64,000 nt of DNA from Nostoc sp. JL34. GTDB lineage: Bacteria; Cyanobacteriota; Cyanobacteriia; Cyanobacteriales; Nostocaceae. Numbering within the stretch: the stretch's first letter is position 1; every line of letters starts with the position of its first letter. The notes beneath the pieces were generated by a model. It worked only from the letters and a program-made list of their open reading frames with translations, was not told the DNA's origin and searched no databases. Below, piece by piece: positions 1 to 64,000 of this stretch. Made by a program: the position numbers and the translations under genes. The stretch spans positions 1 to 64,000 of the forward strand of contig NZ_JABXKQ010000150.1 in NCBI RefSeq assembly GCF_017114945.1, in the 5' to 3' direction.

Positions 1-81
1 ATGGTTCGATAGCTTTCTTGTCGATTCCCTCAACGAAAAATTGTCCGGAGTATTGTGACATCTACTTTTGATAATGTAAGG

Positions 82-246
82 GCGGAAGTTGCTACAGCCT
101 GCGCGAAACACTCAAACGTGAAGGCAGAAATTGCTACAGACTGCGCAAAACACCCAAACGTGAAGGCGGAAGTTACTACAGTTCAGGCGGAAGTTGCTAC
201 AGCGTGCGCGAAACACTCAAACGTGAAAACGGAAGTTGCTACAGCC
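82..246. repeat. 42-bp tandem repeat (minisatellite)
   Basis: A unit of about 42 bp beginning gcggaagttgctacag recurs three times almost intact, with a half unit and a final partial unit. All are in register with one open + strand frame that begins at a GTG at 55 behind a ggag. That frame would give a 14-residue repeat (AEVATACAKHSNVK) and then runs on to 444 through the antisense of the small gene at 298-504. I therefore treat the open frame as a by-product of a repeat whose length is a multiple of three. A short secreted or structural repeat protein cannot be excluded. Confidence 0.75.
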
Positions 247-297
247 AAAGCAGATTGGAAATGGCTGGCTACGATGTTAGTCAAGCTGAAGACGGCA

Positions 298-504
298 TCA
301 AAGGGCTGTAGCAGACTGACTAATTTCAGTTGGCGGCCGTTTAATTTCTCCCTCGCAGTAACCCAGGTCGTACATACTAGCAGCTTGAGAATCTTCTTCT
401 GGTGCCAATTTAGCTTTTCCAGCCCAAGCATCAGATTTTCCTAAGTTAAACCAATCTTCATTAGTCATCCCTGAACCAAATGTGTTCTCCGTTGTTTTTG
501 TCAT
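298..504 (-). CDS. Small conserved-looking protein, 68 aa, unknown function
   Basis: The ATG at 504 is chosen over a longer upstream start because AGAGG lies about 8 nt before it and the protein then begins MTKTTENTFGSG. The product is a soluble, mostly polar 68-residue protein. It has two spaced glycine motifs, GKSDAWAGK near residue 20 and YDLGYCEGE near residue 45. The pattern loosely recalls small ribosome-modulation-factor-like proteins with repeated G-x-x-x-G helices, but this is only a visual resemblance. The coding end runs into the spacer before the 42-bp repeat array. It is convergent with nothing and 56 bp downstream of the photolyase stop on the same strand, so the two could be co-transcribed. 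Confidence 0.55.
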   Translation of the reverse strand: MTKTTENTFGSGMTNEDWFNLGKSDAWAGKAKLAPEEDSQAASMYDLGYCEGEIKRPPTEISQSATAL

Positions 505-560
505 TTTAAGTACCTCTACTGTACTGTTAAGTGACTGGTTCTGATATACCTTTACGATAC

Positions 561-2060
561 CTATAATTGGGCGTGCCAATCTTGAGCTTGTTGGCGGATA
601 GACTGTAATTCTTCAGGAGACATTTTATCCAAATTATTTAAAATAAAACTCATCCTTCCTTGAGACTTTAGTTGTTGGCGGTGTCGGTTAAGAAAATCCC
701 AATAGAAGAAGTTGAACGGACAAGCATTTTTACCCACACGTTCCTTATGGTTATAAACACAACTTTTGCAATAGTCACTCATTTTATTTATATAGTTAGC
801 AGAAGCAGCATAGGGTTTAGATGCCAACACACCTCCATCAGCAAATAAACCCATACCAATGACATTTGTCTGCATAACCCAGTCATAAGCATCAATAAAC
901 ACCGCATGGAACCAGTTTTCTACAGATTGTGGTGAAAGTCCGGCAATTAAAGCAAAATTACTCAACACCATTAGCCGTTGAATATGATGAGCGTAGCCAG
1001 TGCGTTCCACTTGCGTGAGAATCTGGTGTAGACAATTCATTTCGGTTCTACTTGTCCAGAAAAAATCCGGGAGCGGTTGTGTGTGGTTAAACCAATTTTT
1101 GTCTGAGTAATCTGCATCTACATAGTGATAGATGCCGTGCATATATTCTCGCCAACCCAACATCTGCCGAATGAAACCTTCTACACTATTTAAAGGCAAT
1201 TGCTGTTGGAAGTATGCTTGTTGTACGGCTTGAATTACCTCCATTGGTTGGAGTAACCCAATATTCAAATAAGGAGAAAGTAGCGCGTGCCACATTGTTT
1301 CTTCTCCCGTTACCATTGCATCTTGGTAAGGGCCAAAATGTGGTAGACGATTTTGAATAAACCAGTCTAATACTAGAAGTGCCTGTTGGCGATTTACTCC
1401 CCAGCGAAAAGGTTTTATTTCCCCATAAGTTGGGCAAGCAAGAGAATTAACTTGAGCAATGACATCGAGAGTAATTTCGTCTGGTTCAAACCATTGTGCA
1501 GGTGGTGTATTTAATTTATCTTTGGGTGGTTGACGATTTTCTTTATCTAAATTCCACTGTCCGCCGACTGGTTTATCTTTCTCCATTAAAATTTGGAAAC
1601 GTCGCCTTCCTTCCCGATAAAAGTCTTCCATTAACAGGCGCTTACGACCTGATGCCCAATTATTGAATTCTTCTGTACTCCACAAAAAATGATTGTTAGG
1701 AATCAAAGTAATTGGGCAAAAAAGTTCTAAATTTTGAATCATTTGGGTGAACGGTAGATCGTTCGGTGTCATCACCCGCAACTGAGTAATTTTATTTTCT
1801 TTAATCCATTCTTGGAGTGGTGTTGCAAAATCTTCAGCTATTTTGTAGGTTACTGAATATTTTAGTTGTTGCAATTCTTGGGCAAAATGCCTCATTGCCG
1901 ACCAAAGTAAGACTAACTTTTGCCGATGGTAAGGTCTTACTTGAACATGATGCAGTGACTCGATCAAAATTACTGGCACGTTTTCCTGATGAAAACAACT
2001 TTCTAAAGCTGCTTGTTTTACCCAAAGTTGGTCGCCTAATATCCAAATACCAATTGTCAT
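561..2060 (-). CDS. Cryptochrome/photolyase of the FeS-BCP type, probable (6-4) photolyase
   Basis: The 499-aa product begins MTIGIWILGDQL, the usual start of the deoxyribodipyrimidine photolyase-related family, so the ATG at 2060 is preferred to the GTG at 2072. FAD-binding helices lie in the C-terminal half (WFHAVFIDAYDWVM). Four cysteines at about C343, C431, C434 and C447 (C-x87-C-x2-C-x12-C) reproduce, to my knowledge exactly, the spacing of the [4Fe-4S] ligands of Agrobacterium PhrB. The protein is therefore predicted to carry FAD and an iron-sulfur cluster and to repair (6-4) photoproducts in blue light. A purely cryptochrome (photoreceptor) role cannot be excluded from sequence. Confidence 0.93.
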   Translation of the reverse strand: MTIGIWILGDQLWVKQAALESCFHQENVPVILIESLHHVQVRPYHRQKLVLLWSAMRHFAQELQQLKYSVTYKIAEDFATPLQEWIKENKITQLRVMTPNDLPFTQMIQNLELFCPITLIPNNHFLWSTEEFNNWASGRKRLLMEDFYREGRRRFQILMEKDKPVGGQWNLDKENRQPPKDKLNTPPAQWFEPDEITLDVIAQVNSLACPTYGEIKPFRWGVNRQQALLVLDWFIQNRLPHFGPYQDAMVTGEETMWHALLSPYLNIGLLQPMEVIQAVQQAYFQQQLPLNSVEGFIRQMLGWREYMHGIYHYVDADYSDKNWFNHTQPLPDFFWTSRTEMNCLHQILTQVERTGYAHHIQRLMVLSNFALIAGLSPQSVENWFHAVFIDAYDWVMQTNVIGMGLFADGGVLASKPYAASANYINKMSDYCKSCVYNHKERVGKNACPFNFFYWDFLNRHRQQLKSQGRMSFILNNLDKMSPEELQSIRQQAQDWHAQL

Positions 2061-2234
2061 TGTTAGTACCACGAATATCTATAACTACATAAACATAGAT
2101 TAGTCTTTATCTCTAGGGCGTGGGGGAGTTGCGACGAAGTAATGTAAGAGCGATCGCATCAGTGTTGGCTATAAGATTTTCTATTTTCATACCTTTTAGT
2201 ATAAAAATCACTTGACAACATGAGTTAAAAGGTG

Positions 2235-2339
2235 ATGTCACTTTCATACCGATTGGTAAATAAATTACTCGCCGCCAGCCCTGCCGCTTTCTACGTCACC
2301 GAAAGGATGCTTGATATCGAAGGCGGCTACAGCGCTTAA
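2235..2339 (+). pseudogene. Remnant of the C-terminus of a short-chain dehydrogenase
   Basis: A 34-codon frame ends FYVTERMLDIEGGYSA and stop. That ending is the classical end of SDR enzymes (YVTG.VLDVDGG). There is no Rossmann fold upstream, so only the tail survives. It lies 51 bp before an intact SDR gene on the same strand and shares its unusually GC-rich codon use. Both may have arrived together, or one may be left from a replaced copy. The spacer 2073-2390 holds nothing else apart from a possible operator at 2247. Confidence 0.5.
2247..2258. promoter_or_regulatory. Short palindrome, possible TetR-type operator
   Basis: TACC-GATT-GGTA is an inverted repeat with perfect 4-bp arms, of the kind bound by some TetR regulators upstream of SDR genes. 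No tetR gene lies next to it in the window, so the site may be orphaned. Such a short palindrome can also occur by chance. Confidence 0.25.
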
Positions 2340-2390
2340 GTATAGGTACTATCAAAACTCATACTCAACTCATTCAAGGGAGTCATTACC

Positions 2391-3146
2391 ATGTCACAGA
2401 AACTCACAGGAAAAATTGCACTTGTTACTGGCGGCAACAGTGGCATTGGACTCGCCACAGCAAAGCGGTTCGTAGGAGAGGGGGCGTATGTCTTTATTAC
2501 AGGTCGTCGTCAAGACGGACTTGATGCTGCGGTCAAGGAGATCGGTGAAAATGTTACTGCTGTTCAGGGTGACGTGTCGAATCTCGCCGATCTCGATCGC
2601 CTTTACGCCACGATTAAAGAGCAGAAAGGACGCCTTGATATCCTCTTTGCTAACGCAGGTGGCGGCGAGTTTGTGCCGCTCGAACAAATCACCGAGGCGC
2701 ACTTCGACAAGTATTTTGGCATCAACGTCAAAGGTACGCTTTTCACCGTCCAGAAGGCACTGCCGCTGATGCCTGCTGGTGGATCGATCGTCATCAACGG
2801 GTCGATGGTATCAATCAAGGGCATACCAGCTTTCAGCGTTTATGCTGCTACCAAAGCAGCCCTGCGATCGTTCGCACGCACTTGGTCAGTCGATCTCAAA
2901 GGCCGCCAAATCCGAGTCAATGTTGTCAGTCCTGGGACGGTGATCACACCTGGCTACAAAACCGAACTCGGTATGAGCGACGAGCAAATTGAGCAAATGA
3001 AGGCGGACACCGCTACCACCACGCCTTTGGGTCGCCCAGGCACACCCGACGAAATCGCCAAGGCAGTCTCTTTTCTTGCCTCCGATGAGAGCAGCTACAT
3101 CACTGGCATCGAATTGTTTGTCGATGGTGGCACAGCGCAAATCTAA
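2391..3146 (+). CDS. SDR family NAD(P)-dependent oxidoreductase
   Basis: A 251-aa classical short-chain dehydrogenase of standard length. The nucleotide-binding motif TGGNSGIG is at residues 13-20, NAG at 88-90, and the catalytic residues are S138, Y151 and K155 (YAATK). The tail ends in the usual [11 protein letters not shown]. Two arginines after the second strand (TGRR) suggest preference for NADP(H). The ATG has a good Shine-Dalgarno (gggag) about 10 nt upstream. GC content and codon use are clearly richer than in the neighbours, with many C/G third positions, which suggests horizontal acquisition. The substrate cannot be read from the sequence. Confidence 0.93.
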
Positions 3147-3189
3147 TTGCTTTTGGTTAGGGTAACTCGATAAAGCCAACTACCAAATT

Positions 3190-3981
3190 TCAGGCAATTT
3201 GAGTTACTTGCTGATTCACACGAGGACGGCCAAAGCGTTCCCAAGCACTCCCTCCTCGCAAAAATAGCTCTAAAAAGCGCAATGGTTCTCCTGAATCGCC
3301 TCTTGACCAACCGGAACTACCAGGAGCAAAAGCTAAGGTTCCTTCAGACACTTTGAAACTGCCATCAGAATACACTGCATCGCTGACCACATCTCCAATT
3401 CGGATCACGATCTTGCTTTGAGGCTCCAAGTTAACTGTATGGGCCCCAATAGTTGTTTTGATATTGCCGTAGCCATCAATCCAGGCAATGCGATCTGGTG
3501 GAATATCTGGGATTTGCTCACTCTTCAAGCTATCTCCCAGAATACTAAAATCTTCATTCATAATGGCAGCCGCAGCCGGAGGAAACACATCTCGTGAGCG
3601 AAACTGCGATCCACCACGAGAAACGTTGACGACTCGCAACTCCTTTGTATAGTCTTTGATAAAGGAGAGAGTGTAGCCTGCATTCACACCTACTACTTTT
3701 ACACCATTGGATAAAAGGGCATAAGTTAGTCCTTCACCTTCATTATCTCGACGGGCTTCAGGATCATCTTGACGAGGCGCACAGTTGTGATAAATTAGGC
3801 GATCGCTAGGGCCTGGGTTAAGTCCTAGTTGGGCAATCCAGAATCCCGTTGCTAAGGTACTGAATGCTGGAACCGAAAGCAAATGAATTTGGGCATGGGG
3901 AAAAGTCATCAGCAGACGTTGTGTGACTTCAGTAAATGCCGGATCTCCTGTACCGTAGTCTGCAATGACGCAGATAAACAT
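3190..3981 (-). CDS. SAM hydroxide adenosyltransferase (DUF62, chlorinase/fluorinase-like)
   Basis: The 263-aa protein belongs to the SAM-dependent chlorinase/fluorinase fold family. Enzymes of this family in non-halogenating organisms hydrolyse S-adenosylmethionine to adenosine and methionine with hydroxide as nucleophile. Visible landmarks are the N-terminal DYGTGDP, an IYHNCAPR segment in the middle, and WIDGYGNIKTTI at the start of the C-terminal beta domain (about residue 165). The length fits the family. It is convergent with the SDR gene (43 bp apart) and divergent from the Hsp70-like operon, with 95 bp between starts. Which nucleophile is used was inferred from the general family, not from diagnostic residues. 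Confidence 0.85.
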   Translation of the reverse strand: MFICVIADYGTGDPAFTEVTQRLLMTFPHAQIHLLSVPAFSTLATGFWIAQLGLNPGPSDRLIYHNCAPRQDDPEARRDNEGEGLTYALLSNGVKVVGVNAGYTLSFIKDYTKELRVVNVSRGGSQFRSRDVFPPAAAAIMNEDFSILGDSLKSEQIPDIPPDRIAWIDGYGNIKTTIGAHTVNLEPQSKIVIRIGDVVSDAVYSDGSFKVSEGTLAFAPGSSGWSRGDSGEPLRFLELFLRGGSAWERFGRPRVNQQVTQIA

Positions 3982-4076
3982 TCTGCTCCTCCTTTTGATG
4001 GGTAGTAATTTGCAATCAACCTAATTCATAATGAGAAATTATGAATTATTCGGTCATTATGTGATTACTGGGTGAA

Positions 4077-5036
4077 ATGAAAAAACGATTGTTCATTTCA
4101 CTCCTAATTAATAACGTTAAAGTCTTAGTCAATGCAATGAAAACAATCACTTCACTTTTTAGCGAAGAACGCAACCAACTCCAGATAGATATTGATAACA
4201 CAATTGGCATTGAGCAAATAGTTAAACTGGTTCAAAACCGACTCGATAATCTCGAAAGAATTTACATTGAAAAGCTTAATTTGGCTCAAGTTCGTCTGGC
4301 TTCTTTTTTCCTGGATACGCTGCGGCAGTCTATCGCCACTCTGGCTGCGGCTAACTATCTTCAAGTTGCTCCAACCGAACAAAGGCAAATTACTAATACA
4401 GGCACAAAGTTGTTTAGCAGCAGATTAATCTTGAAACTACTACAAGGACTAGTTTATATAGGCATCTTAGGTTCGTTGTTTTCTTTAACTAAAACTACCC
4501 CAGGTGCGTGGATGGCTATCTTATTAACTTCTCTACTTATAGGACTAGAAATTGTACTTCAACTCGAATTAAAGAATCAGCAAAATAATTCTATATCTGA
4601 AGGACTATTGGAATTACCTCAACCGATTCTTAGGGTTGATAGCAAAGTATTTCTAGATTGCCTTGGCGATGCTCTCAACACTATCGACCTAGCAGTGGCT
4701 AGAGTAGAAGAATCAAATAAACATGAAGGCGATCTAGCAATAGAAGAACTGCCAGAGTTATTGAATTTTCTGCAAAGACTAATGGGCGCATCCAAACTTG
4801 ATAAACCCCAAATGGCTCATGAACTGGCGAAACTTCTGCCACAGATTTTAATGTCTCAGGGAATTAACGCTCAAATTTACCGATCGAATAGCGATCGCGA
4901 GTATTTTGACTTTGAGCCAAGTATCGACCCCGATACCAAAGAACACGTGACTCTAACGCCGGCTTTGTTAAAAGGCGATCGCTTGATTAGACGCGGTAGG
5001 GTAATTGAGCCAGCATATTCCTCTGCTAGAGAATAA
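4077..5036 (+). CDS. Membrane protein with GrpE-like C-terminal segment, partner of Hsp70-like ATPase
   Basis: A 319-aa protein with no family I can name with certainty. Residues 25-95 form a predicted helical/coiled region. Two membrane helices follow at about 118-138 and 144-163, then an acidic helical stretch. The last 50 residues (EYFDFEPSIDP..., LLKGDRLIRRGRVIEPAY) resemble the beta domain of GrpE, the nucleotide-exchange factor of Hsp70, which typically has FDPxxHEAV and GYxLxDRVLRPAxV. It sits 14 bp upstream of an Hsp70/actin-fold ATPase. The working inference is a membrane-anchored exchange factor for that ATPase. A second start at 4137 is possible but has no ribosome-binding site. 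Confidence 0.7.
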   Translation: MKKRLFISLLINNVKVLVNAMKTITSLFSEERNQLQIDIDNTIGIEQIVKLVQNRLDNLERIYIEKLNLAQVRLASFFLDTLRQSIATLAAANYLQVAPTEQRQITNTGTKLFSSRLILKLLQGLVYIGILGSLFSLTKTTPGAWMAILLTSLLIGLEIVLQLELKNQQNNSISEGLLELPQPILRVDSKVFLDCLGDALNTIDLAVARVEESNKHEGDLAIEELPELLNFLQRLMGASKLDKPQMAHELAKLLPQILMSQGINAQIYRSNSDREYFDFEPSIDPDTKEHVTLTPALLKGDRLIRRGRVIEPAYSSARE

Positions 5037-5050
5037 TAGACAATAAGGAT

Positions 5051-6973
5051 ATGGAAATTTTAGAAACAATCGGTTTTGATTTGGGACACGGTGAAACGGC
5101 TATAGCTAAAGCGATCGTGGAAAGCATCGAACCTCCCCAGATGCTAGAGATTAATAACAAGAAGAACCAAATTACAGCTCTTGGTTGGCATCCCAAACTC
5201 GGTTATCTTGTCGGCGAACAAGCATTAATTCAAGCTGGTGTTACCCAACTGACAATCTCTTTCAAGCAAAAACCCAACAACGATCCTAAATATCGGGAAA
5301 CAATTAGCACGTTTGTGGCAACCTACTACCGCCTTTTGAAAGAAAGTAACCAACTCGTAGGTGGAGAAGGGAGCTATTTTTACATTGGTTGCCCTTCAGG
5401 GTGGACAGTTAGTGATCGCACCGAATACCAAAAGCTACTTCAAGAAGCTGGCATTCCCCAACTCAATGTTGTACCCGAATCGCGGGCTGCTTTCATGCAA
5501 GCCAAGGAAGCCGGGAAGTTGGAGTATGACAAACTTCTGGCATCGGTGCTAATTGTCGATATTGGTTCTTCAACCACAGATTTTACTTTGGTTAAAAGTT
5601 TAGAAGAAATCCCGATAGATTTCGGGAGTAATACTTTAGGTGCATCCCTAATAGACAAAGCTATTTTTGCTCGGACTCTTGCCAACCACGAACAAAAAGC
5701 ATTACTGGAAAAAGTATTTAAAGAATATCCGCATCACCAAGCTCGTTGTGAACTTGCTTGCCGCAAAGCTAAAGAAGATTACTTTTCTAATGAACAGTTA
5801 TACAGCGATCCTGAATCCTTTGCGCGTGGCTTCGAGTCGATCAACGAACAGATTTATTTTATTCCCCAAGTGAATAAATTGCTGATGGAGGAAATTTTAA
5901 ATCAACCCTTACCTGAACTGGAAAATCATAGTTGGATTAAATCATTTCGCAACTCTTTAAAGGAGGCAAAAGAAAAACTGGAAAAACTTGGAATCGTGCC
6001 GCAACTTGTGCTGATGACTGGCGGTGCATCTCGCATGAAGTTCACGCACGTTCTTTGTCAGGAAATGTTTCCCGAACCAGAAACCCTGCTTCGCCCCGAT
6101 CCAGAACCGGAACGGTGTATTGCAATGGGTTTAGCACGAGTAGGACGATGGGATCTGCGTGCTGCTGCTTTTAAGCAAGAAGTCAACAAACTATTTACCT
6201 CAAACAAGCTTAAAGGTTTGATTGAAAAGCATATCCCGGAGTTAATCGAATCATTAACTAAGCCTTTGACAGATGGCTTGATTGTCAACGCAGTTAAACC
6301 AGCTTTAAAAGATTGGCAAAAAAACAAAATACGGACTTTAGCCGATTTGGAAATAGCTTTGATCGGTCGGGCAGAACAGTGGCTCAAAAGCGAACGCGCT
6401 GTGCAGATAATTAATTATCAATGCGCTTATTGGTTTAGCAATAAAATCCAACCCGATTTAGCCGCACAAACCGATCCAATCTGTCGAAAGTTTCAGATAC
6501 CTAGAAGCAGCTTAAGGTTCGAGGATAGTATTGACCCAAATTTTGTTAACCCAGAGTTACAAATTGGAGATGCTATTCTGGCTGATACAGTAGCGTTTAT
6601 CGTCAATGTCGTAATTGGTGGAGGCGCTGTGGCTAGCATCATCACTCTCATCCTAACTGGACATTTAACCTGGCCGATTGCACTAGTATATGGGGCTTCG
6701 GTGATGGCGGCAGGAATGGAACTAAATCGTAAGACTGTTCAAGAAGTAATTAAAACAAAAGTGGATGTACCTAGTTGGATTCGTTCTAATTTTTTGAGCG
6801 ACAAAAAAATTGAAGATATGTGCGAGCAAATAAAGCCTGAGTTAGAGAAAGTTCTTCAAGAACAACTGACAGCAAATCAAGAGGCTTTTGACAAACTGAT
6901 TGTCAAAGTTGAGCAAGGACTTCAAAAAAGCCTTTCCACCAAGGTTCAATCTTGCATAATTCTGATTCAATAG
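5051..6973 (+). CDS. Hsp70/actin-superfamily ATPase with C-terminal membrane hairpin
   Basis: A 640-aa protein. Residues 1-365 carry the actin-fold nucleotide-binding signatures: phosphate-1 GFDLGHGETA (8-17), phosphate-2 VDIGSSTTDF (169-178) and adenosine motif LMTGGASRM (321-329). There is no classical DnaK substrate-binding domain. Instead a helical region (370-500) leads to two hydrophobic segments at about 513-536 and 540-556 and a charged coiled tail. It lies 14 bp behind the membrane protein with a GrpE-like tail, so the two are probably co-transcribed and function together at a membrane. The client is unknown. It could alternatively be a filament-forming ParM-like protein. Confidence 0.82.
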   Translation: MEILETIGFDLGHGETAIAKAIVESIEPPQMLEINNKKNQITALGWHPKLGYLVGEQALIQAGVTQLTISFKQKPNNDPKYRETISTFVATYYRLLKESNQLVGGEGSYFYIGCPSGWTVSDRTEYQKLLQEAGIPQLNVVPESRAAFMQAKEAGKLEYDKLLASVLIVDIGSSTTDFTLVKSLEEIPIDFGSNTLGASLIDKAIFARTLANHEQKALLEKVFKEYPHHQARCELACRKAKEDYFSNEQLYSDPESFARGFESINEQIYFIPQVNKLLMEEILNQPLPELENHSWIKSFRNSLKEAKEKLEKLGIVPQLVLMTGGASRMKFTHVLCQEMFPEPETLLRPDPEPERCIAMGLARVGRWDLRAAAFKQEVNKLFTSNKLKGLIEKHIPELIESLTKPLTDGLIVNAVKPALKDWQKNKIRTLADLEIALIGRAEQWLKSERAVQIINYQCAYWFSNKIQPDLAAQTDPICRKFQIPRSSLRFEDSIDPNFVNPELQIGDAILADTVAFIVNVVIGGGAVASIITLILTGHLTWPIALVYGASVMAAGMELNRKTVQEVIKTKVDVPSWIRSNFLSDKKIEDMCEQIKPELEKVLQEQLTANQEAFDKLIVKVEQGLQKSLSTKVQSCIILIQ

Positions 6974-7055
6974 CGGTAGTTAGTGAGGCACAACAACAAT
7001 TATTCTAAATTTTCTGCTTCTGAGTGAATTAAATATGTAAAATGCTCAAAAGTCA

Positions 7056-7880
7056 ATGATTAAAACAATAATTTTCTTTCTGATCATTGGGCTAATTCTC
7101 GCTGGGATTTTACTCAATCCGATTCTGGTAAAAAGGCGAAGAAATCGGTTAAAATCTCGTCCTTTCCCCCCACTTTGGAATGCCATTGTTGAGAATAATC
7201 TTCCCATTTATCTCTGTCTTTCCCCAGATGAAATCAGACGACTTCAGGGACATATTCAAGTATTCTTAGCAGAAAAGCAATTTATTGGCTGTAGAGGATT
7301 ACAGGTGACAGAGGAAATGAAACTTACCCTTGCATCTGTCGCCTGTTTACTCCTACTAAATGAACGTGGGCAGTACTTCCCCAGACTTCGTTCAATTCTG
7401 GTGTATCCTAACGCTTATTTTGTTCAGGAAACAAATTCCGTTGGAAAATATGTTGTTGAAGAAAGGCGTGTAGCAAGATTGGGTGAATCGTGGACAAATG
7501 ACCAAGTAGTGGTGTCTTGGGAACAGGTGAAACAAGACATTAATAACTGGAGAGATGGACGTAACGTTGTGCTTCATGAATTTGCCCATCAATTGGATCA
7601 AGAGGATGGTAAAGCTGAAGGAGTTCCGATACTGCAACATAACTCTGACTATGCTATTTGGGCGAAGGTGATGACAGAGACATATCAGCAACTTTGTAAT
7701 GATGTTCTACAAGGTGCAAAGACAGTAATGGATAGCTATGGCGCAACGAATCCCGCAGAATTTTTCGCCGTAGCAACTGAAACATTCTTTGAGAAACCGC
7801 ACCAATTGCTGTCCAAGCATCCGTCACTTTATGAGCAACTGCAACGTTACTATCAATTAGATCCTGTGCAATGGATTTAA
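7056..7880 (+). CDS. MtfA-family zinc metallopeptidase, membrane-anchored
   Basis: A 274-aa protein beginning with one membrane helix (residues 3-24), followed by a cytoplasmic M90/MtfA-type peptidase domain. The zinc site HEFAH is at 174-178, and a downstream NPAEFFAVATETFF (232-245) supplies the third ligand (a glutamate). The E. coli homologue MtfA cleaves or binds the regulator Mlc. Cyanobacterial relatives have no defined substrate. It follows the Hsp70-like gene after 82 bp on the same strand, so a proteostasis link is possible but not shown. Confidence 0.88.
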   Translation: MIKTIIFFLIIGLILAGILLNPILVKRRRNRLKSRPFPPLWNAIVENNLPIYLCLSPDEIRRLQGHIQVFLAEKQFIGCRGLQVTEEMKLTLASVACLLLLNERGQYFPRLRSILVYPNAYFVQETNSVGKYVVEERRVARLGESWTNDQVVVSWEQVKQDINNWRDGRNVVLHEFAHQLDQEDGKAEGVPILQHNSDYAIWAKVMTETYQQLCNDVLQGAKTVMDSYGATNPAEFFAVATETFFEKPHQLLSKHPSLYEQLQRYYQLDPVQWI

Positions 7881-8074
7881 ATTACAGTGGATTACAAGTT
7901 ATATGAAGTCCGGTTAATTACTTATGATTACCGCATCCGTGCAAAAGTCAGGAAAACCTCTTTCTCCCTGCTCCCTGCCCCCTGCACCCCTGCGGTCTAA
8001 ATGATAAGTACTTTACCCGAACATGATATTAGTGCTGCTTGAACACTCATATAGCTGCATTTTGTCGATCAGTC

Positions 8075-8575
8075 CTATTTCACCGCTCGATCGCAGAGTG
8101 CGATCGTGAACACTGCTGCTGCCGCCAGTGCTGATATTGTGCGAACATGGTTCCAGATTGTCCAGTTGGTTAGGTATCTAGCCCATAGGTTTGCGCCTTC
8201 AGTGCTGTCCGGTTTAGCGATCGCCAGCGCATCATTCAGTGGTACATTAAACGCGATCGTCACTAGAACGGTGCCAATGAGATAAAGCAGGCTGCCGACA
8301 AGTAAGTAGGCAGCACCATGTTGATGCCACCTTAACACCGAGGAAACCGCTAGAAACATGCAAGCCGCAGCCGTTCCAAAGAGTGCCACCATAAACAACG
8401 GATTGATCGCCGTGATATTAATAGATTGCATGGCGGTAATACCCTCCTTCGGTTGGAGTCGGGTAAGGGCATTCATCACAAAAGTCGAAAAGGCAAAGAA
8501 GACACCAGCCACCAGCCCGCAGCCTAGTGCCGAGAACAGCTTCAATGCGAAAAGCAAGTTATTAGTGGTTGTCAT
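8075..8575 (-). CDS. DUF1772 (anthrone oxygenase-like) membrane protein
   Basis: The ATG at 8575 is preceded by AGGAG with ideal spacing and the protein then begins MTTTNNLLFALKLF. The longer frame overlapping the methyltransferase gene is therefore rejected. The 166-aa product has four hydrophobic helices and the family pattern of an N-terminal GVFFAFSTFVMNALTRL and a C-terminal NxWxxWNHVRTxSAL. Some fungal members of the fold act on anthrones in polyketide pathways. The bacterial members are functionally undefined. It lies 23 bp downstream of the methyltransferase gene and probably shares its transcript. Confidence 0.85.
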   Translation of the reverse strand: MTTTNNLLFALKLFSALGCGLVAGVFFAFSTFVMNALTRLQPKEGITAMQSINITAINPLFMVALFGTAAACMFLAVSSVLRWHQHGAAYLLVGSLLYLIGTVLVTIAFNVPLNDALAIAKPDSTEGANLWARYLTNWTIWNHVRTISALAAAAVFTIALCDRAVK

Positions 8576-8598
8576 AAAGTCTCCTGTGACTATTTGCC

Positions 8599-9243
8599 TT
8601 AATTGCGGTAAGCAATAACGGCATAAAATGGATCTCCTCCAGCTGCACCCAACCACTGGAAGAAATTCGGTAATGTTGATTTAGAAGCTATAACTTCTGC
8701 GGTTGTAAATCCTGGAACTGAGGCAAAGTACTCTTTGACTAATTCCACTCGAGCTGCTTCTGAAACCTCCCGCCAAGCTTGAATCGCCTTTTCAAAAAAC
8801 ATGCGGTTAGAAAAGCTGATAATTGCAACACCACCGGGTTTCAGGATGCGGTAAATTTCGGAAAATACTGCTTCTGGATATTGCACATATTGCACAGATA
8901 CGCAATTGAGAACAGCATCAAAATCTTCATCTGGTAAAGGTAATTGGGGATTTTCGTTAAGATTTTGCACAAAGTAATGATTTAAGCAGGGATTACGTGC
9001 TAATTCCTCAGCGTTGAGTCCGTGTCCTTCCACATGGTCAAACTGCATCTCTTCTGGCAGATGAGACACCCAACTGCTCATCATATCAAAAATGCGAGTG
9101 TTGGGTTTCAGGCGATCGCGATATAAATCCGTTAGCTGTTGAATAAATCCTTCATCGACATGGGTGACGAAGCGGGGATAGGCATAGAACAGCTTATCGT
9201 CTGTGTCGTCTAATTTCAGGCGTTGATTCGGTCTTAACTGCAT
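8599..9243 (-). CDS. SAM-dependent class I methyltransferase
   Basis: A 214-aa protein with a Rossmann-like methyltransferase core. A degenerate motif I region (TRIFDMMSSW) lies near residue 50, the acidic loop LPDEDFDAVL near 105, and the post-motif RILKPGGVAIISFSNRMF near 140. The substrate is unknown. The glycine-rich motif I is unusually poor (DMMSSW instead of DxGxGxG), which is also seen in other plant and cyanobacterial relatives with this N-terminus. It is followed after 23 bp by the DUF1772 gene, likely as a two-gene operon. Confidence 0.85.
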   Translation of the reverse strand: MQLRPNQRLKLDDTDDKLFYAYPRFVTHVDEGFIQQLTDLYRDRLKPNTRIFDMMSSWVSHLPEEMQFDHVEGHGLNAEELARNPCLNHYFVQNLNENPQLPLPDEDFDAVLNCVSVQYVQYPEAVFSEIYRILKPGGVAIISFSNRMFFEKAIQAWREVSEAARVELVKEYFASVPGFTTAEVIASKSTLPNFFQWLGAAGGDPFYAVIAYRN

Positions 9244-9571
9244 AAATCTCTGTTTTGGAGAACCTTTTCCGAAAATTGCGACAATTTCAGGTATTTTTTA
9301 ACAATCACTATGTAAGATATTTTAATAACAGCAGCACACAAAAAAATTCCAAATTCAAAATTGTTCGCACAGCGTCACGTTGGCGCAGGCTTTCGTAGAG
9401 AAGTTGTGGCGCAGGCTCTTGTTGAGAAGACTATTAGAGATGGAGATTTTGACCCAGACTGAAACAAAAACTATGTGTAGACGTAGCGTTCTGCATCCAC
9501 AGTCAAAGGGTATTTAACCCTTTACTTTCAGATAAAGAGTCTAAATCGCAGCATTCAACTTGATCAATTCA
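9244..9571. other. Gene-free spacer with dispersed GC-rich repeat fragments
   Basis: The spacer is AT-rich apart from two related pieces, ggcgcaggctttcgtagag at about 9380 and ggcgcaggctcttgttgag at about 9410, and a gtagacgtagcg piece at about 9480. These words are typical of Nostoc dispersed intergenic repeats. It must hold the promoters of both divergent neighbours, but no clear -10 or regulatory palindrome was recognised. Confidence 0.5.
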
Positions 9572-11230
9572 ATGTTCTATAAATTACACTTCTTGCAGCA
9601 TATTTGGCGACAAATCCACCGAGTCGGAGCGTTACCCTATTTTAGTTTGTTACTTTGGATACTGCCCTTATTATTATTTACTTCTGGGCACAATAGTCTG
9701 ATTGCACATGATGAAGGACTTTACGCATCGCGTGCACGTCTGATGTTTGATTCTGGTAACTGGATATCTCCTTGGGAAAAAGCACATCATAAAACCCCTG
9801 GCCCTTATTGGTTAATTGCCAGTTTTTACAAGCTGTTTGGTGTGAGTGATACGAGTGCGCGTATTCCTAGTATGATTGCTGGCATTTTTAGCTTATGGCT
9901 TGTGTATGAAATCGGCAAAATTATGCTAGGCAAAAAAATAGCTTGGCTAGCTGCTGCAATTCTAAGTGTGCAATTTATCTGGCTGCAATACTGCCGCTTA
10001 AGCACACCTGATGTGCCGATGATTCTCTTGGTACTTTTAGCTATCTGGTCTTTAATAAAAACGGAATTACATCCTAAATATCGCTATTTTTGGAGTTTTA
10101 TAGCTGGTTTAAGTTTAGGTTTAGGCTTCTTGGTCAGAAGCTTTATGATTTTTTTGCCTATTGTAGCTTTATTGCCTTATTTAATTTGGGAACATCGCCG
10201 TCATCGTCATCTTACTAACCCAATTTTATATTTAGGTTTTTTTGTAGGTTTAATACCGACCTGTATTTGGCTGTGGTTAAGTTGGCTACATTACGGAAAT
10301 CAGAGTTTTGAGGAGTTATTCAAGTTCGTTGTGCAGTTAGGTTCTGATGACAATTCTAATAATGGCCCGCTGTTTTTTGTCTGGAATATCCCTTTAAAAG
10401 GATTTCCTTGGGCTTTTTTCGGACTTTTAGGTTTGTTTTTGACTCTCCGTCGTCCGATTTCTCGTTATCATTTGATATTAGTTGGCTTTCCACTTGTCCT
10501 ATTTGTAGAAATTAGTCTTTTTCGGACTCGTTTACCTCACTATGCTCTTTGCCTTTATCCGTTCATAGCTTTTTTTGCATCTGTGGGGTTGAACTGGTTA
10601 GGCAATATTTACCAAATAGAAATTCCCCCACAATTACCTCTTCAAAAGGGTAAAAACAATATATTAAACCTTTTTGCAATCAAAAATCTTCCTCGAAATC
10701 TTAGTTATGGCTTTGGTGGGTTAGGTGTTTTACTTGTTATCGCGGGTATTGTCGTTATTAGTTGGGGTGCTTCTGACATCCGCAAGTATGCAACTATTAG
10801 CTTGGTTCTAGGATTGGGTTGGTTAATTTTACCTGTGGTCTGGATTAGTCGTTACCACTTTGGCCAAAAGTTTCTTACAGCCCGTTATTGGATTGCAGGA
10901 TGGTTAATTCCCTGTTGGCTGGCTTTGGCGACGATGGGTAACATTGGGATGTTAAGTGACTATAACCCTACTTTGAGAACTTTCTTACAACAACCTGCGA
11001 TCGCATCAATTCTCAAAACTAATCCTATCTACATTGTGCAAATAGATGCTAAAACCAAAGTACTGCTTAATTTCTATCTTTCTAGTCGTCCCCAACAGGT
11101 AGTCTCTATTTCCCAAGTACCAGCTTTGAGTTATGCTTTGATCTATGCTGACCAGTCCCCCAAATTATCTACGCCTCACCGCATTGTCGGTACAGTCAAA
11201 GAGTACCAGTTAATTCAAGTTCTTCCCTAA
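9572..11230 (+). CDS. GT39/ArnT-like membrane glycosyltransferase
   Basis: About 552 aa, with 11-13 hydrophobic helices. The first periplasmic loop carries the acidic GT-C signature HDEGLYASRARLM (residues near 45) followed by KTPGPYWL and the DTSARIPSM segment. This is the layout of ArnT/PMT enzymes that transfer a sugar from a polyprenyl-phosphate donor. The acceptor (lipid, protein or polysaccharide) is not evident. The ATG at 9572 is preferred to a TTG at 9560; neither has a clear ribosome-binding site. Its last 33 codons and 45 bp of downstream sequence recur as a remnant at 13105-13250, on the far side of the next gene. Confidence 0.88.
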   Translation: MFYKLHFLQHIWRQIHRVGALPYFSLLLWILPLLLFTSGHNSLIAHDEGLYASRARLMFDSGNWISPWEKAHHKTPGPYWLIASFYKLFGVSDTSARIPSMIAGIFSLWLVYEIGKIMLGKKIAWLAAAILSVQFIWLQYCRLSTPDVPMILLVLLAIWSLIKTELHPKYRYFWSFIAGLSLGLGFLVRSFMIFLPIVALLPYLIWEHRRHRHLTNPILYLGFFVGLIPTCIWLWLSWLHYGNQSFEELFKFVVQLGSDDNSNNGPLFFVWNIPLKGFPWAFFGLLGLFLTLRRPISRYHLILVGFPLVLFVEISLFRTRLPHYALCLYPFIAFFASVGLNWLGNIYQIEIPPQLPLQKGKNNILNLFAIKNLPRNLSYGFGGLGVLLVIAGIVVISWGASDIRKYATISLVLGLGWLILPVVWISRYHFGQKFLTARYWIAGWLIPCWLALATMGNIGMLSDYNPTLRTFLQQPAIASILKTNPIYIVQIDAKTKVLLNFYLSSRPQQVVSISQVPALSYALIYADQSPKLSTPHRIVGTVKEYQLIQVLP

Positions 11231-11277
11231 GATAGATGCAAAGCAACTGTTGCTAAAAAAATTAATCTAGTTAGTGT

Positions 11278-13008
11278 TCAATTCTTCGTTACGACTTTGA
11301 TACATTCTGTTTTGAGAAGGACTAAATTATCAGTCTCAAAAACTGCACAAGAGTTAATTAATGTAGCTAAGACAGGTAGAGATTTCTCTAACTTTACCTT
11401 CGCTTGTTGTGCCTCTGGCTGATATTGTTGTAGCCAAGTGTTTTTAGTTATATATTCTGGAGTGAATGCAGAACGTTCTAATAGCCAAAAAGTTACGTGG
11501 TATTTTTGGATAAAGTCTTTAATCTGGTTAATATCTTCAGTATATTGGGCATTAATCAGATCAAGCATCCGTTTGCGAAATTGAGCGTAATATTTTGTAT
11601 GGATCGGTAAACCATATTCTTTACCCACCAAAATTGTTCTTTGAGCAAAGATGGGTATGTTATCTGCTTCTTGGGAAGTAGAGGCTATGACAATATTTTG
11701 CGGTTGCTTTTGCAAAAAATCATATAATGTTGGGGCTTGACCTGCTAAATAAGGGGTTTTGGGAAAAACTTTTAAGCTACTAGGGTACAAAACGAGTCCT
11801 GCACCAAGGATCATAATAGTCCCCAAGATTAAAATTTGTCTGCCATTTTGTCTCGACCATCGAAATGTAGCATCTAAAATCAAGGTAATAGAAATTGCTG
11901 CTGCGAGAGCAAGTACTATCTTAAAAGTATGATGGGTGTAGCGGCTAGGCCAGTGCAGTTTAAAAGCTAAGGCATGAGCAGTAAAAAACATGATTAAACT
12001 AGCTATCACTACCTGTAGTAATAGTTTTGCTTCATCCTTTACTTGCTTGCTGAGGATAAAGTGAGACTGGAATTTCAGGAGAATTGGTAATAATAAACCA
12101 AATAATAGTTGAGGAGGTGCAATTAAAGCAAAAAAACCGCTATCTCTACCATCAAACCAATAACTAATAACATTATGACTAAAATAGCTGACTCTTCCTC
12201 CACGCCAGTACTCCAGCATAGTTCTTGCAACAGCAGCAGTAATTGTCGGCCCAAATTGTGATGATTGAATGGCATAAGGTAGAATTAGAATACCAGCAAT
12301 CATAATGGCTGCTACAAATAAAATAAAATCTTTTCGGTTCTGAGAAATAGTTATCTGACCATTTTGCCAGCGAAATAATCTCAGAAATAAAATTAATAAA
12401 TCGACAAAACCTATTAAAGGATATATTAAACATTGGAGTGCAAGTACAATTAATATACCAAACAGAGAAAACCGTATTGAATAATATAGAAAAGCTAAAA
12501 AGAGGGGATAAATAAAATCTCTAGGAGTCCCAGAAAATAGGTCATCATGTAAGCAAAGACTTTGATTTAAAAGTAAAGATGCGATAAACCCCGCCATTGG
12601 CACTGGTAATATCTGCATACAAGCTACAAAGCAATAGCTAGTTGTAATGATTCCCAGTCCTATTGGAAAAATTTTACTAAAGAAAATTGGGTCGATATTT
12701 AAAACCGCAATTATTTTATAAAGAATACCATATCCAATTGGTGTAACCGACTGAAAATAATCAGCGATTAAATCCCCAGGAAATAAATCTGGGTTAAAGT
12801 AACGATACATCCAAGAAATATATTCCCGTGCATCATCGCTAACTATATATTTACTACTGAAAGCTTGTCGCAGCCCCATAATAATATAACCAACAGCAAA
12901 AGTTAGACTTAGACTGTACCAAAAGATGACAGTCAATCTAGATTGATTTTGTCTGCTTTTTTGAGTAATCGGTGTTGTTAAAACTTTTTGTAATTGTGGA
13001 ATTAGCAT
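11278..13008 (-). CDS. Large polytopic membrane protein, GT-C-like, function unknown
   Basis: A 576-aa protein with about ten hydrophobic segments in the first 410 residues and a soluble C-terminal domain of about 150 residues. An early extracytoplasmic loop contains VSDDAREYISWMYRYF, an acidic pair in the position used by GT-C glycosyltransferases, but no GT family was recognised with confidence. It is oriented opposite to the flanking GT39 gene. It lies exactly between that gene and a duplicated fragment of its 3' end, so it looks like inserted cargo. Confidence 0.75.
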   Translation of the reverse strand: MLIPQLQKVLTTPITQKSRQNQSRLTVIFWYSLSLTFAVGYIIMGLRQAFSSKYIVSDDAREYISWMYRYFNPDLFPGDLIADYFQSVTPIGYGILYKIIAVLNIDPIFFSKIFPIGLGIITTSYCFVACMQILPVPMAGFIASLLLNQSLCLHDDLFSGTPRDFIYPLFLAFLYYSIRFSLFGILIVLALQCLIYPLIGFVDLLILFLRLFRWQNGQITISQNRKDFILFVAAIMIAGILILPYAIQSSQFGPTITAAVARTMLEYWRGGRVSYFSHNVISYWFDGRDSGFFALIAPPQLLFGLLLPILLKFQSHFILSKQVKDEAKLLLQVVIASLIMFFTAHALAFKLHWPSRYTHHTFKIVLALAAAISITLILDATFRWSRQNGRQILILGTIMILGAGLVLYPSSLKVFPKTPYLAGQAPTLYDFLQKQPQNIVIASTSQEADNIPIFAQRTILVGKEYGLPIHTKYYAQFRKRMLDLINAQYTEDINQIKDFIQKYHVTFWLLERSAFTPEYITKNTWLQQYQPEAQQAKVKLEKSLPVLATLINSCAVFETDNLVLLKTECIKVVTKN

Positions 13009-13104
13009 TGTGCGCCTTTATGTCTGAATAAATCAGGAGTAGGGAGTAAGAAATCAGCCTTTTTTAGTTGTACGGAGTTTTTTCAAAAATATAATAGGAG
13101 TCCA

Positions 13105-13206
13105 ATGTATGCTTGGATTTATGCTGACCATTACCCGAAATTATCTACGTTTCACCGCATTGTCGGTATAGTCAAAGAGTACCAGTTGATTCAAGTTCTT
13201 CCCTAA
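13105..13206 (+). pseudogene. Duplicated 3' end of the GT39-like gene
   Basis: A 33-codon frame (MYAWIYADHYPKLSTFHRIV..., ending YQLIQVLP and stop) is nearly identical to the last 33 codons of the gene at 9572-11230. The match continues beyond the stop: aaagcaactgttgctaaaaa occurs after both copies, to about 13250 and 11275. A chance aggag precedes the ATG, so a small peptide could be made, but it lacks any transmembrane or catalytic part. It is the displaced or duplicated tail of the upstream gene. Confidence 0.85.
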
Positions 13207-13254
13207 GAGAGTTACAAAGCAACTGTTGCTAAAAAAGATTAATCTTGCTAGGAT

Positions 13255-13271
13255 AATACTACGCATACTAA
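13255..13271. promoter_or_regulatory. Putative MarR operator, copy 1
   Basis: The 17-bp word aatactacgcatactaa lies 12 bp upstream of the marR ATG. Two near-identical copies precede the efflux gene emrA at 13807 and 13847. The word occurs nowhere else that I noticed, so it is the likely binding site of the adjacent MarR regulator. This copy would serve autoregulation. Confidence 0.6.
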
Positions 13272-13282
13272 GTATTTTTCAA

Positions 13283-13750
13283 ATGGTTTCTACATCTAAT
13301 CACTCCCCAACTTTAGAGTCGTGGCAGCAAAATCTTGCACCATACAATTTGGGCTACAGAATCAAATTAGTCTCACAACTGCTCAGTCGCAAGTTTACTG
13401 AGAAGCTAGAACCCTTTGGATTGACACCATTTCACTGGTTGGTGTTGTGCTGTCTTTGGCAAGAAGATGGTTTACCTACTTCTAGTATTGGGGACAAACT
13501 CAAACAAGTAGGAGGGACTTTAACAGGCGTACTAGATCGGATGGAAGAACGCAGCTTGGTGCGTCGAGAACGCGACACTCACGATCGCCGCATCTGGCGA
13601 ATCTGGCTCACGGATGCAGGTAAGGAACTAGAAGCTGTTTTACCACCAATCGCCGCCGCCGTGCGTGATGAAGCAATGGATGGTATTTCCTTTGCCGATC
13701 GAGAACTGTTTTCCCAAATCTTGAATCGGGCGATCGCTAACCTCTCCTAA
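13283..13750 (+). CDS. MarR family transcriptional regulator
   Basis: A 155-aa regulator with a winged-helix domain. The DNA-recognition part (LPTSSIGDKLKQVGGTLTGV) is followed by the wing LVRRERDTHDRRIWRIWLTD. The ATG at 13283 is used because the longer frame from 13226 reads through the duplicated GT39 3' sequence and through the operator. MarR proteins usually repress neighbouring efflux genes and are released by phenolic or drug-like ligands. It precedes the EmrA-like gene by 162 bp, with two operator-like words in that gap and one before its own start. Confidence 0.9.
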   Translation: MVSTSNHSPTLESWQQNLAPYNLGYRIKLVSQLLSRKFTEKLEPFGLTPFHWLVLCCLWQEDGLPTSSIGDKLKQVGGTLTGVLDRMEERSLVRRERDTHDRRIWRIWLTDAGKELEAVLPPIAAAVRDEAMDGISFADRELFSQILNRAIANLS

Positions 13751-13806
13751 AGATGATCTCACAATCACCCGACCGGGGGAGGTCGTGTAAAGATATGTTT
13801 TGAGAT

Positions 13807-13823
13807 AATATTACGCATACTAA
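13807..13823. promoter_or_regulatory. Putative MarR operator, copy 2
   Basis: aatattacgcatactaa differs from copy 1 at one position. It lies 90 bp upstream of the emrA-like start, 40 bp from copy 3 measured start to start. That is close to four helical turns, which would place two dimers on one DNA face. Confidence 0.65.
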
Positions 13824-13846
13824 GGAAATAAGGATTTTTTTCAGGG

Positions 13847-13863
13847 AATATTACGCATTCTAA
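13847..13863. promoter_or_regulatory. Putative MarR operator, copy 3
   Basis: aatattacgcattctaa differs from copy 2 at one position and lies 49 bp before the emrA-like ATG. Together the three copies define a consensus aatattacgcat-w-ctaa for this cluster. Confidence 0.65.
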
Positions 13864-13912
13864 ATAAACGACTATCAATCAAGTTATTGGACGAACAAGG
13901 GAGTTAACAATC

Positions 13913-15379
13913 ATGGGTGCTAATACTTTTAACGGACGCAACGGACACAAGACCCCAATTTTAGAAAAAGAAGTGATTCCTGATTTAGAGACTTTAGAAG
14001 TTGTTACCACAGAAACATCCGCAACAGCAGAAGCACCTGTTGTAACTCCTGAGATCGAGAAAGAAGTTCCACCGAAACGCAAAAGACCAACTGGTTTAAT
14101 TTTGGCAGGATTAGGCGTGGGTGCGATCGCCGCAGGTACTTTTGGTTTTCACTACTGGCAATATGCCTCCACCCACCAAGAAACAGACAACGCCACCGTT
14201 GCGGGAAATATTCACCAAGTTAGTAGCCGCATTCCCGGAACTATAAGTGAAGTGCTGGTGAATGACAATCAACTGGTACAACCAGGACAATTGTTAGTGA
14301 AATTAGATCCACGAGACTATCAAAGTAAGGTACAACAGGCACAAGCCGCCCTCGAAAATGCTCGTGGTCAAGCGCAAGCTGCTCAAGCCAATATTGCTTT
14401 AACTTCACAAACCACTACTGGTAAGACAACTCAAGCACAAGGAGATGTCAGTGGTGCAGTAGCAGCAATTTCTACAGCCCAAGCAGCAGTACAAGAAGCT
14501 CAAGCTGGGATTCCCGCAGCCCAAGCAGCAGTCCAAGAAGCTCAAGCTGGGATTCCCGCAGCCCAAGCGCAGGTAGCGCAAACTAACGCAAATTTGTCAA
14601 AAGCTCAAGCAGATTACAATCGTTACAACGAATTGTATAAAACAGGTGCGATTCCTCGCCAGCAACTAGACACAGCCAAGGCTGCTTATGATGTGGCGAC
14701 GGCACAGAAAAACGCTGCGATTCAGGGAGTAGAACAAGCTAAAGCCAAGTTAGCCTCAGCCAAAGTTGGTGTAGCCCAAGCCCAGTCTCAATTGGCACAG
14801 GCGCAAGAAAATGTCACCAACGCCCAAGCTAAATTAGCAGCATCTAAGGGAGGATTGCAACAAGCTACCGCAGGCGGACAAGATACCACAGTTAAGCGTA
14901 GTCAATACGAAGCGGCAAAAGCGGCGATCGCGCAATCAGAAGCATCGCTGAAAGACGCACAATTGCAACTATCTTATGCCAATGTTACCGCCCCCAGTGC
15001 CGGACGGGTAGGTAGGAAAAACGTGGAAGTTGGCAACCGCGTCGCAGCAGGAACACCATTAATGGCGATCGTGGATAACAACTATTGGGTAGTTGCGAAC
15101 TTCAAAGAAACTCAATTAGAAAAGATGCGGCCAGGAGAGCCAGTAGAAATCAAGCTGGATAGTTTCCCTCATCACACCTTTATCGGTCGTGTTGACAGTA
15201 TTTCGCCAGCTTCCGGCGCTCAGTTTGCCTTATTGCCACCGGATAATGCTACAGGTAACTTTACTAAAGTTGTCCAACGCATTCCAGTAAAAGTAGTTTT
15301 CGATCAAAAGAGCATTCAAGGATACGAATCGCGGATTACTCCTGGGATGTCTGCGGAAGTTGCGGTGGAAGTCAAGTAA
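13913..15379 (+). CDS. HlyD/EmrA-type membrane fusion protein of a drug efflux pump
   Basis: A 488-aa periplasmic adaptor. It has an N-terminal cytoplasmic tail of about 58 residues, one membrane helix (about 60-80), a biotinyl-lipoyl half (GTISEVLVNDNQLVQPGQLLVKLD), a very long alanine/glutamine-rich coiled coil (about 135-330), and a second lipoyl half and beta-barrel (NVTAPSAGRVGRKNVEVGN onwards). A 42-bp unit at 14492 is repeated exactly next to itself (VQEAQAGIPAAQAA twice), lengthening the coiled coil. It should link the inner-membrane transporter at 17228 to an outer-membrane TolC-like channel. It lies under the putative MarR operators. Confidence 0.93.
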   Translation: MGANTFNGRNGHKTPILEKEVIPDLETLEVVTTETSATAEAPVVTPEIEKEVPPKRKRPTGLILAGLGVGAIAAGTFGFHYWQYASTHQETDNATVAGNIHQVSSRIPGTISEVLVNDNQLVQPGQLLVKLDPRDYQSKVQQAQAALENARGQAQAAQANIALTSQTTTGKTTQAQGDVSGAVAAISTAQAAVQEAQAGIPAAQAAVQEAQAGIPAAQAQVAQTNANLSKAQADYNRYNELYKTGAIPRQQLDTAKAAYDVATAQKNAAIQGVEQAKAKLASAKVGVAQAQSQLAQAQENVTNAQAKLAASKGGLQQATAGGQDTTVKRSQYEAAKAAIAQSEASLKDAQLQLSYANVTAPSAGRVGRKNVEVGNRVAAGTPLMAIVDNNYWVVANFKETQLEKMRPGEPVEIKLDSFPHHTFIGRVDSISPASGAQFALLPPDNATGNFTKVVQRIPVKVVFDQKSIQGYESRITPGMSAEVAVEVK

Positions 15380-15444
15380 TATCATGTCCGCCAAATTACC
15401 CATAATAAAAGAACGCCACCCCCAACTCCTCCCCGCAGGCGGGG

Positions 15445-15610
15445 CTACGGTGTACAGACATCTTTGTATAAAACCAAAATCGTTGAAGATCCCCCTAAAT
15501 CCCCCGATAAATTGGGGGACTTTGACTCTGGTTCCCCTCTTTTTTAAGGGGGGTTAAGGGGGATCTAAACGCTGTGAGGCAACTCTCAAAGACTTGTGTG
15601 TACACCGTAG
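15445..15610. mobile_element. 166-bp MITE-like element with TIRs and 10-bp target duplication
   Basis: The element begins ctacggtgtacagaca and ends tgtgtgtacaccgtag, which are terminal inverted repeats with one mismatch in 16. It is flanked on both sides by the identical decamer gcaggcgggg (15435-15444 and 15611-15620), an exact target-site duplication. The interior has a second imperfect inverted repeat, gatccccctaaatccccc against gggggttaagggggatc, so the whole element can fold as a hairpin. It has no coding capacity and must be moved by a transposase elsewhere. It separates emrA from the next transporter gene, and the rest of the spacer 15380-15797 shows nothing else. Confidence 0.85.
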
Positions 15611-15797
15611 GCAGGCGGGGTGGGGTTCTTGGGGTTTAGTAAGTAATCAACCGGACATGATTAAATACGAAATTGCCTGTAAACAAGATGAAAAACCTCT
15701 TTCTGTCCATGACATTCTCCTACATCTATAGAGAGGCGTGTAGAGATGAGGTGAGATGATATCTATGAAAGCAGATTTGGTATAAAACAAGCCTGAG

Positions 15798-17057
15798 ATG
15801 AAAAAATCGCTACTACCTGCATTAAGGTCAAGAAACTACCAGCTGTTTTTTGCTGGGCAAGGTATTTCCCTAATTGGGACGTGGATGACGCAACTTGCCA
15901 CGATTTGGCTAGTTTATGACTTGACAAAATCCCCATTAATGCTAGGAGTTGTGGGATTTTCTAGTCAAATTCCTAACTTTTTTTTAGCTCCCTTTGGGGG
16001 AGTATTTGTAGATCGCTTTTCTCGGTATCGTACTTTAATTGGTACGCAAATCTTGGCGATGATTCAATCGTTAACATTAGCAGCGCTGGCGCTAACTGGA
16101 GTGATTGAGGTATGGCACATCATCGCCTTGAGTTTGTTGCAAGGATTTATTAATGCCTTAGATGCGCCAGCCCGCCAAGCTTTTGTGCCAGAATTAGTTG
16201 AACGCAGAGAAGATTTAGCCAATGCGATCGCTATTAATTCCACGATGGTTAACGGTGCTAGATTAATTGGCCCTGCGATCGGCGGTTTATTAATTGCTGG
16301 CGTTGGAACTGGCTATTGTTTTTTAATTGATGGTTTAAGCTACGTTGCTGTAATCGCCGCTTTATTGGCAATGAAAGTTAAACCTTGGAAAAATTCGGTA
16401 ACTGAAGGTAATCCCTTACAAAAAGTCAAAGAGGGATTTGTATATGCCTTTAGTTTCTCACCGATTCGATCTGTCTTATTGCTATCAGCTTTAGTCAGCC
16501 TGATGGGATTGCAAAATACTATTCTCGTCCCCGTTATTGCTGAAGAAGTTCTCAAAGGTGGTGCAGAAAGTTTGGGTTTTTTGATGGCGGCATCTGGAGT
16601 TGGAGCCTTAACTGGTGGTATTTATCTAGCTACCCGCCAAACAATCTTAGGAATTGGGAAATTGATTGCCTTAGCTCCAGCAATTTTAGGAACTGGTTTA
16701 ATTGCCTTTTCTTTATCTAGATTTTTACCACTCTCTTTATTTACAATGTTATTCGTTGGCTTAGGAACAATTCTCCAGATTGCGGCTAGCAACACATTTT
16801 TACAAACCATTGTTGAAGACGATAAACGCGGACGATTGATGAGCTTATACACAATGTCATTTTTGGGAATGATTCCTGTGGGTAATTTATTAGGAGGTTT
16901 ATTAGCAAGTCATATTGGCGCTCCCAACACTTTAATTATTGATGGAATAGCTTGTATTTTAGGGTCAATTATTTTTAGCAGACAGTTACCTGCTTTAAGG
17001 AAAATAATGCGTCCAATTTATGAGCAAAAGGGGATTATTACGACTCAAGAAGTTTAA
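15798..17057 (+). CDS. MFS transporter, EntS/DHA3-like exporter
   Basis: A 419-aa protein with 12 predicted helices. It opens with LRSRNYQLFFAGQGISLIGTWMT and the loop-2 signature GGVFVDRFSRYR, both typical of the EntS (enterobactin exporter)/macrolide-efflux branch of the major facilitator superfamily. It probably exports small molecules by proton antiport. The MITE insertion upstream and 418 bp from emrA suggest it now needs its own promoter, though none was recognised. Its place between the EmrA- and EmrB-like genes suggests membership in the same detoxification cluster. Confidence 0.9.
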   Translation: MKKSLLPALRSRNYQLFFAGQGISLIGTWMTQLATIWLVYDLTKSPLMLGVVGFSSQIPNFFLAPFGGVFVDRFSRYRTLIGTQILAMIQSLTLAALALTGVIEVWHIIALSLLQGFINALDAPARQAFVPELVERREDLANAIAINSTMVNGARLIGPAIGGLLIAGVGTGYCFLIDGLSYVAVIAALLAMKVKPWKNSVTEGNPLQKVKEGFVYAFSFSPIRSVLLLSALVSLMGLQNTILVPVIAEEVLKGGAESLGFLMAASGVGALTGGIYLATRQTILGIGKLIALAPAILGTGLIAFSLSRFLPLSLFTMLFVGLGTILQIAASNTFLQTIVEDDKRGRLMSLYTMSFLGMIPVGNLLGGLLASHIGAPNTLIIDGIACILGSIIFSRQLPALRKIMRPIYEQKGIITTQEV

Positions 17058-17227
17058 GACAAATAACCGCAGTTAAATTTATATTTATGTTAAAGGGGCT
17101 TTCTATAGCAATTATTTTTTAATTTTTAGAGTTGCTGATGCAAGCTCACGCAGAGGCAGAGAACATATTGGTATAAGATTTAATAATCAAGTTTTTTGCT
17201 ACTTAACCTTGAAACTGGAACAAAGTT

Positions 17228-18823
17228 ATGGCTAATACAGGTGTAATTCGTCAGCAAGGGCAAAATCCTGCTTTACCACCAGAGCGTGTACCGCTAAGAA
17301 CCTGGATTGGTGTATTAGCCAGTATGCTTGGTGCATTTATGGCGGTATTAGATATTCAAATCACTAATGCTTCGCTGCAAGATATTCAAGCAAGTTTAGG
17401 AGCAACTCTCGAAGAAGGTTCTTGGATTTCTACGGCGTATCTAGTAGCAGAAATCGTGGTAATTCCTCTAACAGGATGGTTATCACGAGTATTTTCTTTG
17501 CAGCGTTATTTATTAGTCAATACTGCACTCTTTATTTTCTTTTCTATTTGCTGTGGTTGGGCATGGGATCTTAATTCCATGATTTTCTTTCGCGCCTTGC
17601 AAGGTTTTAGCGGAGGAGTTTTAATTCCCACTGCTATGACAGTTGTCTTAACAACTTTACCCCAATCAAAACAATCAGTTGGGTTAGCGGCATTTGGGTT
17701 TAGTGCAGTTTTTGCACCTTCAATTGGGCCAACATTAGGAGGTTGGTTAACCGAAAATTTTGGTTGGGAATACAACTTTTATATAAATGTAATTCCAGGG
17801 GCATTAATGCTGGCTGGTGTTTGGTACGGAATTAAGCAAGAAAAACCCCAAATTAATTTACTCAAACAAGGTGACTGGTGGGGAATTATTGCAATGGCTA
17901 TTGGCTTAGGTTCCCTGCAAGTTGTTTTAGAAGAAGGTAGCCGCAAAGATTGGTTTGGTTCAGCTTTGATTGTGCGTTTAAGTGCGATCGCAGTAATTTT
18001 TTTGGCGATATTTTTCTTTATAGAATTAACTCGGAAGCAACCATTTATTAATTTACGGCTTTTGTCTAGGCGAAACTTTGGTTTAGCCAGTATTGTCAAT
18101 GTGTCGTTGGGAGTAGGATTGTATGGTTCAATTTATATTTTACCGTTGTATCTCGCTCAAATTCAACAATACAATGCTCTGCAAATTGGTGAAGTATTAA
18201 TTTGGGCTGGTATTCCCCAACTGTTTATTATTCCCCTCATACCAAAATTAATGCAACGCATTGATGTGCGTTTCATGGTAGCTTTTGGTGTGACTTTGTT
18301 TTCCATCAGCGCATTTATGAATTCTGGAATGACTAATGAAACAGGGTTAGATCAATTACGCTGGTCGCAATTTGTGCGCGCAATGGGACAACCCCTAATT
18401 ATGGTGCCGCTTAGTTCTATTGCTACTGCTGGTTTGAGTCCGAAAGAAGCAGGTTCGGCAAGTGGTTTATTTAATATGATGCGGAATCTGGGCGGTTCTA
18501 TCGGAATTGCTTCTTTAGCGACTTTATTAGCAAATAGAGAGCAATTTCACTCGAATAGATTGGGTGATGGAGTATCTTTATATAACCCAGAAACTCAACA
18601 GCGAATTGACCAGATGACACAGTATTTTGTCAGTAAAGGAGCAGATTTAAGTACAGCCCAAAATCAGGCGATCGCATCTATATCCAATATAGTCCGCAGA
18701 GAAGCATTTGTAATGGCTTTTAACGATTGTTTCTACTTTATTGGTATCGCCTTATTACTCAGTGGAATTGCTATTTTATTCCTCAAAAAGGTGAAGCCAA
18801 CTGGTGGGGCTGTTGCTCATTAG
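17228..18823 (+). CDS. EmrB/QacA-type MFS drug transporter (DHA2, 14 TM)
   Basis: A 531-aa protein with 14 predicted helices. The DHA2 signature VLDIQITNASLQDIQ is in helix 1, followed by the antiporter motif region. EmrB-type pumps form a tripartite system with an HlyD-type adaptor (the gene at 13913) and a TolC-type channel to expel hydrophobic drugs by proton antiport. The start ATG follows aactggaacaaagtt, a weak ribosome-binding site. The gene order marR - emrA - MFS - emrB supports a MarR-controlled efflux locus. Confidence 0.93.
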   Translation: MANTGVIRQQGQNPALPPERVPLRTWIGVLASMLGAFMAVLDIQITNASLQDIQASLGATLEEGSWISTAYLVAEIVVIPLTGWLSRVFSLQRYLLVNTALFIFFSICCGWAWDLNSMIFFRALQGFSGGVLIPTAMTVVLTTLPQSKQSVGLAAFGFSAVFAPSIGPTLGGWLTENFGWEYNFYINVIPGALMLAGVWYGIKQEKPQINLLKQGDWWGIIAMAIGLGSLQVVLEEGSRKDWFGSALIVRLSAIAVIFLAIFFFIELTRKQPFINLRLLSRRNFGLASIVNVSLGVGLYGSIYILPLYLAQIQQYNALQIGEVLIWAGIPQLFIIPLIPKLMQRIDVRFMVAFGVTLFSISAFMNSGMTNETGLDQLRWSQFVRAMGQPLIMVPLSSIATAGLSPKEAGSASGLFNMMRNLGGSIGIASLATLLANREQFHSNRLGDGVSLYNPETQQRIDQMTQYFVSKGADLSTAQNQAIASISNIVRREAFVMAFNDCFYFIGIALLLSGIAILFLKKVKPTGGAVAH

Positions 18824-18871
18824 ATTTGTTGTATGAGTTAAAATGTTTGATAAAACTACTAAGGTACTAAA

Positions 18872-19474
18872 ATGGTCATTAGCCAAAGTGAGTACTATAT
18901 CTCCCCAGAAGAGTATTTAGAAGGCGAGAAAGTAAGTGAAATTAAACACGAGTATATTGATGGGCAAGTCTATGCAATGGCAGGGGCGAGTGATGCTCAT
19001 GTCACAGTTAGCATGAATGTATTTATGCTGCTGCGAAACCATCTCCGGGGTGGTGGGTGCCGTGTTTATATGTTAGATATGAAAGCACAAATCGAGGCTA
19101 TAAATCGCTATTTTTATCCCGATGTAATGGTTACTTGTGATACACGAGATAAAGAATTTGAATATTTTAAGTGCTATCCTTCCTTAATTGTCGAAGTGCT
19201 TTCTGAGTCAACCGAAGGCTATGACAGAGGCAAGAAATTTGCCAGCTACCGACACTTAGAATCACTACAAGAATATGTGCTAATTTCACCAGATAGAATG
19301 AGTGTAGAATGCTTCCGCCGCAATGCAGATGGACAATGGGTACTTTACCCTTATGAAAAAGGAGAAGAAGTGCATTTAGCTAGCGTTGATTTTCGTTGTG
19401 CGATGCCTACGGCGGGCTACGCCTACGCAGAAATATATGAAGATGTATTATTGGTAGATGAGAATATTTCCTAA
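18872..19474 (+). CDS. Uma2 family endonuclease-like protein (DUF820)
   Basis: A 200-aa member of the very large cyanobacterial Uma2 family with a PD-(D/E)XK nuclease core. Landmarks are EYLEGEKVSEIKHEYIDGQV at the N-terminus, YFYPDVMVTCD near residue 90 and PSLIVEVLSEST near residue 107, which hold the acidic metal-binding residues. Biological roles are not established. Near its end it has read into a dispersed repeat (gcgatgcctacggcgggcta at 19400), giving a C-terminal AMPTAGYAYAEIYE that probably replaces the native sequence. Its stop overlaps that of the convergent Uma2 gene by 4 bp. Confidence 0.88.
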   Translation: MVISQSEYYISPEEYLEGEKVSEIKHEYIDGQVYAMAGASDAHVTVSMNVFMLLRNHLRGGGCRVYMLDMKAQIEAINRYFYPDVMVTCDTRDKEFEYFKCYPSLIVEVLSESTEGYDRGKKFASYRHLESLQEYVLISPDRMSVECFRRNADGQWVLYPYEKGEEVHLASVDFRCAMPTAGYAYAEIYEDVLLVDENIS

Positions 19475-20262
19475 TCCAACATTTCTGGGTCAATTCCTAA
19501 AGCATTGAGTTGTTCAGCAGAGAGCGATCGCAATTTCTCTACAATTGTCTCTCGTTTTTGTCGCTCAACTTCCGCCCTTTGTCGCTCATTCACAGCACGT
19601 TCCTCACCCGTTAGCAGTAAATTTCCTTGTGCATCCCACCAGCGCAACCAAGGTAACTCTGCATTCAGATAAAATCCCTGCCAGATTCCTAACTCTACAC
19701 CCATAGGAGCAATTGGGTAATGTCCCCGTTCATTGGGTTGCATCAGTTGATAAGTATTATCGACTAGGTGATACACTTCAACCTGTGCTTTTGCTACTTC
19801 ATAAATCCCATAATAAGGCACTCGAATTGCCTGCTCATAAACCCAAAACTTACCAACATTTCCACCTTCCCCTTGAGATAGCGGTGTGTTATTTCGTTCT
19901 TCTGAACCATCTCCAGAGACAAATTCAATCACAATTAGGGGTGCAACATACTCCTTCCACAGCACATAAGAACGGCGCATTTTACCGTTAAGTGTCGGTG
20001 GTACATTGGGTACATAAAACCAGTCTGGTGCTTCCGCCCCTTTTTCAGGAGGATCTGTCAATCGCCAGTAGATACCAGAATCTTGTCCAATACAATATTG
20101 ACCATCAGGATAAAGTTCGTCTAAAACAAGTTTAATTGAATCTGTGATTAAAATGCTTTGCGGATGCTCCTGAAGATTTTTCACAAATGTACCATCTGAG
20201 TCTGGTAACTGGGTGTGATCGGGTAAAGTTAATGCCGATAAGGAAGTCATAGTGATAGCCAA
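19471..20262 (-). CDS. Uma2 family endonuclease-like protein with C-terminal coiled coil
   Basis: A 263-aa member of a second Uma2 subfamily. The nuclease-like core has DWFYVPNVPPT near residue 80 and APLIVIEFVSGDG near residue 107. After residue 200 a charged heptad region (ERAVNERQRAEVERQKRE) forms the short coiled coil usual in this subfamily, and the protein ends LSAEQLNALGIDPEMLD. It is convergent with, and overlaps by 4 bp, the unrelated-subfamily Uma2 gene. Function unknown. Confidence 0.88.
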   Translation of the reverse strand: MAITMTSLSALTLPDHTQLPDSDGTFVKNLQEHPQSILITDSIKLVLDELYPDGQYCIGQDSGIYWRLTDPPEKGAEAPDWFYVPNVPPTLNGKMRRSYVLWKEYVAPLIVIEFVSGDGSEERNNTPLSQGEGGNVGKFWVYEQAIRVPYYGIYEVAKAQVEVYHLVDNTYQLMQPNERGHYPIAPMGVELGIWQGFYLNAELPWLRWWDAQGNLLLTGEERAVNERQRAEVERQKRETIVEKLRSLSAEQLNALGIDPEMLD

Positions 20263-20439
20263 GATGTATCTAAATTTTATTGTAGATAGGCAACTTAACT
20301 GTTTGGGATGATTGCATCAGTTACAATGATGAGTTTTTTTAGGAATGCGATCAAAATAACTGGGTATTAACAGTTTACAAAATATTTAATGTGCTATATT
20401 ATACAATATCTCTTGAAATTAAGAATAAGCGATGAAATA

Positions 20440-20574
20440 TAGCGCTTCTCGTTTGTATGCAATACACTTTGACTTCTCTTTTAAAACGAGAGAGGCTTTG
20501 AATCTTACCCCCCAACGCTACAAGGGTTGGGGCTGTTCTTGTTAAATCTGTATTGGACTCAATCGAGAAACGTT
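20440..20574. mobile_element. MITE-like element, about 135 bp, with imperfect TIRs
   Basis: Left end tagcgcttctcgtttg...caatacac matches, in inverse orientation, right end ctgtattg...cgagaaacgtta, at roughly three quarters of about 27 positions. A TA dinucleotide at each outer border would fit an IS630/Tc1-type target. Inside is a perfect 7-bp hairpin, CCCCAAC (20510) against GTTGGGG (20526), which may also terminate transcription. There is no coding sequence. It lies upstream of the DUF262 gene and is the only structure seen in spacer 20263-20641, which is otherwise AT-rich. Confidence 0.6.
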
Positions 20575-20641
20575 ATAGCTATCGACTCTGTTTGAATTAC
20601 GGTCAAAAATTTTTATTCTAAATCAAAGTAGAAAAGATATT

Positions 20642-22438
20642 ATGAGCATTACTCCAAAAGGTACAAGTGTACTAGAGTTATACCGTCTTTATAGAACAGA
20701 AAAGTTAATTGTCAATCGTAGATATCAACGTAAGCTTGTTTGGACAAAAAGTGAAAAAACTCGTCTTATTGAAAGCTTATTACTTAATTATCCTATTCCA
20801 TTAATATTACTGGGAGTGTTTAATGATAGTGATGGAGAAGAGGTATATGAAATAATTGATGGTATGCAAAGACTTAATGCAATATTTAGTTTCATAGAAA
20901 ATGAGTTTTCTGTCCAAGATAAATATTTTGATGTTACCAAACATCCCTTTGCATACGAGTTGAGTCAAGCAAAAGTATTTAAGTCGGTAGATGCTAATAA
21001 ATACGCTTCCTGGGATTCTGATATTTGTGCAAAATTCTTAGAGTATTCCGTTGCAGTAACAATATACAGAGCCAATTTAATTGATGAAATTGAGGATATT
21101 TTCAATCGAATTAATTCAAATGGTAAACATTTATCACCTCAAGAAGTAAGACAAGCTGGAGTCACAACAAAGTTTTCAACTTTGGTTAGGTTTCTTGCCG
21201 CTGAAATTCGTGGGGATGTCTCACGAGAAGAACTTCCTCTCACTGAAATGCCTGAAATTAGTATTGATGCCAAATCTATTGCTCTTGGATATGGAGTTTA
21301 TGCAGAAGATACATTTTGGTGCAATCAAGGAATACTACGTATTTCTGGTCTTCGAGATAGTGAGGATGAACAGTTACTAGCAGATATAATACTTTCTATA
21401 GCATTAGGAGAACCTTTTGCAGCTAGCAAAGAAAACTTTGATGCTTACTATGGAAAAGGCGATAATAATAAATTAGACAAAATAGAATTGGCTATTGCTA
21501 AATATGGAGAAGATAATCTTCAACAAGATATAAAAACAGTTTTATCTCATATAATCAATGCTATTAGTGCTGTTAATCTATCAAAACAAAATAACTTCTT
21601 AAGAAATATTTTAAGTCGTAAATCTGGAGGAAGTAATCCAGTAAAAGAGCCTTTCTATACATTATTTATGTCTTTTTATGAACTTATTATCAAAGAATCT
21701 AAGGAGCCTTTTGAGTACGAAAAAATTTTTGCTGCTGTTCAAAATTTAATAACAAAAATTAAAATGAGTCCTACTGTTAAAACGGAAAATAGAATCGACA
21801 ATATTAATCTTACTAAAGGATTAATTCAAAATTATTTTAAGCATTCTAATAGTCCAACTCGCAGCAGTGGATCATATGCTATTGATTTTGAAAATTACTT
21901 GAGACGCTCAAAAACAGAAGCACCTAATTATGATTTTAAACAGGGACTGTATACTTTAGAAGATAAAAACAGAAGATTTGATGAGCAAAACTTAGAAAAA
22001 ATTATACAAAATATTGCTGCAATAGCAAATTTAGGAAAAGGAAAAAAGGGATATATATTTATTGGTGTTACTGATAAAGAACAAGATACTCAACGCATTG
22101 AAAAGTTGGACAATATTACTGCTCCTCGTTTTTTTACATTTGGTATTGTAGGTTTAGAGCGAGAGGCACGTTTAAAAGATATTAGCCTTGATGATTACAT
22201 TCTTTCTATCAGCAGAAAAATTCGCGATTCAAAATTACCAGAATGGTTAAAAACAGCAGTTAATACAAGTTTAACTCCGCTTACATATATGGAACATACA
22301 GTATTAATGATTGAGATTAAAGCTGGTAATGAGCCTGTATGGTATGGAGACAAGCTTTATATTCGTGATGGACATGAGAAAAAACCACAAGAAGTATCTG
22401 GTGGGCAAACTGCTGCGGTTTACAATCTCTTCAGATGA
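20642..22438 (+). CDS. DUF262 (GmrS-like) - AlbA_2/Schlafen-like fusion, putative defence protein
   Basis: A 598-aa two-domain protein. Residues 1-170 are DUF262: RRYQRKLVW (27-34), the ParB/Srx-like catalytic motif DGMQRL (73-78) and FNRINSNGKHLSPQEVR (154-170). DUF262 occurs in the modification-dependent GmrSD restriction enzymes and many antiphage proteins. Instead of the usual HNH (DUF1524) C-terminus, residues 430-598 form an AlbA_2/Schlafen-like nucleic-acid-binding domain (YDFKQGLY, ANLGKGKKGYIFIGVTD, DKLYIRDG). A role in phage defence is inferred. Base composition is markedly more AT-rich than in flanking genes. It is a solitary gene with a weak ribosome-binding site (aaagata). Confidence 0.85.
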   Translation: MSITPKGTSVLELYRLYRTEKLIVNRRYQRKLVWTKSEKTRLIESLLLNYPIPLILLGVFNDSDGEEVYEIIDGMQRLNAIFSFIENEFSVQDKYFDVTKHPFAYELSQAKVFKSVDANKYASWDSDICAKFLEYSVAVTIYRANLIDEIEDIFNRINSNGKHLSPQEVRQAGVTTKFSTLVRFLAAEIRGDVSREELPLTEMPEISIDAKSIALGYGVYAEDTFWCNQGILRISGLRDSEDEQLLADIILSIALGEPFAASKENFDAYYGKGDNNKLDKIELAIAKYGEDNLQQDIKTVLSHIINAISAVNLSKQNNFLRNILSRKSGGSNPVKEPFYTLFMSFYELIIKESKEPFEYEKIFAAVQNLITKIKMSPTVKTENRIDNINLTKGLIQNYFKHSNSPTRSSGSYAIDFENYLRRSKTEAPNYDFKQGLYTLEDKNRRFDEQNLEKIIQNIAAIANLGKGKKGYIFIGVTDKEQDTQRIEKLDNITAPRFFTFGIVGLEREARLKDISLDDYILSISRKIRDSKLPEWLKTAVNTSLTPLTYMEHTVLMIEIKAGNEPVWYGDKLYIRDGHEKKPQEVSGGQTAAVYNLFR

Positions 22439-22567
22439 AAGCTTCAAACATAAGTGCAATCACACATCATTACTTATCTATTTTCATAATCCATTTTTGG
22501 ATTTTCATTGCAGGACGCAAAGTTTCTTAGAAACGTTTGCGCCTTTGCATGAAATTATTCTTATCCT

Positions 22568-22712
22568 CCTTCCCACAACTTATCCCAGACAAACCTATCC
22601 TTTAATATTGAGTATCGTCACGTGTTTCTTACTGCACGATCAAATTCCGCAGTAATAGACGCATAATACCCGATCGCACTCCTGGCAAAGCATTTTTAAA
22701 GTCGATCGCAGC
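22568..22712 (-). pseudogene. Decayed duplicate of the 3' end of acs
   Basis: Read on the minus strand, the segment encodes FKNALPGVRSG-IMRLLLRNL, matching [21 protein letters not shown] near the C-terminus of the acs gene at 23761-25734. The gap is one lost codon at the regulatory lysine. The alignment continues almost without gaps to the acs stop region (ccttcccacaacttatcc against ccttctcgtaacttatcc), with about 60% identity by eye. It lies downstream of intact acs, on the far side of the TPR gene. The rest of spacer 22439-22750 shows only an imperfect hairpin near 22520. Confidence 0.75.
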
Positions 22713-22750
22713 AACTCTTTTTAACTTTTATCCAGTGAATAATATGACTT

Positions 22751-23431
22751 TCAGGAAACACCAGGCTCATCAGCAGTTTTGATCTCTTTTAAAATTCGTT
22801 CTACTTGGTTAACTTTTTCACCTCTATTTTGTGTTTTGAAAATATTTAAAGCTTTTTCTAAAGAAGATAGCGCCTCATCTTTTTTATTTGTTTGCCACAT
22901 TGCTAGTGCAAAATTAGTCAGTGCCTCGCCATAATTCGGATTAATTTCCAGAGCTTTTTTATATTCAGTAATGGCTTCTTCCCAGCGATTTTGACTTGCA
23001 TAAACCATACCGCTCGCATTGTAGGCTAAAGCATATTTTGGCTGGAGGCGAATGGCTTCTCGATAGGCGCTAATTGCTTCTTCTGATTTTTTTTGCTGAA
23101 AAAGTACGTTTCCTAATTGAAAGTGCCCAAAAGCATCTTCTGGGAATTTTTTAATAAATTGGCGTAAATTTTCTTCTGCACCTTTAAAGTCTCCTTGACT
23201 ATACAGAGTATTAGCTTGTTGGATTAGTTGCGATCGCTCTGGTGTCCCTGTACCTGAAGCTTGTGCTATTTTTTGTGGTTGTCTCTGTGCAGACTGTTCT
23301 GGCGAATGTAAAGAAACTTGTCCAGGAACCGCTAACACTAATGGTGATATTCCCATTCCACTGATAATACTCAGCATCATGCAGCCAATAGGTTGAACAA
23401 ATGCTGATTTGGATTTGCACTTCACCTTCAT
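22751..23431 (-). CDS. Secreted TPR-repeat protein
   Basis: A 226-aa protein. The first 40 residues contain a hydrophobic signal-like stretch (MMLSIISGMGISPLVLAVPG), so export to the periplasm or anchoring is likely. From about residue 70 there are four tetratricopeptide units (for example AYNASGMVYASQNRWEEAI and ALTNFALAMWQTNKKDEAL), which form a protein-binding superhelix. No catalytic domain is present. It lies between acs and a decayed duplicate of the acs 3' end, so it appears to be an inserted cargo gene. Confidence 0.88.
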   Translation of the reverse strand: MKVKCKSKSAFVQPIGCMMLSIISGMGISPLVLAVPGQVSLHSPEQSAQRQPQKIAQASGTGTPERSQLIQQANTLYSQGDFKGAEENLRQFIKKFPEDAFGHFQLGNVLFQQKKSEEAISAYREAIRLQPKYALAYNASGMVYASQNRWEEAITEYKKALEINPNYGEALTNFALAMWQTNKKDEALSSLEKALNIFKTQNRGEKVNQVERILKEIKTADEPGVS

Positions 23432-23530
23432 CGCCCTGAATACCTCAATAATGTTCTAATCTTTATGATAAATTGGCCTGCGTTAGCGCGTAATGCATCA
23501 CAAGACAGACGGTAAGTGCAGCATATATGT

Positions 23531-23721
23531 CATTGGTGTCAATTTTACGTGAAACCCGCTTGGTGACAACGTTTTACCCTCACCCCCAGCCCCTCTCCCA
23601 TCCGTGAGAGGGGAGCTAGAGATTCAATTCCCCTTCTCCCTTGGGAGAAGGGGTTAGGGGATAAGGGCGTGATGTGTAAAACACCTACCCAATATAGTTT
23701 TCGGCTTAAGTTGACACCAAT
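23531..23721. mobile_element. 191-bp MITE-like element with TIRs and 10-bp target duplication
   Basis: The left end cattggtgtcaa and the right end ttgacaccaat are inverted repeats. The identical decamer gcatatatgt flanks the element at 23521-23530 and 23722-23731. The interior holds two GC-rich hairpins (ctctcccatccgtgagaggg and ccttctcccttgggagaagg) of the kind dispersed in Nostoc genomes. There is no coding capacity. It occupies the spacer between acs and the TPR gene; the remaining bases show nothing else. Its TIRs differ from those of the elements at 15445 and 20440, so it belongs to another family. Confidence 0.82.
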
Positions 23722-23760
23722 GCATATATGTGCGTCCCTACTAAGCTCATTTGAAATTAT

Positions 23761-25734
23761 TTACGCGCCTTCTCGTAACTTATCCAATACACTGCGATCT
23801 TCCAATGTCGAAGTATCTCCAGATACCTCTTGTCCGGCAGCTAGATTCCGCAGCAAGCGCCGCATAATCTTACCCGATCGCGTTTTGGGCAAAGAGTCTG
23901 TAAAGCGAATTTCTCCAGGACGTGCGATCGCACCTATTTCTTTGACGACGTGCAGTTTAAGTTCTTTAATCAGTTCCTCACTTCCCTGATAAGTGCCTTC
24001 TAGAGTCACAAAAGCAACTACTTCTTCACCCTTAAGTTCATCTGGTTTACCCACTACTGCCGCTTCTGCAACCGCTGGATGAGAAACTAAAGCTGATTCT
24101 ACTTCCATTGTACCGAGTCGATGCCCTGAGACATTCAGTACATCATCCACACGACCCATTACCCAGAAGTAGCCGTCTTCATCTTGTCTAGCACCATCAC
24201 CAGCAAAGTAAGTATATTTACCATCTTGGGGCGGAATGTGTTCCCAGTAGGTGCGGCGAAAGCGTTCTGGATCGCCGTAGACTGTCCGCATCATTCCTGG
24301 CCACGGATGTCGCACCGCCAGATAACCGCCTTCGTTATTGGGTACGGTGTTTCCTTCCAAATCTACGACATCTGCAATAATTCCGGGGAAGGGAAGAGTT
24401 GCAGAACCGGGTTTGGTGGGAATCGCCCCTGGTAGCGGTGTAATCATGATACCGCCGGTTTCCGTTTGCCACCAAGTATCCACAATTGGACAGCGATCGC
24501 CACCAATAACTTTGTGATACCACATCCAAGCTTCCGGGTTAATTGGTTCGCCAACGGTTCCCAACAAACGCAACGAAGATAAGTTTCGCGCATTCGGATG
24601 GTGTTCACCCATCTTAATAAATGCCCGAATTGCTGTAGGTGCGGTATAAAAAATATTAACGCCGTATTTTTCAATTACATCCCAGAAACAGCCAGGATTA
24701 GAAGCACGGGGCGCACCTTCATACATTATCGTGGTTGCACCATTGGAAAGGGGGCCGTAGACAATGTAGCTATGTCCCGTAATCCAACCTACATCGGCAG
24801 TACACCAATATACATCTGTGTCCTGAAGGTCGAATATCCACTTAGTGGTGATATGGGTATACAGATTATAACCAGCAGTTGTATGCACTACACCCTTCGG
24901 TTTGCCCGTACTGCCAGAAGTGTAAAGGACAAACAGCATATCTTCGCTGTCCATTGCTTCGGCGGGACAATCTGCTGATACACCTTTTTGCAAATCGTGC
25001 CACCAATGATCGCGTCCGCCCAACTGCATATCAGTTTCTTGTCCGGTGCGCTTGACAACTAGGACGTTTTCTATACTGGGAACAGCACCATCAGCTAAGG
25101 CTTTATCTACCTGTTCCTTGAGAGGAACGATCGCATCTTTGCGCCAACCACCATCAGCTGTGATTACCAGTTTAGCTTGAGCATCAATTAAGCGATCGCG
25201 CAAAGCTTCGGCACTAAAACCACCAAATACTACGCTGTGGGGTGCGCCAATTCTCGCACAGGCTAACATTGCGATCGCAGCTTCGGGAATCATCGGCATA
25301 TATATACCGACGCGATCGCCTTTTTGTACGCCTAGTTGCTTCAATACATTAGCGAACTGGCAAACTTCCCGGTGCAGTTGGGCGTAGGTAAGGGTACGGG
25401 AATCACCTGGCTCTCCTTCCCAAATCAGTGCAGCTTTATTTTTGCGCCAGGTAGTGAGATGTCTGTCAAGACAGTTGTAAGAAATATTAATTTTACCACC
25501 AACGAACCACTTAGCAAAAGGTGGTTGCCAGTCTAAAACTGTATCCCATTTTTGGAACCATTCTAATTCTTTTCCAGCCAAATCTGCCCAAAATTGCTGT
25601 GGATCGGCTTTGGCTTGAGCGTAGAGACGCTGATAGTCATCCAGGCTTTTGATATGGGCGTTCTGCGAGAATTCCGAGGTAGGATGAAAAAGGCGGTTCT
25701 CTTGTAGGATTGATTCTATAGTTGGTTGAGACAT
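23761..25734 (-). CDS. acs: Acetate-CoA ligase (acetyl-CoA synthetase)
   Basis: A 657-aa AMP-forming acetyl-CoA synthetase of typical length. It converts acetate, ATP and CoA to acetyl-CoA, AMP and PPi, allowing acetate assimilation. The AMP-binding P-loop [12 protein letters not shown] lies near residue 280. The acetate-pocket region [11 protein letters not shown] is near 420, and the C-terminal [13 protein letters not shown] carries the lysine that is reversibly acetylated in this family. The spacer to the next gene downstream is interrupted by a MITE. A decayed copy of its 3' end is found beyond the TPR gene. Confidence 0.97.
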
Positions 25735-25966
25735 GATTAGTTATGAGTGCGATCGCTATTGTTACTAAAAACCATTTTTAGCCCAGTTGTGCTAGACAAT
25801 GTTTAGATTTTCGTTAAGCTGGGTAGAAATTGCCGAGTTATTTAGTTTACATTCATTTTCATCTAGCAAAAGCAAGCGATCAAGAAATGTAAAGAGGTTA
25901 CATTGCAACCTATCTACTGCCAATGTTGCAAAATATAAGTAGTCTTGACAAGAAAAACCTGAAATT

Positions 25967-26611
25967 ATGACGCTCACTGTTGAAGCTAGCAGCTTATCTC
26001 TCAACGATGTTCATCGCTTTCTCAAACTAGAAAAGCTTTCCAATGGTTCATTTACAGATTTCTTAAGGCTAGAACCACTCTCTGACTTTGAACAGCAGGA
26101 TTTATTACGAATCAGAAACGACTTTGATCGTTATTTAAGTGCAGGTAAAATTTCTGAAGGGTTGGTTAAATTCTTAACGATCGCACCCTTAATGCGGCTC
26201 TCAGGATTCTACGATGTGCCGATTCGGTTGACAATGGAAGATAGCATTGCGATCGCAGTCGAAGATGAAGACAAAAGAATTACTGGACGGATGGATATTT
26301 TAGCAATCAATAATCCTCAAAGTAATATTGCGCCGCCCTTTTTGGTTGTAGTAATTGAAACTAAAAATAGTGCGATTGAAGTGGGTGAGGGTTTACCTCA
26401 ATTACTTACTTATGCTTTTAAAAGTTTAGATCAACAACCATCAGTTTGGGGTTTGGTAACTAATGGACTGCGTTATCAATTTGTTTATTTAAGACGTGAC
26501 GAGCAGCCAACTTATCAATTAATGCCATTATTAAATCTGAATGAATCTCCCGGTGCAATTCAGTTGTTACAAGTTTTCAAAGCCATCTGCAAGTTACCGA
26601 ATTTTCAGTAA
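25967..26611 (+). CDS. PD-(D/E)XK nuclease-like protein (HsdR N-terminal type)
   Basis: A 214-aa protein whose centre resembles the nuclease lobe of type I restriction HsdR subunits. ITGRMDILAIN (acidic residue), then PPFLVVVIETKNSAIEVGEG (the ExK pair) and LPQLLTYAF, with a following VWGLVTNGLRYQFVYL strand, are visible around residues 105-175. No helicase is attached. Stand-alone members are common in cyanobacteria, and their role (defence or repair) is undefined. The start ATG lies after gaaattATG without a strong ribosome-binding site. Divergent from acs. Confidence 0.75.
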   Translation: MTLTVEASSLSLNDVHRFLKLEKLSNGSFTDFLRLEPLSDFEQQDLLRIRNDFDRYLSAGKISEGLVKFLTIAPLMRLSGFYDVPIRLTMEDSIAIAVEDEDKRITGRMDILAINNPQSNIAPPFLVVVIETKNSAIEVGEGLPQLLTYAFKSLDQQPSVWGLVTNGLRYQFVYLRRDEQPTYQLMPLLNLNESPGAIQLLQVFKAICKLPNFQ

Positions 26612-26622
26612 CATCAACGTAG

Positions 26623-27324
26623 AATTGCGGAGCGCTCGCTGATAGTCTTTCAGAAGACGAAGTTATTTTTCTTCCTGGTGATATACTGAGTGACGAACCA
26701 GCCTTAGAAAGTGACCTGCACCGCGACCAAATCGATTTGCTGATTCGCATACTTAAATTATGGTGGCGAGAGTGTCAAGATTTTTATGCTGATGGCAATT
26801 TGACGATTTACTACAGTCCTAACCAAAAAAAATCAGAAAGCTTCCGTGGTCCAGACTTTTTTGTAGTTTTGGGAACCCAGAAAAAAGACCGTAAGAGTTG
26901 GGTAGTTTGGCAATAAGACGGGAAATATCCTAACCTGATTGTGGAAATTTTGTCAAGTTCAACGGCAGCAGTTGATAAAGGTTTAAAAAAACAAGTTTAT
27001 CAAGATACCTTCCGTACCCCAGATTATTTCTGGTTTGCTCCTGTAACAATGGAATTCCAGGGATTTCATCTAGTTGATGGAAAGTATCAAGAAATTCAAA
27101 CCACTACTGATGGACGTTTTTGGAGTCAGCAGTTAAAACTTTATTTGGGAGTTTATGAAGGTAAATTAAGATTCTTCACTACTGAAAATCAATTAATACT
27201 ATCATCAGAAGACTTGGCTGAACAAGAACGTTTACGTGCCGCACAGGCAGAAGAACGTGCCGAACGAGCAGAGCAAGAAATTGCTAGACTGCGGGAGGTT
27301 TACGTATACAGGGCATCGATCTAG
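26623..27324 (+). pseudogene. Uma2 family gene broken by an in-frame stop
   Basis: The frame reads SLSEDEVIFLPGDILSDEPA... to KSWVVWQ, then meets TAA at 26914-26916, and continues in the same frame with DGKYPNLIVEILSSSTAAVD to the end. Relatives have WVVWEEDGKYPN at this point, so a glutamate codon (GAA) probably became TAA. The N-terminus also lacks a start codon after the TAG at 26623, and the C-terminal coiled coil is short, ending REVYVYRASI. The downstream half could be translated from the GTG at 26941, but it would lack part of the nuclease core. Confidence 0.8.
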
Positions 27325-27427
27325 AGAATATTTGATTACATCAGGAAATTAACTAAAGACATTTTCAAGTTAAAATCTAGTTATCAATGTGTAAAAAAAG
27401 CGTAATCTTCTGAAAGTAGGGCATCGA

Positions 27428-28117
27428 TTGCAAGCACAAGAAATTAAGGATAAGCTAAAGTCCCTTATCGAGCAAGCCTCCTCGATAGATCATAATTTAG
27501 CGAGAAGATTAGATGAAATCAATCGTTGGGTAAAAAACATCAAGCCAGGTTCACTGACTGCAAAACCCTTTGTCATCGCCTTTCTGCTAGAGGTGATTAC
27601 GGATTCGACAATATGGCTGATGATCAAATCCTTACCTTCAGAAGAGGAACAAAAAGCAAAGTTCGAGATGATGACGCCGATTGAGAGATATTGGTACGGT
27701 TATCTATTTCCCAGATGGATCAATGCAAGTGACTCCAAGTTTTATATTTGGAAACAAAAATTGATGGCAGGCGAATTTAATCAGGTTGATAATGATATCA
27801 TTAGATCAATAGCCCAAGATATTGTTCAGCGAGAAGGTAATTTTTGGCAGCGTTATATTGCCGACCTTTCTATGGCAACAGATTTAATTGTTAGTCGTAA
27901 CAATCAACCACTGTGCATTCAAGTTACCAGTGTTAGTGAAGAACTCAATCAACAAAAGTACCAAGCTTGGCAAAATACACTGCGATCGTGGGAAATCGAG
28001 AGAGGATTGTTCTTAAGTTACAATCCCAAGGACGCTAATTTTGTCAACCAGTTAGTCAACGTGGCCCTGTATAACAGTGATTACCTTTCTGGTGGCAAAT
28101 ATTTGAAATTTTCGTGA
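27428..28117 (+). CDS. Unknown protein, possible degenerate nuclease; first gene of a coupled pair
   Basis: A 229-aa protein that I do not recognise. The start is taken as TTG at 27428 behind an aggg. A moderately hydrophobic stretch (PFVIAFLLEVITDSTIWLM) lies near residue 50. The C-terminal part DLIVSRNNQPLCIQVTSVSE has the shape of a PD-(D/E)XK strand pair (D...QxT) as in some nucleases with Q in place of E, but this is speculative. It overlaps the next gene by 4 bp (GTGA), so the two are translationally coupled and probably work together. Confidence 0.6.
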   Translation: MQAQEIKDKLKSLIEQASSIDHNLARRLDEINRWVKNIKPGSLTAKPFVIAFLLEVITDSTIWLMIKSLPSEEEQKAKFEMMTPIERYWYGYLFPRWINASDSKFYIWKQKLMAGEFNQVDNDIIRSIAQDIVQREGNFWQRYIADLSMATDLIVSRNNQPLCIQVTSVSEELNQQKYQAWQNTLRSWEIERGLFLSYNPKDANFVNQLVNVALYNSDYLSGGKYLKFS

Positions 28118-28626
28118 AATTTCTGGAATTTGATATTCAAGATTTGTGTTATAGCCTACATACTTACCTGCTAATTACAGCTTCTATGGCTAATAAAAGA
28201 GAAACTCACTGCAACAATCAAGTAGATACATTTGCTGAAGCTTTAGCGACAGCGCGACAAATGCAGCAGAACTGGCTAACTTATGGGGTTGATTTTGTCA
28301 ATATTTACGTTGAGGATGTGGAGGGAGACTGGCTAGAAACGTGGGGACATGATGAAATATTAGGTAATTTTCAATTAGATAATATTAAAGAATTTCTGGT
28401 AAGTAATGATAGTGTAGCTGTTAAGATAAGAGAGCATTTAGGCGAGCGATCGCTGTTTGATTTTGCAGTAAACTTAGATGAAGTTTGGAGAATTTCTGAA
28501 ACCAATGACAGGTTATCTGCTGTAAAAAATCTGTTATCTGGTGAAGGAAATAGTGTTGATACAGATGATATCAGGTTCTTAGATTTAGCAAATACTCTAG
28601 TGGGAAAGTTAGCAGAGATTTTGTGA
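28114..28626 (+). CDS. Unknown acidic protein, second gene of a coupled pair
   Basis: A 170-aa, acidic protein with no recognised family, starting at a GTG that overlaps the stop of the preceding gene. Residues 30-50 are rich in Q, A and T (TFAEALATARQMQQNWLTY). The rest is predicted alpha/beta and contains VDFVNIYVEDVEGDWLETWG. The close coupling with the possible nuclease upstream suggests an inhibitor, immunity or antitoxin role. That is inference only. Confidence 0.6.
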   Translation: MKFLEFDIQDLCYSLHTYLLITASMANKRETHCNNQVDTFAEALATARQMQQNWLTYGVDFVNIYVEDVEGDWLETWGHDEILGNFQLDNIKEFLVSNDSVAVKIREHLGERSLFDFAVNLDEVWRISETNDRLSAVKNLLSGEGNSVDTDDIRFLDLANTLVGKLAEIL

Positions 28627-28718
28627 GATTTTTAGTTGCGTAGTGGTAGATTAAATTTTGAAGTTTTATTTTGATTGCCATAGGTTAGCATATAGGCGAT
28701 CGCTTTTCCAGATAAGCT

Positions 28719-28970
28719 TTAATAATCTTTGAGATGTGCAATCTTTATCACCGTTAGTAGTAATGGTTGATTCTGAATTTGGTAAATAATGCGGTATTCA
28801 CCCAAACGAAGCTTATACAGCCCTTCGGTGTCCTTCAATGGATGAGCATCTTCTGAACGTGGATTTAATGCTAGTTCCTCTAACTTTTGTGCTAGCCGTT
28901 GCTGCACCTCTGAGTCCAATTCTGTAATTTTCTGCACAGCCGAAGGTACTAATGTTACTTGGTAGCTCAT
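28719..28970 (-). CDS. RelE/ParE family toxin
   Basis: An 83-aa protein typical of the RelE/ParE fold: MSYQVTLVPSAVQKITELD at the start, a LAQKLEELALNPR helix, and the strand LYKLRLGEYRIIYQI. The last is the YKLRxGDYRIIYxI signature of ribosome-dependent mRNA interferases. It overlaps the upstream antitoxin gene by 4 bp, the usual toxin-second order. The conserved basic/tyrosine surface is present, so it may be active. Confidence 0.92.
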   Translation of the reverse strand: MSYQVTLVPSAVQKITELDSEVQQRLAQKLEELALNPRSEDAHPLKDTEGLYKLRLGEYRIIYQIQNQPLLLTVIKIAHLKDY

Positions 28971-29236
28971 ATCCCTAGCTCTCTTTTAATGTCTTCCAAG
29001 GGTGTTGTCCCCAGCTCTGCAATTTCCTCTAGTACCTTATAAGCATCTCTTGCATCAGCCTCATCTAACCTTGCTTCAATTAGCTCATGCATCTGCTCTG
29101 TTGAGGTAATTTCAATCCCTGGTTCTTCTCTAAGTTTGTCCGTTAATGCATAAAAAGCTTTGCGATTGTCTCGATGTTTCAATACATAAGCTCTTAACTC
29201 TTGTTTAGTCATCCCTTGAAAATTTGCCTTAGTCAT
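28967..29236 (-). CDS. Antitoxin-like protein (DUF6887 type)
   Basis: An 89-aa protein beginning MTKANFQGMTKQELRAYVLKHRDNRKAFYAL. This N-terminus is shared by a family found beside RelE toxins and DUF6888 proteins in cyanobacteria (named from memory). The C-terminal half (TTPLEDIKRELGI) is a short acidic helix likely to wrap the toxin. It overlaps the toxin gene by 4 bp, and its own ATG overlaps the stop of an upstream mini-gene, making a three-gene coupled unit. Confidence 0.85.
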   Translation of the reverse strand: MTKANFQGMTKQELRAYVLKHRDNRKAFYALTDKLREEPGIEITSTEQMHELIEARLDEADARDAYKVLEEIAELGTTPLEDIKRELGI

Positions 29237-29349
29237 AAATATCTTACCCTCCCATTTGGCAATATTTCGACTTCAAAACTTTGTCCAGCCAGAATATAAA
29301 TACGTGTTGTCCGTTCATCTAATCTCACCAAGTAAATTGGTAGGTACAT
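29233..29349 (-). CDS. DUF6888-like mini-protein, third member of the RelE module
   Basis: A frame of 38 codons from ATG at 29349 (MYLPIYLVRLDERTTRIYIL..., ending PNGRVRYL) ends in TGA that overlaps the antitoxin ATG (ATGA). The residues LDERTTRIYILAG and the asparagine-glycine ending match the DUF6888 family as I remember it. Family members are slightly longer: here the frame extends upstream through LFKVCQDLTQ to a stop without an ATG, so a GTG at 29370 or a damaged start is possible. Its product may be part of, or regulate, the toxin module. Confidence 0.6.
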   Translation of the reverse strand: MYLPIYLVRLDERTTRIYILAGQSFEVEILPNGRVRYL

Positions 29350-29617
29350 CTGAGTTAAATCCTGACACACTTTAAATAATTCAATTGTTTGTTAATTAGT
29401 TGGTTTTATTCAATATAATAATTAGCAAAATACCAGTAAAAAATACCCAATTTGTAGGGTGCATTATTAAGGCATCGTCTATTAAATAGGAATGGCATTG
29501 CGAAAAGGTTAATTTATACACCGCACCTTTTCAACTTCAACGCCCAAAGAGCAATTTGACATCAAAAATTACTTTTATCAATATAACTTTAGCAAAAAAG
29601 TTAAATAAGTTTCCATT

Positions 29618-30007
29618 TTGGGAACTATAGACCTATTGAAGGCAGGTAGGTCAAAAGCATTGATTAGTGAAACTGCGAAACTATTGTACCCCTCGGTGGA
29701 GAAATTGGTTCAAGAGATTGTGGCAATTAACCACGCATGGAAAGTGGCTTGTGAATTATTCGGACAAGATTCACCCCTATCTGTTTCTTCACGGGATTTA
29801 AAAACCTGTTTGCAGGTGCGTTTGTTGCGAAGCTATGCACCAAAACAGGTTTATTTAATTGAGGATAAACAATCAGAAGGTGAACCACTTTACAGCTTAC
29901 GTCTTCGGAAACCTATAGGAGAACGCCTGTATGCAGAGCATCTCCCAATACGAATAGCTGAAGAAGTTCTTACGGATAAAGAATTAAAGCAATTCAAAAA
30001 GATATAA
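29618..30007 (+). CDS. Small unknown protein heading the Zorya-like operon
   Basis: A 129-aa protein of unknown family, starting at a TTG (the frame is closed by a stop just upstream, at 29606). It is basic, predicted alpha-helical at first (ALISETAKLLYPSVEKLVQEI), then contains a beta-rich QVYLIEDKQ...LYSLRLRKP. It ends 25 bp before the ZorA-like gene, whose ribosome-binding site lies in that gap, so it is the first gene of the operon. It is not part of the described Zorya types known to me. Confidence 0.65.
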   Translation: MGTIDLLKAGRSKALISETAKLLYPSVEKLVQEIVAINHAWKVACELFGQDSPLSVSSRDLKTCLQVRLLRSYAPKQVYLIEDKQSEGEPLYSLRLRKPIGERLYAEHLPIRIAEEVLTDKELKQFKKI

Positions 30008-30032
30008 CCAAGACAAACAAGAGGGGTGCAGC

Positions 30033-32540
30033 GTGGAAATAACAAAAGTTTGGAACATTATTTGGCATAACGAACCTTTTCATTGGGCAATTGCTTTTGT
30101 GTTAATAGTTGCAATTATTGTCGAGCTTTACACATTATTGCAGTATTGTGGCACAGATGGAGCCTCTATTAAATTTTTGAGTAATTTTAAAAAGGGTAAA
30201 AATGTAAAGCTTTCAAACAAAATTCGCCCCTGGTTAAAAGACCATCTAGGAACTGATGACTCTAGTAGATTCAGACAACAAGATGGTAACTTCATACTTA
30301 TAAAGTATCCATCTGTCTTAGCCCACCCAATACCTCGCAGTTCCCTACGCTTCGTGACAACCTTATGTACTGCTATTGGTCTTTTAGGAACCTTTTATGG
30401 TATACAACAGGGACTCCAAGGAATTAATTTATCTACAGAAGATACCAAAGAACTGATAACTGCCAGTAAAGAGCTACTGGTGGGAATGAAAACAGCTTTC
30501 TCCACTTCCATGATGGGGCTTGGTTCTGGTAGCTTGTTTCTTCTAGTTTTGTTTGGGTGTGATTCGCTACGCCAGATACGGCGTGATAGTTTGCGTCACA
30601 AATTGAAGGCGATCGCAACTTTAAAAACAACAGACAATGCCAACCATGAAATAGCTGAAGCACTTACTCTTGTAGCAAAAAACTTGACTGGGTTAAAGCA
30701 GCTAAATGCAGAAGGCATTGGTCAAGCTGTAGGTAGGAGTATTGCAGAACAACTCGCAGGTTTAAATCAGTTGTCAGCCCAAGCTATTGGTCAAGCCGTA
30801 GGTCAGCAGATTAAGCCAGCCTTGGGAGAAATATTCAAAGAACAGAAAAAACTCCGAGAAATTCAAGAAAACCAGGGACAGAGAGTTTTAGAAGAGCTCA
30901 TCAAAGATTTGCGAATTCAGGTACTCGAACCGATTGCAGATCGACTAGATAAAAGTGCAGAGTTAACCCAACAAGCTTCCGAAGCTGTGCTGACTCTGCA
31001 TAGAGAATTGAGTGGTATATCTCAAAGTTTGGCAAGTTCCATCCTGACAATTGAGAACTTTCAAAAAAAGACTTTGGTAGAACTCCAAGGATTTGCTAAG
31101 AATTTGGGAGACACTCTCAATCAATTTAAAACAGATACAAAAGGGGTTTTACAGCAAACAGCCGACGAAATTAATCGAGCTGTAGATCAGAGTATCCAAG
31201 GACTGACAGCCCAGCGAAGTGCTTTTGAAACAAGTGCAGTGCAAGCTGCTGCTACCTTCCGAGGAATTCGAGAGGAACTTCAGACAGCGCTACAAGAACG
31301 TGCAGCAGTAGAACAGCAGATGCTTCAAGGATTTGCTAACAATATGGGACAAACTTTGAGTCAATTCCAAACTGAAACTACGGCAGTTATACAACAAACA
31401 GCCCACGAAATTAATCGAGGTGTAGTTCAGAGTATCGAAGGAATGACAGCCCAGCGAAGTGCTTTTGAAGCAAGTGCAGTGCAAGCTGCTGCTACCTTCC
31501 GAGGAATTCGAGAGGAACTTCAGACAGCGCTACAAGAACGTGCAGCAGTAGAACAGCAGATGCTTCAAGGATTTGCTAACAATATGGGACAAACTTTGAG
31601 TCAATTCCAAACTGAAACTACGGCAGTTATACAACAAACAGCCCACGAAATTAATCGAGGTGTAGTTCAGAGTATCGAAGGAATGACAGCCCAGCGAAGT
31701 GCTTTTGAAGCAAGTGCAGTGCAAGCTGCTGCTACCTTCCGAGGAATTCGAGAGGAACTGCAAACAGCACTACAAGAACGCGCAATAGTAGAACAGGAGA
31801 CGCTTCAAGCTACTCGGACTGGAATTATCCATATTCTCACCCAAGCAAATAGAACCTTTCATGAGCAAACTAATACTCTACAAACAGTTGGTAATCAAGC
31901 TTCTGGGTTGATGAATGGTGCGAAGGATAATCTTCTGGCTACTTTAGGAAATATCGACGCAACACTCACAGCTACCCGCCAAACAGTAGAAGATGATTTG
32001 ACAAAATTTAGGGAAGAATATCAAACAAATTTACAGACATTCTTTCACAAACAAAACAACTTACTTGAGGTGACGCTAGGCAAACAACAGGAAGGATTAT
32101 CTGGGGTTGTGAATAATCTCGATCAAGTCTTCAGGGAGGAATTTGAAAGACGTAGTAAATTGACTCAAGAAGTAGACGAAAGTATGACAAAAATTCAGAA
32201 GTCCGTCGAACAAATTAACCAATTAGTTATTGCGGCTGGATTAAACGATTCACAACGACTAATACAACTAGCAAATCTTACTACTGATATTGCCAAGCAA
32301 GTGAACATAGTTGACAAGTCATACAAAAATTTGAATGAAAAATTCGATAATAGCCTTCAGGCTTGGCAAAGTCATCTTGAAGTTTCTATGCAAAGGACTG
32401 TTGATTCACAGTTAAGCTTTTTCCAGCAAGCAGATACTTCTATGGCTAGAGTTTGCGGAGGTTTACTAGAGACAGCAAAAGTTCTAGTTGCTGCACATGA
32501 TAACCGCCAATTTGGTAATAGTGGAAGTAGTCATGGATGA
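30033..32540 (+). CDS. zorA: ZorA-like MotA/TolQ-type motor subunit with long coiled-coil tail
   Basis: An 835-aa protein starting at GTG behind a strong gagggg site. Three membrane helices (about 16-36, 105-128 and 152-177) carry the MotA/ExbB-type motifs TAIGLLGTFYGI and GMKTAFSTSMMGLGSG found in ZorA. From residue 200 to the end it is a long helical tail with heptad character, as in ZorA, where the tail senses or transmits the phage signal. Residues 350-589 consist of three 80-residue repeats, two of them identical in DNA. With the ZorB-like gene overlapping its end it should form a proton- or sodium-driven 5:2-type motor in the inner membrane. Confidence 0.85.
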   Translation: MEITKVWNIIWHNEPFHWAIAFVLIVAIIVELYTLLQYCGTDGASIKFLSNFKKGKNVKLSNKIRPWLKDHLGTDDSSRFRQQDGNFILIKYPSVLAHPIPRSSLRFVTTLCTAIGLLGTFYGIQQGLQGINLSTEDTKELITASKELLVGMKTAFSTSMMGLGSGSLFLLVLFGCDSLRQIRRDSLRHKLKAIATLKTTDNANHEIAEALTLVAKNLTGLKQLNAEGIGQAVGRSIAEQLAGLNQLSAQAIGQAVGQQIKPALGEIFKEQKKLREIQENQGQRVLEELIKDLRIQVLEPIADRLDKSAELTQQASEAVLTLHRELSGISQSLASSILTIENFQKKTLVELQGFAKNLGDTLNQFKTDTKGVLQQTADEINRAVDQSIQGLTAQRSAFETSAVQAAATFRGIREELQTALQERAAVEQQMLQGFANNMGQTLSQFQTETTAVIQQTAHEINRGVVQSIEGMTAQRSAFEASAVQAAATFRGIREELQTALQERAAVEQQMLQGFANNMGQTLSQFQTETTAVIQQTAHEINRGVVQSIEGMTAQRSAFEASAVQAAATFRGIREELQTALQERAIVEQETLQATRTGIIHILTQANRTFHEQTNTLQTVGNQASGLMNGAKDNLLATLGNIDATLTATRQTVEDDLTKFREEYQTNLQTFFHKQNNLLEVTLGKQQEGLSGVVNNLDQVFREEFERRSKLTQEVDESMTKIQKSVEQINQLVIAAGLNDSQRLIQLANLTTDIAKQVNIVDKSYKNLNEKFDNSLQAWQSHLEVSMQRTVDSQLSFFQQADTSMARVCGGLLETAKVLVAAHDNRQFGNSGSSHG
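31081..31800 (+). repeat. 240-bp in-frame tandem repeat in the ZorA-like tail
   Basis: Three consecutive 240-bp units (31081-31320, 31321-31560, 31561-31800) encode the same 80-residue block of the ZorA tail. Units 2 and 3 are identical over at least the first 190 bp. Unit 1 is identical to unit 2 over most of its last 110 bp and diverged before that. The repeat keeps the frame and the heptad phase, so it extends the coiled coil. Confidence 0.95.
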
Positions 32541-33183
32541 TTTTATCAGAGGTGAAATTAATGCAGAGATTGTAGAGGAGGATGACTCTAGTATCTATCT
32601 GTCTATTGCCGATATAATGTCTAGTTTACTAATGTTTTTTGCGTTGCTATTTATCACTACACTACTCCAACTTGCACAAAAAGATGCACCAAAACGGGTA
32701 GTAATTGGTAATGTTGTGGGACAGATGAAAAGCAATAACATCAATGTTAAAGTCAACCCAGAAACAGGGGATGTCAGTATCCAAGAATCAATTCTTTTTG
32801 CCAAGGGAAGTACAGAACTTAAACCAGAAGGTAAAACCTTCCTACGCAGCTTTATTCCTGTTTACAGTGGCGTTATTTTCTCAAAACCAGAATTTGAGAA
32901 GGAAATTAGCCGGGTAGTCATAGAAGGTCACACTAGCTCAGATGGAGACAATAAAACCAATCTACAACTAAGCTTGTTGCGATCAGCATCAGTTTACAAC
33001 TACATTTTCTATGATATGAATTTCCCTACCAAAGCACCTTTAAGCCAGAAAATATTAGCTGCTGGTCGTGGAGAAATAGAATCTGACAAGAAACGTGATA
33101 ATCCAGGCGATCGCAAGGTAGTTTTCCGCTTTCAGTTTCGCAGTGATGAGTTAAAGAAAGATACTGTAAAAACCTCTCTTTAA
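32533..33183 (+). CDS. zorB: ZorB-like MotB/OmpA-type stator subunit
   Basis: A 216-aa protein from the ATG at 32533, preceded by ggaag and overlapping the last 8 bp of the ZorA-like gene. One N-terminal membrane helix (SIADIMSSLLMFFALLFITT, residues 24-43) contains the essential ion-channel aspartate at D27. After a short linker an OmpA/MotB peptidoglycan-binding domain follows (ILFAKGSTELKPEGKTFLR, then VVIEGHTSSDG and LSLLRSASVYNYI). This is the ZorB arrangement: a dimeric plug and cell-wall anchor of the motor. Confidence 0.88.
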   Translation: MDDFIRGEINAEIVEEDDSSIYLSIADIMSSLLMFFALLFITTLLQLAQKDAPKRVVIGNVVGQMKSNNINVKVNPETGDVSIQESILFAKGSTELKPEGKTFLRSFIPVYSGVIFSKPEFEKEISRVVIEGHTSSDGDNKTNLQLSLLRSASVYNYIFYDMNFPTKAPLSQKILAAGRGEIESDKKRDNPGDRKVVFRFQFRSDELKKDTVKTSL

Positions 33184-33196
33184 AAGAGCTAAAAAA

Positions 33197-34582
33197 TTGA
33201 ATTCTCAGTTTTCCATTCCTTCCCTACCTGAAACTCCCCAGTGTAGTCCTAATCAACTTATTCAACTTGCAAGTAAGTTACCAAATGCAACAATATTAAT
33301 ACCAAGTGTTGATAAAGTATTGGAAGCTATTGAACAGGGTAAAGCTGATCGAGTAAGTAGGTTGGACTGGATTTACTGCATCCATGCTAAAGCACAGTGG
33401 GATCAGCAAAATATTGACCGATCTAGGAAAATATCAGCAGCCATTTGGAAGGTAGCAATTTCTAACTCATGGTTGCAACATCAGCTATTGTGGCGTTTAG
33501 CTCTTTATTATGGTGATTGGCAAGAACAGGTGTTAGCACAGTCTTTCGCTGAATCTTTTGATATCTTTGCTAATTCTGATTTAGTTAGTCACCTGCTACC
33601 ATTTCAAATTATTCGGGCATTTCGCAGTACACAAGCAGGTATAGAATTAGCAAAAATTGCTTGTGAACACCGTATTAATCGAACTGAATTGCTAAACATA
33701 ATCAAAGAATATTTACCTGTTTGGATTCCATTATTCAGCAACTTTATAGAAGACATAACTCCCTATTTTACTACAATTCGCTCTCCAAATCAGCAGCAAG
33801 TTATATGGCTACTAAGTTGTTTGGATGAAATGTCAGATAGTCAGCAAATAAAAGCTGTTAATCATTTACTCACTAATGTTTCCAATGATATAGCTAGCAA
33901 TCATTCTTTACTGGTTGATTGGTTGAGACATAACTATAGAAATGGTGAAAATTGGTATAAACTTTCAGATCCAGCAAGGCAAAGACTTCGAGAGTGGATT
34001 GGAGGTATCAATTATGGTGATTTCCAAAAGTTAGTAAATCTCATATTGAACAAGCTAGATTTAGAAAACTTCGAGTCAAATCGGCTATGTAGCCGCAGGG
34101 ATTTTTGGGCTAATTACAGTAACCGCTTTGAACGGCTTCGTATCTTGTTACCCAAGACATCACAAATTGCCATAGGGTATCAAATCCAAGGTGATGTTGA
34201 TCTATTAGAGGATGATGGTAGCGACCCAACAGAGGTTTGTATATTCGATTTTGGTGAGTGGTTTGTAGTCGAATTCTTTCGTGGAAGAGGTAGTGAGACA
34301 CGCCTGTTTCCGAAAAATTCCAGAAATGAGCAAATCCTTTTTAGTGAATCCACACTTTCAGTCAAGCGGATTCGTTGTCTGGGTGGCGATAAGCACGATC
34401 ATGAATTTCTTTGGCAATTCTTTTGCCGCCAATGGCTTGCAAATAAGGGAATTAACCCAAATCCAGGTACTGAATCTTACAGAAACCCGACAGCAGATCA
34501 ATTACAACAGCGAGAAAACAGGCTTGGGCGGTGGAAAAGAGAAATTGAATATCTGGAACGGCAACATCGAGTCTATGTGTGA
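33197..34582 (+). CDS. zorC: ZorC-like EH-signature protein
   Basis: A 461-aa, mostly helical protein starting at TTG 13 bp after the ZorB-like stop. Its C-terminal 170 residues look like the EH_Signature domain named for a conserved glutamate and histidine. RRDFWANYSNRFERLR is near 300, WFVVEFFRGRGSE gives E359, and HDHEFLWQFFCRQWL gives H402. The E-H spacing is 43 residues, which as I recall is also that of E. coli ZorC. ZorC is a cytosolic DNA-associated effector in type I Zorya. Here no ZorD helicase follows, which is unusual. Confidence 0.72.
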   Translation: MNSQFSIPSLPETPQCSPNQLIQLASKLPNATILIPSVDKVLEAIEQGKADRVSRLDWIYCIHAKAQWDQQNIDRSRKISAAIWKVAISNSWLQHQLLWRLALYYGDWQEQVLAQSFAESFDIFANSDLVSHLLPFQIIRAFRSTQAGIELAKIACEHRINRTELLNIIKEYLPVWIPLFSNFIEDITPYFTTIRSPNQQQVIWLLSCLDEMSDSQQIKAVNHLLTNVSNDIASNHSLLVDWLRHNYRNGENWYKLSDPARQRLREWIGGINYGDFQKLVNLILNKLDLENFESNRLCSRRDFWANYSNRFERLRILLPKTSQIAIGYQIQGDVDLLEDDGSDPTEVCIFDFGEWFVVEFFRGRGSETRLFPKNSRNEQILFSESTLSVKRIRCLGGDKHDHEFLWQFFCRQWLANKGINPNPGTESYRNPTADQLQQRENRLGRWKREIEYLERQHRVYV

Positions 34583-34603
34583 TATTAGAAATTTTTATAG
34601 AGA

Positions 34604-34883
34604 CTACTGATGCACAATAATGGTGTCTCGATTTATTTCAATATAGGAATGCTGCTTAAACAATTCAACTACAGATTGGAAGTTAGCTATAAAAAGTAAA
34701 AAGGGATTCCAATTCTGAGTTATTGATATTCCCTGTCGTGATTAAAAGTAATTTATAAGGTTGCTGAACTGTTAAAAAAGAGTTGACAAAATCCACATCT
34801 TTAGTAATTAAAATTCGATTCTGTTGAATTGATACGGCATTAATCTCATTATCTGGCGTAGCATTTTCTCCTAATTTTTGTTG
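34604..34883 (-). pseudogene. 3' fragment of a DUF5615 PIN-like toxin gene
   Basis: Read on the minus strand the segment encodes GENATPDNEINAVSIQQNRI, then LITKDVDFVNSFL... and ends EINRDTIIVHQ and stop. This is the C-terminal two thirds of a DUF5615 (Mut7-C/PIN-like) nuclease of the kind paired with DUF433 antitoxins. The N-terminal strand with the first catalytic aspartate is missing, as a stop lies just upstream in frame. The rest of spacer 34583-35132 is AT-rich and empty apart from the presumed promoter of terC. Confidence 0.8.
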
Positions 34884-35132
34884 TTATTTTCTAATTCTAG
34901 ATGCGAACTGACAGCAGTCCATTGCGATCGCACTAAGCTAGATATTAAAATATTTTATGTATTAAATAATACTAATATTGTCATTATGACACGGTGATCG
35001 CATCCATTCAACCCCCTTCAAAATGCACCACAACCACGTTAAGCTGGACTAGAGTAGCAATTTATTGCGCTTTTTAATATGCAAATCTCTGTTCTTGTCA
35101 AATTTTAATTTTTTCTGCTTGAGAAACCCGGA

Positions 35133-35855
35133 ATGCTAGACCGAATTTTTGATTACCTCGACTTTCATTTCAGCGTTGAAGCCCCGATAGTTCTGCTGAT
35201 CCTGGTGCTTTTAGAGGCGCTGTTATCTGCCGACAATGCCATCGCCCTCGCTGCGATCGCTCGGGGGCTGGAAGACAAAGAACTTGAGCGCAAAGCTTTG
35301 AACTTTGGTTTAGTCGTTGCCTATGTGCTGCGAATCACCCTGATTTTAACTGCCACTTGGGTACAACAATTCTGGCAATTTGAATTATTGGGCGCTGCTT
35401 ATCTGCTTTGGTTGGTATTCCAACACTTTACCTCGGAAGAATCCAAAGACGATCGCCATCACGGGCCGCGCTTTAATTCATTGTTGCAAGCGATACCCGT
35501 AATTGCATTTACAGATTTGGCATTTTCTTTGGATAGCGTGACAACTGCGATCGCAGTTTCTCAAGAAAAATGGCTAGTACTGACGGGTGCAACAATTGGT
35601 ATTATTACGCTGCGATTCATGGCGGGATTGTTTATCCGTTGGCTAGACGAATATGAAAACCTAGAAGACGCAGGCTATGTAACTGTGGCCTTGGTGGGCT
35701 TACGTTTGTTGTTGAAAGTGGTGAACGATAGTTTAGTTCCACCAGAATGGATCATGATTGCTGCCATCTTCCTGATTTTAGGCTGGGGATTTTCTAAGCG
35801 CGTTAGTACTGAATTACCCCAAGTGGAACCAGAAAAGAGCGAAGTCTCTAAGTAA
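35133..35855 (+). CDS. TerC family integral membrane protein
   Basis: A 240-aa protein with seven predicted helices and the TerC signatures LEALLSADNAIALAAIARGL in helix 1-2 and ITLRFMAGLF near residue 165. The acidic residues in the membrane suggest metal ion (manganese or calcium) transport, as shown for Alx/MntX-type members and for plant/cyanobacterial relatives. Tellurite resistance, which gave the name, is not implied. No yybP-ykoY riboswitch could be recognised in the 5' leader. Confidence 0.9.
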   Translation: MLDRIFDYLDFHFSVEAPIVLLILVLLEALLSADNAIALAAIARGLEDKELERKALNFGLVVAYVLRITLILTATWVQQFWQFELLGAAYLLWLVFQHFTSEESKDDRHHGPRFNSLLQAIPVIAFTDLAFSLDSVTTAIAVSQEKWLVLTGATIGIITLRFMAGLFIRWLDEYENLEDAGYVTVALVGLRLLLKVVNDSLVPPEWIMIAAIFLILGWGFSKRVSTELPQVEPEKSEVSK

Positions 35856-35900
35856 GTGAGGAGTGAGGAGTGAGAAATTTTTAATTCCTAACTCCTTTAC

Positions 35901-35959
35901 AGACGCGATTAATCGCGTCTCTACTCCTAACTTTTGTACAGACGCGATTAATCGTGTCT
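35901..35959. repeat. Two copies of a 20-bp palindrome
   Basis: agacgcgattaatcgcgtct (35901-35920) is a perfect 20-bp palindrome. A second copy with one change (35940-35959) follows after 19 bp. They lie between convergent terC and ndk and could act as bidirectional terminators. This word is a common dispersed repeat in Nostoc-type genomes. Confidence 0.7.
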
Positions 35960-35964
35960 CCCCC

Positions 35965-36414
35965 TTACTCGTGTAACCAAGGCGTTAAGTGTGGTTGCCA
36001 ACTGACCAATTCTTCATCCTTAAACCATAGGGCTATTTCCCGTTGCGCGGTTTCTTGAGCATCAGAACCGTGGATTAAGTTGCGACCAATATTTAGACCA
36101 AAATCGCCGCGAATCGTTCCTGGCTCTGCTGTTAAAGGGTTTGTCGCACCAATAATCTTTCTAGCAGATGCAACGACGCCATCACCTTCCCATACCATCG
36201 CCACCACTGGGCTAGAAGTGATAAATTCGACTAGACCACCAAAAAAGGGACGTTCTCGGTGAACATCATAGTGTTGTTCAGCCAATTCCCGACTGACTTT
36301 CAGGAACTTTAAACCAACTAGGGTAAAACCTTTAGTTTCAAAGCGACGGATAATTTCCCCCACTAATCCCCGCTGTACTCCATCAGGCTTAATTGCTAAG
36401 AATGTACGTTCCAT
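35965..36414 (-). CDS. ndk: Nucleoside-diphosphate kinase
   Basis: A 149-aa enzyme that equilibrates nucleoside tri- and diphosphates using a phosphohistidine intermediate. [20 protein letters not shown] at the start and [16 protein letters not shown] with the catalytic H115 are diagnostic, and the length is the family standard. Transcribed alone, convergent with terC. Confidence 0.98.
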
Positions 36415-36574
36415 TGCTATCTCCCAAAGCTTAATAAAGTTTTTATCTAGTCAATTGTCCTACCCTGCGGGAAGCCGCTGGCGCGTCTATGTCATTTGTC
36501 ATTTGTTCTTCATCCTCTGTATTGAGTCCAAGGATTTTGCACTAATGACCCGTGACTAATGACCCTTCGGGTTC

Positions 36575-36614
36575 GCCAGTTGCTCATGGGGGAAACCCCC
36601 AAGACCGCACTGGC
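36575..36614. repeat. Dispersed hairpin repeat
   Basis: gccagt...gggggaaaccccc...actggc forms nested inverted repeats (outer arms 6 bp, inner 5 bp around aaa). It is flanked by several short atgactaatgac words. The spacer 36415-36748 otherwise contains only such low-complexity repeats and the presumed speA promoter, which I could not locate. Confidence 0.6.
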
Positions 36615-36748
36615 TCACCAATGACTAATGACATACAACTCTTGACCAATCAGAGTTTATCTCAGAAATTATCTTTGGGTGCATATACGTTCTCAGATGA
36701 ATGCGCTAAATTGTTAACTCGTGGGTGAAAAACAGAGGTTAGGAAGAA

Positions 36749-38764
36749 ATGGGTGTTGAGTCAACTGCTACATCTGACGAGGTGGTACTACCGTCCAATG
36801 GACAAAAATCTGAAGTGAAAAATCATAAACAAAAAAAACTGTTACCACCTAGTCCTACCACAGGAGATTTACCTCGCTCCTGGAAAATTGAGGATAGCGA
36901 AGCCTTGTACCGCATTGAAGGATGGGGACAACCTTATTTTTCCATTAGTGCTGCTGGTCACGTTACCGTAGCACCCAAGGGCGATCGCGGGGGATCTCTT
37001 GACTTGTTTGAATTAGTCAACGCCTTGAAACAGCGCAACTTGGGACTTCCCATGTTGATTCGCTTTTCCGATATTTTGGAAGACCGAATTGAGCGGTTGA
37101 ACGCTTGTTTTAATAAAGCGATCGCTCGCTACAATTACCCTGGTGTCTACCGTGGCGTGTTTCCTGTCAAATGCAACCAAGAGCGGCATTTGATCGAGGA
37201 TTTAGTAAAATTTGGCAAACCCCATCAATTTGGTTTAGAAGCCGGTTCCAAGCCAGAATTAATGATTGCTCTGGCTGTCTTGGATACACCAGGAGCATTG
37301 TTAGTTTGCAACGGCTACAAAGACCGAGAATACATCGAAACGGCAATGTTAGCCCAAAGACTAGGGCAAACACCAATCATTGTCTTAGAACAGATTGAAG
37401 AGGTTGATTTGGTGATTAATGCCAATCGCCAGCTAGGTATTAAGCCGATATTAGGTGTTCGTGCTAAACTCAGTACCCAAGGCATGGGACGTTGGGGAGC
37501 CTCTAGTGGCGATCGCGCTAAATTTGGTTTGACAATGCCTGAGGTAATCGAGGCTGTGGACAAGTTACGGGAAGCTAACCTGCTTGATTCTTTGCAGTTG
37601 ATGCACTTCCATATTGGCTCACAAATCTCTGCCATTAATGTGATTAAAGATGCCATCCAAGAAGCCAGCCGGATTTATGTAGAATTGGCGATGCTGGGGG
37701 CGGATATGAAATACCTTGATGTTGGTGGTGGCTTGGGCGTAGATTACGATGGCTCCCAAACCAACTTCTATGCATCGAAAAATTACAACATGCAGAACTA
37801 TGCCAACGACATCGTGGCAGAGTTAAAAGATACCTGTGCTGAACGGCAGATTACCGTACCAACACTGATTAGTGAAAGTGGACGAGCGATCGCTTCCCAT
37901 CAATCAGTCCTGATCTTTGATGTCCTCAGTACCAGTGACGTACCATTGGATACGCCAGAACCTCCACAAGAGGGTGAATCCCCAATTATTAATTATCTTT
38001 GGGAAAGCTTTCAATCCATCAACCAAGAAAATTACCAAGAGTTGTACCACGATGCTGCACAATTTAAAGAAGAAGCCATCAGTCGTTTCAACTTAGGAAT
38101 TTTACGCCTCAGAGAACGAGCCAAAGCTGAACGGCTCTACTGGGCTTGTTGTCAAAAAATTCTTAACATCACTAGACAGCAAGAATACGTACCCGATGAA
38201 CTGGAAGACCTAGAAAAGATTATGGCTTCCATCTACTACGTGAATATGTCAGTGTTTCAATCAGCACCAGATTGCTGGGCGATCGATCAGCTATTCCCGA
38301 TCATGCCAATCCACCGCTTGGATGAAGAACCAATTCGGCGGGGAATTTTGGCAGACCTCACTTGCGACAGTGATGGTAAAATCGACCGCTTTATTGACCT
38401 GCGCGATGTCAAGTCGGTTTTAGAGTTGCACACCTATAAGCCCGGAGAACCTTATTATTTGGGGATGTTCTTGAATGGAGCTTATCAAGAAATCATGGGT
38501 AATTTGCACAACCTATTTGGCGACACCAACGCTGTTCACATCCAATTAACACCCAAAGGCTACCAGATTGAACACGTTGTCAAAGGTGACACTATGAGTG
38601 AAGTGGTAAGCTACGTCCAGTACGACTCCGAAGACATGGTGGAAAACATTCGCCAGCGTTGCGAGAAAGCATTAGAAGAAAAACGCATCACCCTAGCAGA
38701 ATCTCAGCGACTACTGCAAACCTACGAGCAGAGTCTCAGAAGATATACGTACTTAAATAGTTAG
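36749..38764 (+). CDS. speA: Biosynthetic arginine decarboxylase
   Basis: A 671-aa fold-type III PLP enzyme converting arginine to agmatine, the first step of polyamine synthesis. The PLP lysine lies in YRGVFPVKCNQE near residue 140. LQLMHFHIGSQ and GGGLGVDYDGS follow near 290-335, and the family's long insertion (LWESFQSINQENYQELYHDA) is present, confirming SpeA rather than the smaller DABA/lysine decarboxylases. The ATG has ggaag about 5 nt upstream. The N-terminal 45 residues are cyanobacteria-type low-complexity. Confidence 0.97.
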   Translation: MGVESTATSDEVVLPSNGQKSEVKNHKQKKLLPPSPTTGDLPRSWKIEDSEALYRIEGWGQPYFSISAAGHVTVAPKGDRGGSLDLFELVNALKQRNLGLPMLIRFSDILEDRIERLNACFNKAIARYNYPGVYRGVFPVKCNQERHLIEDLVKFGKPHQFGLEAGSKPELMIALAVLDTPGALLVCNGYKDREYIETAMLAQRLGQTPIIVLEQIEEVDLVINANRQLGIKPILGVRAKLSTQGMGRWGASSGDRAKFGLTMPEVIEAVDKLREANLLDSLQLMHFHIGSQISAINVIKDAIQEASRIYVELAMLGADMKYLDVGGGLGVDYDGSQTNFYASKNYNMQNYANDIVAELKDTCAERQITVPTLISESGRAIASHQSVLIFDVLSTSDVPLDTPEPPQEGESPIINYLWESFQSINQENYQELYHDAAQFKEEAISRFNLGILRLRERAKAERLYWACCQKILNITRQQEYVPDELEDLEKIMASIYYVNMSVFQSAPDCWAIDQLFPIMPIHRLDEEPIRRGILADLTCDSDGKIDRFIDLRDVKSVLELHTYKPGEPYYLGMFLNGAYQEIMGNLHNLFGDTNAVHIQLTPKGYQIEHVVKGDTMSEVVSYVQYDSEDMVENIRQRCEKALEEKRITLAESQRLLQTYEQSLRRYTYLNS

Positions 38765-38833
38765 GATTGGGCATTGGGCATTGGAAAGAGGCAGAGGGGA
38801 AAAATCTTCTCCCTGCTCCCCATGCCCCATTCT

Positions 38834-40003
38834 CTAATTTACATTTGTCCCCAACAATTCCTCTATCGCTTGTCGCTCAACAGGGGTATGTGATGGTGGT
38901 GTCTGACGGGCATCGGTAATCAGCCAGTCTAAAGCAGCAGCTTGAACATCGATCGCAGCGCCAGTTTTATCTACGCAATAACGTCCAAATACCAGTTTAT
39001 CGACTAACCGGACTCCAGGGCCCAGGCGCGACCATTCAAAAATCACGCTATTTTCCACTGTTGCGCCACTACAAATCCAACAATTGGGGCCAATCATTGC
39101 TGGGCCGACAATTTTAGCTCCGTCTTCGATTCTCGTCATTCCGCCAATGTAAACGGGGCCTGTAATATCCACCTTGTCCCAATTGACGGCGACATTTAAG
39201 CCAGTGTAAATGCCAGGGGCGACTTCATGACCAGGGATTTGCACATTTTTGATTTCACCCAGCAGCACTCCACGAATCGCCCGCCAATAGTCTGGTACTT
39301 TACCAATATCTACCCATTCAAAGTCCATAGGGATGGCGTAAAAGGGAGCTTTGATTTCTACCAATTTGGGAAATAGTTGACTACCAATGTCATATTCCAC
39401 ATCAGAGGGGATATAGTTAAAAACTTCTGGCTCAAAGATGTAAATACCTGTGTTGATGTTGGTACTCAGGGCTTCTTCAGTTGAAGGTTTTTCTTGGAAA
39501 GCTTTGACACGACCCTCTTCGTCAGTGACAACCACACCGTAGCTAGAAACTTCTTCTTTGGGGACAGATTTTGTAATAATAGTGGCGATCGAGCCTTTAG
39601 CTCTATGCCATTTGACCGCCGCAGTTAAATCCAAGTCAATCAAAGCATCACCGCACAAAACCACAAAGGTATCATCAAAAAACGGTGAGAAGTCTTGGAT
39701 ACGGCGCATCCCTCCAGCTGAACCGATTGCTTCCCCCTCCAGTTTACCGTCGTCATCAATTTTCCCTTCAAAGGAATAGGCAATCTGTACCCCAAAGCGT
39801 TGACCGTCACGGAAATAGTTTTCTATTTCCTCAGCCAAATGACTAACGTTGACCATAATCTGGTCAAATCCATGTTGGCGTAACAGTTCCAGCAAGAACT
39901 CCATCACTGGCTTTTGCAGGATGGGAATCATCGGTTTGGGAATTGTATAGGTAATCGGACGCACGCGAGTACCCTTGCCAGCCGCGAGAATCATCGCTTT
40001 CAT
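38834..40003 (-). CDS. NDP-sugar pyrophosphorylase, mannose-1-phosphate guanylyltransferase type
   Basis: A 389-aa nucleotidyltransferase. The N-terminal signature is MILAAGKGTRVRPITYTIPKPMIP (residues 4-27), with VLCGDALIDLDL near 115. The C-terminal third forms a left-handed beta-helix with hexapeptides (IGGMTRIEDGAKIVGPAMIG, IGPNC). It couples a sugar-1-phosphate with an NTP to supply cell-wall or exopolysaccharide synthesis. The sugar specificity (mannose or glucose) is inferred from closest resemblance to GMPPB-like enzymes. Convergent with speA across a heptamer-rich spacer. Confidence 0.9.
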   Translation of the reverse strand: MKAMILAAGKGTRVRPITYTIPKPMIPILQKPVMEFLLELLRQHGFDQIMVNVSHLAEEIENYFRDGQRFGVQIAYSFEGKIDDDGKLEGEAIGSAGGMRRIQDFSPFFDDTFVVLCGDALIDLDLTAAVKWHRAKGSIATIITKSVPKEEVSSYGVVVTDEEGRVKAFQEKPSTEEALSTNINTGIYIFEPEVFNYIPSDVEYDIGSQLFPKLVEIKAPFYAIPMDFEWVDIGKVPDYWRAIRGVLLGEIKNVQIPGHEVAPGIYTGLNVAVNWDKVDITGPVYIGGMTRIEDGAKIVGPAMIGPNCWICSGATVENSVIFEWSRLGPGVRLVDKLVFGRYCVDKTGAAIDVQAAALDWLITDARQTPPSHTPVERQAIEELLGTNVN

Positions 40004-40235
40004 AAAAATTTATTCCTCAACCACAAGCCAGTTTACTTTCATCGAGTGATACTTAATCATCAGTTTTTATTTCTGCTCTAAGTCATCCCTCACAACAGGG
40101 ATAACAGGACTTTAGTGGTTATTGCAACCATCAATATACTTAGATGATAAGCGATCGCTTATCTTTTCAATTTACTCGGATTTTGGGGCTGAATCAAAAA
40201 TCTGTAAATTATCTGTAGGGCTACTTTTGGCTTTC

Positions 40236-41048
40236 TTAGTTCATTGGGTGTTCAAGGGGTCTAAGTAAGCGAATTTTAATCTCATGGTAAAACTCCTCTT
40301 GAAATAGCTCTACTTTTGATTGAGCCGAGAGTAGTAGTAGTGCCCAGAAAACGCTAACTAGTTTGCTGTGTTTAGACTCATGTCCAGACCCATTTTTGTT
40401 CAAAAGTTTTGTCTGAGTCCACAACTCTACGAGTTGTTCTAAATTCAACCAATTTTGTTCTGAATTTAACTCTCTTGCTGACAAATTCAACACCTGCTCC
40501 AGTTCTCCAGCAACTTCTGTCAAATTTTCCTGATGAGCTAACTCTAGCGCCTCCCGCATACTTTGGACGCTAGGTTGACGCCTAGGACGGAGAGGTTTGC
40601 TGACTTTTTCTACTAGTTTCAGTTGGTTAGCCATGATCTGCAATTGCTTGATTAACTCTTGCAGAGTCACACGGCGTTTTGGTGGCGGCATTGCCGCTGG
40701 ACGACGACGCAATTGCCGTTCTAATGGTAGACGATGACCTTGATGTGATACACCGTCTTCATCTGCCAATAGAGCATCATCTTCTACACCATCCTGTGCA
40801 TCTCCTACTGTTGACAACTGCATCAAAGTATTGGCTTTGAATAGTACCAGCATTGATGCTGACAAAAATGCCTGTCCCGATTGAGACAAATCCGCTTCAT
40901 AACCTCTTGTTATTGCCCCTGGTGCCATCAGTTCTAAATAGCGGTCAATTACCTCAATCACTTGGACATCCCAAGGATCAATTTCCCCCTGCTCGGCTTG
41001 GTAAATCAAAAATGTAATTGTTTCTAAGAGCTCGGAAGCTTCCATCAA
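40236..41048 (-). CDS. scpA: Segregation and condensation protein A
   Basis: A 270-aa kleisin subunit of the SMC-ScpA-ScpB chromosome condensation complex. The N-terminus ETITFLIYQAEQGEIDPWDVQVIEVIDRYL is the SMC-neck binding helix. The C-terminal winged helix (VSVFWALLLLSAQSKVELFQEEFYHEI) binds the SMC head. A basic linker near residues 105-125 (RLPLERQLRRRPAAMPPPKR) joins them. It is a stand-alone gene with short, gene-free spacers on both sides. Confidence 0.93.
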   Translation of the reverse strand: MMEASELLETITFLIYQAEQGEIDPWDVQVIEVIDRYLELMAPGAITRGYEADLSQSGQAFLSASMLVLFKANTLMQLSTVGDAQDGVEDDALLADEDGVSHQGHRLPLERQLRRRPAAMPPPKRRVTLQELIKQLQIMANQLKLVEKVSKPLRPRRQPSVQSMREALELAHQENLTEVAGELEQVLNLSARELNSEQNWLNLEQLVELWTQTKLLNKNGSGHESKHSKLVSVFWALLLLSAQSKVELFQEEFYHEIKIRLLRPLEHPMN

Positions 41049-41237
41049 CAGGTTCTAAGTTAATTAATGAGAATAAAAAGACTGTAAATTCAACACTAAA
41101 CTAATTGACTATTGGCAAAGCGACTCTATACATTCGCTTGTGCTGCTTTTATTCTGGAATTGCCTGCTGGTAGTATCCTCTAAAATTTGTAATCAACCAC
41201 CATTGTGAATTGTGAGATCAGATTGTGCAACTTTTGA

Positions 41238-41335
41238 CCTTGGGCATTGGGCATTGGGTATTGGGAAAGAGAAGGCAGGAGGCAGAAGTTCTAAAATGTT
41301 TGAATTTTGAATTTTGAATTGATTTCTCCCCCTGC
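41238..41335. repeat. Heptamer-type short tandem repeats
   Basis: Repeated ttgggca-like words, then gaattttgaattttgaatt, fill the spacer between scpA and the AI-2E transporter gene. Similar low-complexity heptamer runs occur at 38765, 43220, 52880 and 56840, a known habit of Nostoc-type genomes. No gene or regulatory motif is visible in them. Confidence 0.7.
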
Positions 41336-41347
41336 CCTTCTGCCTTC

Positions 41348-42442
41348 TTAATCAGGGGGCGAGTCATGGGCAACAGTGACAGTTGGTACAAAGTCACTAG
41401 GCTTGCCGCTTTTAATCGCATCGAAAGTGCCTTTAATAGTACCAGCAATAGGAACAGCAACAAGTGTCCCCAACAATCCAGCAATCTCAAATCCCATCAA
41501 AATAGCCACAAAAATCCAGATAGGATTCAGTCCAATAAAGTTGCCGAGTAACCTGGGAGCTAACAGGTTATCTTTAAGCTGCTGCATGAGAACCGCCGCT
41601 ATGGCAACTTGAACTGCCAACCACCAATTTTGCAACAGTACTAAAATCGTCACCAGACTAATGCCTAGAGACGCCCCAATAAAGGGAATGAGTTCTGAAA
41701 TACCAATTAGTATGGCAAACAACAGAGCAAATGGCACCTTCATCACTAGGAAAATTGGCGTCAGGGTTAGCACCATGAACAGTCCTAGCAACAACTGGCT
41801 GAGGAAGAAATTCTGGAAATTTAGGCGCAAGGATGTGGTCAGGGGATCTCCAATATTAGAGGGCAAAAGATTGATCAGACCATACCAGACGCGATCGCCA
41901 TATAAAAGCATATAAAATGCAAGCACAATGACTAACACTAAGTCCAGTAATCCTGACAGCAATGTTCCAGCAAATCCCACTGCACCAGAAGCTAGCTGTT
42001 GCACTAGATTCTGAATGTTGGCATTGATTTGACTGCTCACAACCCTCAGATCAATTGGCAAACGTCGTTGCTTTGCCAGCATCTCAAACTGCTCTAGGTT
42101 TGCTTGACTAGCGCCTAACCAATCAGGGATCTTATTTAACAATTGGATTGTTTGGTCAATGATCAACGGCACTAGGGTGACGCCCAAAATCCCAAACAGG
42201 GTTAATGTTGCAAGTAGAACTATAATCACCGCCTGAGTGCGAGTGATCCGAGCCCGTTCAAAGAACTTAACCGGGTAATTGAGCAGAAAAGCCAGAATTG
42301 CCGCAATACTCAAGACGGTAATGGGATGCTGGAAATAGCGGAAAAGCACAGACAGCAGCCAGACATTGAGAGCGATAATCGGACCGCTCAGACCATAAAT
42401 TAACAGGCGTCGAAGGGAAGCCGAACGGCGCATCTTATGCAA
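41348..42442 (-). CDS. AI-2E family transporter (PerM/YdgG-like)
   Basis: A 364-aa protein with eight hydrophobic helices arranged two pairs, a large soluble loop (residues 95-165), then four to five helices. The segment GISELIPFIGASLGI is the family hallmark, and LKDNLLAPRLLGNFIGLNP near residue 290 fits too. Members were named after autoinducer-2 export, but many are thought to export small metabolites or ions. The substrate here is unknown. Confidence 0.92.
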   Translation of the reverse strand: MHKMRRSASLRRLLIYGLSGPIIALNVWLLSVLFRYFQHPITVLSIAAILAFLLNYPVKFFERARITRTQAVIIVLLATLTLFGILGVTLVPLIIDQTIQLLNKIPDWLGASQANLEQFEMLAKQRRLPIDLRVVSSQINANIQNLVQQLASGAVGFAGTLLSGLLDLVLVIVLAFYMLLYGDRVWYGLINLLPSNIGDPLTTSLRLNFQNFFLSQLLLGLFMVLTLTPIFLVMKVPFALLFAILIGISELIPFIGASLGISLVTILVLLQNWWLAVQVAIAAVLMQQLKDNLLAPRLLGNFIGLNPIWIFVAILMGFEIAGLLGTLVAVPIAGTIKGTFDAIKSGKPSDFVPTVTVAHDSPPD

Positions 42443-42571
42443 CCTATTTTAGTTATTCCTTGAGAGAATTTGTAAAATTCTTGATGGCGCTGATCATCAT
42501 CTGATCATCATCATAGATATTTTTAGCAAAGACATATATAAGCGTATCTGATAGCAAGGAAACAAATCACA

Positions 42572-43216
42572 ATGGACAAAACCGTAGCTGATCTTCGTAA
42601 AGACTACACCTTGGAAGGTTTGAGCGAACTCGAAGTAGACCTCAATCCTTTTATCCAATTTAAAAAATGGTTCGATCAAGCTCTAGCAGCACAACTCCCC
42701 GAACCCAATGCCATGACTATTGCCACCGCCACACCTGACGGTAAGCCCTCAGCCAGAATGGTGCTGCTCAAGAATTTTGATGAACGGGGTTTTACCTTCT
42801 TTACCAACTACAACAGTCACAAAGGACAAGAACTGGCAGAAAATCCCCAAGCGGCTTTAGTCTTTTGGTGGGCAGAACTGGAACGTCAAGTCCGAATTTC
42901 GGGGTATGTGGAGAAAGTTTCCGAAACTGAGTCCGACCAGTATTTTCACAGTCGTCCTGCCAACAGTCGTTTGGGTGCGTGGGTATCTAATCAAAGCGAG
43001 GTGATAGAAAGCCGAGAAGTCCTGGAGCGACGTTTGCAGGAGTTCCAGAGCAAATATGAAAATAAGGAGATTCTTCGACCGCCTCATTGGGGAGGCTTAC
43101 GAGTGATCCCCACAGAAATTGAGTTTTGGCAAGGACGCCCTAGCCGTCTGCACGATCGCTTGCTCTATAGACGTTTAGATAATGGCACTTGGAATATTGA
43201 GCGGTTGTCACCCTGA
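42572..43216 (+). CDS. pdxH: Pyridoxamine 5'-phosphate oxidase
   Basis: A 214-aa FMN enzyme oxidising pyridoxine or pyridoxamine phosphate to pyridoxal phosphate. [20 protein letters not shown] and [17 protein letters not shown] are FMN/substrate-contact segments. The C-terminal [13 protein letters not shown] and WNIERLSP are diagnostic. aagga precedes the ATG by about 10 nt. Full family length. Confidence 0.97.
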
Positions 43217-43308
43217 GGAAGAGGCAGGGGAGCAGGGGGTAGGGAGCAGGGGAAGCAGAGGAAGAATAACCAATGCCCAATGCCCAATGCCCAATACCCT
43301 GCATCACA

Positions 43309-43926
43309 TTACCACTGGGCGATTAAATCTTGAATTGCGGCTCGTGCTTCTGATAGAGATTGGGTACGAGCATCACCTTCGTTCAGGCTATTAGCGTTAA
43401 TAAATTGAATGTCTGTAATCCCAATAAAACCAAAAATCGTCCGCAGGTAAGGTTCTTGGAAGTCATAGGCAATGAAAGGGGATGTTGCGCTAAAGTCACC
43501 ACCGCGAGCTGTGATGATAACTGCCTTTTTACCCTCGACTAAGCCTCTAAAACCTTGAGCATCTAGAGCAACAGTCCGGTTAATGCGAACAATTTGATCG
43601 ATGTAAGCCTTAAAAGTGGAAGGTATATTGAAGTTGTACATTGGCACTCCAAAGATGTAGCGATCAGCTGCCAAAAACTCATCAACCAGTTCGTCAGAAA
43701 TCCTAATTGCCTCGGTTAATTCTGGAGTATGGGTTTCTGGTGGTGAAAATGCCGCCGCAATCCAAGCTTCATTAACGTGAGGAACTGGGTGACGCCCTAT
43801 ATCTCGATAGGCGATCGCATCTTGAGGATGGGCTGCTTTCCAACCACTGACGAATTCCTTAGATAGTTCTCTGGAGTGCGATCGTTCACCACGGGGGCTG
43901 GAATCAATATGTAGAATGTTTACCAC
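43309..43926 (-). CDS. azoR: FMN-dependent NADH-azoreductase
   Basis: A 205-aa flavodoxin-fold quinone/azo reductase. The FMN phosphate loop HIDSSPRGERSHSRELS is at residues 6-22, FGVPMYNFNIPSTFKAYID near 95 and ITARGGDFS near 140. The GTG at 43926 is chosen since AGGAG lies 7 nt before it. It is divergent from an HxlR-type regulator, a common arrangement for thiol- or quinone-responsive azoreductases, with inverted repeats between them. It probably detoxifies quinones. Confidence 0.92.
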   Translation of the reverse strand: MVNILHIDSSPRGERSHSRELSKEFVSGWKAAHPQDAIAYRDIGRHPVPHVNEAWIAAAFSPPETHTPELTEAIRISDELVDEFLAADRYIFGVPMYNFNIPSTFKAYIDQIVRINRTVALDAQGFRGLVEGKKAVIITARGGDFSATSPFIAYDFQEPYLRTIFGFIGITDIQFINANSLNEGDARTQSLSEARAAIQDLIAQW

Positions 43927-44007
43927 CAAATATCTCCTGATTCGCTAAAATTTCTGCTTTTACTTTTTTTGAATCTAAATTTCAAAGCATTACGTCAGAT
44001 ACTAAAA

Positions 44008-44036
44008 GGAACTAGTTACTAAAGTAAAGTAGTTCC
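44008..44036. promoter_or_regulatory. Inverted repeat in the azoR-hxlR intergenic region
   Basis: GGAACTA (44008-44014) and TAGTTCC (44030-44036) form perfect 7-bp arms 15 bp apart. A second pair, AGTTACT (44014) and AGTAACT (44042), overlaps it. The position between divergent azoR and the HxlR-type gene suggests the operator(s) of that regulator. Confidence 0.55.
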
Positions 44037-44074
44037 CATAAAGTAACTGTTGGACAATTTTGGCTAATTTATCG

Positions 44075-44428
44075 ATGTCTGTCTCTAAAAATCCTGATGC
44101 TTGCCCAGTCAGTATTCTGATGTCCTTACTATCAGGACCTTGGACAATGTATATACTGTGGGTCTTGTGTAATAGTGGGCCTACTCGCTTTGGTGCATTG
44201 AAGCGCCAAGTTGAGGGCATCTCAACCAAAGTGCTGACGGAAAGACTGAGGATGCTTGAGGCAGCAGCAATTATTTATCGCGAGTATGAACCAACTGTTC
44301 CACCCCAAGTAACTTACGGTCTCACAGAACGTGGTCAGGAACTCATTGAAATCCTTCATCAACTTAATGCACTTGCTGAACGTTGGTATGGCAGCGAACA
44401 ACAGGAACATAGCAATACTAATGTTTAA
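44075..44428 (+). CDS. HxlR family transcriptional regulator
   Basis: A 117-aa winged-helix protein. CPVSILMSLLSGPWTMYIL at the start contains the single N-terminal cysteine typical of redox- or quinone-sensing HxlR/YodB-type repressors. FGALKRQVEGISTKVLTERL is the recognition helix region and VTYGLTERGQEL the wing. ATG at 44075 is preferred to a TTG at 44060. It likely represses the divergent azoR gene in response to electrophiles. Confidence 0.9.
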   Translation: MSVSKNPDACPVSILMSLLSGPWTMYILWVLCNSGPTRFGALKRQVEGISTKVLTERLRMLEAAAIIYREYEPTVPPQVTYGLTERGQELIEILHQLNALAERWYGSEQQEHSNTNV

Positions 44429-44503
44429 CCCTAAATTCCACAAGTCTCATTTCAAAGCTAAGTATTTTTAGAGCGTTGTTCAAAAATATTGTAACTGTGG
44501 GCT

Positions 44504-45037
44504 TCAAGACGGTTCTATCCACACCGAAAGCTCCTCCATATCAAATAGAGGAATTTTTTGAATACCAGCTTTTTCGAGACTGTTGTCTTGTGTACTTCCG
44601 CGCCAGATGACGCAGAGTACGAAGTCCACGAGCGCTCCCTCATTACGCAGCGCTTCGGTACTTTTTACAACCTGACCACCTGTTGTAATTACGTCTTCAA
44701 TGATACACAATTTTTTCCCTTGGATATCAATTCCTTCTGCTATTTTCTCAGTCCCATATTCTTTTTTTGTCTTCCTAACAAAGACAACTGGTAATTCAAC
44801 TTCTAATGAAATTGCTGTTGCTAAAGGAACTCCACCTAATTCCAGCCCTGCTAGAATTTCCGTGCCTGATGGAATCTTTTTTACCATTTCTTTAGCTAAC
44901 CGCTTCAGTAACAAAGGATTAGATTCAAACTGATATTTATCAAAGTAATGGGAAGATATCTGACCAGAACGCAACCGAAACTCACCTCTCAAGTAAGAAA
45001 CACGAACAATTTCTTTGGCTAATTCACTTTGACTCAT
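44504..45037 (-). CDS. pyrE: Orotate phosphoribosyltransferase
   Basis: A 177-aa enzyme joining orotate with PRPP to form OMP in pyrimidine synthesis. FDKYQFESNP, GLELGGVPLA and the PRPP loop CIIEDVITTGGQV are present. The ATG at 45037 (MSQSELAKEIV) is used since the longer frame to 45100 begins inside a terminator hairpin and at a TTG. It lies on the same strand as, and downstream of, the DUF3153 gene. Confidence 0.93.
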   Translation of the reverse strand: MSQSELAKEIVRVSYLRGEFRLRSGQISSHYFDKYQFESNPLLLKRLAKEMVKKIPSGTEILAGLELGGVPLATAISLEVELPVVFVRKTKKEYGTEKIAEGIDIQGKKLCIIEDVITTGGQVVKSTEALRNEGALVDFVLCVIWRGSTQDNSLEKAGIQKIPLFDMEELSVWIEPS

Positions 45038-45060
45038 TTTTACAAAAAGCTGGGGTAAGT

Positions 45061-45090
45061 GTAAAAAAGCCGATGGAGAATGCATCGGCT
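45061..45090 (-). terminator. Rho-independent terminator after the DUF3153 gene
   Basis: On the minus strand gccgatg-cattctc-catcggc is a perfect 7-bp stem with a 7-nt loop followed by tttttt. It should end transcripts of the DUF3153 gene just before pyrE, only 24 bp from the pyrE start. pyrE may therefore be expressed by read-through or attenuation. Confidence 0.85.
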
Positions 45091-45119
45091 TAACTGACAA
45101 TATTGAACAGATGAATAAT

Positions 45120-46028
45120 CTACTGTTCCTGGATAGCTGCTGCTTTGGGAGAAAACTGAATTCTGGGATCTGGCATGAAATTGTATCTCAAGTACAATCC
45201 TCCCCAGACAAACAGGATAATTAACAACCCACCAATACCAAGGGGACTGGGAAGCCAGAAAATAGCTTCTATGTGGTTTAGCTCACCAGGCTGGAGTTTC
45301 CACACTAATTGATTGCCATTTTTTTCGGGTTCAATCGCAGTTTCAGTTAGTTGAATGTTTTTGGCTCCCCAAGGAGTCTTCAAGCTAAATTCCAAATCGA
45401 GAATTGAACCAGCATTAGCCAAAACGTTACCTTTGCTGGCAATTAGAGATAGCGATCGCAAATCCAAATCATAAATCAATCGATTTCGCACTAAAAGTAA
45501 AAAATAATTCTGCTCCAAGAGGACGTTTGATTCAATTTTCGGCAGTTCTGAGTTAGATTCGCTCTGCACAGACTCAGAGGGTTGATTAGTATGGGAGTTA
45601 AAAAATTCGTTGAACTTTTCTTGCAATTCCCTACCACTGCTAAAAGGAATTGTGACGATGATTTCTTCTTGGGAAACTCGCTGTGTTTTACCCTCAAGTT
45701 GACGGGCGCGTCGTTCTATGCTATTTAACCATTCGTACACAGAATCGCCACTAAAACTGGTTAGCCGTTCTCCCAACTTAATATGCTGTACTAATTCGCC
45801 ACTATTTGAATTATCAAAGTTAAGCCCTACATCGTACTTAACACAGCCAGTCAGTAACAGGGAGGTTAACAGCACTAGCCACAGAATAGGATTTCGGATA
45901 GGAAAGACGCGATTGATTCGATTTCGACCATTCAGTGGTGAGAGAAATTTCATATTTGCCAACACAAAACTAAATGGTCTGATTAACCACAAGAAAATCT
46001 TTCCAAAAATTGAAGAATTTGAAACCAT
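45120..46028 (-). CDS. DUF3153 domain protein, probable lipoprotein
   Basis: About 302 aa, with gagga 6-7 nt upstream of the ATG at 46028; an internal ATG at 45953 would give a more usual signal peptide. A lipobox-like LLTSLLLTGC lies near residue 57, followed by a soluble domain (VKYDVGLNFDNSNSGELVQHI) and a final membrane helix (LLIILFVWGGLYL) near residue 275. This is the DUF3153 pattern of cyanobacteria and plants. Function unknown. It follows the TPR gene at 46209 on the same strand. Confidence 0.8.
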   Translation of the reverse strand: MVSNSSIFGKIFLWLIRPFSFVLANMKFLSPLNGRNRINRVFPIRNPILWLVLLTSLLLTGCVKYDVGLNFDNSNSGELVQHIKLGERLTSFSGDSVYEWLNSIERRARQLEGKTQRVSQEEIIVTIPFSSGRELQEKFNEFFNSHTNQPSESVQSESNSELPKIESNVLLEQNYFLLLVRNRLIYDLDLRSLSLIASKGNVLANAGSILDLEFSLKTPWGAKNIQLTETAIEPEKNGNQLVWKLQPGELNHIEAIFWLPSPLGIGGLLIILFVWGGLYLRYNFMPDPRIQFSPKAAAIQEQ

Positions 46029-46208
46029 AAATTTCCTCAAAAGTCAAACTTTTTAACCAATATTGACCTCTTAATATTGTTTGAGATTCCTGGAATACCA
46101 TTTTGGTCACTCCGAGACTAGGTAATGGATACTGGGGAAGAAAAAATGAGTAAGATTTGGTTTGGGTCTGAATATTCATTCAAACCCTCCCAATCCCCAA
46201 AATTATTA

Positions 46209-46751
46209 TCAGCCAGGGGTTCCTGAAAAACTCAACCAAACCAAGTACGAGATGGTCAAACCAATGGCAATTAGCGCCACCCAGATAAAGCGATTATCTC
46301 TGGTATTGACCTGACTGAGGTCAATAAATTCTGGCTCCGTAGGTTTAGGCTTTTGCTGGACAGAAGATTTACTAGATTTAGCAGCTACGGAAATTTTGAG
46401 TTCATTATCGGGTAGTGCGCCCAAATCGGGGATTTCAGTCATCCATTCGCTGGGTCTTTTCAGCTTTGGTGCTTTTAAGATATAAAGCATCTGCCGCGCT
46501 TGTTTGCTGGTTTCAAAATAGGGATGGCGTTTGAGTCTTTCGCAAAGAGCGATCGCATCATCCGTGCGTCCAGCCGCTTCATAAGCTGTCACTAGATGAA
46601 TTTCTACTTCGCCTCCAAGGCGAGAATTACGAGCTAACAGAGCGCTGGCCTTTTCTAAATTTTCTACGGCTTCGCGGTATTGCCCATTTTCAAAGGCAAC
46701 TTTCCCAGTCTGGTAGCGGGTTTTAGCAATTTCTAAACTTTCTGTACTCAC
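46209..46751 (-). CDS. TPR-containing membrane-anchored protein
   Basis: A 180-aa protein with a TPR-like helical pair at the N-terminus (KTRYQTGKVAFENGQYREAVENL and VEIHLVTAYEAAGRTDDAIALC), a proline/lysine-rich linker, and one C-terminal membrane helix (FIWVALIAIGLTISYLVWL). It probably sits on a membrane with the TPR part in the cytoplasm and binds partner proteins. Conserved appearance, unknown role. Located 180 bp upstream of the DUF3153 gene in the same direction. Confidence 0.85.
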   Translation of the reverse strand: MSTESLEIAKTRYQTGKVAFENGQYREAVENLEKASALLARNSRLGGEVEIHLVTAYEAAGRTDDAIALCERLKRHPYFETSKQARQMLYILKAPKLKRPSEWMTEIPDLGALPDNELKISVAAKSSKSSVQQKPKPTEPEFIDLSQVNTRDNRFIWVALIAIGLTISYLVWLSFSGTPG

Positions 46752-46921
46752 GTCTTATACAAAAATTAGCACTATTTTCATTTTGCCAATGCCAGCAATC
46801 TTTTTGGAATCTTTTCAAAAGCTGGCAATCTGAAAGTGGATAAACTTCTAAAATTTTAAGTAAGTAGCTGCGACTATTTTCTGATTAAAAATTCCGGTAT
46901 CAAATGCAGGTGAGCAAAATT

Positions 46922-47344
46922 ATGTTGAAAATCAAGCATTCGCAACTGAATTGGCTCTTAGCAGGTATGACTTTAGCAGTGATGGGTGTAAGCATTGCTC
47001 CAGCTTCCGCCCAACGTGTGTTCGTGATTGATGGTGGTTATGGAGTCAGGCGTAGCTGCGGAGCAGCTTGTCGTCAGACATCGCCTGCTGTCGGTTCCTT
47101 TATTTATGGTAGTCCGATTCCTACACCTATGCCTGTAGACCCAGCAACGGGATTAATACCACAACGCAATCATTACCGCGATTATTCCTATCCCCAGTTC
47201 AGGCAGAATGTGAGAAATCCCATCCTGATTAATCCGACAATTCGAGATTCAACCCTAGTTAATCCGATAATTATCAATAATTCATGGCGACGTACACCAT
47301 TTAGCGGTGGGCGATCGCGGGTTATTATTACCTATCCTCGGTAA
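46922..47344 (+). CDS. Secreted hypothetical protein
   Basis: A 140-aa protein from ATG 46922 (aggtgag ribosome-binding site), with a typical signal peptide (LAGMTLAVMGVSIAPASA, cleavage after ASAQ). The mature part is rich in Asn, Ile, Pro and Arg, with two cysteines (RRSCGAACRQ) and a repeat-like NPILINPTIRD / NPIIINNS. It is basic and probably periplasmic or extracellular. No family recognised. Confidence 0.75.
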   Translation: MLKIKHSQLNWLLAGMTLAVMGVSIAPASAQRVFVIDGGYGVRRSCGAACRQTSPAVGSFIYGSPIPTPMPVDPATGLIPQRNHYRDYSYPQFRQNVRNPILINPTIRDSTLVNPIIINNSWRRTPFSGGRSRVIITYPR

Positions 47345-47421
47345 AGCAGGGAAATGGGAAGATGAGGGATAAGCAACTCCTCACTCCTCACTCTTCACTT
47401 CTCACTCCTGACTCAGCACTC

Positions 47422-48318
47422 TTAAGAGGTAAACTGCGACCCCAGAATCATTGTCCCAATCCCAACATCAGTAAAGATTTCTAGTAATAGGGCGTGGGGA
47501 ATGCGACCATCAATGATGTGTGCTGCACGGACTCCTTGAGCAAGCGATCGCACACAACAACTCACTTTGGGAATCATCCCACCGCTGACTATACCATTAG
47601 CAATCAACTCGCGGGCTTCGCGAATATCTACTTTTGGAATCAAAGTAGATTGGTCTTTGTAATCTTTTAAAATTCCACTGGTGTCAGTCAGTAAAATTAA
47701 CTTTTCTGCTCCTAGTGCAGCAGCGATTTCTCCAGCTACAGTATCAGCATTAATGTTATAAGCTTGCCCTGTCTCGTCTGCGGCGACGCTAGACACTACC
47801 GGAATATAGCCATTGCTAGCGAGGGTGTCCAAAATCTTGATGTTAACATTGCTGACTTCCCCCACAAAACCGATGCCTTCTTGACCTTGGGGACGGGCTG
47901 TAAATAGATTACCGTCTTTACCGCAAAGCCCTACAGCCAATCCCCCAGCTTGGTTAATTAGCGCGACAATTTCTTTGTTAACTCTACCAACTAAAACCAT
48001 TTCCACCACATCCATTGTGGCGGCATCAGTAACCCGCAGACCATTTTTAAACTGTGGTTCGATGCCCAGCTTATCTAACCAACTGTTAATTTCTGGGCCA
48101 CCGCCGTGGACTACAATCGGACGCAAGCCCACGCAGGATAAGAATACAATGTCGCGGATAACCTTGTCTTTGAGTGTGCTATCTTTCATCGCTGCGCCAC
48201 CATATTTGACAACAACAGTGCGACCGGCGAATTGTTGAATATAAGGTAGTGCTTCGCTTAGTACACGCACACGAGTGGCTTCAGCTTGCCTGATGTATTC
48301 AGAATCGTTGTCCGTCAT
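47422..48318 (-). CDS. argB: Acetylglutamate kinase
   Basis: A 298-aa amino-acid kinase that phosphorylates N-acetylglutamate in arginine synthesis. [11 protein letters not shown] near 34-44, VHGGGPEIN near 70 and the substrate/ATP regions [19 protein letters not shown] and VSGGMIPKV confirm it. An N-terminal extension with a helix before the kinase core ([18 protein letters not shown]) is the feature of arginine-sensitive hexamers, which in cyanobacteria bind the PII protein. Single gene. Confidence 0.98.
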
Positions 48319-48415
48319 GAGGAGCCGCCGTTAAGAGTTAAAACCTATTTCAGTAAGTGTAGAAGACTTTGTAACTCGTCACAATCTCTGATGTCATTGA
48401 GTATGTTTGTACTGA

Positions 48416-48550
48416 TTATTCATAGCTGTTTGGTTCAGTGACGAGTTCACCATCTGGCATAATCGTATTGTAGAAATAAGCCCCATAGATTTCTGCGCCA
48501 AGCCAATTAACTTCCAATAAATTTGCATTTTCAAAATTGACACCCTCCAT
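48416..48550 (-). pseudogene. C-terminal fragment of a pentapeptide-repeat protein
   Basis: A 44-codon frame (MEGVNFENANLLEVNWLGAE..., ending YNTIMPDGELVTE...) has the A-N-L pentapeptide periodicity and the TIMPDG ending common at the C-terminus of cyanobacterial pentapeptide-repeat proteins. The long N-terminal repeat domain is missing; upstream there is only the dispersed repeat gtaggcgtagcccgtcgtag. It could be a tiny gene but is better seen as a remnant. Confidence 0.6.
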
Positions 48551-48601
48551 ACGAGTAAGTTACGCTCATCCAGTGTAGGCGTAGCCCGTCGTAGACATCG
48601 T

Positions 48602-48796
48602 TTGATAAAATTACAAGAGAAAATGCAGGAGTACATCGATAACGGTACATCACTAGGCTGGTTAATCGATCGGCAGAATCGAAAAGTCTACATTTACCGT
48701 CCGAATCGAGAATTTGAAATTTTGGATAATCCTGAAGCAGTTAGTGGCAATCCAGAATTACCAGGATTTGTCCTACGGATGGGCAAAATTTGGTAA
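48602..48796 (+). pseudogene. C-terminal fragment of a Uma2 family gene
   Basis: 64 codons (LQEKMQEYIDNGTSLGWLID..., ending LPGFVLRMGKIW) correspond to the last third of a Uma2 protein, after the nuclease residues. The 5' part has been lost at the junction with the dispersed repeat gtaggcgtagcccgtcgtag (48575-48594), which also borders the pentapeptide fragment. No translation signal precedes it. Confidence 0.75.
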
Positions 48797-48807
48797 CTTG
48801 AGTCTTC

Positions 48808-48899
48808 TTAATGAAAAACTTGTGTTTTGAGAACGCTAGGAATTGCCTCAAGTATTTGCTGAGAGTAAAGTGATTTTCGTTGTTCGAGGAGCGATCGCA
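48808..48899 (-). pseudogene. Duplicated, shortened 3' end of aroK
   Basis: Compared with the aroK 3' end at 49660-49805, the words ttaatga-aaac, ggaatt-cctcaagta, gagagtaaagtg and gaggagcgatcgca (one change) recur in the same order. About 60 bp are deleted in the middle. On the minus strand it would read RSLLEQRKSLYSQ...ILEAIPSVLK. It abuts the xisI stop codon exactly, so the xisHI pair is framed by two aroK tails. Confidence 0.85.
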
Positions 48900-49235
48900 T
48901 TACGCTACGCCATAATCTGTATACTGACGCTTGTATGGAGCTTGCAAACCCAAGACAATATCCTCTCGTGGTACTCCCATCATTACTAATTCCTCTGCTG
49001 GATTGCGATCGGTTAAGTTCTGTTGCAGCCAGATTTTGCCATCTTTAATATCAAAATGCATCGCGCATCGATAAATACGATTAAATCCTTGCCAACCGAC
49101 ATTCATCCATTGATAATGATTGCGTTCTGTATCTAAAATCAGTTGAACTTCGACATTATTATCCGAGACATCATCACTAGCATAGTTCGTCAACAATGTT
49201 TTCACCAATTCTTGATATTTGGCTAATTTATCCAC
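48900..49235 (-). CDS. xisI: XisI family protein
   Basis: A 111-aa XisI protein. MDKLAKYQELVKTLLTNYA, ILDTERNHYQWMNVGWQG, VYRCAMHFDIKDGKIW-like YRCAMHFDIKDGKIWLQQN and the PREDIVLGLQAPYKRQYTDY ending are diagnostic. XisI and XisH were first described as factors needed for excision of the fdxN element in Anabaena heterocysts, but many stand-alone pairs exist. It overlaps xisH by 13 bp. Confidence 0.95.
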   Translation of the reverse strand: MDKLAKYQELVKTLLTNYASDDVSDNNVEVQLILDTERNHYQWMNVGWQGFNRIYRCAMHFDIKDGKIWLQQNLTDRNPAEELVMMGVPREDIVLGLQAPYKRQYTDYGVA

Positions 49236-49660
49236 TGTACAATCACCTCATTTTCCGGCTCATAAACAATTAACAAGACCTGATACTGTTTTATCGCAGT
49301 TTTAGTAAATTCAAGTTGAAAAAATGTTTTGTACGTATCCAATGGAACTGCTAAGTATAATACTCGCTCTGGTTCATATCCTGCTAACGCTAGACGGTAA
49401 CTAAGAAATTGTCCCAAAGCAGAATAAAAATCTGTAATTGCCGAGGGGTTTAAAAAGCTTTTGATTTCAATTGCTATTTTTTCATTTCCTTTTTCTGCGG
49501 CAATTATTTTCTCTACGCCTAAATCAATTTGGAAGTTGACTTCCCCAAATTTGAATTTTAATGGATCGCTTGTAATTATCCATTGTTCTTTTTGCAAAGC
49601 TCTTTTAACTGATTCATGAAAAATATCTTTTGCAGACACAGTTAGATTAATATTTCCCAT
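49223..49660 (-). CDS. xisH: XisH family protein
   Basis: A 145-aa XisH protein with a PD-(D/E)XK-like fold. AKDIFHESVKRALQKEQW is at the N-terminus, then FQIDLGVEKIIAAEKGNEKI and AIEIKSFLNPSAITDFYSAL with the E-x-K pair. Its ATG overlaps the aroK stop (TAATG), so it is translationally coupled to aroK, and xisI follows with a 13-bp overlap. The pair may be a nuclease/partner module. Excision control of fdxN is known only for the original pair. Confidence 0.95.
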   Translation of the reverse strand: MGNINLTVSAKDIFHESVKRALQKEQWIITSDPLKFKFGEVNFQIDLGVEKIIAAEKGNEKIAIEIKSFLNPSAITDFYSALGQFLSYRLALAGYEPERVLYLAVPLDTYKTFFQLEFTKTAIKQYQVLLIVYEPENEVIVQWIN

Positions 49661-50205
49661 TAATGAGAAACAGCTTTTTTCAGGATGCCAGGAATTCCCT
49701 CAAGTACTCGCTTGGCAACGTCTTCAGGTGTATCTCCCTCTCGCTCAGTGATGTGCAAATCGGCTTGAGAGTAAAGTGGTGTTCGTTGTTCAAGGAGCGA
49801 TCGCAATTTACCTTTAGGATCGGCATCTTGTAGCAATGGTCTTGTGATATCCTCAGCTAAACGGTTGTAAATTATCTCCACTGGTGCATCTAGCCACACT
49901 ATCAAACCGTGGTGCAAGTAACCCCAGTTTTCTCGCTTCAGTACAATGCCCCCACCAGTTGCTATAGTCAACTTTGTAAAAGCACAAACTTTTGAAAGTA
50001 CGTCGCTTTCTAACTGGCGAAACCCTGCTTCACCAACTTGTGCAAATAACTGGTTGATAGATTTACCTGTGGCTTGGGCAATGACATCATCAGTATCCAC
50101 AAACCCATAACCCAATTCCTTTGCTAGTAAGCGCCCTACCGTCGTCTTACCAACGCCCATAATACCAATTAAGTACAGGTTGACTCCTTGTAATAAGCTG
50201 CTCAC
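49660..50205 (-). CDS. aroK: Shikimate kinase
   Basis: A 181-aa P-loop kinase of the shikimate pathway. GIMGVGKTTVGRLLAK (residues 14-29), the shikimate-binding DTDDVIAQATGKSI, and the central VATGGGIVLK-like TIATGGGIVLKREN are present. It starts at GTG with ggag about 11 nt upstream. Its stop codon is fused to the xisH start, and a shortened copy of its last ~150 bp lies beyond xisI. Confidence 0.96.
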   Translation of the reverse strand: MSSLLQGVNLYLIGIMGVGKTTVGRLLAKELGYGFVDTDDVIAQATGKSINQLFAQVGEAGFRQLESDVLSKVCAFTKLTIATGGGIVLKRENWGYLHHGLIVWLDAPVEIIYNRLAEDITRPLLQDADPKGKLRSLLEQRTPLYSQADLHITEREGDTPEDVAKRVLEGIPGILKKAVSH

Positions 50206-50377
50206 CAGTTGCTTCGCTCCAATTATGAGTTTTGAGTCACAGTTTCAAATTATAGACTTAACGACTCATCCGTGCGTATTCAAGTAATGCCTGAGTTAAG
50301 CTGCGACTGGAAAAGCGATCACTAATAAGCTGATAATTAGAATATAATTTGTTCTTATAGGAGTGTTTCTCGATAAG

Positions 50378-50719
50378 ATGTCTAAGATACCAGTAATCTC
50401 AGAACACATTGAAATTACTCCAAGTGTGTGCGGAGGTAAACCGCGCATTGCTGGACACCGAATTAGAGTGCAAGATATTGTTATTTGGCATGAAGGGATG
50501 GGACTTTCCCCTGACGAAATCGTTGATCATTATCCTAGTATTACTTTAGGTGATGTCTATGCTGCTCTAGCTTATTACCACGATCATCAAGATGAGATCA
50601 GGCAAGAAATTGCAGAAGGAGAAGCCTTTGTCAGAGAAGTACAGGCTCAAACTCCTTCGATTCTGCAAGACAAACTAAAGAATCGAAATGACACAAAAAA
50701 TTCGATTCCACCTAGATGA
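50378..50719 (+). CDS. DUF433 antitoxin-like protein
   Basis: A 113-aa protein of the DUF433 family (VapB-type winged/HTH antitoxins paired with DUF5615 toxins). EITPSVCGGKPRIAGHRIRVQDIVIWHEGMG and VDHYPSITLGDVYAALAYYHDH are its hallmarks (each shown in part of the chain near residues 12-75). The ATG at 50378 is used, with aggag further upstream. Its 3' end overlaps the following DUF5615 gene, which is broken. Confidence 0.92.
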   Translation: MSKIPVISEHIEITPSVCGGKPRIAGHRIRVQDIVIWHEGMGLSPDEIVDHYPSITLGDVYAALAYYHDHQDEIRQEIAEGEAFVREVQAQTPSILQDKLKNRNDTKNSIPPR

Positions 50720-51020
50720 AAATGTCAGTGATGCTATAGCAAAAGGCTTACGTCGTCGTGGTAGTGACGACTACATCAGAAACAGGATTGATAGCTGCAT
50801 CAGATGGAGAACAGCTTTATTTTGCAATGTCTCAGAATCGGGTAATTTTCACCCATGATGATGACTTTGTAATACTTCATCAAGTGGCCTTATTATGCAT
50901 ACAGGAATTATTTACTGCGCTCAGAACCGCCGGTCAATTGGGGAAATATTGAGGAGTTTAATTTTAATCTGGGAAGTTATTGAGCCTGAAGAGATGAGAT
51001 ATCAACTTGAATTTCTCTGA
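50688..51020 (+). pseudogene. DUF5615 PIN-like toxin gene with two frameshifts
   Basis: The gene starts IRFHLDENVSDAIAKGLRRR in one frame. It then continues VVTTTSETGLIAASDGEQLY, MSQNRVIFTHDDDFVILHQ in a second frame from about 50758. From about 50900 it ends HTGIIYCAQNRRSIGEILRS, LILIWEVIEPEEMRYQLEFL in a third. Read across the frames it is a complete DUF5615 nuclease with the D-E-N and HDDDF acidic motifs. Two small indels have destroyed it while the DUF433 antitoxin stays intact. Confidence 0.88.
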
Positions 51021-51960
51021 AAGCTTTTATGGTTTTACTCAAATGCAAAAAAACTAGACGCTATGCGTAGCTTGCTTGCTTCCACGTTCGCGCAGTGTCC
51101 TGTAGGGAAGAAAGAAATACAGTAAGCTTTCTTGGGAAATACCTACGCGTAGCTTACTTAAAGTAGGTGTATGCTAACGCATCCTGGGCGACTCCAGTTT
51201 TTCACCTTCACTGAGTATCTGGTTTAGTTACTCAGCATTTATTCTATGTATTTATATAATCTATTCAAAAGATAACTCTACACAGTATTGCTACTAAGAT
51301 TTTGATCGGCGACATCAGCAATTTCCGTAGTAATATAACCACAAAGCAAACCTCTGAGAAATTTATTTTCAACGGATGTCAAGGCTTTTCACTTTGCAGA
51401 TCTCAAGCTTTCGTAGAAATTTTCTAACTTTCAATTATTTTTAAATAATACAAATTCATCTTTGTATTTGAGTTGAATTCACTGCTGTTATTACTGCCAT
51501 TAATGTATTTAAAGTAACTTAGGCAAGAAATTAACCATTTTTATGTGAAATTTCCATAAGTAATAAATGATGAATTTGTAAAGAATGTAGTAAATTTCCT
51601 GATGTAACTTGGTAATTGCTGCATAGCGATCGCGGTGCTTAACAAAAAAATTAACGTAGCTTGTTTGAAACTTTATCCAAACAATATCTGTCTATCTAAA
51701 TAATCAGGGTTTTTACTCTGGTGGATAATTTCAAGTATACATAATACTGTGTTTCTAAAAGTTCAGTATCGTTTCTCTAAAAGTTCAGTTATAACAAGCT
51801 CTGCTCAATTAAATGTTTTTGATAAAGGTGTAAATAATGACTTATTTGCTGCGATCGCTCAAAAAAACCTTACGAAATTGAAGTTTTGGCACAAAGACTA
51901 CTGCATATTTCACCCCAATAAGCCTGAATGAATAAATATAGTATGAATGAGGTGTCAACT
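51021..51960. other. Long gene-free AT-rich region
   Basis: The first 160 bp hold dispersed-repeat words (gctatgcgtagcttgcttgc, acctacgcgtagcttactta). The rest is AT-rich and lacks a convincing gene. A 60-codon frame at 51749 has no ribosome-binding site or family-like sequence. A gene or regulatory RNA that does not code for protein could be missed here. Confidence 0.5.
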
Positions 51961-52155
51961 ATGACTCGAATTCGTGATGTTGTACAAAAAGCTTTAGCAA
52001 CTGGCTATTTGACAGTGGAAGCTGAAGATCAACTACGACAACTGTTGACTACCCGATATGACTTAGAAGATTTTAATGCTTTCATGACTTTGCAAGAAGC
52101 TGCCATGACTGGTAAGGTCAAGCAGGAGTCTAGAGAGCGGTGTGGCATCAAGTAG
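51961..52155 (+). CDS. Small conserved-looking cyanobacterial protein, 64 aa
   Basis: MTRIRDVVQKALATGYLTVE, then AEDQLRQLLTTRYDLEDFNA and a FMTLQEAAMTGKVKQESRE ending. The ATG has gagg 8-9 nt upstream, and an earlier ATG at 51928 lacks one. It is helical and charged, resembling a family of short proteins I recall only from cyanobacteria, without known function. The last residues (RCGIK) differ from what I would expect, so the 3' end may be altered. Confidence 0.7.
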   Translation: MTRIRDVVQKALATGYLTVEAEDQLRQLLTTRYDLEDFNAFMTLQEAAMTGKVKQESRERCGIK

Positions 52156-52177
52156 AAACATAGCCTGCTCATACATC

Positions 52178-52873
52178 TCACCGACGGGGACGTTTACCAT
52201 CATCCTCAAAATCATCATCATCCTCAAAAAACTCCCAATCATCATCATCCGCTTGATTGGTAGTTGGCGGCTGATAAGGGGGGATGATTACCCGGTAATC
52301 AGCATCATAAATTGATTCAGTTTTTCCCGCAGCCGTATTTTTTGGCTCGCGATAGCTGTAGGAGTAAACTGAACCAGACTGAGAACTGCTTTTGGCTTCT
52401 GATTGACGTTCGTAAGTTTTAGAATCTCTCGGCTGTTGAGCTTGAGGATTAGGGGTAGGTGGTGACTCTGATTTTTCATCAAAGTTCCAATCATCTCCAC
52501 TGCTATTTGTCTCCCAATCATCAAATACCTCACTGCTAGTCTCTTCTTTTTTACTAGCAGGTGGTGGAGGACTAGCAGGGCGAGATGTAGGTTCTTCTCT
52601 ACGCGTTGCCTTCGCACGAGGCGAAGTTGCAGTTGTGTTAGGAGTTTGGCGTTGTCCTGCCACAAAATAATTGGATAAGTTAAACAAGGTAGCAATCAAT
52701 ATAGATGTGAAAGCACCAGTGGCAGTACTGAACAAAATCCATATCGCTAGTGGTAGTGGTTGAGTTCGCACGCCCAAAAATACTAGCGATAAGGCAGGTG
52801 AGAAATTTTGGACTAACAACAGCGTTAGTCCTCCCAGTACTGCCACCAATAGAATTAAGCGAATTACAGCCAT
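52178..52873 (-). CDS. LapA-domain-like membrane protein with acidic disordered tail
   Basis: A 231-aa protein. Two hydrophobic helices at residues 4-34 and 43-68 resemble the LapA (DUF1049) hairpin (VLGGLTLLLVQNFSPALSLVF). The remaining 160 residues are disordered, rich in Pro, Ser, Asp and Glu, and end in a run of acidic residues (EFFEDDDDFEDDG) and KRPRR. Related cyanobacterial proteins are of unknown function. It may scaffold partners at the membrane. Convergent with the small gene at 51961. Confidence 0.8.
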   Translation of the reverse strand: MAVIRLILLVAVLGGLTLLLVQNFSPALSLVFLGVRTQPLPLAIWILFSTATGAFTSILIATLFNLSNYFVAGQRQTPNTTATSPRAKATRREEPTSRPASPPPPASKKEETSSEVFDDWETNSSGDDWNFDEKSESPPTPNPQAQQPRDSKTYERQSEAKSSSQSGSVYSYSYREPKNTAAGKTESIYDADYRVIIPPYQPPTTNQADDDDWEFFEDDDDFEDDGKRPRR

Positions 52874-52879
52874 AGCAAT

Positions 52880-52938
52880 TTTGTCAGTTGTCAGTTGTCA
52901 GTTGTCAGTGGTCAGTGGTCAGTTGTCAGTTATCAGTC
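52880..52938. repeat. Heptamer repeat (gtcagtt)n
   Basis: About eight successive heptamers of gtcagtt/gtcagtg type lie immediately upstream of the LapA-like gene, leaving little room for its promoter. Further related words (actgacactatcag) follow. Confidence 0.8.
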
Positions 52939-53046
52939 TGATTACTCTTCACTAATTACTGTTCACTGACTACTGACACTATCAGCCATCTCTATCATTA
53001 CCCTTTTAGGACTATTGTGAAATTTATGATAAATCCACTGAGGGCA

Positions 53047-53667
53047 TTAGCGACGACCTTGCCACCGCTGAATTGGGATGCAGTCAATATCTAGTTGATC
53101 TAAAGCACGGGCAACTACAAAATCAACTAAATCCTCGATGGTTTGGGGATTGTGATACCAGGCGGGAATAGCGGGGACAATTCTCACTCCAACTTCTGCT
53201 AAAGAGGTTAAATTACGCAGGTGGATGAGGCTAAAGGGCGTTTCACGCGGGACAATGACTAGCTTTCGCCCTTCTTTGAGTTGGACATCTGCTGCCCGTT
53301 CTAGTAAATCGGAACTCAAGCCAACCGCTAGCTTTGCCACTGTACTCATACTGCATGGAATGATCATCATCCCCAGAGTGGCAAAGGAACCACTGGCAAT
53401 TCCGGCTCCGACATCACTCCAAGGATGGCAGCGGAGTTTACCCGAAAGTGCAACTCCAGCTTGCTCTCGCCAAAATTGTTCTTGCCCGGTTGGTTCTGGT
53501 GGCATCCGAATTTCCTGTTCTGACTGCCAAACCATGTAAGTTGATTTAGAGGCAACCAATTCAATACTATACTCCGCTTCTAGCAAAAATTTGATCGCGC
53601 GAACAGCGTAAATCAGGCCAGATGCGCCCGATACGCCTAAAATTAGAGGTTTGGTGTGATTTGACAC
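53047..53667 (-). CDS. ubiX: Flavin prenyltransferase UbiX
   Basis: A 206-aa flavoprotein that makes prenylated FMN for the UbiD decarboxylase. LILGVSGASGLIYAVRAIKF at the N-terminus and the IIPCSMSTVAKLAVGLSSDL loop near residue 105 are typical. VPRETPFSLIHLRNLTSL follows near 140. It starts 17 bp after the rnr stop on the same strand, suggesting an operon. Confidence 0.95.
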   Translation of the reverse strand: MSNHTKPLILGVSGASGLIYAVRAIKFLLEAEYSIELVASKSTYMVWQSEQEIRMPPEPTGQEQFWREQAGVALSGKLRCHPWSDVGAGIASGSFATLGMMIIPCSMSTVAKLAVGLSSDLLERAADVQLKEGRKLVIVPRETPFSLIHLRNLTSLAEVGVRIVPAIPAWYHNPQTIEDLVDFVVARALDQLDIDCIPIQRWQGRR

Positions 53668-53684
53668 GTAAGTTTTACTGGATT

Positions 53685-56039
53685 TTACTCATCTTCGGAG
53701 TAAGAGTCTAGGTCATCAGGCTCAATATCATTTGGTAAATAGAGGTCTGAAAGCTCGTCACGGGAATCATTGCCAGTTAAACCTTTTGGTACACCATCGC
53801 TGCCGACTGTTACCAAATCAATTTGTTGACGGTAGTAATCGACACTTTTAACTTGAACGGCGACGCGATCGCCTAATCGATAAGAAGCGCGATTTTTACG
53901 ACCAAACAGTGCTTGTTGTCTGGCGCGATATTCATACCAATCGTCTTTGAGAGAACTGACGTGTACCAATCCTTCTACCCGCAAAGGCACACCAGGATTA
54001 CTGCTGGACTCCACCTCAGCAGCCGGTACTTCAATTTCCACAAAGAAACCGTAGGATTGAACCCCGGTAATTACGCCTTGAAATACCTGACCAATGCGTT
54101 GCTTCATCAGTTGGGCTTTTTGTAGTCCGGCTAAATCGGCTTCAGCTTCTTGGACTTCTTTTTCGCGGTCGTTGATTTGAACAATTACCCTAGTCAAATC
54201 GCTTTGGAGTTCTTGTTGCAATTCTGGGGGTAAAACGTTCCAGTTAATTTCTTCATGGCTGGAGGAGTGGCGCAGGTTAACCCGCTCTCTCACACGGGTA
54301 TTGCGGCGATCGCGTCCGTTTTCGAGTAGCGCGTAATACACTCTCTGCATCAGCAAATCTGGGTAACGCCGCAAGGGGGCGCTAAAGTGGACATATTGTG
54401 GTAGCGCCAGACCAAAGTGAGATCCTTTGGTGGTACTGTATGCAGACGGCTTAAGTGTATCTTGTAATAAGTAGGTAAGAACTTGCTCAGAGGGAGATTC
54501 AGCAAAAGCTGTGGTCAAATGTTGATAATCTAAGGGTTGGATATCGACTTCTGGATCTAGTGTGAGGTCAACGCCTAAATTGACTGCCAATTTCAGCATT
54601 TCCTGGACATCTTCAACATCGGGAGTCCCTTGGACTCGCCAGATGGCGGGAACACCAAGGGCATTTAAGTGAGTTGCAAACAGTTGATTAACTAACAGTA
54701 CCAACTCCGTGAGTAGCGATCGCACTGGTAAATCATTCACTACCACAGCGCCGAGAATCCCCTCATCATAATAGGCGTTTTGGCTAGGCGGCAGATTCAA
54801 CTGGAGGCTACCACGAGTCAACCGTACCTGTTTCACGGCTGTTTGCAAGGCTTGGAGGTCTTGCAGTATTTGGGAAACCTGTGGTGATTTATCTTGAGCT
54901 TCACCTGTGAGAATTGCTTGGGCAAGTTCAGTACTCAGTGCTGTCTCTACGTTGATTACACTGGGTTGAATTTCCCACTCCAGCACTTGCCCAGATTGGG
55001 GATCAATAGTAATTAAAAAAGAGATGGTTAAGCGATCGCTCCCAGGTACTAAAGAACAGCGTTCTGCCACAGTTGCAGGTAATATTGGCAACACTAATTC
55101 TCCCAGATACACTGATTTGCCCCGTTTGAGCGCTTCTCTATCTAGGGCTTCGTCAGGTTGGACATAGTGAGAAACATCAGTGATATGAACGCCCAAAAGC
55201 CAATTCCCGGCTAAGTTTTTTTCTAAACTAAAAGCGTTTTCTATAACTTTGCTATCGCCATTTACTCCTTCAATAGTGAGAGTAAACAAATTACGCAAAT
55301 CCAGCCTATTTTTCAGGTCTGCTTTCAGCAGCTTTTTGGGCAACTTGGCGGCAGCTTCCAGGACATTATCTGGAAAAGTCCGGGAAAGGTCGTGTTTGCA
55401 CGTAACTAAATCTATATCAGCAGCAGCTTCGGCATCACTACCGAGGATTTGCACCACTCGACCAAGGGGAGGATATTGTGCTAATGGGTAACGCAAAACT
55501 TCCACATGAACCAGGTGATCGATCGCTTCTTCTAACTTAGCCCCGTTAGGTTGAATCTTGAGTTCAAACAGCAATCGATCATCTAAAGGCACAGCCCGGA
55601 AACCAGCTTCTACCTGCTTAATTCGTGCCAGTAACGTGTGGTTGGAACGTTCTAGAATCAGCTTCACCTCCCCTTCAGGAGAGCGACGGCGACTGCCTTC
55701 TTTGAGAACTCTCACTAAAACGCGATCGCCATTCCAAGCATTACTTAGATGACTTTCGCGGATGTAAATATCCTCAGCGCCTTCCACATCTTGAATCGCA
55801 AAGCAAAAGCCTTTACTAGAACAACGGAGTTTTGCCTCGATTATTCCGTCTTCGGAAACACGGCGATACTTGCCCCGTTCCTTTACTAAAATACCGATTT
55901 TTTCGAGAACATCTAAGGCAATGTGAAGTTTTTGTAAACTTTTTTCATCTTCACAGCCAAGTTTCTTTTCTAAAACCTTTCGAGCTACCAATTTATCATC
56001 GGTGAAATTGGCAAGGAGTGTAGCGATTGAAAATTCCAT
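53685..56039 (-). CDS. rnr: Ribonuclease R / RNase II family exoribonuclease
   Basis: A 784-aa 3'-5' exoribonuclease. Cold-shock-like domains come first, then the RNB catalytic domain around residues 240-560 (VHITDVSHYVQPDEALDREA, with metal-binding acidic residues, and GVPAIWRVQGTP). A C-terminal S1 domain (GQVFQGVITGVQSYGFFVEI) and an acidic tail end the protein. It degrades structured RNA. The large insertion after the RNB (RVRERVNLRHSSSHEEIN) is an unusual feature compared with E. coli RNase R. Confidence 0.95.
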   Translation of the reverse strand: MEFSIATLLANFTDDKLVARKVLEKKLGCEDEKSLQKLHIALDVLEKIGILVKERGKYRRVSEDGIIEAKLRCSSKGFCFAIQDVEGAEDIYIRESHLSNAWNGDRVLVRVLKEGSRRRSPEGEVKLILERSNHTLLARIKQVEAGFRAVPLDDRLLFELKIQPNGAKLEEAIDHLVHVEVLRYPLAQYPPLGRVVQILGSDAEAAADIDLVTCKHDLSRTFPDNVLEAAAKLPKKLLKADLKNRLDLRNLFTLTIEGVNGDSKVIENAFSLEKNLAGNWLLGVHITDVSHYVQPDEALDREALKRGKSVYLGELVLPILPATVAERCSLVPGSDRLTISFLITIDPQSGQVLEWEIQPSVINVETALSTELAQAILTGEAQDKSPQVSQILQDLQALQTAVKQVRLTRGSLQLNLPPSQNAYYDEGILGAVVVNDLPVRSLLTELVLLVNQLFATHLNALGVPAIWRVQGTPDVEDVQEMLKLAVNLGVDLTLDPEVDIQPLDYQHLTTAFAESPSEQVLTYLLQDTLKPSAYSTTKGSHFGLALPQYVHFSAPLRRYPDLLMQRVYYALLENGRDRRNTRVRERVNLRHSSSHEEINWNVLPPELQQELQSDLTRVIVQINDREKEVQEAEADLAGLQKAQLMKQRIGQVFQGVITGVQSYGFFVEIEVPAAEVESSSNPGVPLRVEGLVHVSSLKDDWYEYRARQQALFGRKNRASYRLGDRVAVQVKSVDYYRQQIDLVTVGSDGVPKGLTGNDSRDELSDLYLPNDIEPDDLDSYSEDE

Positions 56040-56089
56040 GCAGTGAACCGACCTTTGGTCAAAACATCATTTTTTGTCTAATCTGGTTC

Positions 56090-56385
56090 TTTTCTGTATA
56101 CCCTCACGGCTTACAGAAACAAGCTGGAAACTAATTGCCCTGAAGTAAGACTTCCTAAGTTCTAAGGAAAGGAAGCCCGACCCAGCAAGAGCGGGAAACT
56201 ACTCCCGCAGTTTCGAGCAAAGGAAGCCCACCCACGAACAACTCTGGGCGTCTACGAACTTCTCACTGCAAGATGCTCTCAGAATTTGCCTGCGTTCAAG
56301 TCCCTTCACCTAACCAAACTTCAGATTGCACGCCTGATTAAAATTTAGCCCCGCTAAGTAATTACGCGACGGGTTTTTGAGAAGC
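56090..56385 (+). ncRNA. Structured intergenic region, candidate non-coding RNA
   Basis: Between rnr and the next gene lies a GC-richer stretch without an ORF but with local inverted repeats: tcct...agga at 56150, a perfect gcggga-aactac-tcccgc hairpin near 56190, and gccca...tgggc near 56230. It ends with agccccgctaagtaattacg and gcgacgggttttt, a terminator-like stem and T run on the + strand. The words ggaagccc recur twice. It could be a small RNA gene (6S-like length) or, read on the other strand, the rnr leader. I could not match it to a known family. Confidence 0.35.
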
Positions 56386-56431
56386 TGGGTTTAGAGAATC
56401 CATACTGCCCAAAAGCGCTATGCAGGGGAGC

Positions 56432-56493
56432 CACTGCGGTCTTCTCCCTTTGCGTTAGCCTCTCCCTTTGGAGAAGGGGAGAAGACCGCAGTG
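56432..56493. repeat. Perfect 17-bp inverted repeat (cruciform)
   Basis: cactgcggtcttctccc (56432-56448) and its exact reverse complement (56477-56493) flank a 28-bp centre with gagaagggg-type hairpin sequences. This is a dispersed palindromic repeat, without coding capacity and without a flanking duplication visible by eye. Confidence 0.85.
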
Positions 56494-56839
56494 ACGTGGA
56501 AACTACAGGTGTTTGATTGTCTAGAGTGAAGGTAATTTTACGTCATTAGACTCTGATTTTTAACTAGGAGGAACTGCCGGTGAACCCAATTTTCCCACAT
56601 GTAGAATCGGTAACAATTAGGTGAGCAGCTTAATAAGCAGTGAGGGCGAACCTTATCTCCATTATTGTAGATTTAGAGCGCACTTCCAGAAAATAGTTGT
56701 AGATATCGAGTTGGGTCATCAGTATAGCATTGCAGGCAAGACTACCCAGATAAGTTAGCACTAGCCAAAAATTTCGTCAAAACAGAGCTACTGCTACAAT
56801 TGGGACACAAGGCAAAGCAAGAATATTACTTTAAAAGGG

Positions 56840-56975
56840 GTTGGGGATTGGGGACTGGTGATTAGAGATTGGGTATTAGGTATTAGGAATTAAGATTAAA
56901 ATAATTCTTTCTCAGTCCCCAGTCCCCAATCCCCAGTCCCCAGTCCCCAATCCCCAATCCCCAGTCCCCAACAGA
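56840..56975. repeat. Heptamer repeats forming self-complementary arms
   Basis: ggggattggggactgg words in the first part are complementary to ccagtccccaatcccc words in the second, separated by gggtattaggtattaggaatt-like sequence. The spacer 56494-56995 holds only this, AT-rich bases, and the ATG-proximal sequence of the next gene. Confidence 0.75.
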
Positions 56976-56995
56976 TTTAGATTGGTAGCAGTATT

Positions 56996-57880
56996 ATGTT
57001 GGCTCAATTCCAGAGCTTGTATCCCCAGGGCAGTTTGATTTCTGAATTAGTGCAAATTTTTCAAGGAAAATATATTGTCCGGGCAAGCGTACAAATTGAA
57101 GGTGTAACCCGTGCTACGGGTATGGCAGCGGCAGAAACAGTAGAAGCAGCAGAAGACCAAGCCAGAACCAGGGCGCTGATAGTTTTGGGGATTACAAATG
57201 CGCCACAAGAATCAGTGGTGTTGACCTCAAATCCAATTTCCCCGGCGCAGCTAAACCCTCCCTTAAACACCAAAGGAGGATTAAATGAGCCTGCTGCCTA
57301 TTCCTCTGTGAAAGGTGAGGATTTTGTTAGTAGTCAATGGCCAGTGACCAGCGACAAAGAAATATCTATCCCGCCCTCCAAAGGACGGAACATCAAACCA
57401 GAAGTAGTAACAAGTAACGAACAGTACGGGTACAGCAATGCTGCACCCCTAAACGATGATACCTATAGCCAGGATTTAGGTCAAAACTTTCCTGTGACTG
57501 CCAACCGAGAGTTAGAATTTGATCCTCCAGTTGAAAGCTTGGAAATAACCTTTGATAACCAAGTAGAAAATCAAACCTTTCCTGCAATTTCTGCCAATAA
57601 TGTCACACCATTTACACCTCGGAGTTACAGCCCTCAAGAGAATCCTGCCACCCCGTCAGTGACAGGAAAGAGGAAGAAGAAAGCTGAACCCGTGGATTTA
57701 TCAGATGTAATTGCTAAAACAGATGTCGAACTTCAGCGTTTAGGTTGGACACCAGAACAGGGACGGGAGCATCTGGTTAAAACCTACGGTAAGCGGGGGC
57801 GGACTTTGCTGACTGAAGAAGAATTGCACGGATTCCTCAAATACTTACAATCTGAGCCAGACCCAATAGCGGGATTTTGA
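56996..57880 (+). CDS. Cyanobacterial conserved-looking protein, unknown function
   Basis: A 294-aa protein with two ordered ends and a disordered middle. Residues 1-65 (LISELVQIFQGKYIVRASVQ, then THRATGMAAAE-like TRATGMAAAETVEAAEDQAR) resemble strand-helix units of single-strand annealing or dsRNA-binding folds. Residues 100-240 are low-complexity. The C-terminus (TDVELQRLGWTPEQGREHLV, RTLLTEEELHGFLKYLQ) resembles the helical tail seen in Rad52-like proteins. A nucleic-acid role is speculation. Its last 27 codons recur in decayed form at 58015. Confidence 0.75.
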   Translation: MLAQFQSLYPQGSLISELVQIFQGKYIVRASVQIEGVTRATGMAAAETVEAAEDQARTRALIVLGITNAPQESVVLTSNPISPAQLNPPLNTKGGLNEPAAYSSVKGEDFVSSQWPVTSDKEISIPPSKGRNIKPEVVTSNEQYGYSNAAPLNDDTYSQDLGQNFPVTANRELEFDPPVESLEITFDNQVENQTFPAISANNVTPFTPRSYSPQENPATPSVTGKRKKKAEPVDLSDVIAKTDVELQRLGWTPEQGREHLVKTYGKRGRTLLTEEELHGFLKYLQSEPDPIAGF

Positions 57881-58014
57881 TTTGTCATTAGTCATTAGTC
57901 CTTTGTCCTTTTAATTACTAAGGGTCAATAACAAAAGACGTAGGCTCTTGAAACAGTAACGAAGCTACGGAAACTGGGAATTTTTTTGAAGTAATTGCTC
58001 AAATAAAGCGATCG

Positions 58015-58095
58015 CTTACTTTGCTTAAAGAAGTAGAATTACTAAACTTCCTTCAATATCTCTGATGTCAGCCAGACCCATTAGCGGGATTTTAG
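58015..58095 (+). pseudogene. Decayed duplicate of the 3' end of the preceding gene
   Basis: 27 codons align without gaps to the last 27 codons of the gene at 56996-57880: LTLLKEVELLNFLQYL-stop-CQPDPLAGF against RTLLTEEELHGFLKYLQSEPDPIAGF. It has an in-frame TGA at 58063. After the stop both copies continue with tagtcattagtcc-like sequence. About 130 bp without a gene separate the two tails. The rest of spacer 57881-58238 holds the clpP terminator. Confidence 0.8.
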
Positions 58096-58150
58096 CTAGT
58101 CATTTGTCCAAATCGGTATTAAGTACTTGAGCAGACCCACCCATTCCAAA

Positions 58151-58187
58151 AATAACCCCTCTTTATAAGTAAAGAGGGGTTATTTTT
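58151..58187. terminator. Bidirectional terminator-like hairpin
   Basis: aacccctcttt-ataagt-aaagaggggtt is a perfect 11-bp stem bordered by A-rich sequence on the left and tattttt on the right. It would serve clpP on the minus strand (51 bp after its stop) and anything arriving on the + strand. Confidence 0.85.
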
Positions 58188-58238
58188 GGGGTTTAAGGGA
58201 ATTAAAAATGGTAAATCACTATTTACCATTCGTGAGTA

Positions 58239-58850
58239 TTAATTAACAGCAGCAACTGCTGGACGGCTACCAGCGGCATGACGGTCAATCACTTGGTCAA
58301 TTAAACCGTATTCCCTGGCTTCCTCTGGCGACATGAAAAAGTCACGTTCAGTATCTTCAGCAATGCGCTCAATTGGTTGACCTGTATGTTCAGCTAAATA
58401 GTCGTTTAGCCGCCGCTTATGGTACAGAATTTCCCGCGCCTGAATTTCAATATCAGTCGCCTGTCCTTGAGCGCCGCCTAAAGGTTGATGAATCATAATC
58501 CGAGAATGGGGTAAACTCATCCGCTTACCCTTAGCACCCGCGCTGAGGAGGAAAGCGCCCATACTCGCCGCCAATCCGGTACAAATTGTACAGACATCAG
58601 GGCGAATATGTTTCATAGTGTCAAAAATGCCCATACCAGCCGTCACCGAACCACCGGGAGAATTGATGTACATATAAATGTCTTTCTCCGGGTCTTCAGC
58701 ATCCAAATACAGCAGTTGGGCAACAATCAAGTTAGCAATGTTGTTATCAACTTGTTGTCCCAAAAAAATGATGCGCTCACGTAACAGCCGTGAGTAGATG
58801 TCAAAGGCGCGTTCACCTCGACCCGATTGTTCAATAACGATAGGAATCAT
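58239..58850 (-). CDS. clpP: ATP-dependent Clp protease proteolytic subunit
   Basis: A 203-aa serine peptidase of family S14 that forms the barrel fed by ClpC/Clp[19 protein letters not shown] near 61-78, catalytic S96 in [14 protein letters not shown]121 in MIHQPLGG, and the [16 protein letters not shown] helix with the catalytic aspartate are present. Cyanobacteria have several clpP paralogues. Which one this is cannot be decided here. Terminated by the hairpin at 58151. Confidence 0.96.
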
Positions 58851-59327
58851 GGAAGCGTGTTTGTGGCTACTTTAAATACATTTTATCGGTGACAGCACGA
58901 AACTGGGGTTTATCTCTACTGTTCCCAGGTAGATATAAGTAAATTTTTGCCATTCTGCTTTATCCAACAAGGAAGCAAAAGGTTCTTTTGCAATAGATTT
59001 AACCTCTAAGGGCACTTTTTAGCGTTAAAAGGCGTCTGAGAGAATATCCCGATTCAGGGAAGAACAAATCAAAAAACTCCAACTATCGCCAATCTCATGT
59101 CTTGGTCTTTGCTGCACAACCTTGGTGATGTGGTGATTAGACCGATAACCGAAATCCGAATTGCTTAGGGAATTATGTTATTTTTCAGTAACATTTTAAA
59201 CATTTTTTAGGATTTACCTCAGCAATTATCAAGTTATTTTTGTTAGATTCAGTAAATCGATAGTACGAGGTGTATTTAGAATAACCAGTCCTACTTGAAA
59301 TGCTATCCACTCAGAGAGAGACGTGCC
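58851..59327. other. Gene-free spacer with clpP promoter region
   Basis: AT-rich spacer between divergent clpP and a small ORF. I see no gene, repeat or convincing regulator site. A GTA-N9-TAC word at 59253 is one base too long for an NtcA site. Promoters for both neighbours must be here. Confidence 0.4.
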
Positions 59328-59483
59328 ATGCTGGAAAAACTTGTACAAGCCGCCATCATCACCTTCTTGCTCCATCTGATAGCAGGACTTAGCCCAAATA
59401 CTTTAATTCAGACAAAGACAGCATTACCTGTGCGAGAAACGCCACCAAATATTGTTAGCTTGCTATTGCGATCTTTTCAGTAA
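59328..59483 (+). CDS. Small membrane protein, 51 aa, hypothetical
   Basis: MLEKLVQAAIITFLLHLIAG has one hydrophobic helix, followed by a polar tail with TALPVRETPPNIVSLLLRS. The ATG at 59328 follows gagagacgtgcc, a moderate ribosome-binding site. The longer frame from 59295 lacks one. No family known. It could be a real small protein or a chance ORF. Confidence 0.4.
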   Translation: MLEKLVQAAIITFLLHLIAGLSPNTLIQTKTALPVRETPPNIVSLLLRSFQ

Positions 59484-59648
59484 GAATGTTTCATAAATTG
59501 TACAGGTGTCGGCGATGTCAAAGATATCGACTACTACCTCCTACCCAAGGGTAATACTCGTAAGGTAACTTGCCTATATAGCTCTCTAGGCTAACACTCC
59601 AGGGAACAGGGTAGACTGAGCAAAGAAGGCAACTACTTGCGTTTGATT

Positions 59649-61706
59649 ATGACTAATCGCCTTGCTGAAGCTAAGAGCCTCTATCTCCGCAAACACGCCG
59701 AAAACCCCATTGATTGGTGGCCTTGGTGTGATGAAGCACTTGCAACTGCAAGAGCGCAAAATAAACCGATTTTTCTCTCCATTGGCTACTCTAGTTGCCA
59801 CTGGTGTACTGTGATGGAAGGCGAAGCTTTTTCTGATATTGCGATCGCTGACTACATGAATACCAATTATCTTCCCATCAAAGTAGACAGGGAAGAAAGG
59901 CCTGACCTCGATAGCATCTATATGCAGGCTTTGCAGATGATGAGCGGTCAAGGGGGTTGGCCTTTAAATATTTTTCTTTCCCCAGAAGATTTAGTGCCGT
60001 TTTACGCTGGTACTTATTTCCCTGTAGACCCACGCTATGGTCGTCCGGGATTTTTGCAGGTGTTGCAAGCACTTCGCCGTTATTACGATACAGAAAAAGC
60101 AGATTTACAGCAACGCAAAGCCTTAATTATTGAGTCTCTGCTCACGTCTGCGGTGTTGCAAGATGGTACAACAACTGAGCTTGAAGACCATGAATTACTC
60201 CGCCAAGGTTGGGAAATCAGTACAGGCATAATTACTCCTAGTCAATCTGGCAACAGTTTTCCGATGATTCCCTATACAGAATTAGCACTGCGGGGAACTC
60301 GATTTAATTTTGAATCTCGCTATGATGGCAAGCAAGTTTGTACCCAGCGAGGACTAGACTTAGCACTGGGAGGCATTTATGACCATGTAGGTGGTGGCTT
60401 TCATCGCTATACTGTTGATCCGACTTGGACAGTACCCCACTTTGAAAAGATGCTCTACGACAATGGACAGATTGTCGAGTATCTGGCTTCTTTATGGAGT
60501 GCAGGAGTACAAGAACCAGCCTTTGAGAGGGCGGTTGCTGGGACTGTACAATGGCTGAAGCGGGAAATGACTGCGCCTGAAGGTTACTTCTATGCTGCTC
60601 AAGATGCCGATAGCTTCACTGTTTCCACGGCAATAGAACCAGAAGAAGGAGCTTTTTACGTCTGGAGTTACAGCGAATTACAACAACTGTTAACGCCTGA
60701 AGAATTAACGGAATTACAACAACAGTTTACTATTACCCCTAACGGCAACTTTGAAGCAAGTAACGTTTTGCAAAGAAGGAATTCAGGTAAACTGAGTGCA
60801 ACCCTGGAAATGTTACTGAGCAAGTTGTTTACAGCTCGTTACGGCGTTAGTTCTGAGTCACTGGAAACTTTTCCCCCGGCTCGGAACAACCAGGAAGCAA
60901 AAACTACTAACTGGCCAGGTCGCATTCCCTCGGTGACAGATACGAAGATGATTGTCGCCTGGAATAGTTTGATGATTTCTGGGCTGGCTAGGGCTGCTGG
61001 GGTTTTCCAACAACCGTTATATCTGGAATTAGCAGCACGAGCGGCGAATTTTATCTGGGAAAATCAGTTTGTCGATGGGCGTTTCCAGAGACTCAACTAT
61101 CAAGGAAAACCAACTGTTTTAGCGCAGTCTGAAGATTACGCTTTGTTTATTAAAGCTCTATTGGATTTACAAGCTTCCAACCCTGAGCAGGAGCAATGGT
61201 TAGAAAATGCGATCGCTATCCAAGATGAATTCAACGAATTTCTCTGGAGTGTAGAGTTAGGTGGTTATAATAACACATCAAGCGATTCTAGTCAAGATTT
61301 AATCGTCAGAGAGCGCAGTTACGCCGATAATGCTACACCATCAGCTAACGGAATTGCGATCGCTAATCTTGTCCGTCTCGCCCTACTCACCGATAATCTA
61401 GATTATTTGGATTTAGCGGAACTTGGTTTAAAAGCTTTTAGAAGTGTGATGCATCGCGCTCCTCAAGCTTGTCCCAGCTTGTTTACAGCTTTGGATTGGT
61501 ATCGAAACTCTACCTTGATTCGCAGCACAACTGAGCAAATCAACACTTTGATCCCCAAGTATTTGCCAGCGGCTGTGTTTGCCATAACATCTGATTTACC
61601 AGAGGGAAGCGTTGGGTTAGTTTGCCAAGGTTTGAAGTGTCTGGCTCCAGCAGAAAGTGTAGAACATTTATTGCAGCAAGTGCAGCAAAGTCAAAATAGG
61701 GGATGA
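59649..61706 (+). CDS. Thioredoxin-domain protein of the YyaL/SPATA20 family (DUF255)
   Basis: A 685-aa protein. The N-terminal thioredoxin-like domain has [20 protein letters not shown], then [20 protein letters not shown] with a CxxC active site, and [15 protein letters not shown]. An (alpha/alpha)6-barrel similar to glycosidase folds follows ([31 protein letters not shown] near residue 275, [13 protein letters not shown]). The ATG at 49 of that line is preferred to a TTG at 59637. Members are suspected redox or cellobiose-epimerase-like enzymes, substrate unknown. Confidence 0.93.
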
Positions 61707-61801
61707 TGGGCATGGGCATTGGGTTATTCTCCTTGTTTGTCTAGTGCCTACTCTCTAGTTCTTAGTACCTAGATCCCTAGATCCCGATTCGATGTATAAC
61801 T

Positions 61802-62398
61802 ATGACGACCAGAAGCAAATTAACAGCAATTGTGTTAGCTGGTGGTAAGAGTTCTCGCATGGGTCAGGATAAAGCCTTGATTCCCATTCAAGGAGTGCCA
61901 TTGTTGCAGAGGGTTGGTGGTATTGCTCAAAGCTGTGCTGATGTTGTTTATGTAGTCACTCCCTGGCCAGAACGCTATCAAGATTTGCTTTTGCCTGGTT
62001 GTCAGTTTATTCAGGAAATACCTTTGTCTGGAAAATCTCTAGCCCACGGGCCTCTAGTTGGTTTTGCTCAAGGACTAGCCGAAGTCAAAACAGATTGGGT
62101 GCTGCTACTAGCTTGCGATTTGCCGAGGTTGCGGGTTGAGGTGTTGCAAGATTGGGCAACTAAACTTGATAGCGTGGGGGATAATGCGATCGCAGCTTTA
62201 GCCGATCATCCCAAAGGCTGGGAACCTCTATGTGGTTTCTATCGCCGTCGCTGTCTGCCACAACTCCTAGAGTTTATCAACCAAGGGGGACGATCGTTTC
62301 AACAGTGGCTTCGGCAATATCCGGTAGAAGTTTTGCCATTAGCAGAACCCGAAATGCTGTTTAACTGTAATACACCAGAGGACTTGGCTTTAAGTTGA
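61802..62398 (+). CDS. mobA: Molybdenum cofactor guanylyltransferase
   Basis: A 198-aa nucleotidyltransferase that attaches GMP to molybdopterin to form the MGD cofactor. TAIVLAGGKSSRMGQDKALI (residues 8-27), the metal-binding LLLACDLPRL near 98 and CNTPEDL at the end are diagnostic. MGD is required by nitrate reductase. Follows the YyaL-type gene after 95 bp on the same strand. Confidence 0.95.
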   Translation: MTTRSKLTAIVLAGGKSSRMGQDKALIPIQGVPLLQRVGGIAQSCADVVYVVTPWPERYQDLLLPGCQFIQEIPLSGKSLAHGPLVGFAQGLAEVKTDWVLLLACDLPRLRVEVLQDWATKLDSVGDNAIAALADHPKGWEPLCGFYRRRCLPQLLEFINQGGRSFQQWLRQYPVEVLPLAEPEMLFNCNTPEDLALS

Positions 62399-62498
62399 GT
62401 TGGCAACTGGGGACTTAATCGTGAACTGAACCAGCGGAAACTCTGGTAATAAAGTTATTTTTCGGATCGGGATCGTTAGAATCTATCAAAATAGAAGT

Positions 62499-63998
62499 CT
62501 ACTTAACTCGACAGAATTTGCGATCGTTATCATTCTGAGGATATTGCCAAGAATAAGCAAAATGGCTAACTCCCTTGAGTTGGGGGGCAAATTGTCGGAG
62601 TGCCTGCATTTGCGCTTCTAGGGATGGACGATTACTGACGGATTCTCCCCAATTACCAGCTAAAGCCGGGATTATCTGCGTACCGGGTTTTGCCATACTC
62701 AAAACCCGCTGCACTTGCGACACAATACAACTGACATTACCACAATTCCCATAAGCCATAGGATGCCATTGTAATGTAGTGGGGAACCGATCCCAAGGTT
62801 GCAAACGGGAATCATACCCTTGTCCTACAGTTTGGTTGCCATCAGGGAAAAACACCACTCCTGTAGAAATACCTTGCTGCTTCGCTGGGTAACTAGCTAT
62901 GGTGACAAAATCTAGAATTCCTTGCATGGCGTGGGCAACGGCAAGCTGCCACAACTCCCATTGTAAAAGTGGTTGTCTATTGGTTGCAGACAGAATTGAC
63001 TTTTGCGCTAGTGGAAGAGTGCGTCCTTGCCAAAGGGGTTCTCCTTCCTGGGGATAAAGTTTATCGACTTCCGCTACATCTCCACCAGTGACAAATCCCT
63101 TGCTCAAAAAGCGGCGAATCAAGTCCAGCCCTTTGTAATTCTGTGCCCGTTTAAATAAAGCTTCTTGGGTTGCGGGACTAAATAGCCATAAATCTGAAAC
63201 TTTGGTGGCAATGGAATCACTTCCAGCTTGGCGGGGATAACGCACGTAGTCCAATAGCAAGCCATCTGGGCGACGGCGCAAAATTTCTTGTACCAATTGG
63301 TAGTAGTCGCGTTTTGCTTGCAAGTTGTAGGGGTCGATAAATACTTGAGAGCCATTATCTACCACATATAAACTTGTTTGACCTTTGCCATTCCGAGCGA
63401 TCGCATCTTCTCTATCTCGACGCTGGGCGTAAGTATAGCCGAAATTTGTGGTAAACATCCAGGCGTAGACCTTTAAACCACGTTGCCGACCTTTTTTTAT
63501 TGCTGTGGCGAGTATATCGATGTTTTCTGCCCCTGGGGTGCGAATCACAGCAGGCCATACCGTCGGGTTAGCTCTTGCTGGCAATAATACCTGCCCGTCG
63601 TAAAATACTTCTAAATAAACTTGGTTATAGCCACGGTTAACAATCCGATCCATAACCTGATCAATTATTCCTGGCTGAATATCACAGGGATACAAGCGCA
63701 ACCAAATGGCTTGGATTTGCGGCCAAGTCCGAGTGCGGCACTCTCGTAATTCTTGTGCCTGTTCTTGTACTATTTTTTGATAGCGCGTTTGAGCATTTTG
63801 ATTGCCTTTGAGGGCTGACAAACGTAAGTTTTCTTTTTCTTGCGCTGCCGTTGATGATAACTGACAATACTCATTTCCTTGCGCCCTTGCTGGTTCGCCC
63901 CCAAAGTTGGGGAGTAACGAACTACTAGTAAAAATAACAGCGAATAAGCACCGCCAAAATAATGTTGATCTTATAACGTTCAAGGGACGGTTAGACAT
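62499..63998 (-). CDS. Secreted glycoside-hydrolase-like protein (GHL10 / DUF187 type)
   Basis: A 499-aa exported protein with a signal peptide (LFAVIFTSSSLLPNFGGEPARA, cleaved before QG). A TIM-barrel of the glycosyl-hydrolase-like family 10 follows. IQAIWLRLYPCDIQPGIIDQ opens the barrel, GLKVYAWMFTTNFGY and DGLLLDYVRYPRQ carry catalytic acidic residues, and ISGLAG-like IPALAGNWGESV with SHFAYSWQYP closes it. It probably hydrolyses an extracellular polysaccharide. The ATG is 3 bp from the window end, so no upstream signal is visible; convergent with mobA. Confidence 0.88.
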   Translation of the reverse strand: MSNRPLNVIRSTLFWRCLFAVIFTSSSLLPNFGGEPARAQGNEYCQLSSTAAQEKENLRLSALKGNQNAQTRYQKIVQEQAQELRECRTRTWPQIQAIWLRLYPCDIQPGIIDQVMDRIVNRGYNQVYLEVFYDGQVLLPARANPTVWPAVIRTPGAENIDILATAIKKGRQRGLKVYAWMFTTNFGYTYAQRRDREDAIARNGKGQTSLYVVDNGSQVFIDPYNLQAKRDYYQLVQEILRRRPDGLLLDYVRYPRQAGSDSIATKVSDLWLFSPATQEALFKRAQNYKGLDLIRRFLSKGFVTGGDVAEVDKLYPQEGEPLWQGRTLPLAQKSILSATNRQPLLQWELWQLAVAHAMQGILDFVTIASYPAKQQGISTGVVFFPDGNQTVGQGYDSRLQPWDRFPTTLQWHPMAYGNCGNVSCIVSQVQRVLSMAKPGTQIIPALAGNWGESVSNRPSLEAQMQALRQFAPQLKGVSHFAYSWQYPQNDNDRKFCRVK

Positions 63999-64000
63999 AC

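Follow-up and report, generated by a model that had tools for sequence, protein, structure and literature searches.

The DNA analyzed here, hereafter called the window, is a stretch of 64,000 nt from Nostoc sp. JL34 (NZ_JABXKQ010000150.1, positions 1 to 64,000, forward strand), in which we verified four decayed same-strand copies of gene 3' ends, derived from a GT39 gene, aroK, acs and the gene at 56996. The original prediction held that these four loci share one geometry; the four partial copies are indeed present, but the history behind them differs per locus. The intact GT39/PMT-type glycosyltransferase gene (9560..11230, plus strand; PF13231), which we read as a newcomer allele, is followed by the supposed cargo, a gene for a 576-aa protein without Pfam match (11278..13008, minus strand), and then by a GT39 3' remnant adjoining a MarR gene (13108..13251, plus strand); the two copies (11132-11274 and 13108-13251) share 89.6% nucleotide identity (E 6e-48). 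Judging from gene order in relatives G052, G054, G004 and G061, the 576-aa gene is most simply an old resident of this locus. The remnant also holds the 5' flank of a gene that is resident in relatives, and the downstream copy is most simply what is left of a displaced resident GT39 allele. Behind intact acs (acetyl-CoA synthetase; 23761..25734, minus strand; PF00501, PF13193, PF16177) lie a gene for a TPR protein (22751..23431, minus strand) and an old frameshifted copy of the acs 3' end covering aa 603-656 (22567..22724, minus strand; tblastn E 0.002, blastn E 6e-6). A TPR gene is found within 1.5 kb after acs at 29 of the 30 genus loci, and at 12 of the 27 from other genera; we therefore rejected the TPR gene as a new insert, and the window's acs copy is an old remnant beside a long-standing neighbor. 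The slr1353-family gene (56996..57880, plus strand; NF058667, E 8e-106) is followed, without cargo, by a decayed C-terminal copy of itself (58006..58108, plus strand; 57803-57893 against 58018-58108, 72.5%, E 1e-6), and its C-terminal domain is tandemly repeated at the same locus in relatives: this is a domain array. Only aroK combines a tail copy at fixed junctions with genes, those for XisH and XisI, that some relatives have and others lack. The original proposal of a recombination-driven gain of small cargo beside a displaced gene end stands for aroK and falls for GT39, acs and 56996.

At this locus, an intact aroK (shikimate kinase; 49660..50205, minus strand; PF01202, E 1e-52), whose final 48 codons (49663-49806, minus strand) are the part that recurs, is followed on the same strand by xisH (49223..49660; PD-(D/E)XK-type family, PF08814, E 8e-56; structures 2inb and 2okf), xisI (48900..49235; PF08869, E 2e-44; structure 2nlv, E 7e-70) and the decayed aroK tail (48808..48899), which spans codons 134-181 with a loss of ~54 bp. 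The tail copy starts with TGCGATCGC (HIP1), closes with a stop codon and matches the intact 3' end in two pieces of 92.5% and 77%; the duplication is ~147 bp long. HIP1 is very abundant in these genomes. The xisH ATG overlaps the aroK TAA, and the xisI stop abuts the tail copy at codon 134. There is no integrase gene between aroK and its tail copy, where XisH and XisI alone are encoded; the cargo consists of PF08814 and PF08869, and is not a restriction-modification system. A search of positions 47000-52000 against a plasmid collection gave no match, nor did XisH, XisI or the 576-aa protein match PADLOC or NCBIfam.

We could assign a state to the aroK site in 49 of the 53 genus genomes: 16 carry XisI, 3 hold remnants and 29 are empty. 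A fourth apparent remnant, in G045, was rejected as a spurious 23-bp match. Using tblastn, the aroK tail copy was found in 19 genomes, 17 of which have it starting at codon 134. Among these 17 is G013, yet it lacks XisHI and carries a gene for a putative kinase/SUMF1-like protein between aroK and tail, where a search for an xisHI remnant found none. Beyond its tail copy, the window continues with the flank that empty relatives also have, as seen in G002, G004, G009 and G016, which lack XisHI. The two aroK ends of filled sites differ in type: the intact gene has a KK-type end in 13 of 16 XisHI genomes, whereas the tail copy is of the K[TPI]Q type in all 17 cases that reach this point, as are 23 of 29 empty sites. 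From this we infer a foreign origin for the intact edge and a native-like one for the displaced copy. Tail type by itself leaves the direction unfixed, considering that loss through recombination of the two tails would also yield K[TP]Q empties and that 6 of 29 empties are KK-type. When overall identity is considered, the copy resembles its own intact tail less than the mean empty site does in only 9 of 19 cases, and those of G055 and G061 are close to their own tails.

To follow the cargo and its host gene separately, third-position differences were compared. These were 0.186 for the aroK body, 0.132 for the tail and 0.107 for xisI (120 pairs), against 0.184 for acs (91 pairs) and 0.112 for xisH (78 pairs). 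Across 14 genomes, distances of the aroK body correlated with those of acs (Mantel r 0.76, p 0.0005), while XisHI correlated poorly with either the body (r 0.11, p 0.14) or acs (r 0.20, p 0.06). The pair G040-G048 differs at 3% of third positions in XisHI, and at 24% and 20% in aroK body and acs. XisHI is reshuffled horizontally between Nostoc genomes and spreads faster than its host gene, whose body is inherited vertically. A transfer event itself was not seen. These distances bear on the alternative that a single ancient, target-duplicating insertion in the Nostoc ancestor was passed on vertically and lost repeatedly by recombination of the two aroK tails. The junction identical in nearly all copies, the ~54 bp deletion that copies have in common and the KK-type tails of the most divergent empties (G005, G008, G013 and G014) all agree with such a history; the departure of XisHI distances from those of aroK body and acs, as in G040-G048, already disfavors it, and we consider it unlikely.

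The gain of cargo seen at aroK extends beyond the original prediction, as xisH-xisI pairs occupy the edges of other genes too. The same geometry is repeated at acs in G006 and G058, at a CobN-like gene and at a Roc-COR gene, and is mirrored at the 5' ends of a Rieske gene and a methyltransferase gene; 3' ends are therefore not special. At acs, where the duplication with XisHI measures 170-185 bp, both copies are most similar to their own intact tail. This suggests that the two copies come from one recipient gene there, unlike at aroK with its differing edge types (13 of 16), and the acs case may be a plain long target duplication. Flanking direct repeats are present at 16 of 80 XisHI loci, compared with 28 of 1466 shifted anchors, and in a fresh set at 14 of 66 loci, compared with 2 of 700 cross-locus pairs. 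The XisHI loci are partly non-independent (seven lie behind one CobN-like gene), and several of the flanking repeats are interspersed repeats rather than gene pieces (for example, L394, L401 and L424). At the methyltransferase gene, every one of the 17 loci that are readable and have a XisI trace shows an E-type edge, but so do 9 of 12 loci without one, and G052 has an N-type 5' fragment, G054 an E-type one; with XisI-less loci also E-type and fragment types differing, these edge types are a weak guide.

The boundaries of these repeats bear on a second alternative: XisH would act by homing, cleaving gene edges that lack the unit, with CGATCG/HIP1 as a possible target, and the break would be mended from a filled copy, bringing in XisHI together with a replacement edge. 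We know of no nuclease activity of XisH. PMC1189080 names the XisH family within the PD-(D/E)XK superfamily, and five members of the family all share D46 and E65-x-K67. For 5 of the 7 first-set targets, CGATCG marks the gene-internal boundary, compared to 1.4% of positions. Striking as it was there, the boundary rule was not borne out by the fresh set: both copies were flagged in 2 of 14 cases, and L138, L188, L189 and L256 drop out under looser scoring. With HIP1 so common in these genomes, we regard homing of this kind as doubtful. Equally speculative is the idea that xisH-xisI is a free-living selfish unit of cyanobacteria in which XisH, partnered by XisI, opens unprotected HIP1-type (CGATCG) sites near core-gene ends, and it is no more than conceivable, to a similar degree, that repair of the break would then install the pair with a working replacement edge, 3' or 5'. 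If true, this would account for the presence of the family in all 53 genus genomes and in 119 of the 148 genomes sampled across the order, frequently in many copies.

In our reading, four histories were lumped in the window, and aroK represents a xisH-xisI unit that is exchanged sideways, sits at a gene edge and probably arrived with a matching edge. The pair would come in on DNA that includes the corresponding edge of its target. One side would be anchored through homology within the gene, so that the target gene stays intact with the incoming edge; the opposite side would be a non-homologous joint within the recipient's copy of the gene, so that the recipient's own edge is displaced beyond the unit and then decays. 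Once installed, the cassette would reach further strains by way of its flanks, through homologous recombination of the ordinary kind. The aroK geometry is compatible with one homologous and one non-homologous junction, and the ~54 bp deletion common to many copies indicates that the cassette moved whole, rather than being inserted afresh each time. Many integrative elements bring a replacement gene end, and swapping the edge of the target would agree with integrase logic if an XisF-like recombinase acted in trans on XisHI units bearing such an end. The Anabaena fdxN element encodes members of the same two families (PF08814 and PF08869), and according to PMC4874684 its XisH and XisI are required with XisF for excision; the aroK pair stands alone, without a recombinase gene. 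Considering that no common core site apart from HIP1 was seen across the junctions, and that both 5'-end and 3'-end versions exist, we find integration in trans quite improbable.

To put the window in a wider frame, we scanned 588 ORFs (simple calls of at least 100 aa) sampled from two genomes: ~452 kb, including the window, of the 7.8 Mb genome to which it belongs, and 400 kb of G002. Same-strand downstream tail copies were found for 4 of the 54 window ORFs and for 5 of the 534 ORFs elsewhere, a contrast less striking than at first sight because the window had been picked for having such copies; opposite-strand classes comprised 2 to 6 of the 588 ORFs. Among the 534 ORFs outside, 5 downstream tail copies compare with 4 upstream head copies at E<=1e-3, and 3 with 1 at E<=1e-5. 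An earlier scan of lower sensitivity overlooked the copies of aroK and acs, so that others as short and decayed may escape detection elsewhere. An excess of 3' over 5' copies had been named beforehand as the deciding test, and 5 against 4 contradicts a general 3'-end route. That a single cassette-like mechanism of 3'-end insertion produced all four window loci, as the same orientation and superficially same order had suggested, is hardly credible: relatives and the ORF scan rule it out, with GT39, acs and 56996 each having another history, no 3' excess outside the window, and XisHI also found at 5' ends. The pattern of a gene, cargo and a broken gene end arises from several unrelated causes, and relatives should be checked before one mechanism is inferred.

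Calling the route undescribed was too strong, because both insertion with long target duplication and homology-facilitated illegitimate recombination are in print. Nobusato et al. (2000) reportedly described insertion with long target duplication by restriction-modification genes. For Helicobacter pylori, such insertion of restriction-modification genes is described in PMC1643837 and cited in PMC3031569. In common with that case, XisHI is a small mobile gene set with no transposase, a nuclease-linked cargo and a duplication longer than a transposon's; empty relatives have a single copy and no insert (29 of 49 at aroK), and the border repeats (aroK ~147 bp, acs 170-185 bp) far exceed transposon target duplications. 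Unlike in H. pylori, the cargo is XisH-XisI, without restriction-modification, the duplications of known gene targets stop at gene edges, and at aroK it is the intact edge that appears foreign, the displaced copy being native-like. Homology-facilitated illegitimate recombination, with homology on one side and illegitimate joining on the other (PMC3240628), likewise leaves foreign genes beside a displaced piece of the recipient gene, and a backward shift of an effector 3' end is described in PMC5361080. Generic recombination does not predict one recurring cargo pair at many targets, and the Nostoc case is known from sequences alone. In the Rhs/CDI and T6SS effector arrays of that same paper, old gene ends pile up downstream of the incoming module; there, the 3' end is the variable module, whereas XisHI sits at a housekeeping enzyme gene. 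In the limited collection of literature searched, we found nothing that describes XisHI as mobile at the edges of genes.

Free-standing homing endonuclease genes are present or absent at a conserved gene and outpace it. XisHI resembles them in both its presence/absence at a conserved gene and its faster spread, with XisH as a putative cutter. XisH and XisI are known chiefly as helpers in one developmental DNA excision, while cyanobacteria hold many copies of them. Strain-to-strain exchange of XisHI at the edges of core genes gives these extra copies a testable role, and makes XisHI a second kind of cargo for the little-studied transposase-free insertions with long duplications.

The decayed same-strand 3'-end copies that the original prediction placed downstream of four intact genes exist: self-comparison of the window recovered those of the GT39 gene (9560..11230; 90%), aroK (49660..50205; two pieces) and the gene at 56996..57880, and protein comparison recovered that of acs (23761..25734). 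That such copies reflect one route favoring 3' over 5' ends found no support in a scan of 853 kb with 588 ORFs, comprising stretches of the JL34 genome (7.8 Mb, 184 contigs), including the window, and 20 stretches of G002 (G-numbers denote compared Nostoc genomes, L-numbers individual extracted loci). The first and last 180 bases of each ORF (head and tail) were compared with 5 kb on each side, ignoring matches within other ORFs. At E ≤ 1e-3, same-strand matches comprised 9 tails downstream, 4 heads upstream, 7 tails upstream and 6 heads downstream, with 2 to 6 in the opposite-strand classes; the window itself supplies 4 of the 9 downstream tails. Among the 534 ORFs outside the window, the same-strand counts were 5 downstream tails versus 4 upstream heads, with 7 tails upstream and 5 heads downstream, and in the same order 3, 1, 3 and 2 at the stricter E ≤ 1e-5. 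These counts leave 3' ends without an excess.

Two of the loci involve no recent cargo. The TPR gene (22751..23431), supposed to be inserted at acs, lies at most 1.5 kb after acs in 29 of 30 loci of the genus and, by the same distance limit, in 12 of 27 outside it, and is therefore not a recent insert; a degraded acs tail lies past it in seven genomes (that of the window, G002, G003, G037, G039, G049 and G058). The gene at 56996, of the slr1353 family, has no inserted cargo either; instead, its C-terminal stretch (~aa 228-294) stands in tandem directly downstream in relatives, G046, G010, G043, G012 and G052 among them, and also occurs elsewhere in genomes. Tandem arrays of this C-terminal domain occupy the locus at window positions 56996-58108 in several Nostoc genomes. 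The window also holds a threefold 240-nt tandem repeat (31083-31802, within ORF 30033-32540) and short tandem repeats spaced ~42-63 nt apart (81-244).

At the GT39 locus, the order in G063 is methyltransferase-like gene, GT39, MarR. In G052, G054 and G004, the supposed cargo, a 576-aa gene (11278..13008), separates the methyltransferase-like gene from GT39, and it has the same place in G061, where GT39 is absent. Five genomes (G000, G003, G050, G057 and G058) have GT39, the 576-aa gene, a GT39 tail and MarR; in the last four, the sequence past the 576-aa gene matches the G052/G054/G004-type intergenic region up to ~30-85 bases from the GT39 start and then switches to GT39 tail. Tail remnants vary from 22 to 71 aa. 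The simplest reading of these junctions is that a resident GT39 lost its middle after a second GT39 arrived upstream. The left flank of the GT39-576-aa-MarR type comes from the window only, where the GT39 5' flank match is weak (63-68%, one 26-base piece at 88%). The window tail is closest to its own intact gene (90.9%), and the tails of G003 and G050 are nearer to empty loci (89.8 vs 82.5% and 89.1 vs 79.6%). Alternatively, the 576-aa gene could have moved together with its own promoter region.

Between aroK and its tail copy lie xisH and xisI (XisHI), whose roles are treated in passages of PMC4874684, PMC2674450 and PMC1189080. At its start, xisH overlaps the aroK stop, and xisI ends with a stop that directly adjoins TGCGATCGC of aroK codon 134 onward. 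The aroK locus was examined in 49 of 53 genus genomes, with XisI in 16, remnants in three (G011, G030 and G043) and an empty site in 29; one hit, in G045, was spurious. By tblastn, tail copies begin at codon 134 in 17 of the 19 genomes with a copy. Among loci counted as empty, G052 (L161) carries a different xisHI pair (~43% and ~33% identical) 128 bp past aroK, with small bits of the usual xisHI ~3 kb beyond, and in G013 (L144) aroK (261-806) and a tail copy (~5275-5418), also starting at codon 134, stand 4.5 kb apart, with other genes and no detected xisHI remnant between them. Elsewhere in the JL34 genome, contig 156 (13568-14099) holds a decayed xisH with several stops beside a still recognizable xisI, and for 12620-13564 of contig 66 the tail recurs on the same strand ~2 kb further downstream (75% across 162 bases), near another xisHI pair.

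Third-position differences are lower in XisHI than in the aroK body or acs, and those of xisI are below those of acs in 88 of 91 pairs. Across 14 genomes, distances of the aroK body and acs agree (Mantel r 0.76, p 0.0005), and those of XisHI do not follow the aroK body (r 0.11, p 0.14); by these distances, XisHI has reshuffled among genomes relative to the aroK body. Of 16 XisHI genomes, 13 have a KK-type intact aroK tail, as do all three remnants, versus K[TPI]Q-type in 17 of 17 tail copies reaching that point and 23 of 29 empty loci. The majority of filled genomes thus have an intact edge that departs from the native type and a decayed piece that resembles it. Whole-tail identity is mixed, 9 of 19 copies being less like their own intact tail than the mean empty locus. 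Many tail copies share a ~54-base deletion, which shows that cassettes also travel whole.

XisHI has further targets. One is acs: in G006 and G058, this gene and a copy of its tail (codons 596/597 to end) enclose a different xisHI pair, and native flank follows the copy; intact tail and copy are closest to each other (0.934 and 0.949), as target duplication would give. In named genomes, the same 3'-end arrangement follows a CobN-like gene (L242, L244) and a Roc-COR gene (L256). The acs, CobN-like and Roc-COR duplications end at, or a few bases from, the stop codon, the exact acs end depending, within a few bases, on the settings of the alignment. In mirror cases, a 5' piece precedes xisH and the intact gene follows xisI: a Rieske gene (L196), a methyltransferase gene (L302, L303, L307, L312 and L314) and probably the gene after L197. 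XisI is present, whole or partial, at 18 of 30 genus loci of this methyltransferase and absent from 12, and in 13 of the 18 XisI or its piece ends exactly 89 bases upstream of the methyltransferase start. At L302, L307, L312 and L314, the xisH reading frame extends upstream into the methyltransferase 5' fragment region, so the methyltransferase start signals may serve the xisHI pair.

Direct repeats flank 16 of 80 XisHI loci, four of them at aroK, compared with 28 of 1466 shifted anchors taken from those loci, with neither loci nor anchors fully independent. A second set gave 14 of 68 loci versus 2 of 700 random cross-locus pairs, or 14 of 66 after removing two first-set loci, both negative. 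Part of these repeats consists of interspersed elements rather than gene pieces.

In the first set, CGATCG (HIP1) stands at the gene-internal border in 5 of 7 targets (background 1.4% per position), which suggests a possible break site; the second set left this border rule unconfirmed, both copies being flagged in 2 of 14. Passages of PMC1643837 describe insertion with long target duplication, which PMC3031569 cites, and passages of PMC5361080 concern homology-facilitated illegitimate recombination. We favor a mechanism in which XisHI would arrive on DNA bearing the matching edge of the target gene, one side being anchored by homology and the other joined without it, after which the cassette would spread via ordinary homologous recombination.
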